64,000 nucleotides of DNA from NCBI RefSeq assembly GCF_019469205.1, contig NZ_CP048265.1, positions 806,001-870,000 of the forward strand, given 5' to 3'. Below are positions 1-64,000 of the stretch, one piece after another (the stretch's first letter is position 1; every line of letters starts with the position of its first letter). The notes under the pieces were generated by a model. It had not been told where the DNA came from. It did no database searches and was given only the letters and a program-made list of their open reading frames with translations. Source of the stretch: Gilliamella sp. ESL0405. Its GTDB lineage: Bacteria > Pseudomonadota > Gammaproteobacteria > Enterobacterales > Orbaceae. A program made the position numbers and the translations under genes.

Positions 1-447
1 GGCTAATCGCATTTGTGGTAAATAACGCGCAAAGAAATCTTGCAGATTATCAACTTGTTCAATAACTAAAGTACTTAAGGCACCAGTAGTACTTTGATTT
101 AAATAAGCTGGACCCAGTGATTCAAATTGATTAATTAAATCCTGCCGAATTTGATTACGCACTTTTCTGCCCAAAGCAAAATTAATTTTTTCCCGAAAAT
201 AGATCAATATTGCTCGCGCTAATAGGATGACAATTAATAGCAAGAAGTAGATTAAAACTTCTGAGAAATTGACTTGTTCAATGATTATTTTTTGTAAAAT
301 AGTGGCAAGCAATGCAGCTTGAGCAATCATGAAAAGAGTCAAGATAAAGCCGGTTAAAATCGAGGCACGCAGATTTGATTGGTATTTTTTTGCGTGTTGT
401 TTCAACCAGCTAAGTAAGTAAGTTTGACGTTTTTTATCTAATGACAT
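1..447 (-). CDS. cydD: CydD, N-terminal part (runs off the left edge)
   Basis: The reverse strand from 447 encodes an open N-terminus of about 149 residues starting MSLDKKRQTYLLSWLKQHAK. It has two hydrophobic segments (around residues 28-50 and 60-80) followed by a basic cytoplasmic stretch, as in the membrane half of an ABC exporter. CydD with CydC exports glutathione and cysteine to the periplasm and is needed for cytochrome bd assembly. The trxB gene lies 11 bp upstream in the same direction, and trxB-cydD is a conserved order in gammaproteobacteria, which supports the name. The ATPase domain lies outside the window. Confidence 0.82.
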   Translation of the reverse strand, partial: MSLDKKRQTYLLSWLKQHAKKYQSNLRASILTGFILTLFMIAQAALLATILQKIIIEQVNFSEVLIYFLLLIVILLARAILIYFREKINFALGRKVRNQIRQDLINQFESLGPAYLNQSTTGALSTLVIEQVDNLQDFFARYLPQMRLA

Positions 448-458
448 GACTGTTTTAT

Positions 459-1901
<1,443 letters not shown>

Positions 1902-2558
1902 TTATTCAGATAAGTGGGTTGTGATTTCAGAAAGAGACCAACGCACGTTCTCGGTTGGCTCATTGATACGATAACCAAAAGCTAAACAAAGTCCAATACC
2001 AAAGGTTTCAGCGCTAAATTTAGGCATATATTTTTCTAATATTTGAACAATACCGTCATATTGGAATCCACCGATTGTGCAAGAATCAATTTCTCGATAG
2101 GCTGCGGCTGTTAACATGTTTGCGCAAGCGATATAATCTTGCATTTCACAAGCATGATCAATCGTTAAGCCATTGGCTAATCCATGATTATAAAAATTTA
2201 TAATTGATTGGCAGGTGTTATCAATCGCTGTTTGATCATCACTATCGGGTAGTGTGCGTGCAACTGTTCGGCGAAAGTACTCGCTTTGTAGCGTGAAATT
2301 ATTTGCTTTACGATAAAGCACGATAACAAAATGTGAGCAACTTGTGACTTGCTCCTGATTATAACACACCGTGCGCAACTCTTTTTTTATTTTGTCATTG
2401 TCGATAATAACAAAGTGCCAAGGCTCAAGCCCAAATGCTGAAGGAGATTGTCGCCCGGCTTCTAAGATATATTCAATGTTTTCACGGCTTATTTTTTTAG
2501 TCGTATCAAACTTTTTACATGCGTGTCTAAAATTAAATGCTTGAGTTAATTTGTCCAT
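1902..2558 (-). CDS. Nitroreductase-family NAD(P)H oxidoreductase
   Basis: The protein of about 218 residues begins MDKLTQAFNFRHACKKFD and contains the family pattern EAGRQSPSAFGLEPWHFVII, in which the residues around RQSPSAFG bind FMN. Enzymes of this NfsB-like family reduce nitro compounds, quinones or enones with NAD(P)H in the cytoplasm. I chose the start at 2558 because an AGGAGAAT ribosome site precedes it; an upstream in-frame ATG at 2594 lacks this. The start lies 26 bp inside the end of the upstream AmpG-like gene, so the two are probably cotranscribed. The substrate cannot be told from sequence. Confidence 0.85.
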   Translation of the reverse strand: MDKLTQAFNFRHACKKFDTTKKISRENIEYILEAGRQSPSAFGLEPWHFVIIDNDKIKKELRTVCYNQEQVTSCSHFVIVLYRKANNFTLQSEYFRRTVARTLPDSDDQTAIDNTCQSIINFYNHGLANGLTIDHACEMQDYIACANMLTAAAYREIDSCTIGGFQYDGIVQILEKYMPKFSAETFGIGLCLAFGYRINEPTENVRWSLSEITTHLSE

Positions 2559-3831
2559 TATTATTCTCCTGAGATTTTGTATTCCATGGGGCAACTTTAA
2601 ATAATAATAACATACCGGGTATAGCTAAAATTGCACATAAAATAAAAAATGTCGTCCATCCTAAATAGGCGACCATAAATCCGGTGGTTGAGTTAATTAA
2701 CGTTCTGGGGACAGATGCAATACTGGAAAATAAAGCATATTGGGTTGCTGTATAAAGAGGATTTGTTGTTTTGGCGATAAATGCAACAAATGCTGCTGAG
2801 CCTAAACCTACTCCTAATGCCTCAAACCCTATAACTAAAGCTAATGAAATTTTTTGCTCTAAATTTATGACTGTATATGGTCCTTCAATAGATAGCCAAA
2901 TAAAACCAAAAATAGAAACAACTTGAACTACGCCAAAACACCAGAGCGCACGGTTAATGCCAATTTTAATCATCAGTATACCACCGATTAAAGCGCCAAA
3001 TACACTTGGCCATAACGATGCATTTTTGGCAATCAAGCCTAGGTCTAAACGGCTAAAGCCCATTTTTAAATAAAAAGGTGTTGCCAACGAAGTAGCCATG
3101 CTATCCCCTAATTTATAGAGAAAAATGAAGGCTAAAATTAACATGGCCGATTTTAAACCATTACGGGTAATAAATTCGCTAAATGGTTTGGTAATAATAT
3201 CTTCAATACTTTGATTTTTCGGTGCTTGATTAGGGGGCTCTTTAACCATTAAAGTCATGATAATGGCCGGAAGCATAAAAAGTGCAGTGATAATAAACAC
3301 ACTATTCCAAGGTAAATAATTGGATAATATCAGCGATAATGTACCCGGTACTAAGCCTGCAATACGATAAGCATTGGTATGGATACTATTGCCAAGACCC
3401 AATTCATTATCCAGCAATAACTCTCGCCTAAATGCATCAAGTGCGATATCTTGTGTCGCTGAAAAAAGGGCTATAATAAAACTGATAAGAGCGATTAACC
3501 AGATATTTAATGAGGGCGATAAAAAACCTAATATCGCAATAAAGGCTAGTAATGTCATCTGGGACGCTAACATCCAACCTCGTCGCCGTCCTAAGCCAAA
3601 AAGTGAGATTCTGTCCATAAATGGAGCCCAAACAAACTTAAAGATATAAGGAATTTGGGTCAAAGAAAAAACGCCGATTGTTTGTATATTAATCCCTTCA
3701 CTTTCCAGCCAAGCCGGTAAGAGTTGTAATAATATATAAAAAGGAAGCCCTGAAGCAAAACCAGTAAAAATACAGATCAGCATTTTAGTGGTAAAAACAG
3801 TTTTTAAAATGGAATGTTGCGTATCATTCAT
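2533..3831 (-). CDS. ampG: AmpG-like MFS permease
   Basis: The 432-residue, very hydrophobic protein has about 12 membrane segments. Its N-terminal half carries features of the AmpG branch of the major facilitator superfamily, including FASGLPFYILLQLLPAWL and the SATQDIALDAFRRELL stretch. AmpG imports anhydro-muropeptides from the periplasm for cell-wall recycling, which would fit the mltB lytic transglycosylase nearby. The siderophore permease at 22.4-23.6 kb belongs to a related branch and shares the SATQDIA motif, so substrate assignment rests on best resemblance and on chromosomal context. The gene is followed by the nitroreductase with overlap. Confidence 0.78.
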   Translation of the reverse strand: MNDTQHSILKTVFTTKMLICIFTGFASGLPFYILLQLLPAWLESEGINIQTIGVFSLTQIPYIFKFVWAPFMDRISLFGLGRRRGWMLASQMTLLAFIAILGFLSPSLNIWLIALISFIIALFSATQDIALDAFRRELLLDNELGLGNSIHTNAYRIAGLVPGTLSLILSNYLPWNSVFIITALFMLPAIIMTLMVKEPPNQAPKNQSIEDIITKPFSEFITRNGLKSAMLILAFIFLYKLGDSMATSLATPFYLKMGFSRLDLGLIAKNASLWPSVFGALIGGILMIKIGINRALWCFGVVQVVSIFGFIWLSIEGPYTVINLEQKISLALVIGFEALGVGLGSAAFVAFIAKTTNPLYTATQYALFSSIASVPRTLINSTTGFMVAYLGWTTFFILCAILAIPGMLLLFKVAPWNTKSQENNNGQINSSI

Positions 3832-4091
3832 TATTTAACTTTATTGGTTAGTTTTTAGCAAAGTGCTATGATAACACAGTAATAAAAAAAATAATTGCTA
3901 AAGCCGGCATAAAGCGTTATTACTGTAAAGAATCAATTAAAAACTAGTTTTGCCAATCTGTAACCAATTTTTCAATACCTATTCAAATTTTATGTTTGTC
4001 AAGAAGTTTCAGAAAATGTATACGTTTCAGTATAAAAATGGAAAATCAAACTAGTCAACATTAACCGTTACGCTATAAGAGAGGCAGTAAA

Positions 4092-5093
4092 ATGAAACAA
4101 ACAATAAGAGTTGCTGTATTTAGCAGTAAACATTACGACAAAGAATACTTAGAAATTGCGAATAAAAAGTTTAAATTCGATCTTGAGTTTTATGAGCACA
4201 AATTAAGTCATAAAACGGCTGTGACTGCGCAAGATTACGATGCGGTGTGTGTGTTTGTAAATGATGAAGTAAATAAACAAGTATTACAAAAATTAGCCCA
4301 TTATGGCGTTAAAATTTTAGCATTACGTTGTGCGGGTTTTGATAATGTTGATTTAGCTGAAGCCAAAAAATTGGGCATTACCGTTGTTCGCGTGCCAGCT
4401 TATTCACCAGAAGCTGTTGCTGAACATGCGGTTGCTTTAATGATGACCCTGAACCGTCGTACACACAAAGCTTATCAACGTACTCGTGATGCTAACTTCT
4501 CATTAGACGGGTTAACCGGATTTAATATGCATAATCGCACTGCCGGCGTAATTGGCACCGGTAAAATTGGTTTAGCGGTCATTCGGATTTTAAAAGGTTT
4601 CGGCATGCACATATTAGCGCACGACCCCTATCCTAATGATGCAGCAGTTCAACTCGGTGCAAAGTATGTCGAATTAGATGAATTATATGCAAATTCAGAT
4701 GTGATTACCTTACATTGCCCGATGTCACCAGAAAATTATCATTTATTAAATAAAGAATCTTTCAACAAAATGAAAAATGGCGTGATGATTATCAACACCA
4801 GCCGTGGTGGTTTACTTGACTCAACTGCGGCAATTGATGCTTTAAAACAGACCAAAATCGGTGCGCTAGGTATGGATGTTTACGAAAATGAGCGAGACCT
4901 CTTTTTTGAAGATAAATCCAATGATGTCATTTTAGATGATGTATTCCGTCGTTTATCAGCCTGTCATAATGTTATTTTTACCGGTCATCAAGCTTTCTTA
5001 ACTCAAGAAGCCTTATTAAATATTTCAGAGACAACGTTAACCAATATTGAACAAGTATCGGAAGGAAAATCTTGTCCGAATATTGTTGAATAA
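4092..5093 (+). CDS. ldhA: Fermentative D-lactate dehydrogenase
   Basis: This 333-residue protein matches the D-2-hydroxyacid dehydrogenase family and the length of LdhA. It has the substrate-binding Arg in LRCAGFDNVD, the NAD-binding GVIGTGKIGLAV, the catalytic-loop NTSRGGLLDS, the Glu in DVYENERDLFF and the catalytic His in TGHQAFLTQEAL. It reduces pyruvate to D-lactate with NADH during fermentation. An AAGAGAGGC ribosome site precedes the ATG. The 260-bp upstream gap probably holds its promoter. It appears to be a single-gene unit, since mltB follows after 56 bp. Confidence 0.93.
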   Translation: MKQTIRVAVFSSKHYDKEYLEIANKKFKFDLEFYEHKLSHKTAVTAQDYDAVCVFVNDEVNKQVLQKLAHYGVKILALRCAGFDNVDLAEAKKLGITVVRVPAYSPEAVAEHAVALMMTLNRRTHKAYQRTRDANFSLDGLTGFNMHNRTAGVIGTGKIGLAVIRILKGFGMHILAHDPYPNDAAVQLGAKYVELDELYANSDVITLHCPMSPENYHLLNKESFNKMKNGVMIINTSRGGLLDSTAAIDALKQTKIGALGMDVYENERDLFFEDKSNDVILDDVFRRLSACHNVIFTGHQAFLTQEALLNISETTLTNIEQVSEGKSCPNIVE

Positions 5094-5149
5094 CAAGTAA
5101 TAATTTATGATATTGTCGATTTCTTAATTAATTTAATTTTGGATAATTT

Positions 5150-6223
5150 ATGCAACGTCTCATTATTAGTGTAGTTATGATTTTATCGCTTGCTGCTTGT
5201 AGTAGCCAGAAAACACAAACGTCACCAATGGTTGCGCACCGCGGGCATTCAAATGTCTCCGGTGGTGTCTATTTAGAAAAAGATCATAATCGGCCTGAAC
5301 CGAAAAACGCTCAATTAGCGACAGATAAAGAAAAATTTATCGATAAAATGGTGAAAAAACATGGTTTCGATCGCCAACAATTACGTGATGTGCTGGCGCA
5401 AGCCAATAAGCTTGATTGGGTGATTAATTTAATGGATAAACAAGCCCCAAAATCGGGGCCAGTAACGGGACCAAATGGTGCATGGATTCGTTACCAAAAT
5501 AAATTTATTACCCCAAGTAATCTACCTAAAGGTGTAGATTTTTGGAATAAATACAATAAAGAGTTGCAACAAGCATATAAACAATATGGTGTACCGCCAG
5601 AAATTATTGTTGGTATTATCGGTGTTGAAACAGGTTGGGGTAGAGTAATGGGTAAAACGAGAATCATCGACGCCTTAACTACATTGGCATTTTACTACCC
5701 AAGACGTGCTCAATACTTTTCTAACGAACTGGAAGATTATCTAATTATGTGTCGGGATGAAGGAGTGGATCCTTTCGATTTAAGTGGCTCATTTGCTGGT
5801 GCAATGGGGTATGGTCAGTTCATGCCGTCAGCATTTAGAAATCATGCGGTTGATTTCAATAACGACGGTCATATTGATTTATGGGATCCGGTAGATGCAA
5901 TTGGAAGTGTTGCCAACTATTTTAAAGCACACGGCTGGCAAAAAGATAAAAAAGTGGCGGTAAAAGCTGATGGTCAAGCTCCTTCTTTAGAAACAGGCTT
6001 TAGTACTAAATATTCAGTAGAGAAACTCAATAAAGCAGGGCTGAAAGCGCAAAGTTCAATCGATGGACATAAAGAAGTGAGCTTATTAAGCCTTGATATG
6101 GGTGATCGTTATCAATATTGGTATGGTTTACCGAATTTTTATGTGATAACCCGTTATAATCACAGCACGCATTATGCAATGGCAGTATGGCATTTAGGTT
6201 TAGCTGTTAAAGATGCTAGATAG
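5150..6223 (+). CDS. mltB: Membrane-bound lytic murein transglycosylase B
   Basis: The 357-residue protein begins with a lipoprotein signal ending in LAAC (Cys17), so it is probably anchored to the outer membrane. The catalytic Glu lies in IGVETGWGRVMG, followed by MltB-type signatures such as FAGAMGYGQFMPSAF and an EF-hand-like DFNNDGHIDLWDP loop. MltB cleaves the MurNAc-GlcNAc bond of peptidoglycan to form 1,6-anhydro-muropeptides. Its length matches E. coli MltB. A strong hairpin terminator follows at 6251. Confidence 0.95.
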   Translation: MQRLIISVVMILSLAACSSQKTQTSPMVAHRGHSNVSGGVYLEKDHNRPEPKNAQLATDKEKFIDKMVKKHGFDRQQLRDVLAQANKLDWVINLMDKQAPKSGPVTGPNGAWIRYQNKFITPSNLPKGVDFWNKYNKELQQAYKQYGVPPEIIVGIIGVETGWGRVMGKTRIIDALTTLAFYYPRRAQYFSNELEDYLIMCRDEGVDPFDLSGSFAGAMGYGQFMPSAFRNHAVDFNNDGHIDLWDPVDAIGSVANYFKAHGWQKDKKVAVKADGQAPSLETGFSTKYSVEKLNKAGLKAQSSIDGHKEVSLLSLDMGDRYQYWYGLPNFYVITRYNHSTHYAMAVWHLGLAVKDAR

Positions 6224-6250
6224 CAATTACTAGTTAGCACTATTGAACTT

Positions 6251-6277
6251 AAAAAGGTCGCATTGCGACCTTTTTTG
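6251..6277 (+). terminator. Rho-independent terminator after mltB
   Basis: AAAGGTCGC pairs with GCGACCTTT around a short loop and is followed by a T-run. The run of A on the left also makes it usable for the converging permease gene on the minus strand. Confidence 0.88.
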
Positions 6278-6316
6278 CTTTAAATTCGTTTCGTTTTGTT
6301 AAACAATTATGCTTTT

Positions 6317-7123
6317 TTAAGATAACAATAATTTAACTGCAATTAACAGCAAAAATACCCCAAAAAACTTAATTAGCTTATCGATTGATAATTTTTCCCC
6401 AAGTTGCACCCCCACTTTGGCCATGGGTATACTTGCCAACATAATAGCAATAACAGCCGGCAAATAGACAAAACCAAGACTGTAAGGCGGTAAATCAGCA
6501 ATATTCCAGCCCGCAACGATATAGCCAATTGTCCCACCAATTGCTACAGGTAGTGTAAAGGCTGCTGAGGTGCCTATTGCTTTACGCATATTAACACCAC
6601 ATTTTTTCAAAAAGGGCACAACTAAAATTCCACCACCAATGCCGACCAGCGCAGCAAAAATACCGATAAGCGCACCAACAATAACATAAATATGATTACC
6701 CAATAAAGCCACTTCATTAGTCTGATTGTTAGCAACATTGCGAGTTTTAAAAATAAACTTTAAACCTATATAAGTTAGAAAAATAACAAATATCATTCTT
6801 AGCCACATTCCGGGAATGTAAGGCGTCAAATATGAACCGCCAATGGTTCCGATAATGCAACCTAACACCATTTTCTTTAAAATTGACCATTCAATATTAT
6901 GATTTTTATTATGCAACCAACTGGAAGACAAACTCGTGCCGATAATTGTCGCTAACGATGATGCCACAGCGATATGACTCGTCCAATGCCCACCCAGATC
7001 GAAATAATCAAGGGAGAAAATAAGAGCCGGAACAATTAATGCGCCTCCACCAATACCGAGCATACCCGCTAATAGCCCGGCTACTGCGCCGATAAAAATT
7101 AAGATCAAAAATTCAAGAATCAT
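6317..7123 (-). CDS. TSUP-family permease (TauE/SafE type)
   Basis: The 268-residue protein is nearly all hydrophobic, with about eight membrane segments and an internal duplication: GAVAGLLAGMLGIGGGALIVPAL near the N-terminus is echoed by GIFAALVGIGGGILVVPFLKK at mid-protein. Glycine-rich GIGGG repeats of this sort define the TSUP (YfcA/TauE/SafE) family, which moves sulfur compounds or organic anions across the inner membrane. The substrate cannot be assigned. It converges with mltB at the shared terminator. Confidence 0.85.
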   Translation of the reverse strand: MILEFLILIFIGAVAGLLAGMLGIGGGALIVPALIFSLDYFDLGGHWTSHIAVASSLATIIGTSLSSSWLHNKNHNIEWSILKKMVLGCIIGTIGGSYLTPYIPGMWLRMIFVIFLTYIGLKFIFKTRNVANNQTNEVALLGNHIYVIVGALIGIFAALVGIGGGILVVPFLKKCGVNMRKAIGTSAAFTLPVAIGGTIGYIVAGWNIADLPPYSLGFVYLPAVIAIMLASIPMAKVGVQLGEKLSIDKLIKFFGVFLLLIAVKLLLS

Positions 7124-7401
7124 AATAAAGCCTTTGAATAATGCCTATTAATTGCTGTTAAAGTTTTTAATTATTATGAAAAACAATAGATAAAACAACT
7201 GAGTATTTATTGTGAGCATTGAATGAATTATCCTATATTAATTGCATTTATTACTTTTTTTCAATTAATACTTTTAAAAATAAAACAGCAGTAAGTTAAC
7301 TTAATGGCAACATCATCAGTAAATCAGTGACATAATTAATAAAATAAATTATGTTAGTATTTAAACTTTAACCATTAACTTGATATAGAAGGAATAAAAA
7401 A

Positions 7402-7821
7402 GTGAAAGATCGTTTGAAATGGATTGATGACTTTGGTTTTATTGGTGAAACAGCAAGTGGTCATGCTTTAGTCATGGATGGTGGCATTGAGCATGGTGGA
7501 CGAAATCGAGGCGCACGCCCCATGGAGCTACTTCTACATGGCGCTGCTGGCTGTATGTCTTATGATATTCTCGCTATTTTGAAAAATGCCAAACAATATG
7601 TTTCTGATTTTTGGATTGATATCGAAAAAGTACAAGCACAGACTCATCCTAAAGTTTATACTGAAATTCGTTTTCATATTGTTATAAGCGGAAAAAATAT
7701 TGCAACCGAGTCTGTTGAAAAAGCTTTAAAGCTTGCCTCAGAAAAATATTGTAGTGCATCAATTATGCTGGGAAAAACAGCAAAAATGGTTTATAGCTAT
7801 GAAATTAGAGCGTCATGTTAA
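7402..7821 (+). CDS. OsmC-family protein, YhfA-like
   Basis: The 139-residue protein starts with GTG behind a GAAGGAA ribosome site. It resembles E. coli YhfA: ETASGHALVMDG, PMELLLHGAAGCMSYDI and the second Cys in LASEKYCSASIMLGK are at the expected places. OsmC-family proteins use a pair of cysteines to reduce organic hydroperoxides, but the physiological role of the YhfA branch is poorly defined. It stands alone between a divergent permease gene and a downstream permease. Confidence 0.85.
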   Translation: MKDRLKWIDDFGFIGETASGHALVMDGGIEHGGRNRGARPMELLLHGAAGCMSYDILAILKNAKQYVSDFWIDIEKVQAQTHPKVYTEIRFHIVISGKNIATESVEKALKLASEKYCSASIMLGKTAKMVYSYEIRASC

Positions 7822-7934
7822 GAACCATGCTTAAATCAAATGGTTATATATTTATAACAAGTTGATATTAGTCATTATTTTAATAATCATTTAACATTTT
7901 GATCACTTCAATTGATCTATATATGGAAATGATT

Positions 7935-9275
7935 ATGCAACAGTTAAATAAAACCATGCGATTTAGAGATCTGGTGATCTTGGGATTGCTCTTTATTGGA
8001 CCTGCTGCGCCAGTTGGTTTGTATGGTATTTTAGATGCGTCGACAGATGGTGCTGTTGTCTTAGTATACATAGTGGCAACACTTGTTATGGCATTAACGG
8101 CATGTTCATATGCGAGAATGGTTAAGGCATTACCTCATGCTGGTGCTGTTTATGCCTATTGCTCAGCCGGCATTCATCCTAATGCGGGATTTTTGGTTGG
8201 CTGGTTGTTGTTACTCGATTACATGTTTATTCCTGCGGTAGCTTATCTCTTTAGCGGTATCTCGCTCAATGCGCTAATTCCTGAAATTCCTGTATGGATC
8301 TGGACTTTTTTGGCTGTGGTTGTCACCACTTGTTTAAACCTTATTGGTTTTAAAAAATCGGCAAAAATCACCTTAATTATATTAATACTTGAAATCACGG
8401 TACTGGCTTGTGTGCTCATTGCCGGTATCTGGATACTGGCAACCACGGGAATTAAACGAGATTGGTTACAACCATTAATTGGCGGCGACCTATTTACTTG
8501 GAGAAACCTATTTTCTGGTGTTTCAGTGGCAGTTTTATCTTTCTTAGGCTTTGATGCGATTGCTGCTTTTGCCGAAGAGAACAGTGGTAAACCGAGTTTA
8601 GTAAGTAAAGCGATTATCTGCTGTCTAATTTTAGCCGGTGGCTTGTTTGTCTTACAAATTTATATCGGCGCGCTTCTCAGCCCTTATACGCCGGAATATT
8701 TAAATAATCATCCAGAATTACAAGGAAAGGCATACTACACTATCGTCAACGATGAAATTAGTATTTACCTTGGCTGGGCTTTAGGGTTAATGAAAGCAAT
8801 TGGCGCTTCTTTCGCTGCTATGGTTGGGCAAGCTGCTGCTAGTCGTTTATTATTTAGTATGGGCAGAGATAAACGCTTACCTTCAATATTATCTAAAGTA
8901 GGAAAGAAAACGGGCGTGCCAACAATCGCTATTGTTTTTGCTGCCACTTTTAATTTATGCATAGCTGCCATTGCAGCAAATAGTGTTCGAGGACTCCCTA
9001 CGTTAGTTTCCTTTGTCGATATAGGGGCACTGACGGCATTTATCATGTTACATGTTTCAGTGATAGGCTATTTTAAATTCGTTAAAGGTCATAATGGCGT
9101 GGCTTCTTTGATTTTCGATATTATTTTACCTGTTATTGGTATTTTAGTTTTATTACCGGTACTACTAAATATTGATAACGATGCAAAAATCGTCGGCTTA
9201 CTATGGCTTATTGTTGGTGGTGTCATGTTATTATTTAATCGTCATCAACGCTTCTTGACTGATTGGAAAAAGTAA
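7935..9275 (+). CDS. APC-family amino acid/polyamine permease
   Basis: About 446 residues with some 12 membrane segments; MRFRDLVILGLLFIGPAAPVG is the typical first helix of the amino acid-polyamine-organocation superfamily. The sequence is closest in feel to PuuP-like putrescine/amino acid importers (GFLVGWLLLLDYMFIPAVAYL). I prefer the ATG at 7935 with GGAA a few bases upstream; in-frame ATGs at 7923 and 7929 and a TTG at 7899 are possible. It imports amines or amino acids at the inner membrane; the substrate is unknown. The lysE-like exporter follows after 94 bp. Confidence 0.82.
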   Translation: MQQLNKTMRFRDLVILGLLFIGPAAPVGLYGILDASTDGAVVLVYIVATLVMALTACSYARMVKALPHAGAVYAYCSAGIHPNAGFLVGWLLLLDYMFIPAVAYLFSGISLNALIPEIPVWIWTFLAVVVTTCLNLIGFKKSAKITLIILILEITVLACVLIAGIWILATTGIKRDWLQPLIGGDLFTWRNLFSGVSVAVLSFLGFDAIAAFAEENSGKPSLVSKAIICCLILAGGLFVLQIYIGALLSPYTPEYLNNHPELQGKAYYTIVNDEISIYLGWALGLMKAIGASFAAMVGQAAASRLLFSMGRDKRLPSILSKVGKKTGVPTIAIVFAATFNLCIAAIAANSVRGLPTLVSFVDIGALTAFIMLHVSVIGYFKFVKGHNGVASLIFDIILPVIGILVLLPVLLNIDNDAKIVGLLWLIVGGVMLLFNRHQRFLTDWKK

Positions 9276-9369
9276 CGCATTTTGATCATTGAAATTGTCG
9301 TTGAGTCACCTTTTTAAGCTGGTAATAATATGCTAATATTTTTCAATTTATTTAGGGTGTTATAAAAAC

Positions 9370-9996
9370 ATGATTTCAGAGATAATGCGAGGCGCATTAA
9401 TTTCAGCTAGCTTGATTATCGCAATTGGTGCGCAAAATTTATTTGTACTAAAACAAGGTTTATTAAAAAATCATATCTTTTTTGTGTCAGCAATCTGCTT
9501 TATTTGTGATTTTACCTTAATGTCAATTGGGATTTTAGGTGTGGGCTCATTTATCAGTGCCAATCCATTAATCACCAATATACTTGCTATATTAGGCGCA
9601 ATATTTTTAATCTGGTACGGATATAATGCTTTTAAAAGTGCCTTAAAAGGGACAAGCAGCATGCAAGTTGAATCGCAAGATAATAAAAATAATAGCCTAA
9701 TGAAAGTTGTGCTTGCGACATTAGCTGTGACGTTATTAAACCCACATGTCTATTTAGATACGGTGGTTATTGTTGGTGGCATTGCCGGCACATTAAGTAG
9801 CGAACAAAAAATGGCATTTTTAATTGGTGCGGTTTGTGTTTCGTTTCTTTGGTTTTTTGGAATTGGTTATGGTGCCAGACTTTTAACCCCATTATTTAAA
9901 CAAAAAAGAATGTGGGTGATATTAGATTGTATCGTTGGTTTAGTAATGTTTTATATTGCTTATCGATTAATCATGTATGTCTTTTTAGGAAGTTAA
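9370..9996 (+). CDS. LysE/ArgO-family amino acid exporter
   Basis: The 208-residue membrane protein has the family N-terminus ASLIIAIGAQNLFVLKQGLLKNH, the central IWYGYNAFKSAL and the LLNPHVYLDTVVIVGG motif with the conserved NPH. It has five to six membrane helices. Members export basic amino acids such as lysine or arginine. Length and the AQN motif agree with ArgO/LysE. It appears to be monocistronic. Confidence 0.88.
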   Translation: MISEIMRGALISASLIIAIGAQNLFVLKQGLLKNHIFFVSAICFICDFTLMSIGILGVGSFISANPLITNILAILGAIFLIWYGYNAFKSALKGTSSMQVESQDNKNNSLMKVVLATLAVTLLNPHVYLDTVVIVGGIAGTLSSEQKMAFLIGAVCVSFLWFFGIGYGARLLTPLFKQKRMWVILDCIVGLVMFYIAYRLIMYVFLGS

Positions 9997-10215
9997 CGCA
10001 TTCTTAAATATTTACTGTGGTTGATGATGATTATCCAGCCATAGTAATCCTGTTTTTACAAGCTATTCTCTCTTGACTTCCTGTTTTACCTTAATCGCTT
10101 TTTGTTGCTAGAATTTTTTATCTCATCACTTTATGTTATATGAGACGTAAAGGTATCGTAGTATTTGTTTAAGGCAATGTTTTTCAAGTTGGTGTTAAAA
10201 ATAACGAGAAGAAAA

Positions 10216-10291
10216 TGGTGGGTCGTGAGCGATTCGAACGCTCGACAAACGGATTAAAAGTCCGCTGCTCTACCGACTGAGCTAACAACCC
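10216..10291 (-). tRNA. tRNA-Lys (anticodon TTT)
   Basis: Read on the minus strand this 76-nt sequence folds as a cloverleaf: acceptor GGGTTGT with ACGACCC, an anticodon loop CTTTTAA, a T-loop GTTCGAA and an encoded CCA end. It begins a cluster of three tRNA genes. Confidence 0.96.
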
Positions 10292-10313
10292 ATATAGAAA
10301 AAGTAAACAAAAG

Positions 10314-10389
10314 TGGTGGGTGATACCGGGTTCGAACCAGTGACCCCCTCCTTGTAAGGGAGGTGCTCTCCCAACTGAGCTAATCACCC
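10314..10389 (-). tRNA. tRNA-Val (anticodon TAC), copy 1
   Basis: The minus strand gives a 76-nt cloverleaf with acceptor GGGTGAT paired to ATCACCC, an anticodon loop TTACAA and an encoded CCA. It appears identical to the next tRNA. Confidence 0.96.
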
Positions 10390-10422
10390 CATGTTTTATT
10401 TCTAAAACGTCACGGTAAAGAT

Positions 10423-10498
10423 TGGTGGGTGATACCGGGTTCGAACCAGTGACCCCCTCCTTGTAAGGGAGGTGCTCTCCCAACTGAGCTAATCACCC
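10423..10498 (-). tRNA. tRNA-Val (anticodon TAC), copy 2
   Basis: This is a second, apparently identical tRNA-Val 33 bp from the first on the minus strand, with encoded CCA. It is probably the first gene of the tRNA transcript. Confidence 0.96.
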
Positions 10499-10699
10499 TT
10501 ACCGTGTGGATGTGCATTATAAGGCACGTCTTATTTCAGTCAACCTTTTTTTTTATATTTCTACGAAATTAGCCCCGTTCGGTGTAATTTTAAACATTTT
10601 TTGGATGTTAGTTCTCAAAAATGCCTTTTTTAAGCTTTTATTTTGCTAAATAGCATTAGCATTAAAAAATATCATTAGCTCAAAAAAAGACAGTCGATC

Positions 10700-11647
10700 A
10701 TGATTTTTAATAAAAGCCGTATTGTTATCAATATTGAACCTAACATTTTGCGTCATAAAATTGTTAAGCCTAAAACTCATTTAAACCTAAGCGATCATAA
10801 AGGGCAGGGGGAGTATTATTACCAATCGCCAGATGAGATTGAACAATTTGTCGCTGAATTACAAAACCAATACCCTAAACAGAGTAAATATGAACTAAAT
10901 CTTAGTGAAAGCTATGTACAGTCACAAACATTGACACTACCCGATGTTAAGCTCAACTCAAATGAACTGGCTTTATATATTGAAGCTTCAATGTATAAGT
11001 TGTTTGGGCGCTCAGCAAAAGAGTTTTTTTTTGATTATGTTTATTTTAGGCGCCCGAAAAATAGCGTTCAAGTAACAGTCTGTGAACGTAGTGATGTTAA
11101 TTATTGGATTGAATTGTTCGACAAAAATGAATTGAATCTGGTTTTTATCGGCTATGTTAATGACAATATTCGCTTCAATTTTTTACCATGGCGTCAAACT
11201 AAGTTAAGCAGGCACAAATTCCAGCTAACCCTGATGACTGTTTGCCTCATTGGCGTGCTTATCTGTCAATTTATCTTTTGGTGGATAAACGCGCAAACTC
11301 AACTAAATGATTATGAAGCTAAGCTGTCAAAGCAGCAACTTATCAAGCAACAGTATTTGGCAGAATTGTCAACTTACATACCCAATCCTTCACCAAGTCA
11401 ACGGCAAATTAAACAGTCGTTATTGACACTTTCCGAAAAGCTACCTGACATGGTTTGGTTGAATTCATATCAATATATCCCTCAAAATATTGCCATAACA
11501 GGACATAGCTTAAGTTATATTGAAATTATCCATTTTAATCAGGTGTTATTGCAGTTAGAAAATATAAGTAAAAGCCAAATAATAACTTTAACCAATCATG
11601 AAGATATGCTCTCATTTGAAATGGATATTAAACTAAATGATGAGTGA
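10700..11647 (+). CDS. HofM/HofN-like competence protein (PilM-PilN type fusion)
   Basis: The 315-residue protein opens the DNA-uptake operon. Residues 1 to about 170 look like a reduced PilM/HofM actin-like part. A single membrane helix (LTLMTVCLIGVLICQFIFWW, around residues 178-197) follows, then a coiled, periplasmic PilN/HofN-like part. In E. coli HofM (about 259 residues) and HofN are separate genes, so this looks like a fusion. Such proteins form the inner-membrane platform of type IV pilus-like DNA-uptake machines. The downstream gene overlaps the end by 11 bp. The domain split is judged by eye. Confidence 0.65.
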   Translation: MIFNKSRIVINIEPNILRHKIVKPKTHLNLSDHKGQGEYYYQSPDEIEQFVAELQNQYPKQSKYELNLSESYVQSQTLTLPDVKLNSNELALYIEASMYKLFGRSAKEFFFDYVYFRRPKNSVQVTVCERSDVNYWIELFDKNELNLVFIGYVNDNIRFNFLPWRQTKLSRHKFQLTLMTVCLIGVLICQFIFWWINAQTQLNDYEAKLSKQQLIKQQYLAELSTYIPNPSPSQRQIKQSLLTLSEKLPDMVWLNSYQYIPQNIAITGHSLSYIEIIHFNQVLLQLENISKSQIITLTNHEDMLSFEMDIKLNDE

Positions 11648-12110
11648 TTTTTTAAGTCGACCTATCTGGCAACAGTATTTAATCATCATTATGTTGTCAA
11701 TAACAGTGGTGTTAATAGGATATTTTTTATTTATTCAAGACATTAAGCAACAGATTGAACAACAAGCCAATTTATACCACGAAAAGAAAGCCGAAATAGA
11801 ATTATTAGAATCGAAATTACGGCGTTATCAAGCCAGCAAAGAGAGTTTATTAAGTCTTATTTCAGAAAATGAATTAGCTCTCGCTTTCGAGTCTAACCGA
11901 TTAAAATTAATTTCCTTTAAACGTTATCAAGCTGAATCGACGGTTAACTGGGACATACAATTACATGGTCAATTTGCTGACTTTATCAGCTTAATTTCAT
12001 CATTTGATGATAATTACTACTATTTAGATTTTCAGAATTTGAAAATTACCAATCAAGAAACTTATTTACAAATAACATTTACTTTATCATTTAAAGAGGA
12101 ATTAGAGTGA
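11637..12110 (+). CDS. hofO: HofO/PilO-like competence protein
   Basis: The 157-residue protein has one N-terminal membrane helix (YLIIIMLSITVVLIGYFLF) followed by a charged coiled-coil (QQIEQQANLYHEKKAEIELL) and a small C-terminal domain, the layout of PilO. It should pair with the PilN-like part of the preceding protein in the inner-membrane platform. It overlaps the gene before it by 11 bp and the gene after it by 4 bp, so translation is coupled. Assignment rests mainly on position in the operon and topology. Confidence 0.7.
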   Translation: MMSDFLSRPIWQQYLIIIMLSITVVLIGYFLFIQDIKQQIEQQANLYHEKKAEIELLESKLRRYQASKESLLSLISENELALAFESNRLKLISFKRYQAESTVNWDIQLHGQFADFISLISSFDDNYYYLDFQNLKITNQETYLQITFTLSFKEELE

Positions 12111-12475
12111 AGAGTAACGCATTTAAAATAGTATTGTTTCTATTTATAAATAGCTATGCAACCTTAGTCATTGCAGTTTTACGTGATCCCTTTCATCAAT
12201 CCGATCGATTAACCTGCCAAGCGCAAACTCAAATGCTAATTAGTCAAATACAAGATTGGCAGTTTATTGGTATGGTCCAGCAATCAAATAATCAATATCG
12301 ACAGATCTGGTTAACTAAAGACAACCAGTGGCTAGCTATAACTGACAATCTGATCCCCAATGAACTTTTTCCATGGTCAATTGAATCTTTGCAACATAAT
12401 AAGATTTTTTGGCAAGCTCAGCTAGCTCATTATTGTCCCGATAAGGTGACATGGATCATGCCGATTCATAAATAA
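12107..12475 (+). CDS. hofP: HofP/PilP-like competence protein
   Basis: A short 122-residue protein with an N-terminal hydrophobic segment (signal or anchor) ending near Ala24, then DPFHQSDRLTCQAQTQ. The DPF after the signal and a small beta-rich domain with DWQFIGMVQQSNN fit PilP/HofP, which links the inner-membrane platform to the secretin. It is coupled to its neighbours: 4-bp overlap upstream and a TAATG overlap with hofQ. Confidence 0.68.
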   Translation: MKSNAFKIVLFLFINSYATLVIAVLRDPFHQSDRLTCQAQTQMLISQIQDWQFIGMVQQSNNQYRQIWLTKDNQWLAITDNLIPNELFPWSIESLQHNKIFWQAQLAHYCPDKVTWIMPIHK

Positions 12476-13800
12476 TGTTTTATTTATCAGCTAAAAGGTT
12501 TATAGAAATGGTTAATTTCAGGTCAATATTGAAAAGTGTTATCTCAAAATTCTTTATGATTTCACTTTTTTTCTTATTTAGCATACCGCTTAGTTTGGCA
12601 CAAACCGAGCTTCCCCTTGATGAGCAACAAAACAACTTAATTTCAATCAACTTTTATCAAACTGATGTTGCAATTATCTTGCAAGCTTTGGCTGACAATA
12701 AACAGTTGAATTTAGTGTTGGATGATGATGTATCAATTAAACAAACAATCAAACTACAAAATATTGATTGGCAAAGAGCGTTAGATATTGTTTTACATTC
12801 GGCTAAGTTACAAGCTCAAATAGAAGATAATATTTTATTTGTATCAAAAGCGGTTGACCCTCAGATTTTGTTAGAAAGACAACAACAAGAGCTGAAAGAA
12901 CAACAGTTAAAACAACCATTAGAGATAATGTCTATTGCCGTAAATCATGCGCAACCAATGACTTTAATTGAAGCAATAGAACAGCAAGAATTATTGTCAC
13001 CACGAGGCAAAGTCGTTATTGATAAAAGAACGAATTCACTGATTATTACTGATATAACTGAACGTTTTGAAGGTATAAAAAAATTGGTAAAAGCGTTTGA
13101 TAAACCCATTTCTCAAGTTCATATATCAGCGCATATTGTGACAATGAGTGAAGAGAGCATGAATGAATTAGGAATTAAATGGGGATATTCGGGTGGATCT
13201 TCGCTGGGTTTAAATAAGTTTGATGTCGGGCTTGATGTAGCAAGTGCAACTTCTACCGTGGGATTTAATTTAGCTAAACTTTCAAGCGGTTTACTCAACT
13301 TAGAGCTATCTGCCTTAGAGGCTGAAAATCAGCTAGAAATTATTGCTAGCCCAAACTTACTCACAGCCAATCAAAATACAGCATCCATTAAACAAGGAAC
13401 GGATATTCCTTATGAAGTATCAAGTGGTAGTAATGGGGCAACATCAATTGAATTTAAACAAGCGGTTTTAGGTTTAGAAGTAACACCGAAAATTATTGCC
13501 GATGATAAAATGATTTTAGATCTTTTCATTACCCAAAATACAGCAGGGCAATCGATAAAAAGGCGAGATGGTGGCGAAGCATTAGCAATTGAAACGCAAG
13601 AAATCAAAACTCAAGTAATGGTAAAAAGTGGTGAAACAGTTGTGTTAGGCGGAATTTTTCAGCAGATTAATAACAGTCATACCCGTAAGGTGCCTGGAGT
13701 AAGTAAACTGCCTATAATTGGTAATTTATTCAATAATAAAAGTAAAAAGCAGCAAAAAAGAGAATTAGTTATCTTTATAACACCACAATTAGTTGAGTAA
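12475..13800 (+). CDS. hofQ: HofQ/ComE secretin for DNA uptake
   Basis: The 441-residue protein is an outer-membrane secretin of the size of HofQ/ComE. It has an N-terminal signal region, a secretin N0 domain (INFYQTDVAIILQALADNKQLNLVLDDDV), an N1 domain (GKVVIDKRTNSLIITD) and a C-terminal secretin domain ending KLPIIGNLFNNKSKKQQKR then LVIFITPQLVE. It forms the pore through which DNA enters. The annotated ATG overlaps the hofP stop; a later in-frame ATG at 12508 would give a more normal signal peptide. Presence of the whole hof set suggests competence or remnants of it. Confidence 0.92.
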   Translation: MFYLSAKRFIEMVNFRSILKSVISKFFMISLFFLFSIPLSLAQTELPLDEQQNNLISINFYQTDVAIILQALADNKQLNLVLDDDVSIKQTIKLQNIDWQRALDIVLHSAKLQAQIEDNILFVSKAVDPQILLERQQQELKEQQLKQPLEIMSIAVNHAQPMTLIEAIEQQELLSPRGKVVIDKRTNSLIITDITERFEGIKKLVKAFDKPISQVHISAHIVTMSEESMNELGIKWGYSGGSSLGLNKFDVGLDVASATSTVGFNLAKLSSGLLNLELSALEAENQLEIIASPNLLTANQNTASIKQGTDIPYEVSSGSNGATSIEFKQAVLGLEVTPKIIADDKMILDLFITQNTAGQSIKRRDGGEALAIETQEIKTQVMVKSGETVVLGGIFQQINNSHTRKVPGVSKLPIIGNLFNNKSKKQQKRELVIFITPQLVE

Positions 13801-13925
13801 ATCTCAGCAGAGTTGTATCATAATCAATCTCATTTTTACCGTTTTACTTTGATTTACTTTTATATTGCTTCAAAGTACAGTTTTATCGGTAGGATTTCAA
13901 TTGATTACCAAAGTAGAGAAATATT

Positions 13926-14732
13926 ATGTTTCGTGTTGTAGCTTCTGATTTAGATGGCACATTATTAACTCCTGAGCATAGCTTATCACCTTATACGAAA
14001 AAGATTCTTCAAGCATTACGCAATAAGGATATTCATTTTGTTTTTGCAACAGGCCGGCATCATATTGATGTTGCTCAAATGCGAGAAAATATGGAAATTG
14101 ATGCCTTTATGATAACTTCTAATGGTGCCAGAGTTCATGATAGTGCAGGTAATTTAATCGTCAGCCATAGTATTGAGCCAAGTATCGCAAGTGAACTTGC
14201 TAAAGAGTGTGTTGATGATCCATTAGTTTACACACATATTTATCATGGAGACAATTGGTTGATCAATAAGGAAGATGAGTTTTCATTGAGTTTTCATAGA
14301 GATACTCATTTTACTTATCAGTTTTTTAATCCACATGATTTTGATACCAATGATATTGCGAAAATTTATTTTACCACTACTGATGATGCTTTATATCCTC
14401 ACTTAGTGAAGTTAAAAAATCGAATAGAGCAAAAATTTGGTAATAAAGTAAGTACCGCATTTTCTACACTCAACTGCCTTGAAGTTATGGCTGAAAATGT
14501 TTCTAAAGGTAGTGCATTAAAACAAGTTGTTGAAAAATTAGGTTTTACCCTTAATGATAGCATTGCATTTGGTGACGGTATGAATGACTATGAAATGTTA
14601 AAAATGGCCGGTAAGGGATGTATTATGAAAGACGGTAGTTCAGAGTTAAAATCTTTATTACCAACTCATGAAGTTATTGGCTCAAATGCTGATGATGCTG
14701 TGCCACATTACTTGGAAAAGCTATTTTTATAA
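13926..14732 (+). CDS. yigL: HAD phosphatase YigL
   Basis: The 268-residue protein is a Cof-type HAD phosphatase with the nucleophile motif DLDGTLL, motif II in TSNGARVHD, the conserved Lys in VSKGSALK and motif IV GDGMNDYEML. Large stretches agree with E. coli YigL, including FVFATGRHHIDV and the end SNADDAVPHYLEKL. YigL dephosphorylates pyridoxal phosphate and sugar phosphates in the cytoplasm. It is followed by tusA after 20 bp. Confidence 0.93.
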   Translation: MFRVVASDLDGTLLTPEHSLSPYTKKILQALRNKDIHFVFATGRHHIDVAQMRENMEIDAFMITSNGARVHDSAGNLIVSHSIEPSIASELAKECVDDPLVYTHIYHGDNWLINKEDEFSLSFHRDTHFTYQFFNPHDFDTNDIAKIYFTTTDDALYPHLVKLKNRIEQKFGNKVSTAFSTLNCLEVMAENVSKGSALKQVVEKLGFTLNDSIAFGDGMNDYEMLKMAGKGCIMKDGSSELKSLLPTHEVIGSNADDAVPHYLEKLFL

Positions 14733-14752
14733 ATAATTAAGCAAAGTTATAA

Positions 14753-14986
14753 ATGATGAAATTTGATAAAGAGCTTAATACATTGGGCTTACGTTGCCCC
14801 GAACCAATCATGTTGGTCCGCAAAACAATTAGAGAGCTTGCTGTTGGGCAAGTTCTCTATGTTATTGCGGATGATTTAGCAACGACTCGTGATATTCCTA
14901 GTTTTTGTCGACATATGGATCATGAGTTAATCAATTCACAAATCGAAACAAAACCTTTCCAATATTGGATAAAAAAATCACAATAG
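14753..14986 (+). CDS. tusA: Sulfur-carrier protein TusA
   Basis: The 77-residue protein has the TusA core [17 protein letters not shown] with the sulfur-accepting Cys in the RCPEP motif, then [14 protein letters not shown]. TusA takes persulfide sulfur from IscS and passes it on for 2-thiolation of tRNA wobble uridines. It lies close behind yigL and may be cotranscribed. Two ATG codons lie in tandem at the start. Confidence 0.95.
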
Positions 14987-15019
14987 TTGTTATCAATTAA
15001 AAATTGAAACGCTATCTGT

Positions 15020-15424
15020 TTAACTTAAATCAATGATATTTAAATGGTAATGCAACGTTCGCCAATCATTAGGCATTAAGTTATCAACCATTAAAAAAAG
15101 TGTATGCCTTTTACCGTCATGGCGGGATTTTAAATTTAAAATGATCACATAACGAAACAGTAGGGGCTTACGCATTATATGCCAGCGTTGATTATGCCAG
15201 TAAATTTGGTGTATATAATCAAAAAGTGCTAATTCTCCTTTGATCGTCCTAAAGTAACAAATACTACGCCACCATTGAGTAATTAATAGAAGTACAATGA
15301 CAAACGTATAGGCATTAAGAGCGGTATTTGCAAATATTATTAAACTAGCGCAGGTTAATAAACAATAAAATGCAGTACTCATATATATCTGTAAGTAAGA
15401 GATATTAAGTTGTGTGCTCCACAT
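15020..15424 (-). CDS. ygfX: YgfX/CptA-like membrane protein
   Basis: The 134-residue protein has two closely spaced membrane helices near the N-terminus, an Arg-rich turn (QWWRSICYFRTIKGELALFD), a WHNQRWHI strand and an end PNDWRTLHYHL that resembles the MDEAEWRDLRRIL end of E. coli YgfX. YgfX (CptA) is an inner-membrane protein normally encoded beside sdhE (cptB), with which it has been described as a toxin-antitoxin-like pair. No sdhE is visible here. The call rests on weak but ordered similarity. Confidence 0.62.
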   Translation of the reverse strand: MWSTQLNISYLQIYMSTAFYCLLTCASLIIFANTALNAYTFVIVLLLITQWWRSICYFRTIKGELALFDYIHQIYWHNQRWHIMRKPLLFRYVIILNLKSRHDGKRHTLFLMVDNLMPNDWRTLHYHLNIIDLS

Positions 15425-15794
15425 AATCGAAATTCAAAAGACTAATAAAATGGAATGATGTCAGATAATTTTAAGAAATTTTTTAATATCAATAAATATT
15501 GTGAGATAATACGCAGAAACGAGTTACTTTTTAACTTGATGATATTTAAGCGCTACCAAAGCATAACTGCTTTAATTGTGTAAAGCAAGTAACCTGTTTA
15601 CCGACGTTACCTTTATAACCTCAATGTCTTGAACAGGTGTAAATATTTGTCATGATTAAAATAATAATTACTCGTTTTTATTTTGCGTCTTTTATCATAA
15701 CTAGTATATACTCGTCGTTTAAAAATATATAAAGCAATATAAAATAGATACTTGTACTATTTTTGAAATAAAATCAATTGGATAGGAATATTTT
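15425..15794. other. Intergenic region upstream of mrcA
   Basis: This 370-bp AT-rich gap separates the divergent ygfX and mrcA genes. It should carry both promoters. I see no open frame or clear RNA structure. An AT-rich stretch with a GGATAGGAAT ribosome site lies directly before the mrcA start. Confidence 0.5.
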
Positions 15795-18332
15795 GTGATA
15801 TTACTTAAAATCTTGAAATTTTTTCTGAAAATTTTCTTCGCGCTATTTATTTGTGGCTTAATAATAGGCATAGCTGGGTATGCTTATTATTCCAAAGATT
15901 TACCGGATGTAGCTACCTTAAAAGACGTAAAATTACAAACTCCAATGCAAGTGTTAAGTAAAGACGGAGAATTAATTGCTATTTTTGGTGAACGTCGCCG
16001 AACGCCTTTACAGTATAACCAAATTCCTCCACAAGTTGTAAATGCGGTTATTGCAACTGAGGATGCACGTTTTAATGAGCATTTCGGTATCGATCCTATT
16101 GGTATTATGCGAGCTATGTACATTGGGGTAACCCAACATGGCTTTTCACAAGGTGGAAGTACGATAACTCAACAAGTTGCGAAAAATTTCTTCCTAACGC
16201 CTGAAAAAAGTATTGCCCGTAAAGTTAAAGAAATGATTTTAGCTATACGTATGGAAAAAGAATTATCCAAAGAAGAGATCATGACGTTGTATTTAAACAT
16301 GATTAATTTTGGATCTCGAGCATATGGTGTTGGGGCAGCGTCTTATACATTTTTTGGTAAAACACCTGATCAGCTTACTGTTGATGAAGCAGCGTTGCTT
16401 GCAGGGCTACCTAATGCACCATCTGCTTTCAATCCAATTGCGCACCCAGAACGTGCCTTAACAAGACGTAATTGGGTATTAGGGCGAATGTTAGATCAAT
16501 CTTACATTACTCAAGCTGAATATGATGAAGCAATTAAAAAACCTTTAAACGTAAGTTATCATGAACCTCAAATTGAATTTTCCGCTCCTTATGTCGCTGA
16601 AATGGCAAGACAATTTATGTATGACAAATTTGGGGAGAATGCTTATACAGATGGTTATAAAGTTTATACAACGATCTCCAAAACCGACCAAGTAGCAGCT
16701 AACGAAGCTGTACAAAAACATATCGTTGATTACGATATTCGACACGGTTATCGTGGGCCAGAAAAAGAGTTATGGCAAAAAAATGAAACACCATGGAATG
16801 CTGAGCAAATTCAAGCTATTTTAAATAAATACCCTTGTCATGTTGGTATGTGTCCTGCAGTTGTCACCGAATCTAATGATACACAAGCAACGGCAGTTTT
16901 GACGGATAAAAGTAATATCACCATTAACTTTCAAGGAATGAAGTGGGCACGACGTTTTATTAGTGATACACGACAAGGCGCATCACCTAAAAAAGTCACT
17001 GATGTGTTAAAAGCAGGCCAACTTATTTGGGTTAAAAAAAATAACGATATTTGGGAACTGGCGCAAATACCAGCGGTTAATGCGGCATTGGTTTCATTAG
17101 ATTCTGATAATGGTGCAATTAAAGCGATTGTTGGTGGGTATGATTTTAATCTCAGTAAATTCAATCGTGCTACACAAGCTCTTCGTCAGTTAGGTTCTAA
17201 CATTAAACCTTTCATCTATACTTCAGCGTTAGAACAAGGCTTAACAATGGCAACATTGCTTAATGATGCGCCAATTGTTAGAACAACCGGAAGTGTAACT
17301 TGGCGCCCTAAAAATTCACCACCAACTTATGCCGGTCCACTGCGTATGCGAATTGGTTTAGGCATGTCTAAAAATGTAATGATGGTTAGAGCATTACGAG
17401 CAGTTGGACTTAATTATGCGGCAACTTATTTAGAGCGTTTTGGATTTCCTAAAGAAAATATTTCATACAATGAATCGTTAGCTTTAGGTTCAGCATCCTT
17501 TACGCCATTACAAGTTGCTAGGGCATATTCGGTCATTGTTAATGGTGGTTACTTAATCAAACCATATTTAATTGAACGAATAGAATACGACGATCGTAAT
17601 GACGTGATTTATCAGCATCAACCACTCATTGCTTGTCATGATTGTGATAATGATGATATCGCAATTGGAACAATGCCTGTATCGTTAGATAATGTTGAAA
17701 ATGAATCAAATGAATCTGGCAACGAGGAACCTGAACAAGCGAACCTTAATCCAGAAGATAATCTTATTTTACCTGATATTAATGGTGAAAATTCAACAAA
17801 TGTTACACCAAAATATGCACCGCACACTGTTAACAGTGGAATAGCCTTTATTATGAAAGATGGCCTGCGCTCAATTGTATTTGGTGGCTCAGATTGGAAT
17901 GGCACAGCTTGGCGGGTAAAAGCATTAGGTAGAAAAGATGTCGGTGGTAAAACCGGTACAACAAATGCTTCAAAAGACGTTTGGTTTTCTGGATTCGGTG
18001 GCAATATTGTGACAACTGTTTGGATGGGCTTTGATGATCATCGCCGCGAACTAGGGCGCACATATCGTGCTGAAGCCGGTGCAGTGACCGCTAATCCTGT
18101 ATGGGTTGATTATATGAAAGTTGCGCTACAAGATGTTCCAGTTGTGCAAGATAAGCAACCTGCTAATGTTGTTAGCGTCACTATTGATCAACGAACAGGA
18201 TTATTACCACAATCTGGTTCCAAAACGATGTCTGAGTACTTTATAAAAGGTACTGAGCCAACTACTTATGCAACACAAGAAGTGGGTACCAGTGTCACTG
18301 ATTCACAAGGCGGTACAACGGAACTATTCTAA
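15795..18332 (+). CDS. mrcA: Penicillin-binding protein 1A
   Basis: The 845-residue bifunctional peptidoglycan synthase starts at a GTG with an N-terminal membrane anchor (about residues 10-30). The glycosyltransferase domain has EDARFNEHFGID and GGSTITQQVAKNFFL. The transpeptidase domain has the active-site Ser in GSNIKPF, the SxN motif in GMSKNVMMV and KTGTT. An acidic insert (NVENESNESGNEEPEQ) lies between the SxN and KTG motifs. It polymerises and cross-links peptidoglycan at the inner membrane. Length matches E. coli PBP1A. Confidence 0.96.
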   Translation: MILLKILKFFLKIFFALFICGLIIGIAGYAYYSKDLPDVATLKDVKLQTPMQVLSKDGELIAIFGERRRTPLQYNQIPPQVVNAVIATEDARFNEHFGIDPIGIMRAMYIGVTQHGFSQGGSTITQQVAKNFFLTPEKSIARKVKEMILAIRMEKELSKEEIMTLYLNMINFGSRAYGVGAASYTFFGKTPDQLTVDEAALLAGLPNAPSAFNPIAHPERALTRRNWVLGRMLDQSYITQAEYDEAIKKPLNVSYHEPQIEFSAPYVAEMARQFMYDKFGENAYTDGYKVYTTISKTDQVAANEAVQKHIVDYDIRHGYRGPEKELWQKNETPWNAEQIQAILNKYPCHVGMCPAVVTESNDTQATAVLTDKSNITINFQGMKWARRFISDTRQGASPKKVTDVLKAGQLIWVKKNNDIWELAQIPAVNAALVSLDSDNGAIKAIVGGYDFNLSKFNRATQALRQLGSNIKPFIYTSALEQGLTMATLLNDAPIVRTTGSVTWRPKNSPPTYAGPLRMRIGLGMSKNVMMVRALRAVGLNYAATYLERFGFPKENISYNESLALGSASFTPLQVARAYSVIVNGGYLIKPYLIERIEYDDRNDVIYQHQPLIACHDCDNDDIAIGTMPVSLDNVENESNESGNEEPEQANLNPEDNLILPDINGENSTNVTPKYAPHTVNSGIAFIMKDGLRSIVFGGSDWNGTAWRVKALGRKDVGGKTGTTNASKDVWFSGFGGNIVTTVWMGFDDHRRELGRTYRAEAGAVTANPVWVDYMKVALQDVPVVQDKQPANVVSVTIDQRTGLLPQSGSKTMSEYFIKGTEPTTYATQEVGTSVTDSQGGTTELF

Positions 18333-18345
18333 TCAAGGGTACAAT

Positions 18346-18909
18346 ATGAATGGTTTTATAAGAATCATTGCTGGAAAATGGCGTGGACGCAAATTATCAG
18401 TACTGGACAAACAGGGTTTGCGTCCAACAACAGATCGTGTCAAAGAAACTTTGTTTAATTGGTTAATGCCTGTTATGCATGATAGTGAATGTTTAGATTG
18501 CTTTTCAGGAAGTGGCTCTCTGGGCTTTGAAGCTGCTTCTCGAGGCGCTAAAAATGTCACTATGCTGGAAAAAGATAAGCAAGTTGCCAATCAATTAATT
18601 AAAAACAAACAGCTTGTTGTTGCGGAAGGTATAGAAGTTTTTCATACTGATACGTTACTTTGGCTCTCGAAGCCAGCACACAAGAAATTTGATATAGTAT
18701 TTATTGATCCGCCGTTTCATCAATCATTAGTCGCCACAACAATTAGTCAATTGGAGGATAATGATTGGCTTAATGATAATAGTTATATTTATATTGAGGC
18801 TGAAATTGGGTTAAACTTGTTAAACAAGATTCCGAGTAATTGGCATCTACACCGAGAAAAAACAGCTGGTCAGGTTCATAGTTATCTTTTTATTAGAGAA
18901 AACAGTTAA
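18346..18909 (+). CDS. rsmD: 16S rRNA (guanine966-N2)-methyltransferase
   Basis: About 187 residues starting MNGFIRIIAGKWRGRKL, with the family hallmarks GLRPTTDRVKETLFNWL, the SAM-binding CFSGSGSLGFEAASRGA and the catalytic DPPF in VFIDPPFHQSL. RsmD methylates N2 of G966 in 16S rRNA during 30S assembly. I set the start at 18346, behind AAGGG and just after mrcA ends; the longer open frame reaching back into mrcA is not needed. The yhhL-like gene follows after 1 bp, as in E. coli. Confidence 0.94.
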   Translation: MNGFIRIIAGKWRGRKLSVLDKQGLRPTTDRVKETLFNWLMPVMHDSECLDCFSGSGSLGFEAASRGAKNVTMLEKDKQVANQLIKNKQLVVAEGIEVFHTDTLLWLSKPAHKKFDIVFIDPPFHQSLVATTISQLEDNDWLNDNSYIYIEAEIGLNLLNKIPSNWHLHREKTAGQVHSYLFIRENS

Positions 18910-18910
18910 T

Positions 18911-19168
18911 ATGTTTATATTTGTTGGTAAAGTTATCTACGCTTTCATGTGGTTATTTTTATTATTCAATTTGATCTTCCCTTATCCAAAACCTGCAAAT
19001 GTTGTTGCCTATGTTGGCTTAGCGGCTTTTGTTATTATTCATGGTTTACAAGCATTGATTTTGCAGACAACAATGACTAATCAAGAAAAACAAGAGGACA
19101 AATTTAAAGCAGTTAGACTTTTTATTTTTGGTGTTTTTGAAACACTTAGCTGGAAAAATAAAAAATAG
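18911..19168 (+). CDS. yhhL: DUF1145 membrane protein YhhL
   Basis: A small 85-residue protein with two to three membrane segments and a conserved PKPANVVAYVGLAAFVIIHGLQ stretch broken by charged ends. Size, topology and position directly after rsmD match E. coli yhhL (DUF1145), a protein of unknown function. The start lies one base after the rsmD stop, so the two are cotranscribed. Confidence 0.85.
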   Translation: MFIFVGKVIYAFMWLFLLFNLIFPYPKPANVVAYVGLAAFVIIHGLQALILQTTMTNQEKQEDKFKAVRLFIFGVFETLSWKNKK

Positions 19169-19239
19169 TGCAGAAAAGAGGTTGCTAGTTATCAAAATTT
19201 TTGTATAATGCACACCTCTTCTTTCGAAGAGTTCAATAA

Positions 19240-19315
19240 GCGGGAATAGCTCAGTTGGTAGAGCGCAACCTTGCCAAGGTTGAGGTCGCGAGTTCGAACC
19301 TCGTTTCCCGCTCCA
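19240..19315 (+). tRNA. tRNA-Gly (anticodon GCC)
   Basis: A 76-nt cloverleaf: acceptor GCGGGAA paired with TTCCCGC, anticodon loop TTGCCAA, T-loop GTTCGAA and an encoded TCCA end. It is the last clearly ancestral feature before the accessory region begins; a promoter-like TTGTATAATG lies just upstream. Confidence 0.96.
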
Positions 19316-19625
19316 ATATTACTTCGAGTATAGTCCTTTAAAGTCTACAAAAATTAAAATTTAAAAATGATATTACGTTTTCAATTTCCAATATAACAGA
19401 GTAATCCAGTCGTATTCGATCTTTAAATTTTTTAATCAGCTTCAATATCATAAATCTGATTCTTTTGTCCTGCATTATTAATCAAACATCAATAACAATA
19501 CTGTTGCTAACGGTAACATTTCCTTTTGAGTTAATTTCACGTAAATCTTTATCAAAAGTAAAACAATTTAAATTATAAGAAAGTAGACGAATAACCCTAG
19601 GAGAGCTTAATGAACTGTATAATCA
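19316..19625. other. Intergenic region at the start of the accessory zone
   Basis: About 310 bp of AT-rich DNA between tRNA-Gly and the peroxiredoxin-like gene. On the minus strand a short open stretch could encode DKDLREINSKGNVTVSNS before a stop, which may be a scrap of a lost gene, but there is no start or family match I can name. No repeat of the tRNA-Gly 3' end is seen. Confidence 0.35.
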
Positions 19626-20258
19626 TTATTTAAATTGAATATCGCAGACATCAGCTCTTTCCATATAGTTTGCATCAACCGAAGCAAAGATAATCTTCTT
19701 GTTTTGATCAATTACATAAGTTGCAGGAATAGGTAACTTATAAGTATTATCATTATTAAATATTTCTAAATCTGCACCTACACTCTTATAAAGATCTCTG
19801 ACGTTTTCAGGAAGTACGAATACAAGTCCATATTTTTCAGCAATCTTATTACCTTGATCACATAGTATCTTAAATTGAAGATCATTTTGTTTAGAAACTT
19901 GAGAATTGTAATTAACTGTTTGAGGTGAAACGGCAATAACTGTACTGCTATTTATTTTATCGTTGTTTATAGCCTCTTGATAATGTCTTAATTCTGCTAT
20001 ACAAAATGGACACCAGTTACCCCGGAAAAAACTAAGTATTACCAGATGATCTTTCAAGACATCATAAAGCGAAACAGGTAAACCGTTTGTATCAAGTAAA
20101 GTAAAATCTGGAGCAATATCTCCTACTTTAAGTGCGTTAGTTTCTAATTTTTGTGCTAGAAGTTCTTGTAGTGATTTTCCGAAGATATTTAAAATATCTC
20201 TAGGTAATTGTTGCGCCATTTCTTCTTGAATATGTTTAAATTTTTCATTTAATTTCAT
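19626..20258 (-). CDS. Peroxiredoxin-like AhpC/TSA-family protein
   Basis: The 210-residue protein has a thioredoxin fold with VGDIAPDFTLLDTNGLPVSL followed by the redox motif FFRGNWCPFCIAEL, a CxxC in place of the single Cys of classic peroxiredoxins. An N-terminal helical extension of about 45 residues is typical of this peroxiredoxin-like subfamily. It probably reduces peroxides or disulfides in the cytoplasm, as no signal peptide is seen. A MarR-family gene lies next upstream on the same strand, 419 bp away. Substrate unknown. Confidence 0.82.
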   Translation of the reverse strand: MKLNEKFKHIQEEMAQQLPRDILNIFGKSLQELLAQKLETNALKVGDIAPDFTLLDTNGLPVSLYDVLKDHLVILSFFRGNWCPFCIAELRHYQEAINNDKINSSTVIAVSPQTVNYNSQVSKQNDLQFKILCDQGNKIAEKYGLVFVLPENVRDLYKSVGADLEIFNNDNTYKLPIPATYVIDQNKKIIFASVDANYMERADVCDIQFK

Positions 20259-20677
20259 AATTATATTCCTTTCTTTTGTTTACCAATTGAAGGTAGTGCT
20301 TTTTAACAAAACGTTGTGTTAATTGAGTGTCGTTCTATAATCTGGTTCAAGCTTTAAACTCTGCTGTTTACTAACATGACAAGTTGTTTAACTTTAAAAG
20401 TATAAGAGGTGTTTTTTTTACAACCATAAAAATTTGGGCAAAAAAACTTTCCTTGCAACGAAAGTTAATAATTTAAGAAACATAATGAATTCTTAATTAA
20501 GGGTTAGATATCACCATGTAATAATAACCCATTGTTTTTCTGGTAAACTCTAAATACCTACACTCTATTTATTTTTTTAATTATCCTTGCATTCAGACTG
20601 TTTATTTAAATGTGAAACGGCTAAAAGAATTTTTCCTTACTGAAGTATAATAGCCATCCTTCAAATGATAAAAGTTG
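20259..20677. other. Intergenic region between prx-like and marR-like genes
   Basis: A 419-bp AT-rich stretch that should hold the promoter of the peroxiredoxin-like gene. Short hairpins are present but none is a convincing terminator, and I see no coding frame. Confidence 0.4.
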
Positions 20678-21160
20678 TCAATCCCCTTTATGCTGAAACA
20701 TTTTATTTAATAAAAATATAAGATTTTCCATTTCAGAATTAGTCAGTTTATTTGTAATGTTAGTAATCCATTGGCTATGGGATTTAAATAATTTAGTAAT
20801 GAGTTCACGACCATCCTCTGTCAATGTAATATTCATTTTTCTACCGTCACTTTCGGCCTCAGTTTTATTGATCAATCCTTTCTTTAATAGAGAAGATATG
20901 AACGTAGTTATAGTTGGTTTAGTTACTCCACTTAATTTTGCAATTTCTTGTGGAGAAAGTACTTCGTACTCAAGTAATAAAACTAATACCATGAAACGAC
21001 CTTCTGAAAGTTGATAATCTCCTAACCTTGAGGCACATTCTTTATCAATTTTATTAGCAGCTGAAAGTAAACTAAAACATGCATCTACTGCCAATTTATT
21101 AGCTAAATTATCTTTATTAATGATTTTTGCTAAAGATTTATATTTTTTCTCTAAATTCAT
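20678..21160 (-). CDS. MarR-family transcriptional regulator
   Basis: The 160-residue protein has a winged helix-turn-helix: LSPQEIAKLSGVTKPTITTFISSLLKKGLINKTEAESDGRKMN spread over residues 75-117, with the wing Asp-Gly-Arg typical of MarR proteins. N- and C-terminal helices would form the dimer interface. It probably represses its own promoter: a perfect 22-bp palindrome lies 48 bp upstream of its start. Cysteine 28 near the N-terminus is in a position used for oxidant sensing in some MarR proteins, which could fit the nearby peroxiredoxin-like gene, but this is speculation. Confidence 0.87.
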   Translation of the reverse strand: MNLEKKYKSLAKIINKDNLANKLAVDACFSLLSAANKIDKECASRLGDYQLSEGRFMVLVLLLEYEVLSPQEIAKLSGVTKPTITTFISSLLKKGLINKTEAESDGRKMNITLTEDGRELITKLFKSHSQWITNITNKLTNSEMENLIFLLNKMFQHKGD

Positions 21161-21208
21161 AAGATCAAATTTTCCCTTATTTGTTGAGTATCTAATAATT
21201 TACAAGAA

Positions 21209-21230
21209 AATAGTTAGATATCTAACTATT
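21209..21230. promoter_or_regulatory. Palindromic operator upstream of marR-like gene
   Basis: A perfect 22-bp inverted repeat with half-site AATAGTTAGAT and its exact complement. It lies between the MarR-type gene and the upstream debris, where an autoregulatory operator is expected. Confidence 0.62.
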
Positions 21231-21423
21231 GTTAGAGTAACCAAGGCTACAAACACTTGTCAAGACATTTTCAAAATGAAAATACAGAAATCTTAATAAG
21301 ATATGCTTATTTTATTAATGTTATAAATTTTTGTTTGTGATAATTATTAAATATTGCCTTTATTTGACCTCCTCCTAGTCCTATAAGCCCAGAAGGAGAT
21401 CAATTTTAATTTCATTAGCGTTT

Positions 21424-21505
21424 TTATAACTTCGCTAACTTTTCCTGCCAGTATTCTTGATATTGTGGCAGGTGTTTTTGTGCTGTTTGGTATACCTGTT
21501 TTGGA
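21424..21505 (-). pseudogene. Remnant: C-terminus of an unknown protein, also found at 63.9 kb
   Basis: On the minus strand the last 25 or so codons read KQVYQTAQKHLPQYQEYWQ then EKLAKL and a stop. The same C-terminus, with one Arg/His change, ends the partial gene at the right edge of the window. Upstream of this stretch the frame is not continued, so this is a broken fragment. The family is not recognised. Confidence 0.6.
21434..21502 (+). repeat. 69-bp direct repeat, left copy
   Basis: Aligned by eye, 67 of 69 bases match 63856-63924 in the same orientation. The two differences are a G/A and a T/C change. The repeat flanks the whole siderophore island. Confidence 0.9.
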
Positions 21506-21621
21506 GCCGCTAATTATCAAATAATAAAATATTAACATCATGTAATAAATGATATTACTTTTTCTATAATGATCTTTTCTCAAAAAAATAATATGAAGTT
21601 CACAAAATAAATTATAAATGA

Positions 21622-22068
21622 TTGAGTACAATTTTTATGAACAATATCCAAATAAAAAACTTAAAATATACATTGTATTTATTAATCACTGTTTTTGGTT
21701 GGGGTATTATGTATCCCTCCTCTAAGCATGCTGTATCATCAGGTATTGATGGTTATTATCTCACTTTAATACGTTATGTTCTTGGTGCTATTTTGGTAAG
21801 TTTTGTTTTATTTTTCACAGAAGGAAAAAAAAGTTTTAAGACAGAAGGAAAAACATTAAATTTATGGCTTTTTGGAACAGTAGGTTTTGCAGGATTGGCA
21901 TTGTATAATTATATTGACTACTGCTGCATCTTAAATCTTCATTTGGGTGGTTTTAATGGTCATGTTACGTTCTCAGTTACATTACCTCAACAGGTATTAA
22001 CTGAACTAAAAAAGGAAAAGTTGGAACAATATTTATGCCCGTTAATATTATTTAATTTAAAAAAATAG
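21622..22068 (+). pseudogene. Truncated EamA/DMT-family permease
   Basis: The first 100 or so residues look like the start of a drug/metabolite transporter: TVFGWGIMYPSSKHAVSSG, then SGIDGYYLTLIRYVLGAI and a third membrane helix. Full-length members have about 300 residues and ten helices; here the frame ends after 148 residues, and the tail from about residue 95 (IDYCCILNLHLGGFNGH) no longer looks like the family. A deletion or frameshift has probably fused it to other DNA. Not likely to be functional. Confidence 0.65.
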
Positions 22069-22105
22069 TCTGTCAACTATTATAGGCTATCTATTAGGTG
22101 TTGAA

Positions 22106-22210
22106 CTAATGTGACAAAATAATACTGAAACTAACAATTTCTTTAATTAATCCACCTAGAACCGCTTGTTCTGCTTCAACGGAGTGGGGTAAATGTAATG
22201 TATGCATCAT
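22106..22210 (-). pseudogene. DnaB-type helicase N-terminal remnant
   Basis: A 34-codon frame on the minus strand reads MMHTLHLPHSVEAEQAVLGG followed by LIKEIVSFSIILSH. The LPHSxEAEQAVLGGL block is the highly conserved start of replicative DnaB helicases; the sequence then loses similarity and stops. A chromosomal dnaB would not be found as such a scrap, so I take it as a remnant of an element-borne dnaB, as carried by SPI-7/PAPI-1-type ICEs. Confidence 0.6.
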
Positions 22211-22372
22211 TCACATACTCTTTTTTACCATAGCTAGCTTTTAAAAAGGCTTTTACATGTGCTTACCATGCGATACCAGAATAACTTAGCTTCATTAATA
22301 TTATTTCTCCAATAAGTTTTAACTATTTTTATTAGTCACTGTGCTAAACGAAGGTTGGAAATATGGATAGAT

Positions 22373-23611
22373 TTAGTAATTATTGGTACAGTACTCAATG
22401 ATCTTGTTTTTATTTAGATTAATATGAATAATGATAATTGTGATTAAGGCGATTATAAAAGCGGTTAAGTAATTAAAATATTCGGCTATGGTCATAGAAA
22501 CTGAAGAGGCTACTATTTCAGAGAGTAACAAGCTACTTTGAAAAATTGCGTAATCAGTCGCTGATTGTTTACCATTTTTGGCATAGATCATGGTGATGGT
22601 GTAGATACTCACATTAATAATCCCAATCCCAATGCCTAAAATGGTCATAATGAGAATAATCGTTAGCTGATTGATGTAATTGGGTAGATAGTAAAGTATG
22701 CTCCATAAAATAATCAATAAGGTAAATAAACCAAAGCCTAGTTTTAATGTTTGGTAAGGATATTTAGTTTTTAATAAATAAGCAGCAATTCCACAACCTA
22801 ATAACATAGTTAGATAACCACCAATACCTGTATAGATACCTATATCGCTAACAGATAAGCCATGATCAAGTAGAATAAATTTAGTCATCGCTAAAATTAC
22901 CGAGCCAGCAAAAGGAACCAATAGAGCAAGTAATAGCATATGGTAGGCATTTTGTCTTTTGAAAAAATGACTGATTCTTGCCCGTGGTTTTGGTTGTGAG
23001 GTGTGAAATAAGTTAGGCTCTTTCCATATCAGGAGCTGTATTATAGAAAGTACAATCAGCCCCACTAACAGTAAGATACTGTTAGTTTTTCCTAGATAAT
23101 CATAGCAAACGGTTACTCCAGCACCACCTATTAGCATACCTATTATATTGCACATTACTTGAATACTATTTACTTGAGTAATGGTATTACTTTGAGAAAG
23201 ATCAGCAGCCAATCCATCAGTGGCAATATCCTGTGTGGCAGAAACTATACAAGATAGAATGATAATGCCAAGTAGGTAATTGGTAGTTTCTGGGGTAAAG
23301 GGGATAAAGGCAATAATGGTAATAAACAGTGCTAACAAACACTGCATAGGCAGTAACCAGCTTTTTCTATAACCTATTTTATTTATCCAATGATTTTCTA
23401 CTACAGGTGCCCATAAGAATTTAACTACCCAAGGTAGACCAGCTAAGGGGATCAATGCTATCACTGCTAGAGAAACGCCTGCATTGCGTAATAAAATAGG
23501 ATAGGCATCAAAAGCCAAGCCAACAGGAATTCCTTGGATGATATACAGTTGAGCAATAATAAATAAAAAATAGTTTCTTTGTTTACGATTGTGGATGATT
23601 TTGTTATCCAT
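22373..23611 (-). CDS. RhtX/FptX-type siderophore permease (MFS)
   Basis: The 412-residue protein has about 12 membrane helices. It belongs to the MFS branch related to AmpG but with RhtX/FptX-type features: QLYIIQGIPVGLAFDAYPILLRNAG at the N-terminus, WVVKFLWAPVVE and SATQDIATDGLAADL. RhtX and FptX are single-protein inner-membrane importers of rhizobactin and pyochelin. Divergent orientation to the AraC-type regulator and nearness to the TonB receptor support uptake of the locally made siderophore into the cytoplasm. It would act in parallel with the ABC pair at 48.5-52 kb. The name is by resemblance, not by a search. Confidence 0.8.
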   Translation of the reverse strand: MDNKIIHNRKQRNYFLFIIAQLYIIQGIPVGLAFDAYPILLRNAGVSLAVIALIPLAGLPWVVKFLWAPVVENHWINKIGYRKSWLLPMQCLLALFITIIAFIPFTPETTNYLLGIIILSCIVSATQDIATDGLAADLSQSNTITQVNSIQVMCNIIGMLIGGAGVTVCYDYLGKTNSILLLVGLIVLSIIQLLIWKEPNLFHTSQPKPRARISHFFKRQNAYHMLLLALLVPFAGSVILAMTKFILLDHGLSVSDIGIYTGIGGYLTMLLGCGIAAYLLKTKYPYQTLKLGFGLFTLLIILWSILYYLPNYINQLTIILIMTILGIGIGIINVSIYTITMIYAKNGKQSATDYAIFQSSLLLSEIVASSVSMTIAEYFNYLTAFIIALITIIIIHINLNKNKIIEYCTNNY

Positions 23612-23707
23612 GAGATATTTTTATAAGTCTTTTATTTATAATAAATTTATTAAAAAGCCAGTATTCCTAATGCTTACAGCATGCGAATAGTAGCTTTATT
23701 TTGTTGT

Positions 23708-23730
23708 AAATGCAAATGATATTTGTTATT
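23708..23730. promoter_or_regulatory. Possible Fur box between permease and AraC gene
   Basis: AAATGATATTTGTTATT in the divergent promoter region partly fits the Fur consensus. It lies about 25-45 bp before the AraC-type start codon. The match is only moderate. Confidence 0.35.
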
Positions 23731-23755
23731 GTTTGAATTCTTTGAAGGAGGACGT

Positions 23756-24667
23756 ATGCATTTGGATGATCTATTAACCAGTAATAATTTCAATAGTGAT
23801 AGTAAAGGTTGCTCATATATTGAGTTACAACCAGGCTTAGCTGTATGTGTTGTTACCGCAGATGAATTAAATGCAATTGATACTAGCAAAGAGTTTCCTA
23901 GCAGTGATAATTGCTTATGTTTTAGTTGTCAGTTGCAAGGTAAGTTGAGCATGCAAGTTAAAGGTAGAAAATTTGTTACCTCAAAAGGTGATTTAACATT
24001 TGGCTTTAGTGATGGTGAGACTTTTCATTTACAACACTCAGCAGACTTCTGTAATTTAGAAGTAATGATAATGCCCGAATTGCTAGATGTTTTACTGGGA
24101 GACATGGATTTTCAATTTTCTTGTCTTGATAAAAAAGTTAATTTCTTTCTACATCATCAGCAAATAGAACAAAATGTTAATGTACTTTCATGTGCGTGCC
24201 AGTTATTTCACTTAATGCAAAACACTGATTGTAAAGTGACTAATCGTTTACTGTTATATGCCAACGTTTTAGAGTATCTAAATTGGTATTTTAAAACCTT
24301 TGATAGTCATTTAGAAAAGCAAGAATTTACTCATCGAGAATATAAGCAAATTACTAGTGCCCGTGATTATTTGGTGAGTGATTTAAGTAATGCCCCGACC
24401 ATTGATTGGTTAGCTAAACAAGTAGGGCTTAACCAAAGTAAACTAAAAAAAGGCTTTAAAAAGGTTTTTGGTAAAAGTATCTATGCCTATTTTTTGGCGG
24501 AGCGAATGAGCAAAGCTAAACAGTTATTGGTGGATAATAGTGTAACGGAAACGGCTATTATTATGGGCTATAGTAATATTAGTCATTTTAGCTCAGCTTT
24601 CCGAAAGCAGTTTGGGGTATTGCCCAAAGAGGTGCGCCGCCAACACTCTTATAGCTTTATTGAATAG
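23756..24667 (+). CDS. AraC-family regulator, PchR/YbtA type
   Basis: About 303 residues starting at ATG 23756, directly behind the strong ribosome site GAAGGAGGA; an upstream TTG at 23723 is in frame but unlikely. The N-terminal part is a cupin-like sensor (CFSCQLQGKLSMQVKGRKF). The C-terminal 100 residues hold two helix-turn-helices: IDWLAKQVGLNQSKLKKGF and the AraC signature ETAIIMGYSNISHFSSAFRK. PchR and YbtA of this type activate pyochelin and yersiniabactin genes when bound to the ferric siderophore. Its place at the end of the biosynthetic operon, divergent from the permease, supports that role. Confidence 0.88.
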   Translation: MHLDDLLTSNNFNSDSKGCSYIELQPGLAVCVVTADELNAIDTSKEFPSSDNCLCFSCQLQGKLSMQVKGRKFVTSKGDLTFGFSDGETFHLQHSADFCNLEVMIMPELLDVLLGDMDFQFSCLDKKVNFFLHHQQIEQNVNVLSCACQLFHLMQNTDCKVTNRLLLYANVLEYLNWYFKTFDSHLEKQEFTHREYKQITSARDYLVSDLSNAPTIDWLAKQVGLNQSKLKKGFKKVFGKSIYAYFLAERMSKAKQLLVDNSVTETAIIMGYSNISHFSSAFRKQFGVLPKEVRRQHSYSFIE

Positions 24668-24685
24668 TGACAGCACACATTTAGT

Positions 24686-26581
24686 TTAGCCATTACTTAC
24701 CTTATCTAAAGTTTGGCAAAGGGTAGCAGTTGGTATGGTTAAATTAACCGCTGTTTCACCATTATCCTTTTGTTGCCAATCGATCATTAAATTGGTTTTA
24801 GAAGCTATTCTAGTAAAGGCATAATGCTCCATTTCACGTACTAAATTAGCTAGTTCAGGGCAATCTAATTTAGTAAAAACTTCAGCATAGATACATTGGT
24901 TAATATGCACATGGTAACTGCCGTCTGCTAGTTTAGTTTGGGTAAAATTGAGTAGCCCCCATTGTTGGTAGCTTTCTAAAAAAGCTAACCAGTATTGGTA
25001 AACAGCTTGGGCAGGATTTTCTAGTAATGCAAAGGCTGTTGCTTGTGGCCATAACCATTGCATTTCCATATCGCCCGTTTCTAAAAACATTTTGCGATAA
25101 TAGGAATAAGCAAGTTGTTGGCCTATGGTTTCACGTAATAAACTATAACCAGAAGTAAACATACTAAGATCTTTGGTAAGTTTTTTCCATTCATTACTTT
25201 TTGCTGCATATTGCGCTAGTTGCTTACCGTGTTGTTGCCAACGTATTAACATGTTAATAATAAACTTTGTTAGTTGTAGTATATTAAGTTGTTTTGTTAA
25301 TGTTTGCCATACTTCGGATTGGAATAAGAAATGCTTTTGTAAGTAGGCCATGCGTGGATGTTGTTTGGCCACGGTATACCAATTTTTACCATAATGGCGC
25401 AGTGTTTGTACTTGGTGTGTATTTGATTCTAACCAACCAAAGTAATTATTTTCTGCTTGTAACTTTTTAGTATCAGCTTCTTGCCAAGTGATGCCCCTTG
25501 TATTTAACGCTTTGGCTAGATTGTTTCTGGTGGTAGTAGATAAAAACTCTACTGAATAAACACCATTTTTCTCAATTAAGCAGTTATTTAGCCAACAGTC
25601 AGTCACTGCACAAGTCATTAAGGCAGTTAGGTCGTAGGATGAAATACTACCTTGTAACATTAAGCCTTGTTCGGGGGCGTTATCTGGGAAGATATTAATA
25701 TAAGTATCAGGGTCTGCTTTAGGTTTGTTTTTAATCGATTGACCACTGTTATAAAATTTATTGGCTAAAAAGTTAATCGTTTTTTCACTAGGGTTAAAAG
25801 CAGCAATCGCTTTTGCCATACCCATTGGGAAAAACTGAATATGAAAGCGGCTATCTAACGTATTAATAGGAGCAGCTTGTTGATCGTAGCGCTCATTACT
25901 TAGGGAGATAACTTCGGGTGTACCATAAGGGATCATGGCTAATGGTTTTTCTTGACCAAAGAAATGAAACTTATAAGGGGCTTTCTTCCAAGGAGTAGCA
26001 ATAGTTTGTGATTTACCTTGTTGGAATACCGTAATTTTCTTGGAGAAATTAGCCAGCATAGAGTAAGGGCTAGTTTTACCACCACCATAGGCAGCGCCCA
26101 TATAAAGCCTAGAACGATAAACAGCATTTTTAGAGCGTTTTTGCTCAGCCAGTTGCATTAACATTAGGGTAGTAATACCAGGTGCTAAGCCCATGCCAGT
26201 ATAGATGCTGCATTGCTTTTGTTGAGCTGCTTCATGTAACGCTAAAATAGCCTTGCTGGCGCTAGCGCTATCATTAATATCAATACAATCAATACCTGCT
26301 TCTAAACAGAGTTTGTGTGGGCTAGCTTGTAATCGTTCCATAGGGCCGATGGCTAGAATAGCAAGGTCATAATCTTTTAATAGCGCTATGCTTTGTTGTG
26401 CGTTATTAATATCAATACTAACAAAGGGTATATCCTGTAGCTTAGAAGTGTTTTGGCGACTGGCACAGGTGAGTAATAACTCAGGATAAGTTTGTTTTAA
26501 GTAGTTTAAAATACGTTGCCCCGTTTCGCCTGTACCGCCAATAACAATAATTTTGGCTGTTGTTATGGTAGAGGTTGTCAT
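24686..26581 (-). CDS. Saccharopine dehydrogenase-like protein fused to a thiazoline-hydrolase-like domain
   Basis: The 631-residue protein has two parts. Residues 1 to about 390 have a Rossmann start (KIIVIGGTGETGQRILNYL) and resemble NAD(P)-binding saccharopine dehydrogenase/reductase proteins. Residues about 400-631 look like the family of L-2-amino-thiazoline-4-carboxylic acid hydrolases: HINQCIYAEVFTKLDCPEL corresponds to their conserved C-Y-A-E and G-x-PEL pattern, and a final Cys follows in TATLCQTL. In a thiazoline-making pathway a ring-acting domain makes sense: reduction, hydrolysis or editing of a thiazoline. It is the last gene of the operon, overlapping the previous stop by one base. 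The hydrolase call is by pattern memory. Confidence 0.6.
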   Translation of the reverse strand: MTTSTITTAKIIVIGGTGETGQRILNYLKQTYPELLLTCASRQNTSKLQDIPFVSIDINNAQQSIALLKDYDLAILAIGPMERLQASPHKLCLEAGIDCIDINDSASASKAILALHEAAQQKQCSIYTGMGLAPGITTLMLMQLAEQKRSKNAVYRSRLYMGAAYGGGKTSPYSMLANFSKKITVFQQGKSQTIATPWKKAPYKFHFFGQEKPLAMIPYGTPEVISLSNERYDQQAAPINTLDSRFHIQFFPMGMAKAIAAFNPSEKTINFLANKFYNSGQSIKNKPKADPDTYINIFPDNAPEQGLMLQGSISSYDLTALMTCAVTDCWLNNCLIEKNGVYSVEFLSTTTRNNLAKALNTRGITWQEADTKKLQAENNYFGWLESNTHQVQTLRHYGKNWYTVAKQHPRMAYLQKHFLFQSEVWQTLTKQLNILQLTKFIINMLIRWQQHGKQLAQYAAKSNEWKKLTKDLSMFTSGYSLLRETIGQQLAYSYYRKMFLETGDMEMQWLWPQATAFALLENPAQAVYQYWLAFLESYQQWGLLNFTQTKLADGSYHVHINQCIYAEVFTKLDCPELANLVREMEHYAFTRIASKTNLMIDWQQKDNGETAVNLTIPTATLCQTLDKVSNG

Positions 26582-27717
26582 TAAGTAGCCTCCGATGCTT
26601 TTAAGGTATTATTGGTGGTTGTGGTTAGTTGAATAATTTGTTGTGCTTGTAGTTGGTCGATAATCACTTCACTTGGAATAGCTTCGTGCAAGCTATAAGC
26701 CCCCGCAGTAATATTATTTTCTAACATGTATTTAGCAGCAATGGCAATGACTGTACCTGTTGCATAGTAGGTGTCGCCCGTTAATAAAGAACCTGTTATT
26801 TGCTGACCATTAGTAAGCTTAATTTCAGCTTGAATAGCATAGATAGGCTCACGCTTAAGCATATCTTTAGCCGAAGCCGAAGCTAGACGTTTAGCAGCTT
26901 TAGCCAATTTTTCAGGAGTTTTATATTGACCAAATATTTTAGCAATGGCGCAACTAAAAGCAGCTTTAGGGCCAATATTAGCGCCATATACTTTTAGGTT
27001 GGGAATATGGTATTGGTTAATTAATCTACGCAATTCTTCGGAGTAGATTAACATGGTACCCACTTTGCCAATGGGGGCTGGAAAAGTTTTCTTTTGGGTA
27101 GCTTTATAAAAGGGTACTTTTATAAGCTGCTTTTCAGCAATATAACAAAAGCCCCGTTGTTCACCAAAATCGCCTAAGCCAACGATAATATCCCATGCTG
27201 AGTTATAGCTCCAAGCATCACAACCTACATAAGACACTTGTAGGCTAACTATTATTTCGCCAGCGGTATATTGCTCTATTAGGTATTTAGGGTAAACACC
27301 TGATAGCCCTGGTAATAACCCCGCATTAATAATTAGTGGTGCTTTAGCAGGCTCATTAGCCACTAGATTATTAAGATGCTTTAATAATGGATCATAACCA
27401 CCTGCATCAATATAGGGAGTAGCGGTTTGGTAACAAACATCAGCAATGCTTGAGCCGATTATTTGTGAGGGACCGATACAGGAAATAACAAGGTCTGCTT
27501 CCTTGCAGTGTTGGCTAAGTTGTTCCTTGTTTAATGCATCGAAATTAAGGGAGTTTAATCGCGTTGCATAAGCGGCATATTCGGTTAAATCTGGTTTAGT
27601 ATGGCGTGTAACAATGCTGAGCTGGCATAAGGTATGTTTTAATAAATATTCACAAACTGTTTTACCTACTTTGCCCGTACCACCAAGAATTAAAATTTGC
27701 GGGGGATTATTTTGCAT
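26581..27717 (-). CDS. Saccharopine dehydrogenase-like reductase, possible thiazoline reductase
   Basis: About 378 residues starting MQNNPPQILILGGTGKVGKT, with AAGGAA correctly spaced before ATG 27717 (an in-frame ATG at 27735 is less well placed). The GGTGKVG Rossmann motif and the overall layout fit the saccharopine dehydrogenase-like NAD(P)-binding family. Pyochelin and yersiniabactin clusters use a Gfo/Idh/MocA-type thiazolinyl reductase (PchG/Irp3); none is seen here. This protein may replace it, as an unrelated reductase (PchK) does in enantio-pyochelin producers; I cannot verify homology to PchK. It shares its N-terminal type with the next gene, suggesting an old duplication. Confidence 0.62.
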   Translation of the reverse strand: MQNNPPQILILGGTGKVGKTVCEYLLKHTLCQLSIVTRHTKPDLTEYAAYATRLNSLNFDALNKEQLSQHCKEADLVISCIGPSQIIGSSIADVCYQTATPYIDAGGYDPLLKHLNNLVANEPAKAPLIINAGLLPGLSGVYPKYLIEQYTAGEIIVSLQVSYVGCDAWSYNSAWDIIVGLGDFGEQRGFCYIAEKQLIKVPFYKATQKKTFPAPIGKVGTMLIYSEELRRLINQYHIPNLKVYGANIGPKAAFSCAIAKIFGQYKTPEKLAKAAKRLASASAKDMLKREPIYAIQAEIKLTNGQQITGSLLTGDTYYATGTVIAIAAKYMLENNITAGAYSLHEAIPSEVIIDQLQAQQIIQLTTTTNNTLKASEAT

Positions 27718-27774
27718 ATATGTTATTCCTTGCATAGGCCGCTAGCTAATGCTGTAGCTAGCGGAGATTAAGTG

Positions 27775-29997
27775 TTAATAGGTGTAGGCAAAACCAACGC
27801 CCAAGGTTATACCCCTGCCTGGCGAGCCAATAGTGGCATCTGGGCCGTCTGGGAACATGGCAGGTATGTAGTAGCCCCATAGGTCATAGGTTTTATTTAA
27901 GAGGTTGTCGCCCCATACATAAACCTCGGCGTTATCACCTTTAACCGAAATTCGTGCATCGAGTTTGTTATAAGGTTTTAAACCAAAGTTATTTTGCACA
28001 TCTGCTTTACGTGAACCGATATAGCGGTTGGTTATTCTGGTTTCTAATGTTAGCCCAGCTATATTGAGTGGCACGCTGTGCAGCACCGTTAAGTTGGCAT
28101 TCCATTTGGCTGTATCGGGTACATAGTTATGTTTTTTAACTTCGGCTAAACTTTCGGTAGGAGTGCCTACAATTTTAGCGTTGGTGTAGCCTATGCCGCC
28201 TATAATTTCTAAATTCCAAGGTGTTTTCCAAAAGCCATCTAACTCTGCACCAAAGCTGCGAGTGTCATAATTTTCAACTACCGAAACAAAGGTAGCAGGG
28301 TTATAGGCCATTAGATGCTCACGTTTGGTATCGTTATAGAATAGGGCAGTATTTAGTCCTAATGTACTGGTGTCATTTTCAAGTTTTAGGCCTACTTCAT
28401 AAGCATTTACATAGGCTGATTTATACGCTTGATCTGATATGCCTAAGGCCGCAAAGTCGGTTCCTTCGTCATTAAAACCGCCTGTTTTATAACCTCTTGA
28501 GTAGAGTGCATAAAGGGTGGCGTTATCGTTTAATAGGTAGTTAAAACCTAAGCGACCAGTAGTATAGTGATCGGTTAATTTCTGTTTATCAAAAGCCATC
28601 AATGGTGTACCAGGAGGTGTCGCACCTGCATAGATAGCGTTAGCATTCCATTTGGCTTGATAGTTTTTCTTTTCGTAAGATTGGCGAATACCCGCAGTCA
28701 CTTTAAATTTATCGGTGATGGGGTAAGTTACCTCGCCAAATACGCCGATATTATCAGTTTTAAATTTTCTTCTAATATTGGCGTTCATTGGGTTAGTAGT
28801 GTAAAAAACATCTGCTACGTCATAGGTTTCTCTATGGCGGTGATTAGTGTAGTAGTTAATACCTGCTACCCAGAAAATAGGTGCTTCTGGTTTAGAAGAG
28901 ATTCTTAACTCTTGGTTAAAAAGATTTTCTTTAGTTAAAAATGACCAGTTAGAAGGTGGTCTCATACCGACTAAATGGTTGTATAAATCGCCTTCATAAA
29001 TTGGAGATTTAGTATCATGCTTGGTATAAGAATAGCCCGTAATAGAAGTTAATAGGGTATTATCAAGTTCATGTTCTACTTTTAAATTAAAGCGATAGAT
29101 ATTTTTTTCGCTTTTATCACTACCGTTAGGAATATCGATTTTAGGGTGATGGCTATAAGGACGCATCATATACATATTATCCATACCCATCGCATCTTCT
29201 ACTTCGGTGGTGAATAATACAGAAGTAGCCACCGATGGCTCCCATAATAATGAGCCTCTTGCCATTTTATTTCTAAGAATACTAACAGGCTTATTATCGT
29301 AACGATTATCTAAGATACTGTCTGCTTCATCATAACGAACCGCAAAACGACCACTTAACATATCGTTTAAAGGGCCGCTAATAACTCCTTCAGTTAGCTT
29401 CTGGTGGTCCTGTCCTAGCTCTGTTCTAAAGCCTGCTTCTAAATAACGGGTTGGTTTATTAGAAATAATATTAATCGCACCTGCTTCACTATTGCGACCA
29501 AATAGTGTTCCTTGTGGACCTTTTAGTACTTCTATACGTTCTACATCGAGTAAGTTGAGGGTGGTATTGTTAATGGATTGTGGCATGCCATCAACATTGA
29601 TACTCACTGAGCTGTCATCACCACTCATTGGCAGAATAGAACCTACACCACGCATTCGAATAGATTTAGCCCCACCCATATTACTAATTACCTGTACCCC
29701 CACCGTATCGTTTAACGCTTTTTCTAAGGTGGTTTCTCTTTTTTCAGTAATTTGTTTGTCATCAATAATGTTAATGGTAAAGGGAATATCTTTGGCAGAC
29801 TCTTTAACATGCCGCGCAGTAACAGTAAGTTGATCTAAATGAATAGCTTCATCTTCTTCGTCAATAGTTTCTGCTACCGCACTAAAGGATAAGCAAAAGG
29901 CACTGGCCAATAGCAAATTATTGGTTACTTTACTTTTATTAAAACAAACTAAAGACTGGTTGGTTAAGGTGTTAGTTAAAGCTAGTTTGTATCTCAT
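27775..29997 (-). CDS. TonB-dependent siderophore receptor
   Basis: The 740-residue outer-membrane receptor has a signal peptide ending near residue 43 (AVAET), a TonB box-like LDQLTVTAR, a plug domain with GVQVISNMGGAKSIRMRGVG and VERIEVLKGPQGTLFGRNS, and a 22-strand-type barrel ending in an aromatic residue (VGFAYTY). Several stretches are of FyuA type (yersiniabactin receptor), for example SINVDGMPQSINNTTLNLLD. It imports the ferric siderophore using TonB energy. It is embedded in the biosynthetic operon between thioesterase and reductase genes, so synthesis and uptake are coregulated. AGGAGAAAT precedes the ATG. Confidence 0.92.
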   Translation of the reverse strand: MRYKLALTNTLTNQSLVCFNKSKVTNNLLLASAFCLSFSAVAETIDEEDEAIHLDQLTVTARHVKESAKDIPFTINIIDDKQITEKRETTLEKALNDTVGVQVISNMGGAKSIRMRGVGSILPMSGDDSSVSINVDGMPQSINNTTLNLLDVERIEVLKGPQGTLFGRNSEAGAINIISNKPTRYLEAGFRTELGQDHQKLTEGVISGPLNDMLSGRFAVRYDEADSILDNRYDNKPVSILRNKMARGSLLWEPSVATSVLFTTEVEDAMGMDNMYMMRPYSHHPKIDIPNGSDKSEKNIYRFNLKVEHELDNTLLTSITGYSYTKHDTKSPIYEGDLYNHLVGMRPPSNWSFLTKENLFNQELRISSKPEAPIFWVAGINYYTNHRHRETYDVADVFYTTNPMNANIRRKFKTDNIGVFGEVTYPITDKFKVTAGIRQSYEKKNYQAKWNANAIYAGATPPGTPLMAFDKQKLTDHYTTGRLGFNYLLNDNATLYALYSRGYKTGGFNDEGTDFAALGISDQAYKSAYVNAYEVGLKLENDTSTLGLNTALFYNDTKREHLMAYNPATFVSVVENYDTRSFGAELDGFWKTPWNLEIIGGIGYTNAKIVGTPTESLAEVKKHNYVPDTAKWNANLTVLHSVPLNIAGLTLETRITNRYIGSRKADVQNNFGLKPYNKLDARISVKGDNAEVYVWGDNLLNKTYDLWGYYIPAMFPDGPDATIGSPGRGITLGVGFAYTY

Positions 29998-30046
29998 ATA
30001 TTTCTCCTAAAATCACACATAAAAGTGTTACTGCAATGCTTTGTAT

Positions 30047-30859
30047 TTAAGGGGTCATCGTCCATTGGTAGTGGCTTGTCATTTGTTGCTTAGCTATTTT
30101 GAGTAGTGCTTGAATAACCTTTGCTTGTTCCTCTATTAGATAGAAATGGTTGCCCTGAAAATATTCACAATGAAAGTTTTTGGTAGTTTGTTGTTGCCAA
30201 GCGAGTGCTTGCTCCTCAGTAAGTTCGGTATCCTGTCTAGCGATAAAAGTGGTTAGCGGGATATCAAGCGGGAGACTGTTTGGCTTTGGTCGCCATGATT
30301 CAATTAACTGGTAATCATTTCTAATAATAGGTAATAGCATTTGTGCTAGTTCAGGGTGAGTAGCTAACGAAAACTGGGTGCCATTTAGTTTTTCTAACTC
30401 ATCTAATAATGCTTGATCAGAATCGAGGTGTAATGAACTTGTATTCTTATGAGTAGGTGCTTCACTGGCTGATATCACGAGCTGATAGGGCAGTGGTAAG
30501 TTGCATTCACGTAGTGCTAAACACAGTTCATAAACAATATAACCGCCCATACTGTGACCGAATAATAGATAGGGTTTATCTAATAGCTGCTGTTCAGTTA
30601 AGGCGATTATTAAGCCATCGATTAGTTCATCCATATTGTTGATTAGCGGCTCTGCTAAGCGTTCTTCACGGCCTGGATATTGAATAGTCACTAGCTCTAT
30701 CGAGCTAGGCAAGGTCATCGTCCATTTTTTAAAGAAGCTAGCACAGCCACCTGCATGGGGTAAGCAGATAATCCGTTGTTTAGCTTGAGGCTGTGGTTGG
30801 TAAATTCGCCACCATGCCGCTTTTTGTTTAGTCACATTGAATGAGGCCACACTATTCAT
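30047..30859 (-). CDS. Type II thioesterase (PchC/YbtT-like)
   Basis: The 270-residue alpha/beta hydrolase has LPHAGGCASFFKKW (oxyanion region), the nucleophile Ser in FGHSMGGYIVYEL and the catalytic His in GNHFYLIEE. This is the pattern of stand-alone editing thioesterases in NRPS clusters, which remove wrong or stalled groups from carrier proteins. Its start overlaps the NRPS stop by 4 bp, so translation is coupled. Because the last NRPS module ends in a reductase, this enzyme is more likely a proofreader than the release enzyme. Confidence 0.9.
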   Translation of the reverse strand: MNSVASFNVTKQKAAWWRIYQPQPQAKQRIICLPHAGGCASFFKKWTMTLPSSIELVTIQYPGREERLAEPLINNMDELIDGLIIALTEQQLLDKPYLLFGHSMGGYIVYELCLALRECNLPLPYQLVISASEAPTHKNTSSLHLDSDQALLDELEKLNGTQFSLATHPELAQMLLPIIRNDYQLIESWRPKPNSLPLDIPLTTFIARQDTELTEEQALAWQQQTTKNFHCEYFQGNHFYLIEEQAKVIQALLKIAKQQMTSHYQWTMTP

Positions 30860-33800
30860 TGTGACTCCTTGTTATTAAACTTATTAATCAGTGGGATAAA
30901 GTAATCTTTGCTCACTTTAAAAGCTGTGATATCGAATGATTGGTTAGCTTCGATTAAATTTTCCATACCATATTGGTGATGGCCACCGTTATCCATACCC
31001 TCTTTAAAGTAGAGGTTAATAAATCCTGCCACAAAGTTATCCTGCAACTTTTGTTGCCATTCAGTAAATTCAAAGCCTTGTAATTGGCAGCCTAGCTCAA
31101 TAAACCAATGGTAGATTTGTTCTACATTTAAACTATCCGCTGAAACTAAATGGAAGTTCTTACTATTGCCGTAGTTGGTTTGGGTAATGGCGGTTATACT
31201 CTGTGCTACAAAATCAACGGGCACTAAATTAACTTTTAGGCTGGAGTGTGGGTAGGCAGCAATATCCAAACACGCTTTATAGAATTTTAAGAAAGCGTCA
31301 TCATTAATAAATGGCGTCTCAGTATCTGCCCATGTGATGGTGGCAGGGCGCATAATATTAATAGGAACACCTTGCTCTCTTGCTAGATAGAAAATATTTT
31401 CTGCCATAATCTTGGATTGCTCGTAAGTTAATTCAAGATCACGCCAGCGAGTAATAGTGGTTGTTTCAGCTACAGGCTGATTTTCATCATGTTCAGTTAA
31501 GGCATGATGTACCGCAATAGTGGAAACATAGTTAATTTGTTTAACTTTACTGGTAGTAGCTAGTTGTAGAATATTGGTAGCGCCTTGCACATTGGTAGGG
31601 AACAGGCTACTTAATGGATCCATTAAATTAATAATGGAGGCATTATGGATAATAATATCAATCTCATTAGCTAATCGTTGATAATGCTCTGCCGTTAGCC
31701 CTAAGTTATCTTTATCCACCGCACCACAAAATACCTTAATACGGTTTTCTGCATCAGACAGTGCTACACCTTTTTCCGCAGCAGCTTTAAAAAGACGATT
31801 AAACCCTTGCGCCTCATCTTCTGCCCGTAATAAACAGTAGATGGTATAATTGGTTTTTTGTAATAGAGTACTTAAGGTATAAATACCTAAATAGCCTGAA
31901 GCGCCCGTGAGTAAGATGTTTTGTGGGCTATGGGCAAGGTTAAAAGGGCTAGCGTCAGCAAGATTACTCATGGCTTGGTTAGCCATCGCGGTTAAATCAA
32001 TACTTTCTAACCATTTATTTTTTGTATCATTACTATTTCTTAAGGCGGTTGCCATATTAGCGAAGACACTATTATTAAAAATAAGCTCTAAAGTAGCAGG
32101 GTAACCTCTAGCTAGTAAGATGCTAAGTAAGTTAATCGCCGATAAGCTAGAGCCGCCTACTTGGAAAAAGTCATCTTGCCTTGAGACTTGCGTTATTTTT
32201 AATAGCTCTTGCCAAACACTGGCTAAATCTTGCTCTATTGGATCATCCGTAGGTTCTTCAAACAGTTGGCTAGTGGTGGTATGGGTTTCAGCAAATAGTT
32301 TAGCTAGCTGCTTACGATCTACTTTACCGTTGCTACTGAGTGGTAATTGTTGGTAAATATCAATTCGCTCAGGAATCATATAATCAGGTAAATCGGCAGC
32401 CAGTTGTTGTTTAACGTGGGCTATAAAATCTTGTTGCGCTGTGGCTGCTGATTCTTCAATAACTATAGCAGCGGCTAAACTGCTAGCATCAGCAATAGGT
32501 ATGGCAACCGCTTGTTTAATAGCGGGGATATGAGTGAGGGCTGCTTCGATCTCACCTAGCTCGATACGATATCCCCTAATTTTAGTTTGATTATCTTCAC
32601 GACCTAAAATCTCAATTAAACCTGATGCTGTGTAAAAACCGATATCGCCCGATTTATAAAGCCTTTGCCCTGTAATAGGGTGGCTAATAAACCGATAAGC
32701 GGTTTGCTCGTTATCTGCCACATAGCTATCTGCTAAACCATGGCCTGCAATATACATTTCGCCCACTACATAATCAGGGCATTGTTCAAGGCGCTCATTT
32801 AAAATATAGATTTGATGGTTAGTCAGTGGTTTACCATAAGGAATACGAATAGTTTGCTTAGTAAAACTTTGTTGGATGGGGTAGTTAACACACCAAATAG
32901 ACGTTTCCGTAGGGCCACCTAAACTAATCAGTTGTAGTTTTGGTAAATATTCATTAACTAAGGCAGGCAACGTAACAGGGATTTTATCGCCTGATAAAAA
33001 TGCACTATGCAGACTGCTTAAATTTAAATGGGCATCCCATTCCAACCAGTTAATTAACATCTGCATTTGTGCAGGTACAGAATTCCAACGGGTAATTTGA
33101 TGCTGTTCAATTAACTTGCCCCAATGTTCTGGGCTAGTTCTTTGCTCAGCATTAGGTAACACTAAACAAGCGCCTGCTGCTAAAGTGCCGAATATATCCC
33201 ATACCGATAAATCAAAACTAAAACTGGCAAGGCCGAGAGTTTTATCCTGATGGTTAACAGCAAAACGTTTATTAATTTCAGCTACCGTATTCCACGCCGC
33301 AAAGTGGCTAACCATAACCCCTTTAGGTCTACCCGTGGTGCCTGAGGTAAAAATAATATAGCCCGTTCTTTTAGTAGCTTCGGGTTGTTGTTGGTAGTTG
33401 TTTATAAATTGTTTAAAGGCGCTAGTAATAGTTGCTTGGTCAATATCAGCCATGGCTTTTGGTTGAGTAATTAATAGCGGCTTAATATTAGTTGGCCAGC
33501 TTTCAGCAAGGTGGTTACTATTGGTGATAATTAATTTTATAGTAGCATCTTCTAAAATAGCTTGTTTTCGTGCCATGGGTTGGTGGCTTTCAATAGGCAC
33601 ATAAGTGGCATCTGCTAGTAATACGCCTAGTACCGCCGCTATTTGCGCGGCTGATTTTTCCATTACAATGGCAATATTATCACCTGCTTGACAACCTGCT
33701 TGTTGTAGCTCCTGGCTAACTGCTAGCGCCTGTTCTGCCAGTTGTAAATAGGTGAGCTGATAGTCACTTGCAATAACGGCTATTGCATTAGGTCTAATCA

Positions 33801-35433
33801 ATACCTGTTGGCAAAAGTCAGCATGTAGCAATTGTGGTTGATAGGCGGTAAAGGTATCGTTTAATTGCGTGTGGCGCTGTTGCATGGCACTTGGTAATTT
33901 AACTACCGAGCTTTGCTGCCATAAGCTATCATCGTCAGCTAGATTATTTAATAGCTCGGTTAGCGCGCTAAAGGCTGCTTCGGCCATTCCTTCTGGAAAA
34001 ATACCTTGCCTAACATCCCAATCAAGCTGTAGGGTGCCATAGCGTTCAGTGGTTTGGCAATCTAGCCATACTTGTGGGGTTTGGGTAATGCCATAATGCA
34101 GTTTAGCATTCTGCATAAATTCATTGGCTGAGAGTTTGTCTGCTTTAACGCCTAGGGTACTGGTATAAACTACAGGCACTAAGATATTCTGTTGCCGTTG
34201 TTGGTTCATTGCCCGTAGTACATCTATCCCTGTAAATTCGTTATGCTCAAGATCTTGCCATAGTTGCTGTTGCAAGACCTGGCTGCGCTCGCTAAAACTC
34301 TGTTGGGGGTCATTTCTAACACCCAGTACATTAACTGCAATAAAGTCACCAACAATATTATGTACCCCTGCGTAATCAATGGGTCTATTAAATAAGGTTA
34401 GATTAATACAAAGCTCTGGATGGCGTGACCAGCGCGCCAATATATCCGTGAAAGCAGTTAATACCACACTTGAGGGAGTGAGCTTACGGCTAGTAGCTTT
34501 ATGGCTAAGCGCTTGCCACCGTTGATTGGTTAATGCAAAGTGATAGCGATCAAAGCGTACGGGGTCAGTTTGTTGTTTGTTATTAGTGGTTACAGGTAAT
34601 TCTGGCGGAAGAGGCATAGTAGCTAATTGCTCAAGCCAGTATTGTTGATGTTTTTCATAACGCTGTTTATAGAGGGGGTTATTAAAGGCTTGTTTTTTAG
34701 CCAATACTACATCACGAAAAGTAATGGGTAGTTCTGGTAAGCTTGCAACTCCATGTTGATAAGCCTCACCAAGTTCAGCCAGTAAAACTTGAATGCTAGC
34801 AAAATCGGCAATTAATAAGTCGATAGAAAAATGTAAAATAGCACCTTCTGCGGTATGGCTTAAGCGCAAGTCAAACAATGGCCAGTTAGCAGGGTCATAA
34901 CAGCGATGAGAAAGTTGTTCTCTAATAGTTAATAACTGCTGTTCGGTATGTTGTGTGTCTAGCTGAGTAAAATCATTTTCAATTAATGGGGGCAGGGTGA
35001 CTTCAGCTAACACTTGTTGGGTACCATCAGCCAGAATAATCGCCCTTAACATATCATGGCGCATAATAAGGCCATGCCAAGCTGCTTGTAGTTTGCTAGC
35101 ATCTGTTTTCGGCAAGGCTAGTTCAATATAACTATGGCAACCTACACCACCATATTCATAAAGATTACTGCGACCCACCATATAGGCTAACTGGAGATCA
35201 GTGAGCGGGAAGGGTTGATAGCGCCCGTCAGCATCATGCACAATAGCGCTGTTATTGATATTTTGTAGATATTCAATAATGGCTAGTTTATTGGCAGTTA
35301 AATGTTGTTTGTGGTGGTCAGTAATCACCCCTGCTGGCGCTTTAAATTTTAGCTGTTCACCTTCTGCCCAGAGTAAAACACCTTGCGAGGATAATTCTGT
35401 TACTAATGTTTCTACCATTATTGCTTTATTCAT
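30856..35433 (-). CDS. NRPS 2: docking domain-Cy-A(Cys-like)-PCP-reductase
   Basis: This 1525-residue termination protein has, in order: a TubC-type N-terminal docking domain (1-60, with GVLLWAEGEQLKFKAPAG); a heterocyclization domain (about 72-500) with the full motif D205-LLIA-D210-FA-S213; an adenylation domain (about 525-1010) whose pocket residues read by eye as D-L-W-N-F-S-L-I-W-K, close to cysteine codes; a carrier domain with the Ser in GGSSLSA; and a thioester reductase domain (about 1140-1525) with TGASGYLG and YEQSK. It should add a cysteine, cyclise it to a thiazoline and release the chain as aldehyde or alcohol with NAD(P)H. It overlaps its neighbours by 4 bp on both sides. Confidence 0.9.
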   Translation of the reverse strand: MNKAIMVETLVTELSSQGVLLWAEGEQLKFKAPAGVITDHHKQHLTANKLAIIEYLQNINNSAIVHDADGRYQPFPLTDLQLAYMVGRSNLYEYGGVGCHSYIELALPKTDASKLQAAWHGLIMRHDMLRAIILADGTQQVLAEVTLPPLIENDFTQLDTQHTEQQLLTIREQLSHRCYDPANWPLFDLRLSHTAEGAILHFSIDLLIADFASIQVLLAELGEAYQHGVASLPELPITFRDVVLAKKQAFNNPLYKQRYEKHQQYWLEQLATMPLPPELPVTTNNKQQTDPVRFDRYHFALTNQRWQALSHKATSRKLTPSSVVLTAFTDILARWSRHPELCINLTLFNRPIDYAGVHNIVGDFIAVNVLGVRNDPQQSFSERSQVLQQQLWQDLEHNEFTGIDVLRAMNQQRQQNILVPVVYTSTLGVKADKLSANEFMQNAKLHYGITQTPQVWLDCQTTERYGTLQLDWDVRQGIFPEGMAEAAFSALTELLNNLADDDSLWQQSSVVKLPSAMQQRHTQLNDTFTAYQPQLLHADFCQQVLIRPNAIAVIASDYQLTYLQLAEQALAVSQELQQAGCQAGDNIAIVMEKSAAQIAAVLGVLLADATYVPIESHQPMARKQAILEDATIKLIITNSNHLAESWPTNIKPLLITQPKAMADIDQATITSAFKQFINNYQQQPEATKRTGYIIFTSGTTGRPKGVMVSHFAAWNTVAEINKRFAVNHQDKTLGLASFSFDLSVWDIFGTLAAGACLVLPNAEQRTSPEHWGKLIEQHQITRWNSVPAQMQMLINWLEWDAHLNLSSLHSAFLSGDKIPVTLPALVNEYLPKLQLISLGGPTETSIWCVNYPIQQSFTKQTIRIPYGKPLTNHQIYILNERLEQCPDYVVGEMYIAGHGLADSYVADNEQTAYRFISHPITGQRLYKSGDIGFYTASGLIEILGREDNQTKIRGYRIELGEIEAALTHIPAIKQAVAIPIADASSLAAAIVIEESAATAQQDFIAHVKQQLAADLPDYMIPERIDIYQQLPLSSNGKVDRKQLAKLFAETHTTTSQLFEEPTDDPIEQDLASVWQELLKITQVSRQDDFFQVGGSSLSAINLLSILLARGYPATLELIFNNSVFANMATALRNSNDTKNKWLESIDLTAMANQAMSNLADASPFNLAHSPQNILLTGASGYLGIYTLSTLLQKTNYTIYCLLRAEDEAQGFNRLFKAAAEKGVALSDAENRIKVFCGAVDKDNLGLTAEHYQRLANEIDIIIHNASIINLMDPLSSLFPTNVQGATNILQLATTSKVKQINYVSTIAVHHALTEHDENQPVAETTTITRWRDLELTYEQSKIMAENIFYLAREQGVPINIMRPATITWADTETPFINDDAFLKFYKACLDIAAYPHSSLKVNLVPVDFVAQSITAITQTNYGNSKNFHLVSADSLNVEQIYHWFIELGCQLQGFEFTEWQQKLQDNFVAGFINLYFKEGMDNGGHHQYGMENLIEANQSFDITAFKVSKDYFIPLINKFNNKESQ

Positions 35434-38400
35434 AGCGTTCCTTCCTCAAATAAATTGTCTTCGTCGAATGTATTGGTTTGCCATTGTTGTTTAATATAGT
35501 CACTTAAACTGGCGATAGTTGGCGCAGAAAAAAGTACCCTTAGTGGAATAAGCTCTGGAGTAATATGGCGTTTATGCAGTAGTTGTACGATTTGGGTAGC
35601 GGTTAAGCTATCGCCACCATTTAAAAAGAAATCATCATCACGTGATAAGGTGTGGCAATTTAATACTTCTTGCCACAAATTAGCTATTTGCTGTTCTAGT
35701 TCATCTCGAGGAGGTTCTTTAACTAGGGTTAAGGTGCTGTGGTTAGCTAATTCCTCAATAATGGTTTTACGATCAACTTTACCATTAGCACTCAGCGGTA
35801 AAGTTTGGTAAATCACTAAATTAGTAGGCACCATATAATCAGGTAATAATTGCTGTAACTTCTCCTTGATATGCTGCTCTGCTATGGTCACATCTTGTTG
35901 TAACTGAATAGCTGCTGCTAGATGCACGGGATTGCCAACCGTTACCGCAATAGCTCGAGCAATTTCAGGTAAACTCGCTAAGGCGGATTCAATCTCGCCT
36001 AATTCAATCCGATGGCCTCGCACTTTTACTTGATGGTCAACACGCCCTAAAAATTCTAAGGTACCATCAGCCCAATAGCGACCACGATCACCAGTGCGAT
36101 ACCAACGTTGTCCATCTGCTTCTATAAAGCGTTCAGCGGTTAACGTAGGAGCAGCACAATAACCTAAGGCAACCCCAGCACCCCCAATCCAAAGTTCACC
36201 TGCTACATAATCAGGGCAATCTCTACCTAATGCATCTACTACTCGGTAGCATTGGTTAGTTAAAGGGTAACCATAAGGAATAGAAGACCACTCTTTCGGT
36301 AAGGGGAGGGTTACCTCAAAGGCATTTGACCAGATACTACCCTCGGTAGCACCACCCATAGCGATTAGTTTAGGAAGACCATCACAACACTCAGCTAAAT
36401 GCACAGGTAAATCTAAACCAATCCAGTCACCTGAAAGTAATACTGTTTTTAAAGGTAAACAGCGACTATCATGGCTAGCCACTACCAATAACATATCAAG
36501 TAGAATAGGTACTGAGTTCCAAACCGATACTTGATGCTCATGGACTAACTGCAACCAACTAGCAGCATCTCGGCGTTCATCTTCACTGATTAACACTAAC
36601 CGTCCACCAACGCCCAATAAGCCAAAGATATCAAATACTGATAAATCAAAATCAAGCGCTGAAACAGTTAAGGCACAGCTATTGTCGTCAATGGCATAAC
36701 GCTGATTAATATCGACAATAGTATTTAAAGCCGCTTGGTGGCTAATCTCTACCCCTTTAGGTTCGCCCGTAGAGCCAGAGGTAAAGATAATATAAGCCAA
36801 TGAATTGGTTGCTACTGCTATAGGTTTAGCTAGTGGCTCTAAATCCATTGCTAAGAATGGTGATATAAATTTAAAGTTATCACTTTCAAATAGAGGTTGA
36901 TTAGATAGAACTAAGCTAATCCCTGCAGTATTAAAAATCTTTTGCTGTCTTGCAGGAGGTTGAGTGATTGATATAGGTACATAAGCACCACCCGCAGCAA
37001 GCACACCTAATACTGCCATAATTTGCATAGGGCCACGAGGCAATGAAATAGCGACAGGTTCACCTTGTTGTAGACCATAACTAAGCAATAGGTTAGCTAT
37101 TTGCAAAGCACGCATTGTTAGTTCTTCATAACTAAACTGTTGCTCATTAAAGATAAGGGCTACTTGTTGTGGGTTATTAGCAGCATACTCAAAGATAGGC
37201 GCAATTAAGCTAGTGGTAGGTAACGGAGCGGTAACTGAGTTAACTTGCTTTCTAATTTGTTGTTGAGTAGTAGGTAGTTGCGCTATTAAAGGTTGTTGCC
37301 AATCGTGTTCTAGTAACTGATTTAACAGTTGCATATAACTATCGAACATTGCATCAAGTAAACCCGTAGGAAATAGCTCTTCTACTGCATCCCAAGAGAT
37401 TAATAAACCACCTTGATGTTCATAAAGTTGGTGGTCTAACCAAACTTGTGGCGTTTCTGAGAGGCCACCCCCTGCTAGCTGTAAGAAACCTTGTTGCTCA
37501 CTATCTGCCAGTAAGTCATCTGCAATTCCTAAGGTACTAGTAAAGACTATGGGTAAAGAGGCGGAATTAATCCCTTTATTACGTGCTAACTCTCGTTGCA
37601 CCCAAATAGAAGATATTTCGCGATGATCTAAAGCGCTAGCAAGCTCTTGTTGTAGAGACTGTACTTGTTCTAATAAAGACTTATTAACATTAGGATGATA
37701 AGCAATAGGTAATAAAGAGGTAAAATCCCCTGTTATTTGATAGATTTCTGGATGTACCTCTTGTCTATCAAACAATGTCATATTAATAGTGATCACTTGG
37801 CCACCACTCCATTGACTTAACACTTCGGCATAGGCCAACATAATAATAGCGGAGGGGGTTAGTCCATAATTTTTGGCGATATTGCGTAAAGTGGCTAAAT
37901 TTTGACGACTGAGTTTAGCGCTTTTGCGAATAAATTTTGCTTGTTTAAGTTGTTGCGGATCAATAGCTACAGGTAATTGTGGAGCAGCTGGTAAAGTTGC
38001 CATGCGTTCACGCCAGTAACTTTCTGCTCGTTGGATTGCTTGTGGAGCATGGCTTACTTGAGTAACGTAATCTCTAAAGGAAAGGGTTAATTTAGGTAAC
38101 TGAATATCGAGGTCTTGGTAAAAACTTGCTAATTCTTTAAGTAGCAACTTGATACTAAAGCCATCCAAATTCATATAGTTAAAAATAATAGCTAAATAGC
38201 AACCTTGCTCAGCATAATTAAATGCATGCATAGCAAAGGGTAGCGAATGTTTTTTAGCTTGCTGTTGCTGCCACCATTCAGTTACTTTGCTTTTTATCTC
38301 TGCTAGATCGTTATGTTGTGATTGTGGAATGGTATAAAGCGGCCACTCAGGCAAAATATGTTGTTCTGCTTGCTCAGTAACTGTGGCATGTAACATATCG

Positions 38401-41400
38401 TGGCGAGCCACTAACTTATTCCACGCTACGGTTAGCCGTTGTAAATCAATATTTTCGCCAGCTAACTCTACCAAATAATGAGTGCCACAATTTAAAGGTA
38501 AGCCTGGTGATTGTCCCATCCAATAAGCACGTTGTACCTCAGTGAGTGGAAATGGTTGGTAGCGATTAGCTAAATCAGCTATCACTAGTTGCTGATGTTC
38601 AATTTGCTCATTAACAGTTAACGTAGCAGCAAATTCAGCAAGCTGTGGTTTGGCAAATAATTGTCGTAATGGTTGCTCAGTGGTTAAGCCTAATTGTTTT
38701 AGTTGGCTAATAACTTGGGTGGCTAATAAACTATCACCACCCAAAGCAAAGAAACTATCAGAGCGTCCTACTTGTTCAGTTTTTAATATTTTTTGCCATA
38801 TATCAGCCACCTGTTGTTCGATGTCTGTTTGTGGTGCTTCAAAAATAGTTTCGATATGGCTTATTTGGTTTGCTAGTTCTTCAATAATGGTTTTACGATC
38901 AACTTTACTATTGGCACTAGTTGGTAAAGTTTCATAAATTACCAAATGCATAGGCACCATATAATCAGGTAATAGTTGCTGTAACTGTTCTTTGATATGT
39001 TGCTCAGAGGTATCTAAGTTTTCTTGGAGTTGAATAGCTGCTACTAACTGAGCAGGCGAACCAACCGTTACCGCAATAGCTCTAGCAATTTCAGGTAGAC
39101 TAGCTAGAGCTGATTCAATCTCGCCTAATTCAATACGATGGCCTCGTACTTTCACTTGATGATCTAAACGACCTAAAAACTCCAACGTACCATCAGCCCA
39201 ATAGCGACCTCTATCACCCGTGCGATACCAACGTTGTCCATTTGCTTGTATAAAGCGTTCAGCAGTTAATTCAGGTGCAGCGCAATAACCTAGCGCAACG
39301 CCAGTCCCACCAATCCAAAGTTCACCTGCTACATAATCAGGGCAATCTCTACCTAAAGTATCTACCACTCGATAACACTGATTCGTTAACGGGTAACCAT
39401 AAGGGATAGAAGACCATTCTTTAGGTAAAGGAAGAGTTATCTCGAAGGCATTTGACCAGATACTACCCTCAGTAGCGCCACCCATAGCTACTAATTTAGG
39501 TAGACCACTACAACATTCCGCAAGCCGAGTTGGTAAATCTAATCCAATCCAATCGCCTGATAGAAGAACTGTTTTTAAAGGTAAGCTACGAGTATCATGG
39601 CTAGCTACTACCAATAACATATCCAGTAAAATAGGTACTGAGTTCCACACTGATACATTATGCTCATGGACTAACTGCAACCAACTAGCAGCATCTCGAC
39701 GTTCATCTTCGTTGATTAATACCAAGCGTCCACCAACACCTAATAAGCCAAAAATATCAAATACAGATAAATCAAAATCTAAAGCAGAAACAGCTAAGGC
39801 ACAGCTATCAGAGTTAATAGCATAACGCTGACAAATATCCACTATAGTATTTAAAGCTGCTTGGTGACTAATCTCTACCCCTTTAGGTTCACCTGTAGAG
39901 CCAGAAGTAAAAATAATATAAGCCAACGACTGACAATCAACCGCCACAGGCTTAGCTAATGGTTCTAAATCTAAAGCCAATATAGGTGATAAGAATTTTA
40001 AATTACCGTCCTCAAATAAAGGCTCATTACATAACACCAATTTAATATCAGCCGTATTAAAAATCTTTTGCTGTCTTGAAGCAGGTTGGGTAACTGACAC
40101 AGGTACATAAGCACCACCTGCAGCAAGCACGCCTAATACAGCCATAATTTGCATAGGGCCACGAGGTAAGGAAATGGCAACGGGTTCACCCTGTTGTAAA
40201 CCATAACTAAGCAATAAATTAGCTATTTGCAGAGCACGCATTGTTAGTTGTTGATAATTAAATTCCTGCTCATTAAAGATAAGAGCTACTTGTTGTGGGT
40301 TATGATTAGCATATTCAAAAATAGGCTCAATTAAGCTAGTAGTAGGTAGTGGTGCAGTAATAGAGTTAAGCCTAGTTCTTACTTGTTGCTGAGAAGTAGG
40401 TAGTTGAGCTACTAAAGGTTGTTGCCAATCGTGCTCTATTAACTGATTTAACAGTTGTATATAACTAGCAAACATTTCATCAAGTAAGCCAGTAGGGAAC
40501 AAGTCTTCTACTGCATCCCATGAAAGTTCGAGTTCACCATGAAACTCATATAGCTGATGGTCTAACCACACTTGTGGTGTTTCAGAAAGGCCACCGCTAA
40601 CAAAAGCGGGGAAGTTTTTATTAGCTGTTTCAAATAAACCTTCGCCTAATCCAAGGGTGCTGGTGAATACTACAGGTAATGCAGCAGCAGTTATTCCCAT
40701 TGTTTTAGAACGTTCTCTTTGTACCCAAATAGAAGAGATTTCTTTATGCTCTAAAGCATCGGCTATTTCATGCTGTAGGGCTTTGGCATGTTCAATAACA
40801 GACTGTTGGTTATTTGGATAGTAACCAACAGGAGCAAGGGTAGTAAAATCGCCAGCTATTTGGTTGATTTGTGGGTGAACACTAGCCCGATCAAACAATG
40901 TTAAATTAATAGCTAACGGTTGATTAGCTGACCATTGTGCTAAAACATTGGCATAGGTTGCCAATAAAATAACCGAGGGGGTTAGCTGATGTTGTCTAGC
41001 TTTTGTTTTTAGTAATGCCCATTGCCCACTAGCCAACCGATGACTACGTCGTTTGAAAATAACCTGCTTTAATTGTTCAGGTTGTTGTGCAGTGGGTAGC
41101 TGTGGTGCTAAGGGTAACGTCTTTAATTTTTCTAGCCAGAATGTTTTAGCTTTGGCTTGGCTAGCAGTATCTGTTGCTATTTGAGTAATATAATCTCTAA
41201 AGGAAACATCAAGTGCTGGTAGTGGTGTAGCACTATTTTCATAAAGTGCAGCAAGTTGTTGCAGAATAAGTTTAATACTAAAGCCATCTAGGGTTAGGTA
41301 GTTAAAAATAATACCTATCCGACAGCGGTTATTAGCATATTCAATAGCATATAAATGGTGCTGATAATCTTTGTCTGACTGATGTTGTTGCCAGTATTTA

Positions 41401-44400
41401 TATAAAACTTGTTGCGCTTCTTGTGGGGCGTGGGTTGCTAGTTTTATCGCTTGCAGTTGTATAGACTCAGCTTGGGGTAATATAGTTTGGTTACCTTCGC
41501 TATCTATAGTTACACGCATCATTTCATGGTATTGCACCAACTGATTCCATGTATGGTTAAATTTAGCGAGATCTACATTTTCCCCATCTAGCTCTACCAT
41601 ATAGTGAGTACCACAACTTAACAGTAAACCAGGCGATTGCCCCATCCAATAAGCACGTTGTACCTCAGTGAGTGGAAATGGTTGGTAGCGATTAGCTAAA
41701 TCAGCTGCCACCTGTTGCTGTTGTTCAATTTGCTCATTCACCGTTAACGTAGCAGCAAATTCTGCTAATTGGGGTTTGGCAAATAGTTGTCGTAAGGGTT
41801 GTTCAGTGGTTAAGCCTAATTGCTTTAACTGACTAATAACTTGCGTTGCTAATAAACTATCACCGCCTAAACCAAAGAAACTATCAAAGCGTCCTACTTG
41901 TGAAACTTTAAGCACCTTTTGCCATATCTTAGCCACTCGTTGTTCAGTATCTGTTTGTGGTGCTTCAAAAATGGTTTCACTATTTATTATTTGGGTGGTT
42001 AATTGTTCGATAATAGTTTTACGATCAACTTTACCATTAGCACTTAACGGTAAGTATTGATAAATAACTAAGCTACTAGGTACCATATAATCAGGTAGCA
42101 GTTGTTGTAATTGTTGTTTGATATAGTGTTCTGAAGTGGTTATATCCTCCTGTAGTTGAATAGCGGCTGTTAAATGAGCAGGCGAACCAACCGCTACTGT
42201 AATAGCTCTATCAATTTCAGGTAGACTAGCTAGAGCTGATTCAATCTCGCCTAATTCAATACGATGGCCTCTTACCTTAACTTGATGATCTAAGCGCCCT
42301 AAAAACTCCAATGTACCATCTGCCCAATAGCGACCGCTATCACCTGTGCGATACCAACGTTGTCCATTTGCTTGTATAAAGCGTTCAGCAGTTAATTCAG
42401 GTGCAGCGCAATAACCTAGCGCAACGCCAGTCCCACCAATCCAAAGTTCACCTGCTACATAATCAGGGCAATCTCTACCTAAAGTATCTACCACTCGATA
42501 ACACTGATTCGTTAACGGGTAACCATAAGGGATAGAAGACCATTCTTTAGGTAAAGGAAGAGTTATCTCGAAGGCATTTGACCAGATACTACCCTCAGTA
42601 GCGCCACCCATAGCTACTAATTTAGGTAGACCACTACAACATTCCGCAAGCCGAGTTGGTAAATCTAATCCAATCCAATCGCCTGATAGAAGAACTGTTT
42701 TTAAAGGTAAGCTACGAGTATCATGGCTAGCTACTACCAATAACATATCCAGTAAAATAGGTACTGAGTTCCACACTGATACATTATGCTCATGGACTAA
42801 CTGCAACCAACTAGCAGCATCTCGACGTTCATCTTCGTTGATTAATACCAAGCGTCCACCAACACCTAATAAGCCAAAAATATCAAATACAGATAAATCA
42901 AAATCTAAAGCAGAAACAGCTAAGGCACAGCTATCAGAGTTAATAGCATAACGCTGACAAATATCCACTATAGTATTTAAAGCTGCTTGGTGACTAATCT
43001 CTACCCCTTTAGGTTCACCTGTAGAGCCAGAAGTAAAAATAATATAAGCCAACGACTGACAATCAACCGCCACAGGCTTAGCTAATGGTTCTAAATCTAA
43101 AGCCAATATAGGTGATAAGAATTTTAAATTACCGTCCTCAAATAAAGGCTCATTACATAACACCAATTTAATATCAGCCGTATTAAAAATCTTTTGCTGT
43201 CTTGAAGCAGGTTGGGTAACTGACACAGGTACATAAGCACCACCTGCAGCAAGCACGCCTAATACAGCCATAATTTGCATAGGGCCACGAGGTAAGGAAA
43301 TGGCAACGGGTTCACCCTGTTGTAAACCATAACTAAGCAATAAATTAGCTATTTGCAGAGCACGCATTGTTAGTTGTTGATAATTAAATTCCTGCTCATT
43401 AAAGATAAGGGCTACTTGTTGCGGATTATTAGTAGCATATTCAAAAATAGGCTCAATTAAGCTCTTAGTAGGCAAGGGCGCAGTAACTGAGTTTAGCTGC
43501 TGCCTTATTAGTTGTTGTTTTGTAGGTATTTGTTCAAGAGGGTATTGTTGCCAGCTTTCTGTTTGTTCACTAAGTGAGATTAATAAATTAGTATAAGTAT
43601 TAAACATATCATCGATTAAACCCTCTGGGAATAATTCATCGACACTATCCCATGCCAGTAGTAAACCATCACTCATTTCATAAACTTGATGATCTAACCA
43701 AACTTGTGGAGTTTGTGAAATCATATAGTGCAAGCTACCTAAGGTTTGTTCGGTTGTTTTATCAAGTAAGGATGTACCAAGGTTACAAGCAAAAACTACA
43801 GGCGCGATAATGCCTTGTTGTTGGTTATAGCGTGCCATCTCTCTTTGCACTTCTACGGCTGAGTAGCTGGCATGGGCAACGTCTTTATGAAATTGCTTTT
43901 GCAGTTGGCTAACTTGCTCAGCAAAACTTTGCTTTTTAGAAAAGTCACATTCTAGTAATAACAGGTTAGTAAAGTCTGCAACTATATGTTCAATAGTTTG
44001 TTGTTCAGTATTGCGATCAAATAAAGGGATATTCAGTAAAAATTTAGGCTGATTACTCCAGCGTGCCAATACATAACCATAAGCACAAGCTAACGTCATA
44101 GCTGGGGTTACTTTGGCTTTTGCTGATTGTTGTTTTAGGTTTTGCCATTGTTGGTGACTTAGGGTAAAGGTGCGCCGCTTAAAGGTTGGTTTGGAGATTT
44201 GTTTATTAAGTACAGGCAGTTGTGGCCCAAGCGGTAACTCTGCTAGACGATTTTGCCAATAGCTTTTAGCGTTATTGTAGTCATCTTGTTTACGTGTGCT
44301 TTCAGTCGTTAAATAAGCAGCAAAGTTCCAGTCTTGTGGTGCCTGTAAAGGCGTATTTTGTTGATAAAGCTGAGCTAGATCTCTTAGTAAGATATTTAAA

Positions 44401-45119
44401 CTTTGTACATCAGCCACCAATAAATCAACATCAAAGTGTAGTCTGGATTTATTATCAGCTAATAGGGAAAGTTCAAGGCCAATTACTTGGCCTTGTTCAA
44501 TAGCTAGTTTGCGGTGAGAAAGCCGCTTCCGAATTCCGCTTAAGCTATATTCACGTTGCTCATCTGTTAATTGCCGAAGATCGTGAACTTGTAGAGGATC
44601 GTTATGATTTTCTACATTAATCAGTTGTTGACCATTGTCGGTAAAGCTCGCCCTTAACATAGGATGATGGGCAATTAACTGGTTAAAGGCTAAGTTAAGG
44701 CGTTCAGCATCATTAATAGTACCATCTATTTCTAAATAAGCATGGCAGGCTACACCGCCTAGCTCACGGTTATCTTCCCGACCAATCCAGTACGCATATT
44801 GCACATCCGTTAATGGAAAAGGCTCGTTATTCACTAATGGTACTAATAGGGAGGCAGTCGTAGTAGTTGCTGGTTGCTTATTAGCTTTAGTTAATAATAT
44901 TTGCCATTGGCTTAAAGTAGGTTGTTCTATTAATTCAGCAAAAGTAATTTTATAGCCTACTTTGCGCCATTGGCTAACAAGGCGCATGATATGTAACGAA
45001 TCTAAACCACTTTCAATAAGATTGTCAGTATCTGTAATAATAGTAGTTCCCTGTGGTAGCAAACCTTTTATTTGTTGGTAGATTCCCTCAGAACTAATAT
45101 CCATCGGTGATATTGACAT
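35430..45119 (-). CDS. NRPS 1: ArCP-Cy-A-PCP-Cy-A-PCP-Cy-A-PCP
   Basis: The 3229-residue synthetase opens with an aryl carrier domain (1-80; GLDSLH, Ser41) to receive salicylate. Three modules follow, each with a Cy-type condensation, adenylation and carrier domain (GGDSL at about residues 1088, 2128 and 3171). Cy1 has the complete motif D232-LLVA-D237-VQ-S240. Cy2 (about 1275) and Cy3 (about 2315) have N in place of the first D (NYLTLDGFS, NYMNLDGFS). All three A domains share pocket residues read as D-L-F-N-L-S-M-I-W-K, a cysteine code like that of pyochelin and yersiniabactin synthetases. The acidic tail DEDNLFEEGTL could be the docking motif for NRPS 2. No methyltransferase, epimerase or ketosynthase is seen. 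Parts of A1 and A2 are identical in DNA. Confidence 0.93.
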   Translation of the reverse strand: MSISPMDISSEGIYQQIKGLLPQGTTIITDTDNLIESGLDSLHIMRLVSQWRKVGYKITFAELIEQPTLSQWQILLTKANKQPATTTTASLLVPLVNNEPFPLTDVQYAYWIGREDNRELGGVACHAYLEIDGTINDAERLNLAFNQLIAHHPMLRASFTDNGQQLINVENHNDPLQVHDLRQLTDEQREYSLSGIRKRLSHRKLAIEQGQVIGLELSLLADNKSRLHFDVDLLVADVQSLNILLRDLAQLYQQNTPLQAPQDWNFAAYLTTESTRKQDDYNNAKSYWQNRLAELPLGPQLPVLNKQISKPTFKRRTFTLSHQQWQNLKQQSAKAKVTPAMTLACAYGYVLARWSNQPKFLLNIPLFDRNTEQQTIEHIVADFTNLLLLECDFSKKQSFAEQVSQLQKQFHKDVAHASYSAVEVQREMARYNQQQGIIAPVVFACNLGTSLLDKTTEQTLGSLHYMISQTPQVWLDHQVYEMSDGLLLAWDSVDELFPEGLIDDMFNTYTNLLISLSEQTESWQQYPLEQIPTKQQLIRQQLNSVTAPLPTKSLIEPIFEYATNNPQQVALIFNEQEFNYQQLTMRALQIANLLLSYGLQQGEPVAISLPRGPMQIMAVLGVLAAGGAYVPVSVTQPASRQQKIFNTADIKLVLCNEPLFEDGNLKFLSPILALDLEPLAKPVAVDCQSLAYIIFTSGSTGEPKGVEISHQAALNTIVDICQRYAINSDSCALAVSALDFDLSVFDIFGLLGVGGRLVLINEDERRDAASWLQLVHEHNVSVWNSVPILLDMLLVVASHDTRSLPLKTVLLSGDWIGLDLPTRLAECCSGLPKLVAMGGATEGSIWSNAFEITLPLPKEWSSIPYGYPLTNQCYRVVDTLGRDCPDYVAGELWIGGTGVALGYCAAPELTAERFIQANGQRWYRTGDSGRYWADGTLEFLGRLDHQVKVRGHRIELGEIESALASLPEIDRAITVAVGSPAHLTAAIQLQEDITTSEHYIKQQLQQLLPDYMVPSSLVIYQYLPLSANGKVDRKTIIEQLTTQIINSETIFEAPQTDTEQRVAKIWQKVLKVSQVGRFDSFFGLGGDSLLATQVISQLKQLGLTTEQPLRQLFAKPQLAEFAATLTVNEQIEQQQQVAADLANRYQPFPLTEVQRAYWMGQSPGLLLSCGTHYMVELDGENVDLAKFNHTWNQLVQYHEMMRVTIDSEGNQTILPQAESIQLQAIKLATHAPQEAQQVLYKYWQQHQSDKDYQHHLYAIEYANNRCRIGIIFNYLTLDGFSIKLILQQLAALYENSATPLPALDVSFRDYITQIATDTASQAKAKTFWLEKLKTLPLAPQLPTAQQPEQLKQVIFKRRSHRLASGQWALLKTKARQHQLTPSVILLATYANVLAQWSANQPLAINLTLFDRASVHPQINQIAGDFTTLAPVGYYPNNQQSVIEHAKALQHEIADALEHKEISSIWVQRERSKTMGITAAALPVVFTSTLGLGEGLFETANKNFPAFVSGGLSETPQVWLDHQLYEFHGELELSWDAVEDLFPTGLLDEMFASYIQLLNQLIEHDWQQPLVAQLPTSQQQVRTRLNSITAPLPTTSLIEPIFEYANHNPQQVALIFNEQEFNYQQLTMRALQIANLLLSYGLQQGEPVAISLPRGPMQIMAVLGVLAAGGAYVPVSVTQPASRQQKIFNTADIKLVLCNEPLFEDGNLKFLSPILALDLEPLAKPVAVDCQSLAYIIFTSGSTGEPKGVEISHQAALNTIVDICQRYAINSDSCALAVSALDFDLSVFDIFGLLGVGGRLVLINEDERRDAASWLQLVHEHNVSVWNSVPILLDMLLVVASHDTRSLPLKTVLLSGDWIGLDLPTRLAECCSGLPKLVAMGGATEGSIWSNAFEITLPLPKEWSSIPYGYPLTNQCYRVVDTLGRDCPDYVAGELWIGGTGVALGYCAAPELTAERFIQANGQRWYRTGDRGRYWADGTLEFLGRLDHQVKVRGHRIELGEIESALASLPEIARAIAVTVGSPAQLVAAIQLQENLDTSEQHIKEQLQQLLPDYMVPMHLVIYETLPTSANSKVDRKTIIEELANQISHIETIFEAPQTDIEQQVADIWQKILKTEQVGRSDSFFALGGDSLLATQVISQLKQLGLTTEQPLRQLFAKPQLAEFAATLTVNEQIEHQQLVIADLANRYQPFPLTEVQRAYWMGQSPGLPLNCGTHYLVELAGENIDLQRLTVAWNKLVARHDMLHATVTEQAEQHILPEWPLYTIPQSQHNDLAEIKSKVTEWWQQQQAKKHSLPFAMHAFNYAEQGCYLAIIFNYMNLDGFSIKLLLKELASFYQDLDIQLPKLTLSFRDYVTQVSHAPQAIQRAESYWRERMATLPAAPQLPVAIDPQQLKQAKFIRKSAKLSRQNLATLRNIAKNYGLTPSAIIMLAYAEVLSQWSGGQVITINMTLFDRQEVHPEIYQITGDFTSLLPIAYHPNVNKSLLEQVQSLQQELASALDHREISSIWVQRELARNKGINSASLPIVFTSTLGIADDLLADSEQQGFLQLAGGGLSETPQVWLDHQLYEHQGGLLISWDAVEELFPTGLLDAMFDSYMQLLNQLLEHDWQQPLIAQLPTTQQQIRKQVNSVTAPLPTTSLIAPIFEYAANNPQQVALIFNEQQFSYEELTMRALQIANLLLSYGLQQGEPVAISLPRGPMQIMAVLGVLAAGGAYVPISITQPPARQQKIFNTAGISLVLSNQPLFESDNFKFISPFLAMDLEPLAKPIAVATNSLAYIIFTSGSTGEPKGVEISHQAALNTIVDINQRYAIDDNSCALTVSALDFDLSVFDIFGLLGVGGRLVLISEDERRDAASWLQLVHEHQVSVWNSVPILLDMLLVVASHDSRCLPLKTVLLSGDWIGLDLPVHLAECCDGLPKLIAMGGATEGSIWSNAFEVTLPLPKEWSSIPYGYPLTNQCYRVVDALGRDCPDYVAGELWIGGAGVALGYCAAPTLTAERFIEADGQRWYRTGDRGRYWADGTLEFLGRVDHQVKVRGHRIELGEIESALASLPEIARAIAVTVGNPVHLAAAIQLQQDVTIAEQHIKEKLQQLLPDYMVPTNLVIYQTLPLSANGKVDRKTIIEELANHSTLTLVKEPPRDELEQQIANLWQEVLNCHTLSRDDDFFLNGGDSLTATQIVQLLHKRHITPELIPLRVLFSAPTIASLSDYIKQQWQTNTFDEDNLFEEGTL
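39220..40283 (-). repeat. 1064-bp repeat within NRPS 1, A2 copy
   Basis: This stretch of the A2 coding region appears identical base for base to 42346-43409 in A1 (offset 3126 bp). Differences appear at both edges. The corresponding part of A3 differs at many positions. Confidence 0.9.
42346..43409 (-). repeat. 1064-bp repeat within NRPS 1, A1 copy
   Basis: Partner of the repeat at 39220-40283. It covers the core of adenylation domain 1, including all the specificity pocket residues except the C-terminal lysine. Confidence 0.9.
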
Positions 45120-45121
45120 AA

Positions 45122-48109
45122 TTAACCCTCCGTCCCTGTCATTACTTGTTGCTCCTTGACTACTAAGTAGCGCGAGATACAGCTTAGTTTTTCTATGGTT
45201 TCTTCTAATTCACGCTCAGGTTGTGATTGGTCAATAATCCCTGCACCTGCCTGTAGCCAAACTTGCCCATTTTGATGATAAAGACTGCGCAGTACTAAGG
45301 CGGCATCTAAGCTACCATTACTATCTACAATCATTACACTGCCACTATAGGAGCCACGTTTAGTGGTTTCGTGTTGGCGGATTGCTGCAAGTGCTTCACG
45401 CTTCGGTATGCCGGAGGCGGTAACTGCGGGGAATAGTGATTTAAAAGCGTGCCAAGCGGTTAAGTTAGGTTTTAATTTACCCTTAACTCGAGAGGCTAAG
45501 TGTTGTACGGTGCCTCGTTTAGAGACAGTCATAAATTGGGGAACAGTCACTGTTTGTTGTTCACAAACAGGTTCTAATTCTTCAAAGGCTAGTTTTACTG
45601 AAACAGCGTGTTCAGCAATTTCTTTAGTATCGTTAATTAATTCGTTGTAAAGCCTATTCGATTGTTCAGGATCATCTTTTATTAAGGCTCTAGTGCCTGC
45701 TAATGGTTGGGTGGTCACTATGCCTTGGTGGTTAACTTCCACTACGGTTTCTGGGCTAAAGCCGATTAACTGTAGATCATTAAAATTAATAGCAAACGAG
45801 CGAGCAGGGGTATTGTGTTTACGTCCCAGTTGGTAGCTAGCTATTAAGTCAATATCTGCAGGAATAGGTACTTTTCTGGAAAGGATAATTTTTTGATATT
45901 GCCCTGTTTTGATCTCATTAACTGCTATAGCTACTTTTTCTTTATAAAGCGCTGCATCAGTTTGGCGAATAGTCGTTTCACTATCAGCAAAGGTATTTTT
46001 AGCATCACTAGCTGAGTGATTTTGTTTATCTATCTGCTCAAGGGTGGCAGTTAATTGGCTTAAGCCTTGCTCTGTTAAGCTTCTTAGTAGGGTTTGGCCT
46101 TGGGTGAATCTTGCTTCCTGCTCGGGAATAAATAGCTGTAATACTATTTCATCATTATTTGGTAGATAATCTGGGTCGTGAAAAATATGTGCTAATTCAA
46201 ATTTACTAGCACCATAGGCCCGCCAGTTTGCAATAGGTAATGTGGCAAGTGCATCATTAATATTGTCAATAATTTCTAGTTTGTTCCATTGCTGTTGTTG
46301 CCCATCATAGTGCAGAATAGTTTTATCGGGATAAACGATTAGTTGAGCGGCATTGCCTAGACCTACTGACCATTCGCCATTGTGTTCATAAACTGCATAT
46401 TGTTGATTTAGATTGGTATTAATAAGGGCGACAGCTATATCGAGGGGGGGGGTGGTTAAGTTAATAGTTTGTTCAAAATAATGTTGTGATTCATTAATTT
46501 TCATTTGTTGTTCACCAATAGTAGATAAGCGACGTTTATCAATTTTTCCTACAGAGGTCAGTGGCCAGCTAGTCAGGTGCTCTAATTGGTCAGGTAATTT
46601 ATAGAGAGCCATTCCCTGTTGTTTTAGAAAATCTCTAATATTTGTTAAAGTAATTTGTTTGTTATCAGTAATAATAAAGGCACAAGTGCGTTCACCTAAT
46701 CGCTCATCTTTCACAGCGACAACCGCGCAACTTTCTATTTGTGGATGATCTATTAATTTTTGTTCGATTTCGGCGGCGGCAATTTTTTCACCAGCACGAT
46801 TAATTTGTTCTTTAATGCGTCCTTCAACAACCACATTGCCTTCTGAGGTAAGTCTGACCAAATCCCCCATGCGATAATAATGATCTTTAGTAAAACTGGT
46901 TTTATTATGTTTAGCAGCACGATAGTAGCCATGAATGGTATAAGGCCCTTTGGTGATCATCTCACCAGTTGCCTCTGCTGCAACTGGCTGATCATGTTCA
47001 TCAACAATCAATATTTGATCATGGGGAGAAATAGGGCGACCTTGCGTGTTGAAAATAACTTCATCGCTATCATCTAAGCGGGTGCAACAAATAAGCCCTT
47101 CAGCCGTACCAAATACTTGTTGCAGTTGGCAGTTCATTGTCTGTTTGATTTGCTTAGCAATACTGGCTTCTAAACGTGAGCCACCTACTTGGATAAGTTG
47201 CAAACTGGATATATCTGTATCATCCCACTCGCGCGCATTAGCCCATAGTTGGGCGAGGGGAGGCACTACCGCGGTAATGGTTACTTTATGCTGTTCAATT
47301 AGGGTAAAGGCTTCATCAAAGCTAGTGGTTTTACTTAACACAATGCTACCGCCTTTTGACAGCACACCTAATAAACCAGGACATGATAAAGAAAAGTTGT
47401 GGGCAATAGGTAACACATTTAGGTAAACACTATGACTATCAATTTGGCATATATCCGCCATGGTTCTAGCGTTATAGCAGTAATCTGCATGGGTACGGGG
47501 AATAAGTTTTGGTGTACCTGTAGTACCACCTGATAATAATAGAATAGCGGGGTCTAAATAATAAGCTTCAGTAACTTCATAAGGTAGAGAACTATGATAG
47601 TTTGTTAGCGTTATTTCAGGGTCTTGCTCAGTATCTATATTGATAACTTGAATGGTAGGAAAACTGCTTGTTATATCGTCTACTAATGGTTGGTAATCAG
47701 TACCTAAAAATTTATTAGGAACAATATAAAGTTTTGGTTCAGCCAATTCGCAAAGCGCATGAATATCTTGTTGTCGTTGTGATGGCATAGCTAGAATAGG
47801 TACTGCACCTATGCGAATTAAGGCAAATAGGCTAGTAACAAAACCTATGCAATTAGGCAGTTGTAATAGCACACGATCTTTTGGTTTAACGCCTAGTTGA
47901 TAAAAACCAGCGGCTAATAGCTCAACCTGCTGTCCAAGTGCTTGATAGGTAAGCTGTCTGTTACCAGCTATAATGGCTATATTATCTGTATATTGTTTAC
48001 ACCAATTAGTTAACTCAGCACTAAGCGAAAGTTTATGCCAATAACCAAGTGATAAGTACTGCGTTTGCTGCTCTGCACTCCAAGTTGTTACTTCTAATAA
48101 TTGAGTCAT
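45122..48109 (-). CDS. Fused salicyl-AMP ligase and salicylate synthase
   Basis: The 995-residue protein joins two enzymes normally encoded apart. Residues 1 to about 540 are an aryl-acid AMP ligase (DhbE/YbtE/PchD type), with LSGGTTGTPKLIPRTH, AHNFSLSCPGLLG and FGTAEGLICCTRLDD. The N-F-C and later C pocket residues fit the salicylate rather than the 2,3-dihydroxybenzoate code. Residues about 560-990 are an MbtI/Irp9-type salicylate synthase: QKIILSRKVPIP, EPLAGTRAL-like QPLAGTRALIKDD, FPAVTASGIPKREAL and AGAGIIDQSQPERELEET. It would turn chorismate into salicylate, activate it and load the ArCP of NRPS 1, encoded 2 bp downstream. It is the first gene of the operon. Confidence 0.93.
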   Translation of the reverse strand: MTQLLEVTTWSAEQQTQYLSLGYWHKLSLSAELTNWCKQYTDNIAIIAGNRQLTYQALGQQVELLAAGFYQLGVKPKDRVLLQLPNCIGFVTSLFALIRIGAVPILAMPSQRQQDIHALCELAEPKLYIVPNKFLGTDYQPLVDDITSSFPTIQVINIDTEQDPEITLTNYHSSLPYEVTEAYYLDPAILLLSGGTTGTPKLIPRTHADYCYNARTMADICQIDSHSVYLNVLPIAHNFSLSCPGLLGVLSKGGSIVLSKTTSFDEAFTLIEQHKVTITAVVPPLAQLWANAREWDDTDISSLQLIQVGGSRLEASIAKQIKQTMNCQLQQVFGTAEGLICCTRLDDSDEVIFNTQGRPISPHDQILIVDEHDQPVAAEATGEMITKGPYTIHGYYRAAKHNKTSFTKDHYYRMGDLVRLTSEGNVVVEGRIKEQINRAGEKIAAAEIEQKLIDHPQIESCAVVAVKDERLGERTCAFIITDNKQITLTNIRDFLKQQGMALYKLPDQLEHLTSWPLTSVGKIDKRRLSTIGEQQMKINESQHYFEQTINLTTPPLDIAVALINTNLNQQYAVYEHNGEWSVGLGNAAQLIVYPDKTILHYDGQQQQWNKLEIIDNINDALATLPIANWRAYGASKFELAHIFHDPDYLPNNDEIVLQLFIPEQEARFTQGQTLLRSLTEQGLSQLTATLEQIDKQNHSASDAKNTFADSETTIRQTDAALYKEKVAIAVNEIKTGQYQKIILSRKVPIPADIDLIASYQLGRKHNTPARSFAINFNDLQLIGFSPETVVEVNHQGIVTTQPLAGTRALIKDDPEQSNRLYNELINDTKEIAEHAVSVKLAFEELEPVCEQQTVTVPQFMTVSKRGTVQHLASRVKGKLKPNLTAWHAFKSLFPAVTASGIPKREALAAIRQHETTKRGSYSGSVMIVDSNGSLDAALVLRSLYHQNGQVWLQAGAGIIDQSQPERELEETIEKLSCISRYLVVKEQQVMTGTEG

Positions 48110-48182
48110 AGGGGTAACCTTTATTTAATAAGCCGTTATTTATTTAACATTCCATTTGATTAGGCTAATTAGATATTTTATA

Positions 48183-48203
48183 AATGAGAATAGTTATCAT
48201 TTA
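48183..48203. promoter_or_regulatory. Fur box before the biosynthetic operon
   Basis: AAATGAGAATAGTTATCATTT forms a TGAGAAT-A-GTTATCA imperfect 7-1-7 repeat that fits the Fur consensus well. It lies about 75-95 bp before the start of the salicylate ligase/synthase gene. Confidence 0.72.
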
Positions 48204-48342
48204 TAAGGTAAAGGTTTCGTTAAAAAAGTTCTCCCCCTATCAGTCAAAAATATCCTTATCGGTTCTATTTTTTTAAGGCGTATATCTTTTCTGTTTTTAA
48301 GTGATTATTTTTTAACAATAAATTTTTTTGAAAATATTTTAT

Positions 48343-48362
48343 AAATAAGAATTATTCTGATT
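48343..48362. promoter_or_regulatory. Fur-like box before the ABC-importer operon
   Basis: TAAGAATTATTCTGA is a near-palindromic 7-1-7 element about 95-110 bp before the first ABC gene. It would allow iron control of the rightward transcript. Confidence 0.5.
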
Positions 48363-48454
48363 TGGATAATAATTAATCTTTTTAGGGTAGTAATGGTTAT
48401 TTAGAAAGGGCTATTTTTTAGCTTATTTTTGTCTTACTAAGGTTATTACCTATC

Positions 48455-50227
48455 ATGTTGATTTCTGGTTTATCACAAGATAAACAACAGGCTATTACGC
48501 TATTAAACTCGCAAAAGAAATATCTACTGTGGACAGTAGTGTTAACTATTTTGGCAGCTATTGCAGAGTTGCTACCTTTTTTAATTTTGTATAAGGTATT
48601 TAGTGCAATTATCAATTACCAGCCAGTAACTGCTTATTATTTAATTAAGTTGTCGTTAGTTATGGCAGGGGTAGTTTTACTGCGTTATATTTTTTATTGC
48701 ATTGCTTATTACCTTAGCCATCAAGCGGCTTATTCAATCCTTACTAAGCTACGTTACAAGCTGGTAAATAAACTCGCTTATGCCTCATTACCTTGGTTAC
48801 AACAGCATCCATCAGGCAAGTTACGACAAGCCATCATTCAAGATGTAGAACGTATTGAAACTTTTGTAGCTCACCATACGGTAGAGGGACTTGCTGCAAT
48901 AGTATGCCCTTTGGTGAGTAGTATTTTTCTGTTCTATTTTGATTGGCGTTTAGGCTTGGCAGCGTTAGTTATTGCCCCTGTGGTAATGTTAATTTCTAAT
49001 TGGATAATGCGTGGTATGAGTAAGGATTACGATACCTATATGGGCATGGCCGCCGAGTTAGACAGTGCCACTGTGGAGTATGTGCGTAATATTGCGGTAA
49101 TGAAAGTGTTTAATTTAAACGTTAAGCACTTTGAGCAGATGCGTAATCGGTTAGCTAATTATTATCAAACCATCCAAGTGATTACCCATAAAATTATTGG
49201 TGGCTGGTCAGTATTTGCCTCTTTGTTAAGTGCTAATGTGCTGTTTATTTTACCTGTTGGTATTGTTTTATTTATCCGTGGTGATATTGAGTTATCAGCC
49301 ATTGCCTTAACCATTATGTTAGGGGCAGGTATTTTAAGACCGCTAATGAAAGTTAATCAGCTTAGTTCGGAATTAACCGAAGTATTAGCAGGTTTAAGGC
49401 GTTTAATACCTATTTTATCCTTAAAATCAGCTAATAATAACACCACTTTATCATTAGCTGAACCTATTAGCTTGCAGTTATCAAATGTTAGTTTTAGCTA
49501 TCAACAACAGCAAGTCATTACTGATGTAAACATAGTGTTAGCACCTGCTACAGTGACTGTATTAGTGGGTAGTTCTGGCTCTGGTAAATCTACCGTTGCG
49601 CAATTGATGGCAGGTTTGTTAATACCTAGCAAGGGAGAAGTAACCATTGCAGGTGTGCCACTACAACAGTTATCTGATCAACAACGATCACAGCTGATAG
49701 GATTAGTTACTCAAGAACCTTTTCTTTTTCAAGGAACCATTTTAGATAATCTGTGTTTTGCTAATAAAGAGATTAGTGAACAGCAATTAGCGACTGCTAT
49801 AAAAGTAGCGCAAGCTGAGTCATTAATTAATAGTTTACCTGATGGCTATCAAACGGTAGTGAATGAGCAAGGCTTAAAGCTATCGGGAGGTGAGCGGCAA
49901 CGTTTAGCTATTGCAAGGGCATTATTGATGGATACTAATATTTTGATATTAGATGAAGCTACCGCCTTTGCTGATAATATTACCCAAAAGAACTTTTATC
50001 AGGCATTACGCACTTATTATCCCCACAAAACCATTTTAATTATCGCCCATAATAGCTATGGGGCAGAATCTGCTGAGCAAATTATTATTATGGAAAAAGG
50101 GCATATACAAGAAGTAGGTCAACACCAACAATTAATCGCCCATAATCCCTTTTATCAAACCATGTGGCAACAACAGCAAACGGTAATGGATTGGAGTATT
50201 GTTAGTCAAGAGGGTAAACAGCAATGA
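48455..50227 (+). CDS. ABC transporter, fused permease-ATPase (YbtP/Irp6-like)
   Basis: The 590-residue half-transporter has six membrane helices in residues 1-310 and an ATPase domain with Walker A VGSSGSGKST, signature LSGGERQR and Walker B ILILDEATAFAD. Although exporter-shaped, YbtP/YbtQ of this kind import ferric yersiniabactin across the inner membrane, and the LDEATAFAD variant is of that type. It overlaps the next ABC gene by 4 bp; the two should form a heterodimer. Position divergent from the siderophore operon supports an uptake role, but export cannot be ruled out from sequence. Confidence 0.85.
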   Translation: MLISGLSQDKQQAITLLNSQKKYLLWTVVLTILAAIAELLPFLILYKVFSAIINYQPVTAYYLIKLSLVMAGVVLLRYIFYCIAYYLSHQAAYSILTKLRYKLVNKLAYASLPWLQQHPSGKLRQAIIQDVERIETFVAHHTVEGLAAIVCPLVSSIFLFYFDWRLGLAALVIAPVVMLISNWIMRGMSKDYDTYMGMAAELDSATVEYVRNIAVMKVFNLNVKHFEQMRNRLANYYQTIQVITHKIIGGWSVFASLLSANVLFILPVGIVLFIRGDIELSAIALTIMLGAGILRPLMKVNQLSSELTEVLAGLRRLIPILSLKSANNNTTLSLAEPISLQLSNVSFSYQQQQVITDVNIVLAPATVTVLVGSSGSGKSTVAQLMAGLLIPSKGEVTIAGVPLQQLSDQQRSQLIGLVTQEPFLFQGTILDNLCFANKEISEQQLATAIKVAQAESLINSLPDGYQTVVNEQGLKLSGGERQRLAIARALLMDTNILILDEATAFADNITQKNFYQALRTYYPHKTILIIAHNSYGAESAEQIIIMEKGHIQEVGQHQQLIAHNPFYQTMWQQQQTVMDWSIVSQEGKQQ

Positions 50228-51972
50228 TTATAAAATGGTTTACCCCGTTACAACGTGTTATTAAATACAGTGGTAGAAAACCACAAATGTTTTATCAAGG
50301 CGTATTACTGCGTATAGCAGAACGTATTTTTGATTTACTGCCTTTCTTTATTGCTTACCTATGGTTTAGCTATATCTATCAGCATCTAAATGGTATGACT
50401 CAACAACAATTGATTATCAGTTTGGTGGTTGTAATAATTAGTTTGGTAGTGGTTTTAATAGTGCAGTTACTAGCGAGTTATTATGGCTATTTAAAATCTT
50501 TTGTGGGTAGTTACCATATTATTGCAGGCTATCGAGAAAGAATAATCGATCAAATACATGCGATGCCACTAGGTGAAATACAAAACCAGCGAGTAGGTGA
50601 ATTAACCGAAGTCGTAACCAGTGATGTTAAAAAGTTAGAAGGTATTTTCACCCATTCAGTGGCAGATATTTTATCGGCTAGCTGTGCCAGTTTAGTAATG
50701 TTTATGGTATTAGCCTGCTATAACTGGCAATTGGCATTAGCCTTAATTATCCCTCTGCCTGTAGCAGTTATTATTTTAGAAAAAGTTAAAAAGTATTTTT
50801 TAATTCAGAGCAAACAAAAACAACAACTATTTGCGCAGATTTCTGGCTTATTGGTTGAGTTTATCATGGGTATTAGAACTTTACGCTTATTTAATAAATC
50901 AGAACTATGGCTTAATAAACTCAACCAACAATTTATTAAATTAAAAGACAGTAATTTGCAGGTAGAAGCCTTCGGTGGTGGTGCTGTTATGTTATTTAGG
51001 TTACTGGTTGAGTTTGGCTTAGTAGCTCTGCTAGTAGTGATGGCTTACTTAATTACCGCTAAACAAATAACACCATTGGATTGGTTATTATTTATTTTAA
51101 TTGCCCATAAACTACTGCAACCGCTATTAACCTTACCCGAAAGCATTACTATTTTTCGTTATGCGATTGAAAGTGAAACTCGCCTACAACAGATGTTAGA
51201 TACACCACTCTTAAAAGAGCCACAAACACCTAAACAAGTTAGTGATTTTACTATAGCCTTAGAAAATGTCAGTTTTAGTTATGAGGTAAAACCAATCTTA
51301 CAGGATATAAGTTTTACTGTACCACAGGGTACTTTAACGGCTATTGTTGGTCCATCAGGTTCGGGAAAAACCACGTTATTAAACTTATTAGCACGCTTTT
51401 ATGAACCACAACAGGGGACAATTAACATAGGTGGGGTAGCTATTGGTGACATTGGTACAGAAGGACTTTACCAATGTCTTAGTATAGTTTTTCAACAAGT
51501 ATTATTACATCAAGGCAGTATTTTAGAGAATGTGGCCATTGGTAATCCTACTGCATCCCAACAGCAAATAGAGCAAGCCTGTAAAGCGGCTTATTGTGAC
51601 AGTTTTATAAATAATCTTGAGCATGGATATCAAACAGCTATTGGTGAAACGGGCAGTGGTTTATCAGGTGGCGAAAGACAACGTATTTCGATAGCTCGAG
51701 CATTATTAAAAGATGCCCCTATTTTATTATTAGATGAAGCGACTGCTTCAGTAGACCCAATTGCGCAATATGAAATTCAGCAAGCACTTACCAAATTAGC
51801 CCAAGGGCGAACGGTAGTAATGATAGCGCACCGCTTAAACACTATTCGTTATGCCGAGCAAATTATTGTATTGGATCAGGGCAGAATAGTTGGTTGTGGT
51901 AAGCACGACGATCTATTACAACATAACCAGTTATATCAACAACTCTGGCAAGCTCAAAGTATTAATCATTAA
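50224..51972 (+). CDS. ABC transporter, fused permease-ATPase (YbtQ/Irp7-like)
   Basis: The 582-residue partner has six membrane helices and an ATPase domain with Walker A VGPSGSGKTT, signature LSGGERQR and Walker B ILLLDEATASVD. It is expected to pair with the preceding protein, as YbtP and YbtQ do. The start lies within the end of the upstream gene (4-bp overlap). Both ATPase sites look complete. The condensation-fold gene follows after 27 bp. Confidence 0.85.
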   Translation: MIIKWFTPLQRVIKYSGRKPQMFYQGVLLRIAERIFDLLPFFIAYLWFSYIYQHLNGMTQQQLIISLVVVIISLVVVLIVQLLASYYGYLKSFVGSYHIIAGYRERIIDQIHAMPLGEIQNQRVGELTEVVTSDVKKLEGIFTHSVADILSASCASLVMFMVLACYNWQLALALIIPLPVAVIILEKVKKYFLIQSKQKQQLFAQISGLLVEFIMGIRTLRLFNKSELWLNKLNQQFIKLKDSNLQVEAFGGGAVMLFRLLVEFGLVALLVVMAYLITAKQITPLDWLLFILIAHKLLQPLLTLPESITIFRYAIESETRLQQMLDTPLLKEPQTPKQVSDFTIALENVSFSYEVKPILQDISFTVPQGTLTAIVGPSGSGKTTLLNLLARFYEPQQGTINIGGVAIGDIGTEGLYQCLSIVFQQVLLHQGSILENVAIGNPTASQQQIEQACKAAYCDSFINNLEHGYQTAIGETGSGLSGGERQRISIARALLKDAPILLLDEATASVDPIAQYEIQQALTKLAQGRTVVMIAHRLNTIRYAEQIIVLDQGRIVGCGKHDDLLQHNQLYQQLWQAQSINH

Positions 51973-51999
51973 ATAGCAAGTAAACACTAGGGAGCAACT

Positions 52000-53400
52000 A
52001 TGGCTGTAGGGAAGATTTATTTAGAAGCAATGATGCACCATTGTGGTATTTTATTTTCTAAAGGTTATCGTTTTAAAGGAACCATTGATAAACAGAAGTT
52101 ACAACAAAGTAGTACGGCAATACTGGGTGCCATCAATAAGTTTCAATATAAAATCACAGTTGCTAGTAATGGTGAACCATTATGGCAAAAAACATCAATA
52201 AACATACCCCCATTAATCAATATGCAATGCGCAGATATAGAACAACGCTTTGCTGAGTTTTCTGCTTCTATTTTTAATACATCTAAAGAGTTTGATGAGT
52301 TCCCAATGTTTTTTACGTTATTAGAAAGTGATACTAATGGCGATGAAAAAAATTATATTTTTGCTCAAACAGTTAATCATACTTATTGTGATGCAAGGGC
52401 AGCAGAGCTAATTATAAATTGGTTAATAGATTATTATAACGCCTTAGTAGAAGGTAATTTACAAGGGCAGCAAAAAATAATCACTAAGTTAAATAATTTA
52501 ACTACCTTAGCCAGTAAGAATGTTTATAGCTTTGCTAAGGCAGATTGTTTAATAAAAATGCCATGGTATAAACATGTGGCTAATCTATTTAAAATTATTA
52601 CTTATAAAATAAAAGATACGGGCAATTACTCTATTTCTTATGAGCAAATTAAGCAGAACTTAGCAGAATATCAGCAAAAATTACGTAACCCTATCATGCG
52701 TTACTATGATGTAAATTCTTTAATCAATTACTACAAAAAATATTATCCTAACGTAAACACTAATAGCCTTATTAGTGCATTATTAGTAAAAACTTTTTAT
52801 TGGCTTAATGTGCATAAAAAGCAATTAGCCAATGCTGAGATGATTAGTTATCGAATGTTATCAGATATTTTAACGCCCAAAATGCGTAACCAGTATTTAG
52901 GTAACTATATTGCTTATGTACCCGTAACCATGAATGCTAATCAATCATTAATAGATATTGCACAAAATATAGATGCATGGGTAAAGGAATTTCGCGATAC
53001 TAAATTAGATGTTAGTCAGTATAGTTTTTTAGAGTTTGCTATTGCTAAAAAGTTAGTGGGGAAAAAAGATGATCCTATTTCTTTTACCCATACCTCATTT
53101 AATAACAGGCGTTTATTTAAAAAAGTAAACACATTAATAGGGGCTACTTTTATTGAAATGATTGCCTCTATTAATTCTGAGCCGCTAGATTTAATGGGGG
53201 CTATGATGAATAATAAAATTATCGCCTGTACTTCTTTATCCAATAGTAATCGCTTATATTTAACTTTTTATCCATTAATCGGTTCAGATCAACCGAGTAT
53301 TGATGTGGCCGATGCTTTGGCTCTAGTTATCACTCAATTACAACAAGAATTACCCGATAAGGAAATGATAAGTAAGCAAGTGATAAGTTCAGTTGCTTAA
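52000..53400 (+). CDS. Stand-alone condensation/acyltransferase-fold protein
   Basis: The 466-residue protein resembles the chloramphenicol acetyltransferase/condensation superfamily. The HxxxD active-site motif is present as N126-H127-TYC-D131, followed by an amphipathic helix (ARAAELIINWLIDYYNAL). No carrier or adenylation domain is attached. It is cotranscribed with the ABC pair behind a GGGAGCAACT ribosome site. It could acylate the siderophore or an alcohol formed by reductive release, or act as a free condensation enzyme. I do not recognise a named homologue in known pyochelin- or yersiniabactin-type clusters. It converges with and overlaps the next gene by 4 bp. Confidence 0.6.
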   Translation: MAVGKIYLEAMMHHCGILFSKGYRFKGTIDKQKLQQSSTAILGAINKFQYKITVASNGEPLWQKTSINIPPLINMQCADIEQRFAEFSASIFNTSKEFDEFPMFFTLLESDTNGDEKNYIFAQTVNHTYCDARAAELIINWLIDYYNALVEGNLQGQQKIITKLNNLTTLASKNVYSFAKADCLIKMPWYKHVANLFKIITYKIKDTGNYSISYEQIKQNLAEYQQKLRNPIMRYYDVNSLINYYKKYYPNVNTNSLISALLVKTFYWLNVHKKQLANAEMISYRMLSDILTPKMRNQYLGNYIAYVPVTMNANQSLIDIAQNIDAWVKEFRDTKLDVSQYSFLEFAIAKKLVGKKDDPISFTHTSFNNRRLFKKVNTLIGATFIEMIASINSEPLDLMGAMMNNKIIACTSLSNSNRLYLTFYPLIGSDQPSIDVADALALVITQLQQELPDKEMISKQVISSVA

Positions 53401-54662
53401 AAGAAATATCTAAAACCTAGTTCAATAAAATCATTATTGGAATAGGAGCGGAATAGGCTTTGTGAATGACCACCACCCAGTACATAGAGGCGAGCAATAA
53501 AGGTCCAATGGTCGTTATAAGCGTATTCCGCATAAGTTTCTACTGAGTGTTCATTGTTATAACCGTAAAAGCCGCTAACACCCAATGTTAATGTGTCATT
53601 AAAAAAGGGTTTATTAACAGCAAAGGTAGCGCCATAGTTATCTTTATAGTTAGGGTAGTGATCCCAAAATAATTGAATATTAGCGTACAGATTATCATTA
53701 AAGTTTCTATCCCAACCTAAGATAACTTGCTGTAGTTCAGAAAAATAAAGTAATCCTTGCTTATCATAAACGGGCAGTTGGTCTGTATAAGCCGCTTCAA
53801 TACGGTAGGTATTACTATTTTGACTGATGGCGGCATTAATATTCCATGTACGTTGTTTAGTGGGTTCTAATAAAATATGGTTGTTGCCTTTTACTTTAGC
53901 TGAGGGTAAATCAGAATAACCTTCAAAGTAGGCAAAGCCCCAATCATAACCTTGATTATATTGGGTAAATCTAGCTCCTAGTTCGGGTTTATGGGGGTTA
54001 TATTTTTTAGTTAATTGGATTAAACCTGATTTTTCATATTCTCTTAACTGGTGGAAAGAATCTGGTTCCCAAGGGCTACCGTATTTAGGCAGTTTGCGTT
54101 CACGACCAAAGGGCATAACCACTAAGTCAACTGCACCAAAGGAAAACTGTTGTTCTAAACGCATTAACCAGGAAGGGCGCTTTTGAATGGTTCTACCATT
54201 GGCAATAGGATCCCGTAGATAGGTGGCATTTAGTAGGTCAATAGTACTGCGTCCATCTGTTGTACCCCAAGTGATTCTTTGTTTGCCAATGGTTAATTGG
54301 GTAGCAGGTAAATCAATAGCTGAACCATGAAAAACCATATAGGCTTCATTTAAATCAGCGCGCGTGGTTGGTTGATAACGATAGGTGCTAGGGTCGTAAT
54401 CAAGGTAAGTATTGATATAAGCTTTCCATGTCTCTTGCTCATACAATAAGCTGCTGTTTAAGCGTTGCCTCGTAGATAGCCAACGCTGTTGATTAGTAAA
54501 TTTTCTATTACGACTTTCTAGGGTATTAGAGAAGCGCCAATTTTTTTTAAATTCTGTTTGCTCGTTTAAATTAAAATCAAAGGTATCATCTGCATAAACA
54601 GTAAAACAGCTTATTAATAAGATAAAAAAACTATATAAAGGCAGTCGTTTGCAAAGCACCAT
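53397..54662 (-). CDS. Outer-membrane beta-barrel protein (DUF1302-like)
   Basis: The 421-residue protein has a signal peptide ending in VYADD and many alternating, aromatic-rich strands typical of a barrel. Features such as LNEAYMVFHGSAIDLPATQLTIGKQRITWGTTDG resemble DUF1302-type or alginate-export-like porins, and it ends in FRYFF, a good barrel C-terminus. It is the third gene of a set after an RND-type exporter and a LolA-like protein, so it may be the outer-membrane part or accessory of that export route. No substrate is known. Confidence 0.65.
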   Translation of the reverse strand: MVLCKRLPLYSFFILLISCFTVYADDTFDFNLNEQTEFKKNWRFSNTLESRNRKFTNQQRWLSTRQRLNSSLLYEQETWKAYINTYLDYDPSTYRYQPTTRADLNEAYMVFHGSAIDLPATQLTIGKQRITWGTTDGRSTIDLLNATYLRDPIANGRTIQKRPSWLMRLEQQFSFGAVDLVVMPFGRERKLPKYGSPWEPDSFHQLREYEKSGLIQLTKKYNPHKPELGARFTQYNQGYDWGFAYFEGYSDLPSAKVKGNNHILLEPTKQRTWNINAAISQNSNTYRIEAAYTDQLPVYDKQGLLYFSELQQVILGWDRNFNDNLYANIQLFWDHYPNYKDNYGATFAVNKPFFNDTLTLGVSGFYGYNNEHSVETYAEYAYNDHWTFIARLYVLGGGHSQSLFRSYSNNDFIELGFRYFF

Positions 54663-54672
54663 TACGATTCCT

Positions 54673-55443
54673 TTAGCGTTTTAGTTTATTTTGATCAAAA
54701 ATATTATCCGCAATATTGGTGTTGTATTGTGTATCTGAATATTGCATAAGGGTACGTGTATTACGTAAGCTGTTTTGCATCACTAATTTGGTGGGCGTCC
54801 AAATATTATCTATTTGTTTAAAATCACCCTGTTGCAGGGTTTTGGTTAGTCTATTGTTTTGGTCGATATATTCTATTTTTACTGGTAGGTTATATTCTTT
54901 ATCGACCCAAATACGTCTTTTGCTGTAGTTAGTTTCATGTTGTTTTTCGGGGATAGCTGTGGATTCTATAACATAAGCTGGTCTGTTGTTGATAGTATCC
55001 ATTTTAATAAACTGATGGGTGTCGCTGTCTACATGGCGATACTCCATATCTTCTAAAGCAAAATCACTACGCATAAAGGCACTTTTTTTACCACCACCAC
55101 TAATACGCCTTACCATATTTTCTGAAGGAAAGTAGACCCATAAATCATCTTCTTTTTTAGGGTCATCATATGACCAAGATAAAAATTGAGTATCTTGAAT
55201 ATCAATCGGTTCTATAAACTTATTAAGTGAATGTCGGTTTTTACCGTACTTTTTTACCCACATTTCCATTTTACGAATTAGCTTTTGATTACCCCGTTCT
55301 ATCATCATCACTGCATAACGATGGGTATCTTTTGAACTATCCGCATTATCCACTAATACCGCAATATCTCGGCCTGTTAAGTTATCTGCATAACAAGATA
55401 AAGAAAAACAAACAGCTATTAAGATAAGTAAATATTTTTTCAT
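54673..55443 (-). CDS. LolA-like outer membrane lipoprotein-sorting protein
   Basis: The 256-residue protein has a cleavable signal (MKKYLLILIAVCFSLSCYAD) and then a LolA/LppX-like fold. The WSYDDPKKEDDLWVYFPSEN and MRSDFALEDMEYRHV stretches match proteins annotated as outer membrane lipoprotein-sorting proteins. In many genomes these are encoded next to RND exporters of the MMPL kind, as here (8 bp downstream of that gene). It may carry a hydrophobic substrate across the periplasm. Its role with the siderophore is inferred from context. Confidence 0.78.
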   Translation of the reverse strand: MKKYLLILIAVCFSLSCYADNLTGRDIAVLVDNADSSKDTHRYAVMMIERGNQKLIRKMEMWVKKYGKNRHSLNKFIEPIDIQDTQFLSWSYDDPKKEDDLWVYFPSENMVRRISGGGKKSAFMRSDFALEDMEYRHVDSDTHQFIKMDTINNRPAYVIESTAIPEKQHETNYSKRRIWVDKEYNLPVKIEYIDQNNRLTKTLQQGDFKQIDNIWTPTKLVMQNSLRNTRTLMQYSDTQYNTNIADNIFDQNKLKR

Positions 55444-55451
55444 GTTGATTC

Positions 55452-57803
55452 CTATGAGTGATTAATAACAAGCTGCTCTAGGGAAGCTTTATCTGAAAGT
55501 TGGTTATCTTGGGTTTCAGCGCCTAATGGTTTAAAAATAGAAAATAAAAGAGGGGTTACTAAAAAATCAGTAACTAATGCGGTGCTATAGGCGAAGATAG
55601 AGATAAGGGCAAAGATAAAAGGCCCATCATATTTAGTGTAAGCAAAGCCAATAAAGCCAGCACTTATCACTAGAGTAGTGAAAAATAATACGCGCCCAAC
55701 ACTGGAAACCGTATGCAAATAGGCTTCTTTATAGCAACCATATTTTTTAAAGTAGTATTGATAGCGACTAAAGAAATGGATAGTGTCATCAATAGAAACC
55801 CCTAGAATAAGTGGGGCGAGTGTTACCATAATCATATTCAGTTTAGCGCCCGTTAATCCCATAAGGCCAAGACTAAATAAAATAGGCAGTAAATTAGGCA
55901 CCATTGCAATTAAACCTAATTTAATCGAGCGTAATGCCAGCGACATCACAATAGCAATGGCAATAAATGCATAGGTAAAACTAAATAATTGCCCCCATGC
56001 TAAATAATCGGCTACTGCACTAAGAATACTTAAACCACCCGTTGCTTCAATCATTCTATTGGGCATTTGCTGTTGTACAAAATGGTTAACATCATTTTCT
56101 AGTTTTTGAATATCGGTTAGTTTTAGTGACTTAGTGCGTGCTTGAATACGTGCCATATCAAAAGAAAAACTAACAAACTGATCTAATAATTTGCCACCGC
56201 CTGATTCATAGAGTAATAAGTATTCTGCTACTTGTGCTTGGGATAGGGGAAGTTTATAAAAGTCTTGTTGGTTTTCGTGAACTGCTCGATTCATTTGTTT
56301 CAGCTGATCTAAAAAACTAGAGGTTTGCATAATCATTGGATGACTATTGAGATAATGCTGTAGTTTTTCAATATCTGCTATGGTGGCTAATTCTTTTACG
56401 CCATCTTCTTTATGGGTTTTAACCATAAACTCAATGGACATGGAGCCACCCATACGCTCATCCACAAACTCAAAAGACTGGCGTAATGGGTCTGTTGTGG
56501 GCAAATCGTGAATGAAGGCAGTTTCTATTTTTAATTGTGTTAGACCAAAGACAGCCAATAAAATAGCTATAGTAAAGCCAATGATAATTGATTTAGGGTA
56601 GAGCAAAACCATTTTGCACATCAAGATTAACGAGCGATCAAAGAAATCTTTTGAACGTTTAGTTTTACCATCCACCACAATGGTTTTATTCGAAGGTTTT
56701 AGCCTTGTAAAAGACAATAAAGGTAACGCAAAAATAAAGGTAACCAATAGCGCAATAAAGGCGCCTAATGCTGCTTGAAAACCTAATTCCTTAAGGGGAA
56801 TTAAGTCAGTAAATACAAAAGATAAATAACCAACCGCTGTAGTAACCGTGGTTAGAATAAGTGGTTTATAAATAATTGCTAAAGTTTTTTGAATAGCTTC
56901 GTGTGGAGTAGTGCCTTGTAGATAAAAATGCATAAACTCAGCAATCACATGCATGGTATCGCCAATACCTACACAAAGTAATAGGGTAGGCAGCATAATA
57001 ATTAACATATTAAGTTTAAAGCCAAATATTGCCACTAAGGCCATTGTCCAAATAATCGCAATAAACACCGTAATTAATGGAATAACTACACCAATAACAC
57101 TGCGGGTGGTAAAGGCGAGCACACAAGTCATCGCTATTAAAGCAATCAGTAACCAGATGGGGCCTTCCTGTGCGGTATCAGCATCTATTTGATAGCTCAT
57201 CACAGGCGCACCCACAATATAAGTGGTTAGGTCTGGATAGTTAGCCACCACCTGTTCAACAATAGGCGGTGTTTCTTTGCGGGGGTTAACACTGTCGTCA
57301 GGGTAGTTTATAAATTCAAGTAAAATGCCAACGGTATTTCCATCTTTGGCAATTAACCGATCATGATAAGCAGGGTCAGTTATTATGCTATCCCTTAGCT
57401 GCTGCATTTCCTGCTGAGATAAGTTAAAGTTATCAATTAGGGGTTTAATACTAATAGTATCTTGTTGGCCAGTAATGGATTCGACATTACCTATCCAAGT
57501 AATTTTATCTAAGTAGGGGACTTTATCATTCAGTTCCCTCACTAACTCTTTAATGCGGTTTAAGTGTTGGGTTTGGATAGGTTGTTTGGTATCGATTAAA
57601 ATAAAAATAAAATCGTCATTACCAAAGGTTTCTTTAAATTCTTCTAAGCGAACTTTGGTTTGGTCATTTTGTTGAAAGAAGCTTTCGTTCGAGTTGTCTA
57701 TTTCTAACTTGCTAAGTTGTGGAAAAGCGAGGGCAGTTATGATGGCTACCATAACAAGACATAAAACCCTATAGCGAAGAATAGCATTAATAATTGTCTT
57801 CAA
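55452..57803 (-). CDS. RND-superfamily exporter (MMPL type)
   Basis: The 783-residue protein has the RND plan: helix 1, a large periplasmic loop, helices 2-6, then the same pattern again. Conserved stretches include IIMLPTLLLCVGIGDTMHVI and VTLAPLILGVSIDDTIHFF, the paired sterol-sensing-like segments with Asp residues for proton relay. It starts with TTG at 57803 behind AAGGAG. Such single-chain exporters often move lipids or hydrophobic molecules. A Fur-like box in its promoter ties it to iron starvation, so siderophore export is the most attractive role, but it is unproven. Confidence 0.8.
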   Translation of the reverse strand: MKTIINAILRYRVLCLVMVAIITALAFPQLSKLEIDNSNESFFQQNDQTKVRLEEFKETFGNDDFIFILIDTKQPIQTQHLNRIKELVRELNDKVPYLDKITWIGNVESITGQQDTISIKPLIDNFNLSQQEMQQLRDSIITDPAYHDRLIAKDGNTVGILLEFINYPDDSVNPRKETPPIVEQVVANYPDLTTYIVGAPVMSYQIDADTAQEGPIWLLIALIAMTCVLAFTTRSVIGVVIPLITVFIAIIWTMALVAIFGFKLNMLIIMLPTLLLCVGIGDTMHVIAEFMHFYLQGTTPHEAIQKTLAIIYKPLILTTVTTAVGYLSFVFTDLIPLKELGFQAALGAFIALLVTFIFALPLLSFTRLKPSNKTIVVDGKTKRSKDFFDRSLILMCKMVLLYPKSIIIGFTIAILLAVFGLTQLKIETAFIHDLPTTDPLRQSFEFVDERMGGSMSIEFMVKTHKEDGVKELATIADIEKLQHYLNSHPMIMQTSSFLDQLKQMNRAVHENQQDFYKLPLSQAQVAEYLLLYESGGGKLLDQFVSFSFDMARIQARTKSLKLTDIQKLENDVNHFVQQQMPNRMIEATGGLSILSAVADYLAWGQLFSFTYAFIAIAIVMSLALRSIKLGLIAMVPNLLPILFSLGLMGLTGAKLNMIMVTLAPLILGVSIDDTIHFFSRYQYYFKKYGCYKEAYLHTVSSVGRVLFFTTLVISAGFIGFAYTKYDGPFIFALISIFAYSTALVTDFLVTPLLFSIFKPLGAETQDNQLSDKASLEQLVINHS

Positions 57804-57852
57804 GGGAGTAGCTCCTTCTATATTTGCTTGCCATAAAGAAATAGGTTGTAGA

Positions 57853-57876
57853 TAATAATGAGAAATATTATCATTA
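57853..57876. promoter_or_regulatory. Fur box between RND operon and TetR gene
   Basis: TAATGAGAAATATTATCATTA contains TGAGAAA-T-ATTATCA, a strong fit to the Fur 7-1-7 pattern. It lies in the 110-bp divergent promoter, about 50 bp from the RND start and 40 bp from the TetR start. Confidence 0.75.
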
Positions 57877-57913
57877 GAACGACATTAGAAAAATGATAGA
57901 AAATAATAGATAA

Positions 57914-58597
57914 ATGGCTAAATACGAACTTAATGAGCAACAGTTACCGCAAGAGCCAAGGGGCAGGCCAACACGGATCAATCGCGAGAAAATTATCGAA
58001 GCAGCGATGAAGTTACCCTCACAACAATTAAGCATGACTAGTGTGGCGGCTGCTTTAGGCGTGAAACCACCGACCTTGTATTACCATATTCAAAGCATTG
58101 ATGAATTACGCTCTTTAATGGTGGAAAAAATAACGTGGGATTTACGGGTACCCGTTGCTGATACTTGGCAACAATGGTGCAAAGGTTTTGCTTATGAGTT
58201 TAGGGGTTGGTTAATAGCAGAGCCTATTAGGTTGCAGTTGGTAGAAATGGTTGGCCCAGTGGCGGGGGCTGCTACTGATTTTATCACCCAATGTTTAGAA
58301 AGCTTAGCTAAATTAGGTTTTCCGCAAAAGATTGTAGTTCAATCATTCTTTTTATTAGCACAAGCGGTGCAAGATTTTGTTAGTAGGGAGTATGAGTATT
58401 ACCGCCAACCTGCTAACTTTGCGAAAGTTATTGAGCAAATGCAGCAGTTTACAATACCCAGCAATGCTGATAAGCCAGCTTATAATTTATTGGTCACACA
58501 AATGCAGCAGTTAGATTTTGAAAAGTTTTTTGAGTTTCAAATAGCGATAATTATTGCTGGGTTAGCTGATTATATTAAGGATAATAAAGAGCAATAA
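57914..58597 (+). CDS. TetR-family regulator
   Basis: The 227-residue protein has an N-terminal TetR helix-turn-helix (SMTSVAAALGVKPPTLYYHI) preceded by a basic RGRPTRINREKIIEAA segment, and a helical ligand-binding C-terminal domain. It is divergent from the RND operon, the usual place for a local repressor of an exporter. The same intergenic region holds a Fur-like box. The PPTase gene follows after 5 bp, so the two share a transcript. Confidence 0.85.
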   Translation: MAKYELNEQQLPQEPRGRPTRINREKIIEAAMKLPSQQLSMTSVAAALGVKPPTLYYHIQSIDELRSLMVEKITWDLRVPVADTWQQWCKGFAYEFRGWLIAEPIRLQLVEMVGPVAGAATDFITQCLESLAKLGFPQKIVVQSFFLLAQAVQDFVSREYEYYRQPANFAKVIEQMQQFTIPSNADKPAYNLLVTQMQQLDFEKFFEFQIAIIIAGLADYIKDNKEQ

Positions 58598-58602
58598 CCA
58601 TA

Positions 58603-59295
58603 ATGAATGCCATGTTTCTTGAACAGTTTAATGAGATAACTATTCAACAAATAAAAATTAAGCGTTGCCATTATTACCCAGAACGATGGCAACAAGAGTT
58701 ATTTAAAATCTATCAAATTACTATGCCAACGCAGCTTAAGAATGCTGTACCAAAAAGATTAACAGAGTTTGTGGCAGGGCGTGTGTTAGCTAAACAGTTA
58801 TTAGCAGAATATAGTTGCACGCAGTCAGTCGATATTTTGCAAGATAGATCACCCGCTTGGCCAGCAGGTTTTGTTGGCTCTATTACGCATGCTAAAGGTA
58901 TTGCCGCTTGTGCAGTATTACCGATAACCCAAGCAAATAGTTTAGGGCTTGATTTAGAGTGTTGGTTAACGCCTGAAGTAGCCTCGCAAATTCAGCCCAA
59001 TATTTGTTTAGCAGAGGAATTAAATAACGTTAATGTTGATTTTAGTTTTACTAAAAAAGTTACCCTAATTTTTTCAGCCAAAGAAACTTTATATAAAATG
59101 CTTTATCCTAAAGCAAAACAATTTTTTGATTTTACTGATGCTAAAATAATCAACCAACAAGGAGATAATAGATCAGGTGTATTGGAAATAAAGCTGTTGA
59201 AAAACTTAACATTGAATTATTTAGAAAATGATAATTTCTTAATTAACTATATTTGTAATGAACATAGTTGTTTAACTTTGAGTGTATTGTATTAG
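58603..59295 (+). CDS. 4'-phosphopantetheinyl transferase (EntD-like)
   Basis: The 230-residue protein has the Sfp/EntD-type motifs: SITHAKGIAACAV, SLGLDLECW (magnesium-binding acidic residues) and FSAKETLYKMLYP (the K-E pair). Such enzymes attach the phosphopantetheine arm to carrier domains, here the ArCP and the four PCPs of the two NRPSs. Its location at the edge of the island makes the cluster self-sufficient. It is coupled to the TetR gene by a 5-bp gap. Confidence 0.88.
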   Translation: MNAMFLEQFNEITIQQIKIKRCHYYPERWQQELFKIYQITMPTQLKNAVPKRLTEFVAGRVLAKQLLAEYSCTQSVDILQDRSPAWPAGFVGSITHAKGIAACAVLPITQANSLGLDLECWLTPEVASQIQPNICLAEELNNVNVDFSFTKKVTLIFSAKETLYKMLYPKAKQFFDFTDAKIINQQGDNRSGVLEIKLLKNLTLNYLENDNFLINYICNEHSCLTLSVLY

Positions 59296-59403
59296 GTAAT
59301 GTATTTGTGTTAACAAAGGGAAAGTTATATCTATTACAATCAATTGTATTGGATAATACATCTTTTCATTATCAAGTATTTAAAAATAGTTTGCAGAATT
59401 ATT

Positions 59404-59480
59404 GTGGGTTATAGTGCACTTAATAGAGCGCCTGCTTTGGGAGCAGGATGTCTGGAGTTCGAGTCTTTCTACTCCAACCA
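59404..59480 (+). pseudogene. Decayed tRNA-Pro-like sequence
   Basis: The anticodon arm CCTGC-TTTGGGA-GCAGG (anticodon TGG) and the CCA end are intact, but the 5' acceptor strand GTGGGTT cannot pair with the 3' strand TACTCCA, and the D-arm is abnormal. It looks like a tRNA 3' part fused to foreign 5' sequence, or a decayed gene. Confidence 0.6.
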
Positions 59481-59495
59481 AATCAAAACAGATGT

Positions 59496-59567
59496 GGGTC
59501 GTTAGCTCCGTTGGTAGAGCAGTTACCTTTTACCAATTGATCATAGGTTCGAATCCTATACAACCCA
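59496..59567 (+). pseudogene. Decayed tRNA-Lys-like sequence
   Basis: The sequence follows tRNA-Lys (GGGTCGTTAGCTC, T-arm GGTTCGAATCC), but the anticodon stem reads GTTAC-CTTTTAC-CAATT and no longer pairs, one acceptor pair is lost, and no CCA is encoded. Probably not a working tRNA. Confidence 0.65.
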
Positions 59568-59788
59568 AAACTTACACTTTAGATAACAGATAAGTAGTAG
59601 GTTATTGTAAGTAATTAGCTAGATATAAAAGAAGAGAAAAGAACAACGCCTACAAAAAAATTACAAGAAATATCTTGCAAAATTTCTGTAGGCGGTATAT
59701 TCCGAAAGAGTACGTAAATTGTGAGCGCACGTACATCTTTCATTTAACTTCACAGGAGTGCAATCCCGTGAAAGTCAAGAGTAGCAGT
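59568..59788. other. Non-coding DNA between tRNA remnants
   Basis: No gene seen. It contains an inverted repeat listed separately and a weak TTCAC/GTGAA repeat at about 59742-59772. This may be the end region of a lost mobile element. Confidence 0.4.
59647..59694. repeat. Inverted repeat with nested hairpin
   Basis: CGCCTACA (59647-59654) is exactly complementary to TGTAGGCG (59687-59694), and a second hairpin CAAGA-AATA-TCTTG lies inside. It is in non-coding DNA beside the tRNA-Lys fragment. Its role is unknown; a recombination or transfer site is possible. Confidence 0.6.
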
Positions 59789-59846
59789 TGGTGGGTCGTA
59801 CAGGGTTCGAACCTATGACCAATTGATTAAGAGTCAACTGTTCTAG
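59789..59846 (-). pseudogene. 3' fragment of tRNA-Lys (CTT), att-like
   Basis: The minus strand reads from the edge of the D-arm through the anticodon arm (loop CTCTTAA), T-arm GGTTCGAACC, acceptor ACGACCC and CCA. The 5' third is missing. A 3' tRNA fragment of this kind is what tRNA-targeting integrative elements leave as an attachment site. The ParA remnant starts 88 bp away. Confidence 0.7.
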
Positions 59847-59934
59847 TACATTATATTTGATATAGTGTATGTGTTTGATTTGTAATGAAAAACTCAATAT
59901 ACAAATTTTATATTTGTTTATTGAGACATGAGCC

Positions 59935-60171
59935 ATGCAAAATACAATTTTATCTAGCACTAACCGTGCAAAAGTTATTTCCATTGTTTCAACCAAGGGT
60001 GGGGTAGGTAAGAAAGTACTGCTTATCGATTTAGATACACAGCCCACATTATCCAGTTATTTTGAATTAGAAAATGAAAAACAAAAAGGGACCTATGAGC
60101 TTGTAGCGCATGGTGACACTAGTTTTGATAATGTATCTAAAACCAATATAAACAACTTAGATATATGGTAA
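59935..60171 (+). pseudogene. ParA/Soj remnant with internal deletion
   Basis: The 78-codon frame reads RAKVISIVSTKGGVGKK and continues at once with VLLIDLDTQPTLSSYFELE. In intact ParA proteins the Walker A KGGVGKT is followed by roughly 18-20 residues before VLLIDLD, so an in-frame piece is missing, including the essential Thr. The frame then stops after NINNLDIW, where a ParA should continue for another 150-200 residues. The sequence resembles the ParA/Soj encoded at the end of PAPI-1/SPI-7-type ICEs. Not functional. Confidence 0.75.
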
Positions 60172-60392
60172 AACTGCTACTAGGTGCTTTTGAGATAGCA
60201 CTAGATAAAAACTTACTGGCTATTACTCAATACTGCTTAGAACAAGCGTTTACAGAACGTATTTGGATACAGGGTAAAGAACAGCTTAATCCGTTTAATC
60301 ACCAGTTTAAATGGCAACGACTAGATAAAAAAGATATGCCTTTCTATAAGCAATCTATTCCAAAACAAAAGGGTAGTTTATGGGAAGTATAG
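60165..60392 (+). pseudogene. Possible C-terminal remnant of a TnsC/TniB-like ATPase
   Basis: The 75-residue frame (AFEIALDKNLLAITQYCLEQ, then AFTERIWIQGKEQLNPFNHQF) looks like the end of a TnsC/TniB-type transposition ATPase: a helical segment followed by an NPF motif. It directly precedes and overlaps by 13 bp a TniQ/TnsD-like gene, the order found in Tn7-like elements. There is no ATPase domain left; the ParA remnant abuts instead. The assignment is tentative. Confidence 0.42.
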
Positions 60393-62116
60393 AAGAGCGT
60401 TGCAGACTTAGTATTTTTAAGCCTGTTATTAGTCCAACCTGCTATCAAGATGAGTCTCCTATGGGGTATCTCATTAGATTAGCTGAAATTAATGGTTATA
60501 ATACCTACAGAAGGTTAATCGTTATAGGTGGCTTAATTACCTATAACAAAATACTGAGCCATATAGAAGCCTGTAATATATTAAAAGACCTTTCTTGGAC
60601 AGGGTTTCATGAAGTAATTAAAGATAACAAAATCTATCATTATCCCATTGAGAACTTGAGTTTAAATAGTATTCGGTATTGCTCTTTATGTCTTAAAGAA
60701 AATAATTATTTTCGTCTAGTATGGCAAATGAAAACAGCATTTATTTGTTTAAAACATCAAGTATGGTTAATGGATACCTGTCCTTCTTGTAAAAGAGATA
60801 TTAAATACAGTATAGGTTTATTGGGTAAATGTTCTTGCGGTGTGGAACTAATGTATCAGCCAGTAATAAAAGCACCTAAAAATGTCAATGTATTACAACA
60901 TTATTTGTTTGGAAATAAGTTAGATACAACGGCCTTAGTAAAAAATTCTTTTATACAAGACCTGAACTTAACAATTACAGAAAGAACGGACTATTGTTTA
61001 TTTATTTTACGCTGGTTGCCACAAGCTATAATACAGATAAGAGATAGTCATATACGAACTAAATTTACTCTAGATCAATTAAGAGAACAGATAATAGTCT
61101 TTGCAGATATGTGTATACAAGGTGCTTCTGGGTTCTGGTGTTTGATTGATCAACTAAATAAGTTAGACAAAAAATATAGGTTAGAAAATCAGCTGGGCAA
61201 CTTGGTATTCATAAAATTTTATCAACTTTTTTATAAAAAGTTTACAGATGATAAGTTTTTACCATTTAAAGTCCTAATAGAGAAGTACATAAAGAAATTT
61301 TGGAAAAAGCAATTAACGAATAGAAATATTCTATTTAGTCTTAGTTTAATAAAAAATCATCCTTGGATACCCATTGATCAGGCAGTTAAAGAATTTAAAA
61401 TCAGTCCATTAGAAATTAGGTGGGCAATTAAAGACAAATTAATTACCATATTAGAAGAGCAAAAAGTAACTAGGAAATACATATTACTATACAAACCGTC
61501 AATCGAATTAAATATAAAAGAAATAAAGGATAAATTAAGCTTTAAACAGGCAATACAAATACAGGGTATAACTAAAAAACAGCTTAATCAATTAATCATA
61601 GAAAGACATTTTCCTAAAGCAATACCGCCTAAGAAAGACTATAGTTCCCAATGGTTGTTTTCTTTAATTGATATATCAAAGTATTTAAAAGAATTGCTAG
61701 ACGTTCATGTAGATATAGAAGAAGAAACAGTAACTATTGCTCAAGCTATGCGAATAATAGGTTCAAGAATAGAAAATCCCCTACCAAAGCTATTAAATAA
61801 AATAAGAACTCAAGAAATAGCGGTAGTACAGTGTAATAACTACAATAATATAAAAGCATTAGCGGTATCCAAAAAAGAACTTAATAACTGGATTCAAGCT
61901 ACCAACTATAGTGACAAGTACTTTACTATTCCACAGATTGCGAAAATACTAAATATAAGTCAACAACTTGCATACCAGTTAGTTAATAAAAGATTAATAA
62001 GTTGTTTTGAAGATAAAGATATAAGAAAAAGACTAATAACAAAAGAAGACCCTATCCTAAATTTTGTGTATTTGCCATTTAGAGGTGGCGAGTCATTCTG
62101 TCACCAAATTCTATAA
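60380..62116 (+). CDS. TniQ/TnsD-family protein, C-terminus cut by an IS
   Basis: The 578-residue protein begins with a TniQ domain: DESPMGYLIRLAEINGYNTY and a zinc-finger region with YCSLCLKENNYFRLVW, ICLKHQVWLMDTCPSCKRDI and KCSCG. The later part has several helix-turn-helix-like stretches (DQAVKEFKISPLEIRWAI; FTIPQIAKILNISQQLAYQL). TniQ/TnsD proteins choose the insertion site for Tn7-like transposons. The last 19 or so codons lie inside the IS256-family element at 62063, so the original C-terminus is lost. No tnsA, tnsB or complete tnsC is visible, so the gene is probably an orphan. Confidence 0.75.
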   Translation: MGSIEERCRLSIFKPVISPTCYQDESPMGYLIRLAEINGYNTYRRLIVIGGLITYNKILSHIEACNILKDLSWTGFHEVIKDNKIYHYPIENLSLNSIRYCSLCLKENNYFRLVWQMKTAFICLKHQVWLMDTCPSCKRDIKYSIGLLGKCSCGVELMYQPVIKAPKNVNVLQHYLFGNKLDTTALVKNSFIQDLNLTITERTDYCLFILRWLPQAIIQIRDSHIRTKFTLDQLREQIIVFADMCIQGASGFWCLIDQLNKLDKKYRLENQLGNLVFIKFYQLFYKKFTDDKFLPFKVLIEKYIKKFWKKQLTNRNILFSLSLIKNHPWIPIDQAVKEFKISPLEIRWAIKDKLITILEEQKVTRKYILLYKPSIELNIKEIKDKLSFKQAIQIQGITKKQLNQLIIERHFPKAIPPKKDYSSQWLFSLIDISKYLKELLDVHVDIEEETVTIAQAMRIIGSRIENPLPKLLNKIRTQEIAVVQCNNYNNIKALAVSKKELNNWIQATNYSDKYFTIPQIAKILNISQQLAYQLVNKRLISCFEDKDIRKRLITKEDPILNFVYLPFRGGESFCHQIL

Positions 62117-63343
62117 TAAATCGATTCATCGCACTCTTCCAGTTTTGAATAGGCATAGTCCATTTTTTAGATGCTTGTTGTATCGCTAAATAGATGACCT
62201 TTTTAACTGAGTCATCAGCCGGGAATACCTTTCTTTTCTTGATAGCATGACGAATAACACTATTTAAAGACTCTATCGCATTGGTGGTATAAATCGCTTT
62301 GCGAATATCCTGAGGATAAACAAAGAAGGTACTGAGATTTTCCCAGTGTCTGCGCCAAGATTGACCAATATACGGGTACTTATCATCCCAATTCTCCTCA
62401 AAATGAGCCAGTGCCTGTAATGCCTGTTCTTCGGTTGAAGCCTGATATATCATCTTTAAATCTTTGGTGAGTTCTTTGTAATCTTTCCAACTCACAAATT
62501 TCAAACTACTTCGCACCATATGGATGATACAGAGTTGAATTTTAGTATCAGGATACACTGCATTAATCGCATCCGGAAAGCCCTTTAATCCATCTATACA
62601 AGCAATTAAGATATCTTCAACACCTCGATTTTTAAGTTCTGTGAGTACTGACAGCCAGAATTTGGCACCTTCATTTTCTGCCATCCATAAGCCAAGCAGT
62701 TCCTTTTTATCTTCCATATTGATGGCTAGAGCAAGAAAAACGGATTTATTGATGATACTTCCATCTTGTTTCACTTTGACCACAATACAGTCCAAATAAA
62801 TAATTGGATACAGATTCTCAAGTGGGCGATTTTGCCATTCGACCACTTGCTCTTTTACTGAATCTGTCACTTTAGAAATCAGAGTCGGAGAGATATCAAC
62901 ATCATACATCTCTTTGAATGTGTTGGTAATTTCTTTTGTTGTCATACCTTTGGCATACAAAAAGAGAATTTGATGATTAATTTTATCGATGCGTGTTTGA
63001 TGCTTTTTGACCAGCTGAGGTTCAAAACGACTTTCACTATCTCGTGGAATGGCTAGCTCTAATTCACCATCATCACTTATAACCGTTTTTTTACTATAAC
63101 CGTTACGAGTATTGCTACCTTGTTTTTTCTGATGTTTTTCATGACCTAAATGCTGTGCCATTTCTTCATTTAACGCCGTTTCAATCACCAATTTATTCAT
63201 AAAGCCCGTTAATTTGCCTAAATCTTCCTGAGTTTTAATGCCTTTGGCGAGCTCTGCGGCCATTTCTCTTAGTTTTTTTCGTCCATTTATATCTACCCAT
63301 TTTTTACTCGTTAGAGTAGTTCAAAAATAGGCAAATACACAAA
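62063..63343 (-). mobile_element. IS256-family insertion sequence
   Basis: Ends are marked by TTTGTGTATTTGCC at 62063-62076 and its exact complement at 63330-63343, enclosing one transposase gene. Total length of about 1.3 kb is normal for the family. The left end lies inside the TniQ-like gene. I could not find a clear target duplication at the two ends. Confidence 0.85.
62079..63263 (-). CDS. IS256-family transposase
   Basis: The 394-residue protein has the family features: HLGHEKHQKKQGSNTRNGYSKKTV near the N-terminus, the first catalytic Asp in YPIIYLDCIVVKV, the second in ILIACIDGLKGFP and the Glu in YTTNAIESLNSVIR. The C/DH-type segment LCIIHMVRSSLKFV lies between. Full length and apparently intact. 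It cuts and copies the element by a circular intermediate in this family. Confidence 0.95.
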   Translation of the reverse strand: MAAELAKGIKTQEDLGKLTGFMNKLVIETALNEEMAQHLGHEKHQKKQGSNTRNGYSKKTVISDDGELELAIPRDSESRFEPQLVKKHQTRIDKINHQILFLYAKGMTTKEITNTFKEMYDVDISPTLISKVTDSVKEQVVEWQNRPLENLYPIIYLDCIVVKVKQDGSIINKSVFLALAINMEDKKELLGLWMAENEGAKFWLSVLTELKNRGVEDILIACIDGLKGFPDAINAVYPDTKIQLCIIHMVRSSLKFVSWKDYKELTKDLKMIYQASTEEQALQALAHFEENWDDKYPYIGQSWRRHWENLSTFFVYPQDIRKAIYTTNAIESLNSVIRHAIKKRKVFPADDSVKKVIYLAIQQASKKWTMPIQNWKSAMNRFIIEFGDRMTRHL

Positions 63344-63845
63344 TTTATTTATAGGGTCTTTCTCTTGAATTTTTTATGATTTAGAAAATAAGTCTTGTAT
63401 TTAAGTTAAAATACAAATCTACTTAAATATTTTCTGAAATATATAGAACTGAAAGTTTTAATTGTGAGTTAATTTACTGAAATTTTTTAAAATTTTAATA
63501 ATTATATTAGTTTGTATTATTTAATTGAATTTCGATAAACTTATTTTTTTATTTTGAGAGGATAGAAGCTATTTTACTGCTTATTGTTTACATGTTTATT
63601 ATGTCAAGAACAATTTTTTAGAAAGGGCTGTTCTGTTGAAACTTATTACAACCTTAAAGCGCCGTATTTAAATTATCTTATTACTTAATATACCAAAATT
63701 TATTATTTACTTCATCAATGCATTTAAAAAAATGATTCATAGTGTTATGTTTTCCTAATACTTATCTTTTTTATATTTATCAGAATAATTTGACTTTATC
63801 CTGTTTATTGGGGCATAAGCCCCAATTAGTAAGCCTTTTTATTAA
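63344..63845. other. Non-coding AT-rich region right of the IS
   Basis: About 500 bp of very AT-rich DNA with no coding frame I can support. A terminator-like hairpin lies near its right end. It may be decayed element DNA. Confidence 0.45.
63807..63826. terminator. Hairpin terminator
   Basis: ATTGGGGC pairs with GCCCCAAT around ATAA. It lies 20 bp after the stop of the partial gene at the right edge and can serve as its terminator. Confidence 0.65.
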
Positions 63846-64000
63846 TTATAATTTGGCTAACTTTTCCTGCCAATATTCTTGATATTGTGGCAGGCGTTTT
63901 TGTGCTGTTTGGTATACCTGTTTTAGTTCAGTAGTATCGAGCTTTCTTTGCAGTTTCTCCATGGCATAATCTTGTTTTTTCTGCATCATGTATGCCCTAA
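63846..64000 (-). CDS. C-terminus of an unknown protein (runs off the right edge)
   Basis: The minus strand holds an open frame ending QKKQDYAMEKLQRKLDTTEL, KQVYQTAQKRLPQYQEYWQ and EKLAKL before the stop. The visible 51 residues are rich in Lys and Gln and probably helical. The last part is nearly identical to the fragment at 21.4 kb. I do not recognise the family; its link to other element-derived debris suggests an ICE or plasmid protein. Confidence 0.6.
   Translation of the reverse strand, partial: RAYMMQKKQDYAMEKLQRKLDTTELKQVYQTAQKRLPQYQEYWQEKLAKL
63856..63924 (+). repeat. 69-bp direct repeat, right copy
   Basis: Matches 21434-21502 at 67 of 69 positions, same orientation, 42.4 kb apart. 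It covers the last codons of the gene at the right edge. Confidence 0.9.

Follow-up and report, generated by a model that had tools for sequence, protein, structure and literature searches.

A predicted salicyl-polythiazoline metallophore locus with reductive release in Gilliamella sp. ESL0405

Which molecule is built by an assembly line that starts on salicylate, holds four Cy modules and ends in a reductase, and what becomes of the released end? This question was raised by a locus of Gilliamella sp. ESL0405, found in a stretch of 64,000 nucleotides that was analysed as a whole (the window). We give a probability of roughly 0.6 to the reading that the locus encodes an iron-regulated salicyl-polythiazoline metallophore, which would leave the assembly line as an aldehyde before its end is either reduced or trapped by an amine. 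The metallophore role and the product are both predictions from the genes. The features of the locus are collected in Table 1.

Table 1. Features of the metallophore locus, with positions in the window, strand and basis of assignment
Feature	Position	Strand	Basis or remark
RhtX/FptX-like MFS, probable inner-membrane ferri-siderophore importer	22373..23611	-	TIGR02718 274.5 bits, below cut-off 356
AraC-family regulator	23723..24667	+	PF12833 E 1.1e-20
SDH_ATC, protein of saccharopine-reductase fold ending in an ATC_hydrolase-like domain	24686..26581	-	hallmark of cluster type
SDH, second saccharopine-dehydrogenase-like protein	26581..27735	-	PF03435 E 4.3e-13
TonB-dependent receptor	27775..29997	-	PF00593 + PF07715
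Type II (editing) thioesterase, free-standing	30047..30859	-	PF00975 E 2.6e-48
NRPS2, TubC_N-Cy4-A4-PCP4-R, 1525 aa	30856..35433	-	Pfam, TIGR01746, pocket alignment
Terminal thioester reductase domain, bounds approximate	30859..31941	-	TIGR01746 above cut-off; TGASGYLG, VST, YEQSK motifs
NRPS1, ArCP-(Cy-A-PCP)x3, 3229 aa	35430..45119	-	Pfam, alignments
NRPS1 modules, approximate	41715-44852, 38589-41714, 35433-38588	-	
Salicyl-AMP ligase fused to salicylate synthase	45122..48109	-	TIGR03494; PDB relatives 1md9, 5wm2, MbtI/Irp9
Fur-box-like palindrome TGAGAATAGTTATCA	48185..48199	.	between divergent operons; 12/14, 3/500 shuffles as good
ABC transporter half 1, YbtPQ/IrtAB-like	48455..50227	+	V. 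lentus / P. piscicida cluster partners 42% / 37% identical
ABC transporter half 2, YbtPQ/IrtAB-like	50224..51972	+	V. lentus / P. piscicida cluster partners 45% / 39%
Free-standing accessory protein, invariant HxxxD (condensation/acyltransferase-like)	52000..53400	+	HxxxD in 6/6
Outer-membrane-type protein, probable exporter part	53397..54662	-	homologue adjoins SDH in 4/4 Ruminobacter-group genomes
LolA-like protein	54673..55443	-	PF17131 E 1.5e-53
MMPL/RND-type transporter	55452..57803	-	PF03176 E 1.4e-34
Fur-box-like palindrome TGAGAAATATTATCA	57859..57873	.	upstream of MMPL and TetR; 12/14, 4/500 shuffles as good
TetR-type regulator	57914..58597	+	PF02909 E 2.3e-4, PF00440 E 6.1e-4
Sfp/EntD-type phosphopantetheinyl transferase	58603..59295	+	PF17837 + PF01648

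By domain profiles, the assembly line consists of a salicyl-AMP ligase/salicylate synthase fusion, an ArCP-[Cy-A-PCP]x3 protein and a TubC-Cy-A-PCP-reductase protein. The sequence-only reading had counted two NRPSs with one ArCP and four Cy-A-PCP modules, and Pfam confirmed this architecture: NRPS1 held three Condensation, three AMP-binding, three AMP-binding_C and four PP-binding domains, and NRPS2 held TubC_N, Condensation, AMP-binding, AMP-binding_C, PP-binding and NAD_binding_4, with the carrier Ser intact in all five carrier domains. The claim that methyltransferase and polyketide modules are lacking also held, as no methyltransferase, KS, AT or TE family was detected in either NRPS at E <= 0.001 (Pfam). 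The proposed salicylate starter was supported by the synthase (TIGR03494, 457.3 bits against a cut-off of 325.15) and by a ligase pocket, N-F-C-A-Q-G-V-I when read by eye, that resembles PchD. Salicylate would be loaded on the ArCP.

NRPS1 lay on a single contig in seven loci. The three-plus-one layout was present in five of them (two Gilliamella, two Pseudoalteromonas and one Vibrio lentus plasmid), and the other two, both drafts (the MAG G004 and P. hadalis), showed a one-module NRPS1. We think that the single module of G004 arose by assembly collapse over near-identical A domains. Because the gene order recurs in other genera, a chance origin of the architecture was dismissed. The cluster had been delimited at 24686..59295; the core genes do lie there, but the AraC regulator and the RhtX/FptX-like importer just outside this range belong to it too. 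The earlier account was silent on the type II thioesterase encoded as a separate protein (30047-30859), and on the pair of proteins that resemble saccharopine dehydrogenase (24686-27735).

Release by a thioester reductase, as had been claimed for the last module, was substantiated by a TIGR01746 score of 231.5 bits against a cut-off of 213.35, and the NADPH-binding and Y-x-x-x-K motifs were present in all eight NRPS2 proteins compared, that of the window included. Two relatives of the cluster, in Pantoea and Streptomyces, lack SDH_ATC and end in MT-PCP-TE, whereas the assembly line of the window ends in PCP-R. A reductase-ended NRPS accompanied SDH_ATC in 11 of 14 loci, the remaining three being incomplete. 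Reduction of the thioester by the R domain would free an aldehyde. The end proposed earlier, an aldehyde or an alcohol, is nevertheless not settled, because two SDH-like proteins are encoded directly downstream and one of them is modelled with the fold of imine-reducing enzymes. These two proteins would finish the molecule, either by reducing ring C=N bonds in place of the missing imine reductase or by acting on the released aldehyde.

The first of these routes, in which SDH_ATC substitutes for the Gfo/Idh/MocA imine reductase, turns thiazoline(s) into thiazolidine(s) and leaves a simple alcohol or aldehyde end, is a tentative but real possibility. The thiazolinyl imine reductase family TIGR01761 (Irp3/PchG type) gave no match in the window's own genome or in any of the 14 SDH_ATC genomes or plasmid records, and was positive in the one Pantoea control, which has SDH and no SDH_ATC. 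In the operon, SDH_ATC follows SDH at the place where Pantoea and Streptomyces carry a Gfo/Idh/MocA gene. Against this, the analogy is one of position, and the absence of a family does not show the activity of a substitute. Moreover, for three of the 14 (V. lentus and Pseudoalteromonas) the search covered a plasmid record without the chromosome, and two were incomplete MAGs (completeness 81% for G004 and 74% for G014). The C-terminal domain of SDH_ATC resembles L-2-amino-thiazoline-4-carboxylate hydrolase; its PF14196 score of 27.3 bits fell below the gathering cut-off of 28.1, and six of eight family members matched at E <= 0.01. The SDH-like (PF03435) genes beside the NRPSs of Pantoea and Streptomyces showed 23-25% to SDH in tblastn. 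In the unrooted tree their proteins joined neither SDH nor SDH_ATC (node support 0.10), and they grouped with SDH by midpoint rooting only.

The pocket codes of the four A domains, all described earlier as cysteine-like, were obtained by alignment over nine positions and compared with a published table of eight. A1-A3 share the code DLFNLSMIW and fit the tabulated Cys codes (PchE, DLFNLSLI; HMWP2, DLYNMSMI); the 15 A1-A3 domains of five complete lines were uniform (DL[FY]N[LM]SMIW). The first three units would be Cys, closed to thiazolines to give 2-hydroxyphenyl-(thiazoline)3. A4, with the code DLWNFSLIW, fits less well. Because it departs from the tabulated codes at two positions (W239 and F299) and varies among relatives (DLWNFSMIW, DLWNMSQIW, DLLNFSLVT and DLLNFSLVA), Cys is a probable but not certain fourth residue. 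A different last unit, such as Ser closed to an oxazoline in a product salicyl-(thiazoline)3-X, is suggested by this diversity beside the uniform A1-A3, but we consider it rather unlikely, as six A4 pocket residues (D235, L236, N278, S301, L322 and I330) all occur in tabulated Cys enzymes and the catalytic residues of Cy4 are intact. For an all-Cys chain whose end is only reduced, the computed products would be the aldehyde C19H18N4O2S4 ([M+H]+ 463.0385) or the alcohol C19H20N4O2S4 ([M+H]+ 465.0542).

The second route follows the logic of fungal lysine synthesis, where Lys2 (A-PCP-R) and saccharopine reductase carry out the reductive amination of an aldehyde. By this analogy, SDH_ATC, with or without SDH, would join the R-freed polythiazoline aldehyde to an amine or amino acid, giving the product an amine or amino-acid tail. 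The likeness is mechanistic, an R-domain aldehyde followed by a saccharopine-reductase-fold enzyme, and is not one of membership; the fungal system belongs to primary metabolism, with one residue and no heterocycles. In the model, the N-terminal part of SDH_ATC has a carboxyspermidine dehydrogenase/saccharopine reductase fold with an NAD(P) Rossmann domain, a fold shared with enzymes reducing the imine that links an aldehyde to an amine. However, its best fold match was 3abi, a lysine dehydrogenase, with amine dehydrogenases ranking lower, no amine donor is known, and the available excerpts on equibactin, sorangibactin and mupirochelin place SDH-type genes in TE-ended systems as well. We regard such capture as unlikely. 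The fuller proposal of a salicyl-tetrathiazoline aldehyde captured by SDH_ATC in a Lys2/Lys9-like manner, yielding a tailed metallophore common to bee-gut, rumen and marine bacteria with a lineage-specific last unit, is more doubtful still. Aldehyde release with amine capture appeared in no siderophore among the open-licence literature matches listed.

Catalytic Asp and Gln were intact in all four Cy domains. A shorter yersiniabactin- or pyochelin-like siderophore, made with skipped or inactive modules, would agree with the lack of the catalytic Thr in all eight Cy1 domains compared, the N replacing the first D of DxxxxD in Cy2/Cy3 and the two one-module drafts, but is improbable, since the characterised, active PchE-Cy1 also has Ala at the Thr position, the D-to-N change is paired with R-to-Q at the salt-bridge partner (Gilliamella, V. 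lentus) and every carrier Ser is intact.

The salicyl-polythiazoline metallophore favoured here was compared with known systems. Yersiniabactin (HMWP2/HMWP1) shares the salicylate start, ArCP-Cy and a YbtPQ-like ABC pair, and also has an AraC regulator; it differs in its three Cys plus PKS module, MT, TE and YbtU reductase, and three of its PCPs probably depend on a single A domain, whereas each module of the window has an A domain of its own. The pyochelin pathway has MT, TE and PchG reductase. Its PchE-Cy1 is the solved structure closest to Cy1 of the window, the Ala for Thr included, and an FptX-like importer is common to both, but pyochelin contains two Cys only against four Cy modules here, and PchE, as partly documented, carries an inserted epimerase domain unlike the window. 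The coelibactin group is likewise salicyl-capped, with Cys heterocycles and a saccharopine-dehydrogenase-like gene. According to the excerpts available, equibactin (EqbM), sorangibactin (SrbE) and mupirochelin (MchE) share the SDH-like gene, salicylate start and Cy domains, and mupirochelin also AraC control and a four-residue backbone; these three possess methyltransferase(s), encode a reductase of the Irp3/YbtU type and end in a TE, in contrast to R release and SDH_ATC with neither MT nor imine reductase in the window. Excerpts on lusichelin (Lusitaniella coriacea) describe a salicylate synthase, four Cys modules with Cy, AraC and a TonB receptor as here, but with PKS modules set among them, with oxidase and C-methyltransferase domains, and with release by a TE. 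Literature searches gave no described compound with this architecture among the open-licence matches listed. The statement that the product matches no siderophore stands to that extent, although salicylate with four heterocycle-forming units is already known from the excerpts on lusichelin and mupirochelin.

Profile searches bore out the linked uptake and regulation, with a TonB receptor, importers and regulators at the locus. Uptake would proceed through the TonB receptor and the FptX-like and/or YbtPQ-like inner-membrane systems, with expression controlled by AraC and the Fur-like sites. The RhtX/FptX-like gene was kept at 74% next to the cluster in G001, G004 and G014. An AraC homologue lay beside or near SDH_ATC in nine of 13 other loci and was absent there in the four Ruminobacter-group loci. 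Fur-box sites were scored out of 14 against a consensus, and the two palindromes of the window were each compared with 500 shuffles; both Gilliamella operon promoters reached 12/14, whereas no site exceeded 9/14 in Pseudoalteromonas or 10/14 in V. lentus. A scan with a 19-base Fur consensus gave 13/19 at the operon site, but matches were generally more frequent than the Markov model predicts throughout the window, in coding regions as well. The evidence for Fur control is modest. Iron is the most likely target metal on these sequence grounds; as Ruminobacter is a strict anaerobe, a metal other than Fe(III) is also conceivable.

This type of gene cluster can be recognised by a single marker gene, SDH_ATC, and the predicted masses give search targets in cultured strains. 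Excerpts on the equibactin and sorangibactin clusters report the SDH-like gene as needed for production and assign it no role. Its job there becomes a testable enzymatic question; a second is what comes after reductive release of a polythiazoline. Full-length NRPS2 was found in four of 35 Gilliamella genomes (the window's own counted, some of the 35 incomplete), which suggests metal competition within the bee gut.

The HxxxD protein was found in seven of nine genomes with a strong SDH_ATC match (order sample); it matched no Pfam family at E <= 0.001 (AHSP was best, at 0.75, in a search to E <= 10) and no NCBIfam family at E <= 1e-8. The outer-membrane-type protein had no homologue in nine of the 14 genomes searched, G001, G004 and G014 among them. 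A LolA-like homologue (55-60%) lay near SDH in all four Ruminobacter-group genomes. The V. lentus copy of the cluster is carried on a plasmid typed as conjugative and also holds a FecCD-type iron importer.

The cluster is a real and conserved metallophore type that is uncharacterised, and its release and tailoring set is unusual; its product is so far a prediction. Gilliamella is a bee-gut genus, and the genome is a single contig of 2.81 Mb, with a GC content of 36.4% in the window. The minus-strand operon opens with a salicyl-AMP ligase/salicylate synthase fusion. NRPS1 and NRPS2 follow, then the type II thioesterase and the TonB receptor, and a pair of saccharopine-dehydrogenase-like proteins closes it. 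The divergent genes encode two ABC half-transporters and an HxxxD protein. One flank carries an AraC regulator and an RhtX/FptX-like importer; on the other are a TetR regulator, a PPTase, and the trio of MMPL, LolA, and outer-membrane proteins. This gene set agrees with the sequence-only reading, which had left out the saccharopine-dehydrogenase-like pair and the free thioesterase.

Coordinates of cluster features and of side loci in relatives
Feature	Position	Strand	Description
SDH_ATC	24686..26581	-	saccharopine-reductase fold with C-terminal ATC_hydrolase-like domain
SDH	26581..27735	-	neighbour of SDH_ATC
NRPS2	30856-35433	-	TubC_N-Cy4-A4-PCP4-R
NRPS1	35430-45119	-	ArCP-(Cy-A-PCP)x3
Fur-like site	48185..48199		operon promoter
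ABC pair	48455-51972		YbtPQ/IrtAB-like half-transporters
HxxxD protein	52000-53400
Exporter trio	53397-57803		MMPL/RND transporter, LolA-like protein, outer-membrane-type protein (OMP)
Fur-like site	57859..57873		upstream of MMPL/TetR
Mobile-type genes	60380-63263		TniQ/HTH protein, Mutator-family (IS256-type) transposase
G021 (Gilliamella), contig 18	123824-165791		large, different NRPS region
L097 (V. lentus plasmid)	38929-41857		iron ABC importer set, nicotianamine-synthase-family gene
L064 (Marinilabiliaceae)	9974-12251		two adjoining SDH-type genes

The salicylate synthase scored above its NCBIfam cut-off. The ligase pocket, N F C A Q G V I (read from the structure-match alignment and rechecked), is identical to the PchD code tabulated in PMC3672683. 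A1-A3 share the pocket DLFNLSMIW, in which all eight tabulated positions occur among the Cys enzymes of PMC3672683, the ninth (W331) being outside that table. A4 reads DLWNFSLIW in the window, DLWNFSMIW in the three Ruminobacter NRPS2 read (the same in a second reading of two of them), DLWNMSQIW in Pseudoalteromonas, DLLNFSLVT in V. lentus, and DLLNFSLVA in the relative G146. Because A1-A3 match Cys codes and A4 both departs from them and varies among relatives, three Cys units are well supported by the predicted pockets, and the fourth unit is likely Cys with real doubt remaining.

The catalytic Asp and helper Gln, whose roles are taken from an excerpt of PMC9547227, were kept in all four Cy domains of the window. 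Cy2 and Cy3 carry Asn at the first Asp of the DxxxxD motif. A loss of activity through this change was rejected: in the same domains the pairing Arg is Gln, and the T/D/Q catalytic residues are retained. The Pseudoalteromonas Cy2 kept the Asp yet had Gln at the Arg partner place, which counts against reading the two positions as covarying. Inside Cy1, Ala replaced the catalytic Thr in all eight domains compared and in both Pseudoalteromonas Cy1 domains, a comparison that excludes the V. lentus Cy1 (missed by the motif search). An inactive Cy1 leaving the first ring unformed was dropped, as PchE-Cy1 (structure 7emy) likewise has Ala in place of Thr.

Protein identity within genomes was high for A1-A2 (93.8% in the window, 98.7% in the Gilliamella genome G001, 100% in V. 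lentus) and for A1-A3 (83.2%, 94.8%, and 95.6%, respectively), and A domains of the same module were 54–61% identical across genera. The Pseudoalteromonas NRPS1 A domains, at 62–67% identity within a genome, showed little homogenisation. Cy domains in the same place were 48–56% identical across genera, and Cy1 was 33–38% identical to Cy2/Cy3. Since A domains are homogenised within genomes and Cy domains keep a place-specific identity, the pattern fits repeated gene conversion, which would keep the three Cys modules alike. At the DNA level, A1 and A2 of the window are 94.4% identical over about 1.5 kb; such a repeat could cause short-read assemblies of the NRPS1 gene to fragment or collapse.

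SDH_ATC served as the marker for locating related loci. Strong matches (over 500 bits) were found in 9 of 394 genomes of the order; 32 had a match at E ≤ 0.001, the remaining 23 being weak and Rossmann-type. In a class-wide sample of 369 genomes, only the window's own genome matched at E ≤ 1e-50. In a scan of named genomes, 10 loci were recovered. Eight came from two Gilliamella MAGs, Kangiellaceae, Psychromonas hadalis, RUG065, and three Ruminobacter; the other two were a Succinivibrionaceae fragment and a distant Marinilabiliaceae match (30% identity). Plasmid records of V. lentus LMG 21034 p1, P. piscicida 2515, and P. sp. NC201 matched at 43–44%. We examined 14 loci, namely the nine strong order genomes, the Gilliamella MAGs G004 and G014, and the three plasmid records. 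The literature matches listed (open-licence PMC text) included no report of the cluster or its product; the excerpt of a Gilliamella pan-genome study (PMC9598484) gives just NRPS and siderophore types.

A single contig carries NRPS1 in seven of the 14 loci: it has three modules in five (window, G001, V. lentus, P. piscicida, NC201) and one module in two, both drafts (G004, P. hadalis). In each of the four Ruminobacter-group genomes NRPS1 is interrupted at or within an A domain, which leaves this group outside the module count. NRPS2 was complete with its R domain in 11 of 14 loci. Searches of genomes G286 and G367 found no whole NRPS2 homologue: G286 has a separate NRPS with an R domain elsewhere (27–29% identical), and G367 gave an R-like match of 30.5 bits and nothing more. 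NRPS2 is broken in P. hadalis; the locus, described here in pieces, shows frame breaks and one reading frame that fuses A4 to HxxxD. Four Gilliamella genomes (G001, G005, G006, G011) have NRPS frames of 4963–4982 aa that, at only about 30% identity to NRPS2, are assigned to a different NRPS. The Cy-A modules of the G021 region are up to 39% identical, and a search of that genome matched neither SDH_ATC nor SDH.

The exporter trio is an accessory part of the cluster, because OMP had no match in six genomes (G001, G004, G014, G286, G146, G205) and no member of the trio was matched in the Vibrio and Pseudoalteromonas cluster stretches examined. An unrelated neighbour was ruled out, as OMP and LolA homologues adjoin or lie near SDH in all four Ruminobacter-group genomes. 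For the ABC pair, YbtPQ (6p6i) and IrtAB were among the best bacterial matches; because eukaryotic ABCB1-type chains scored higher, the importer reading was set aside and the transport direction left unassigned.

Nine regions were scanned with a 14-position Fur consensus. Sites of 12/14 were found at the operon promoters of the window and G001 (3 and 6 of 500 shuffles as good, respectively) and upstream of MMPL/TetR (4 of 500). The other six regions scored at most 10/14; among them, each of the two Pseudoalteromonas reached 9/14 and V. lentus 10/14. Across the whole window the pattern was counted 5 times where 1.1 were expected, and the promoter sites account for two of these. A 19-base consensus at 13/19 or better occurred 53 times against a Markov-model mean of 20.2, with the excess throughout. 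As Fur-like words are themselves common across the window, these predicted sites are modest evidence for iron control. In the V. lentus cluster, some genes bear the annotation of iron ABC transporter permease. The metal in Gilliamella is likely iron, with other metals possible.

Structure prediction gave a good model of the SDH_ATC C-terminal half (about 400-620). An unrooted tree did not support grouping of the Pantoea/Streptomyces SDH with that of the window, and for these proteins only a common Pfam family is claimed. The HxxxD protein gave an AF2 model with a pLDDT of 35, built from two sequences only, and its profile search returned a weak match to the PapA5-type 8s6l (E 0.13) and one unrelated chain, nothing else.

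The importer set on the V. lentus plasmid is a second one, about 17 kb from SDH_ATC, and with its nicotianamine-synthase-family gene is perhaps another metallophore system. The two SDH-type genes in Marinilabiliaceae (Bacteroidota) lack the ATC-like domain and lie next to a 2079-aa NRPS; this locus is a possible distant cousin of the cluster. Just beyond the PPTase end, the TniQ/HTH and transposase genes may form a mobile edge of the cluster.
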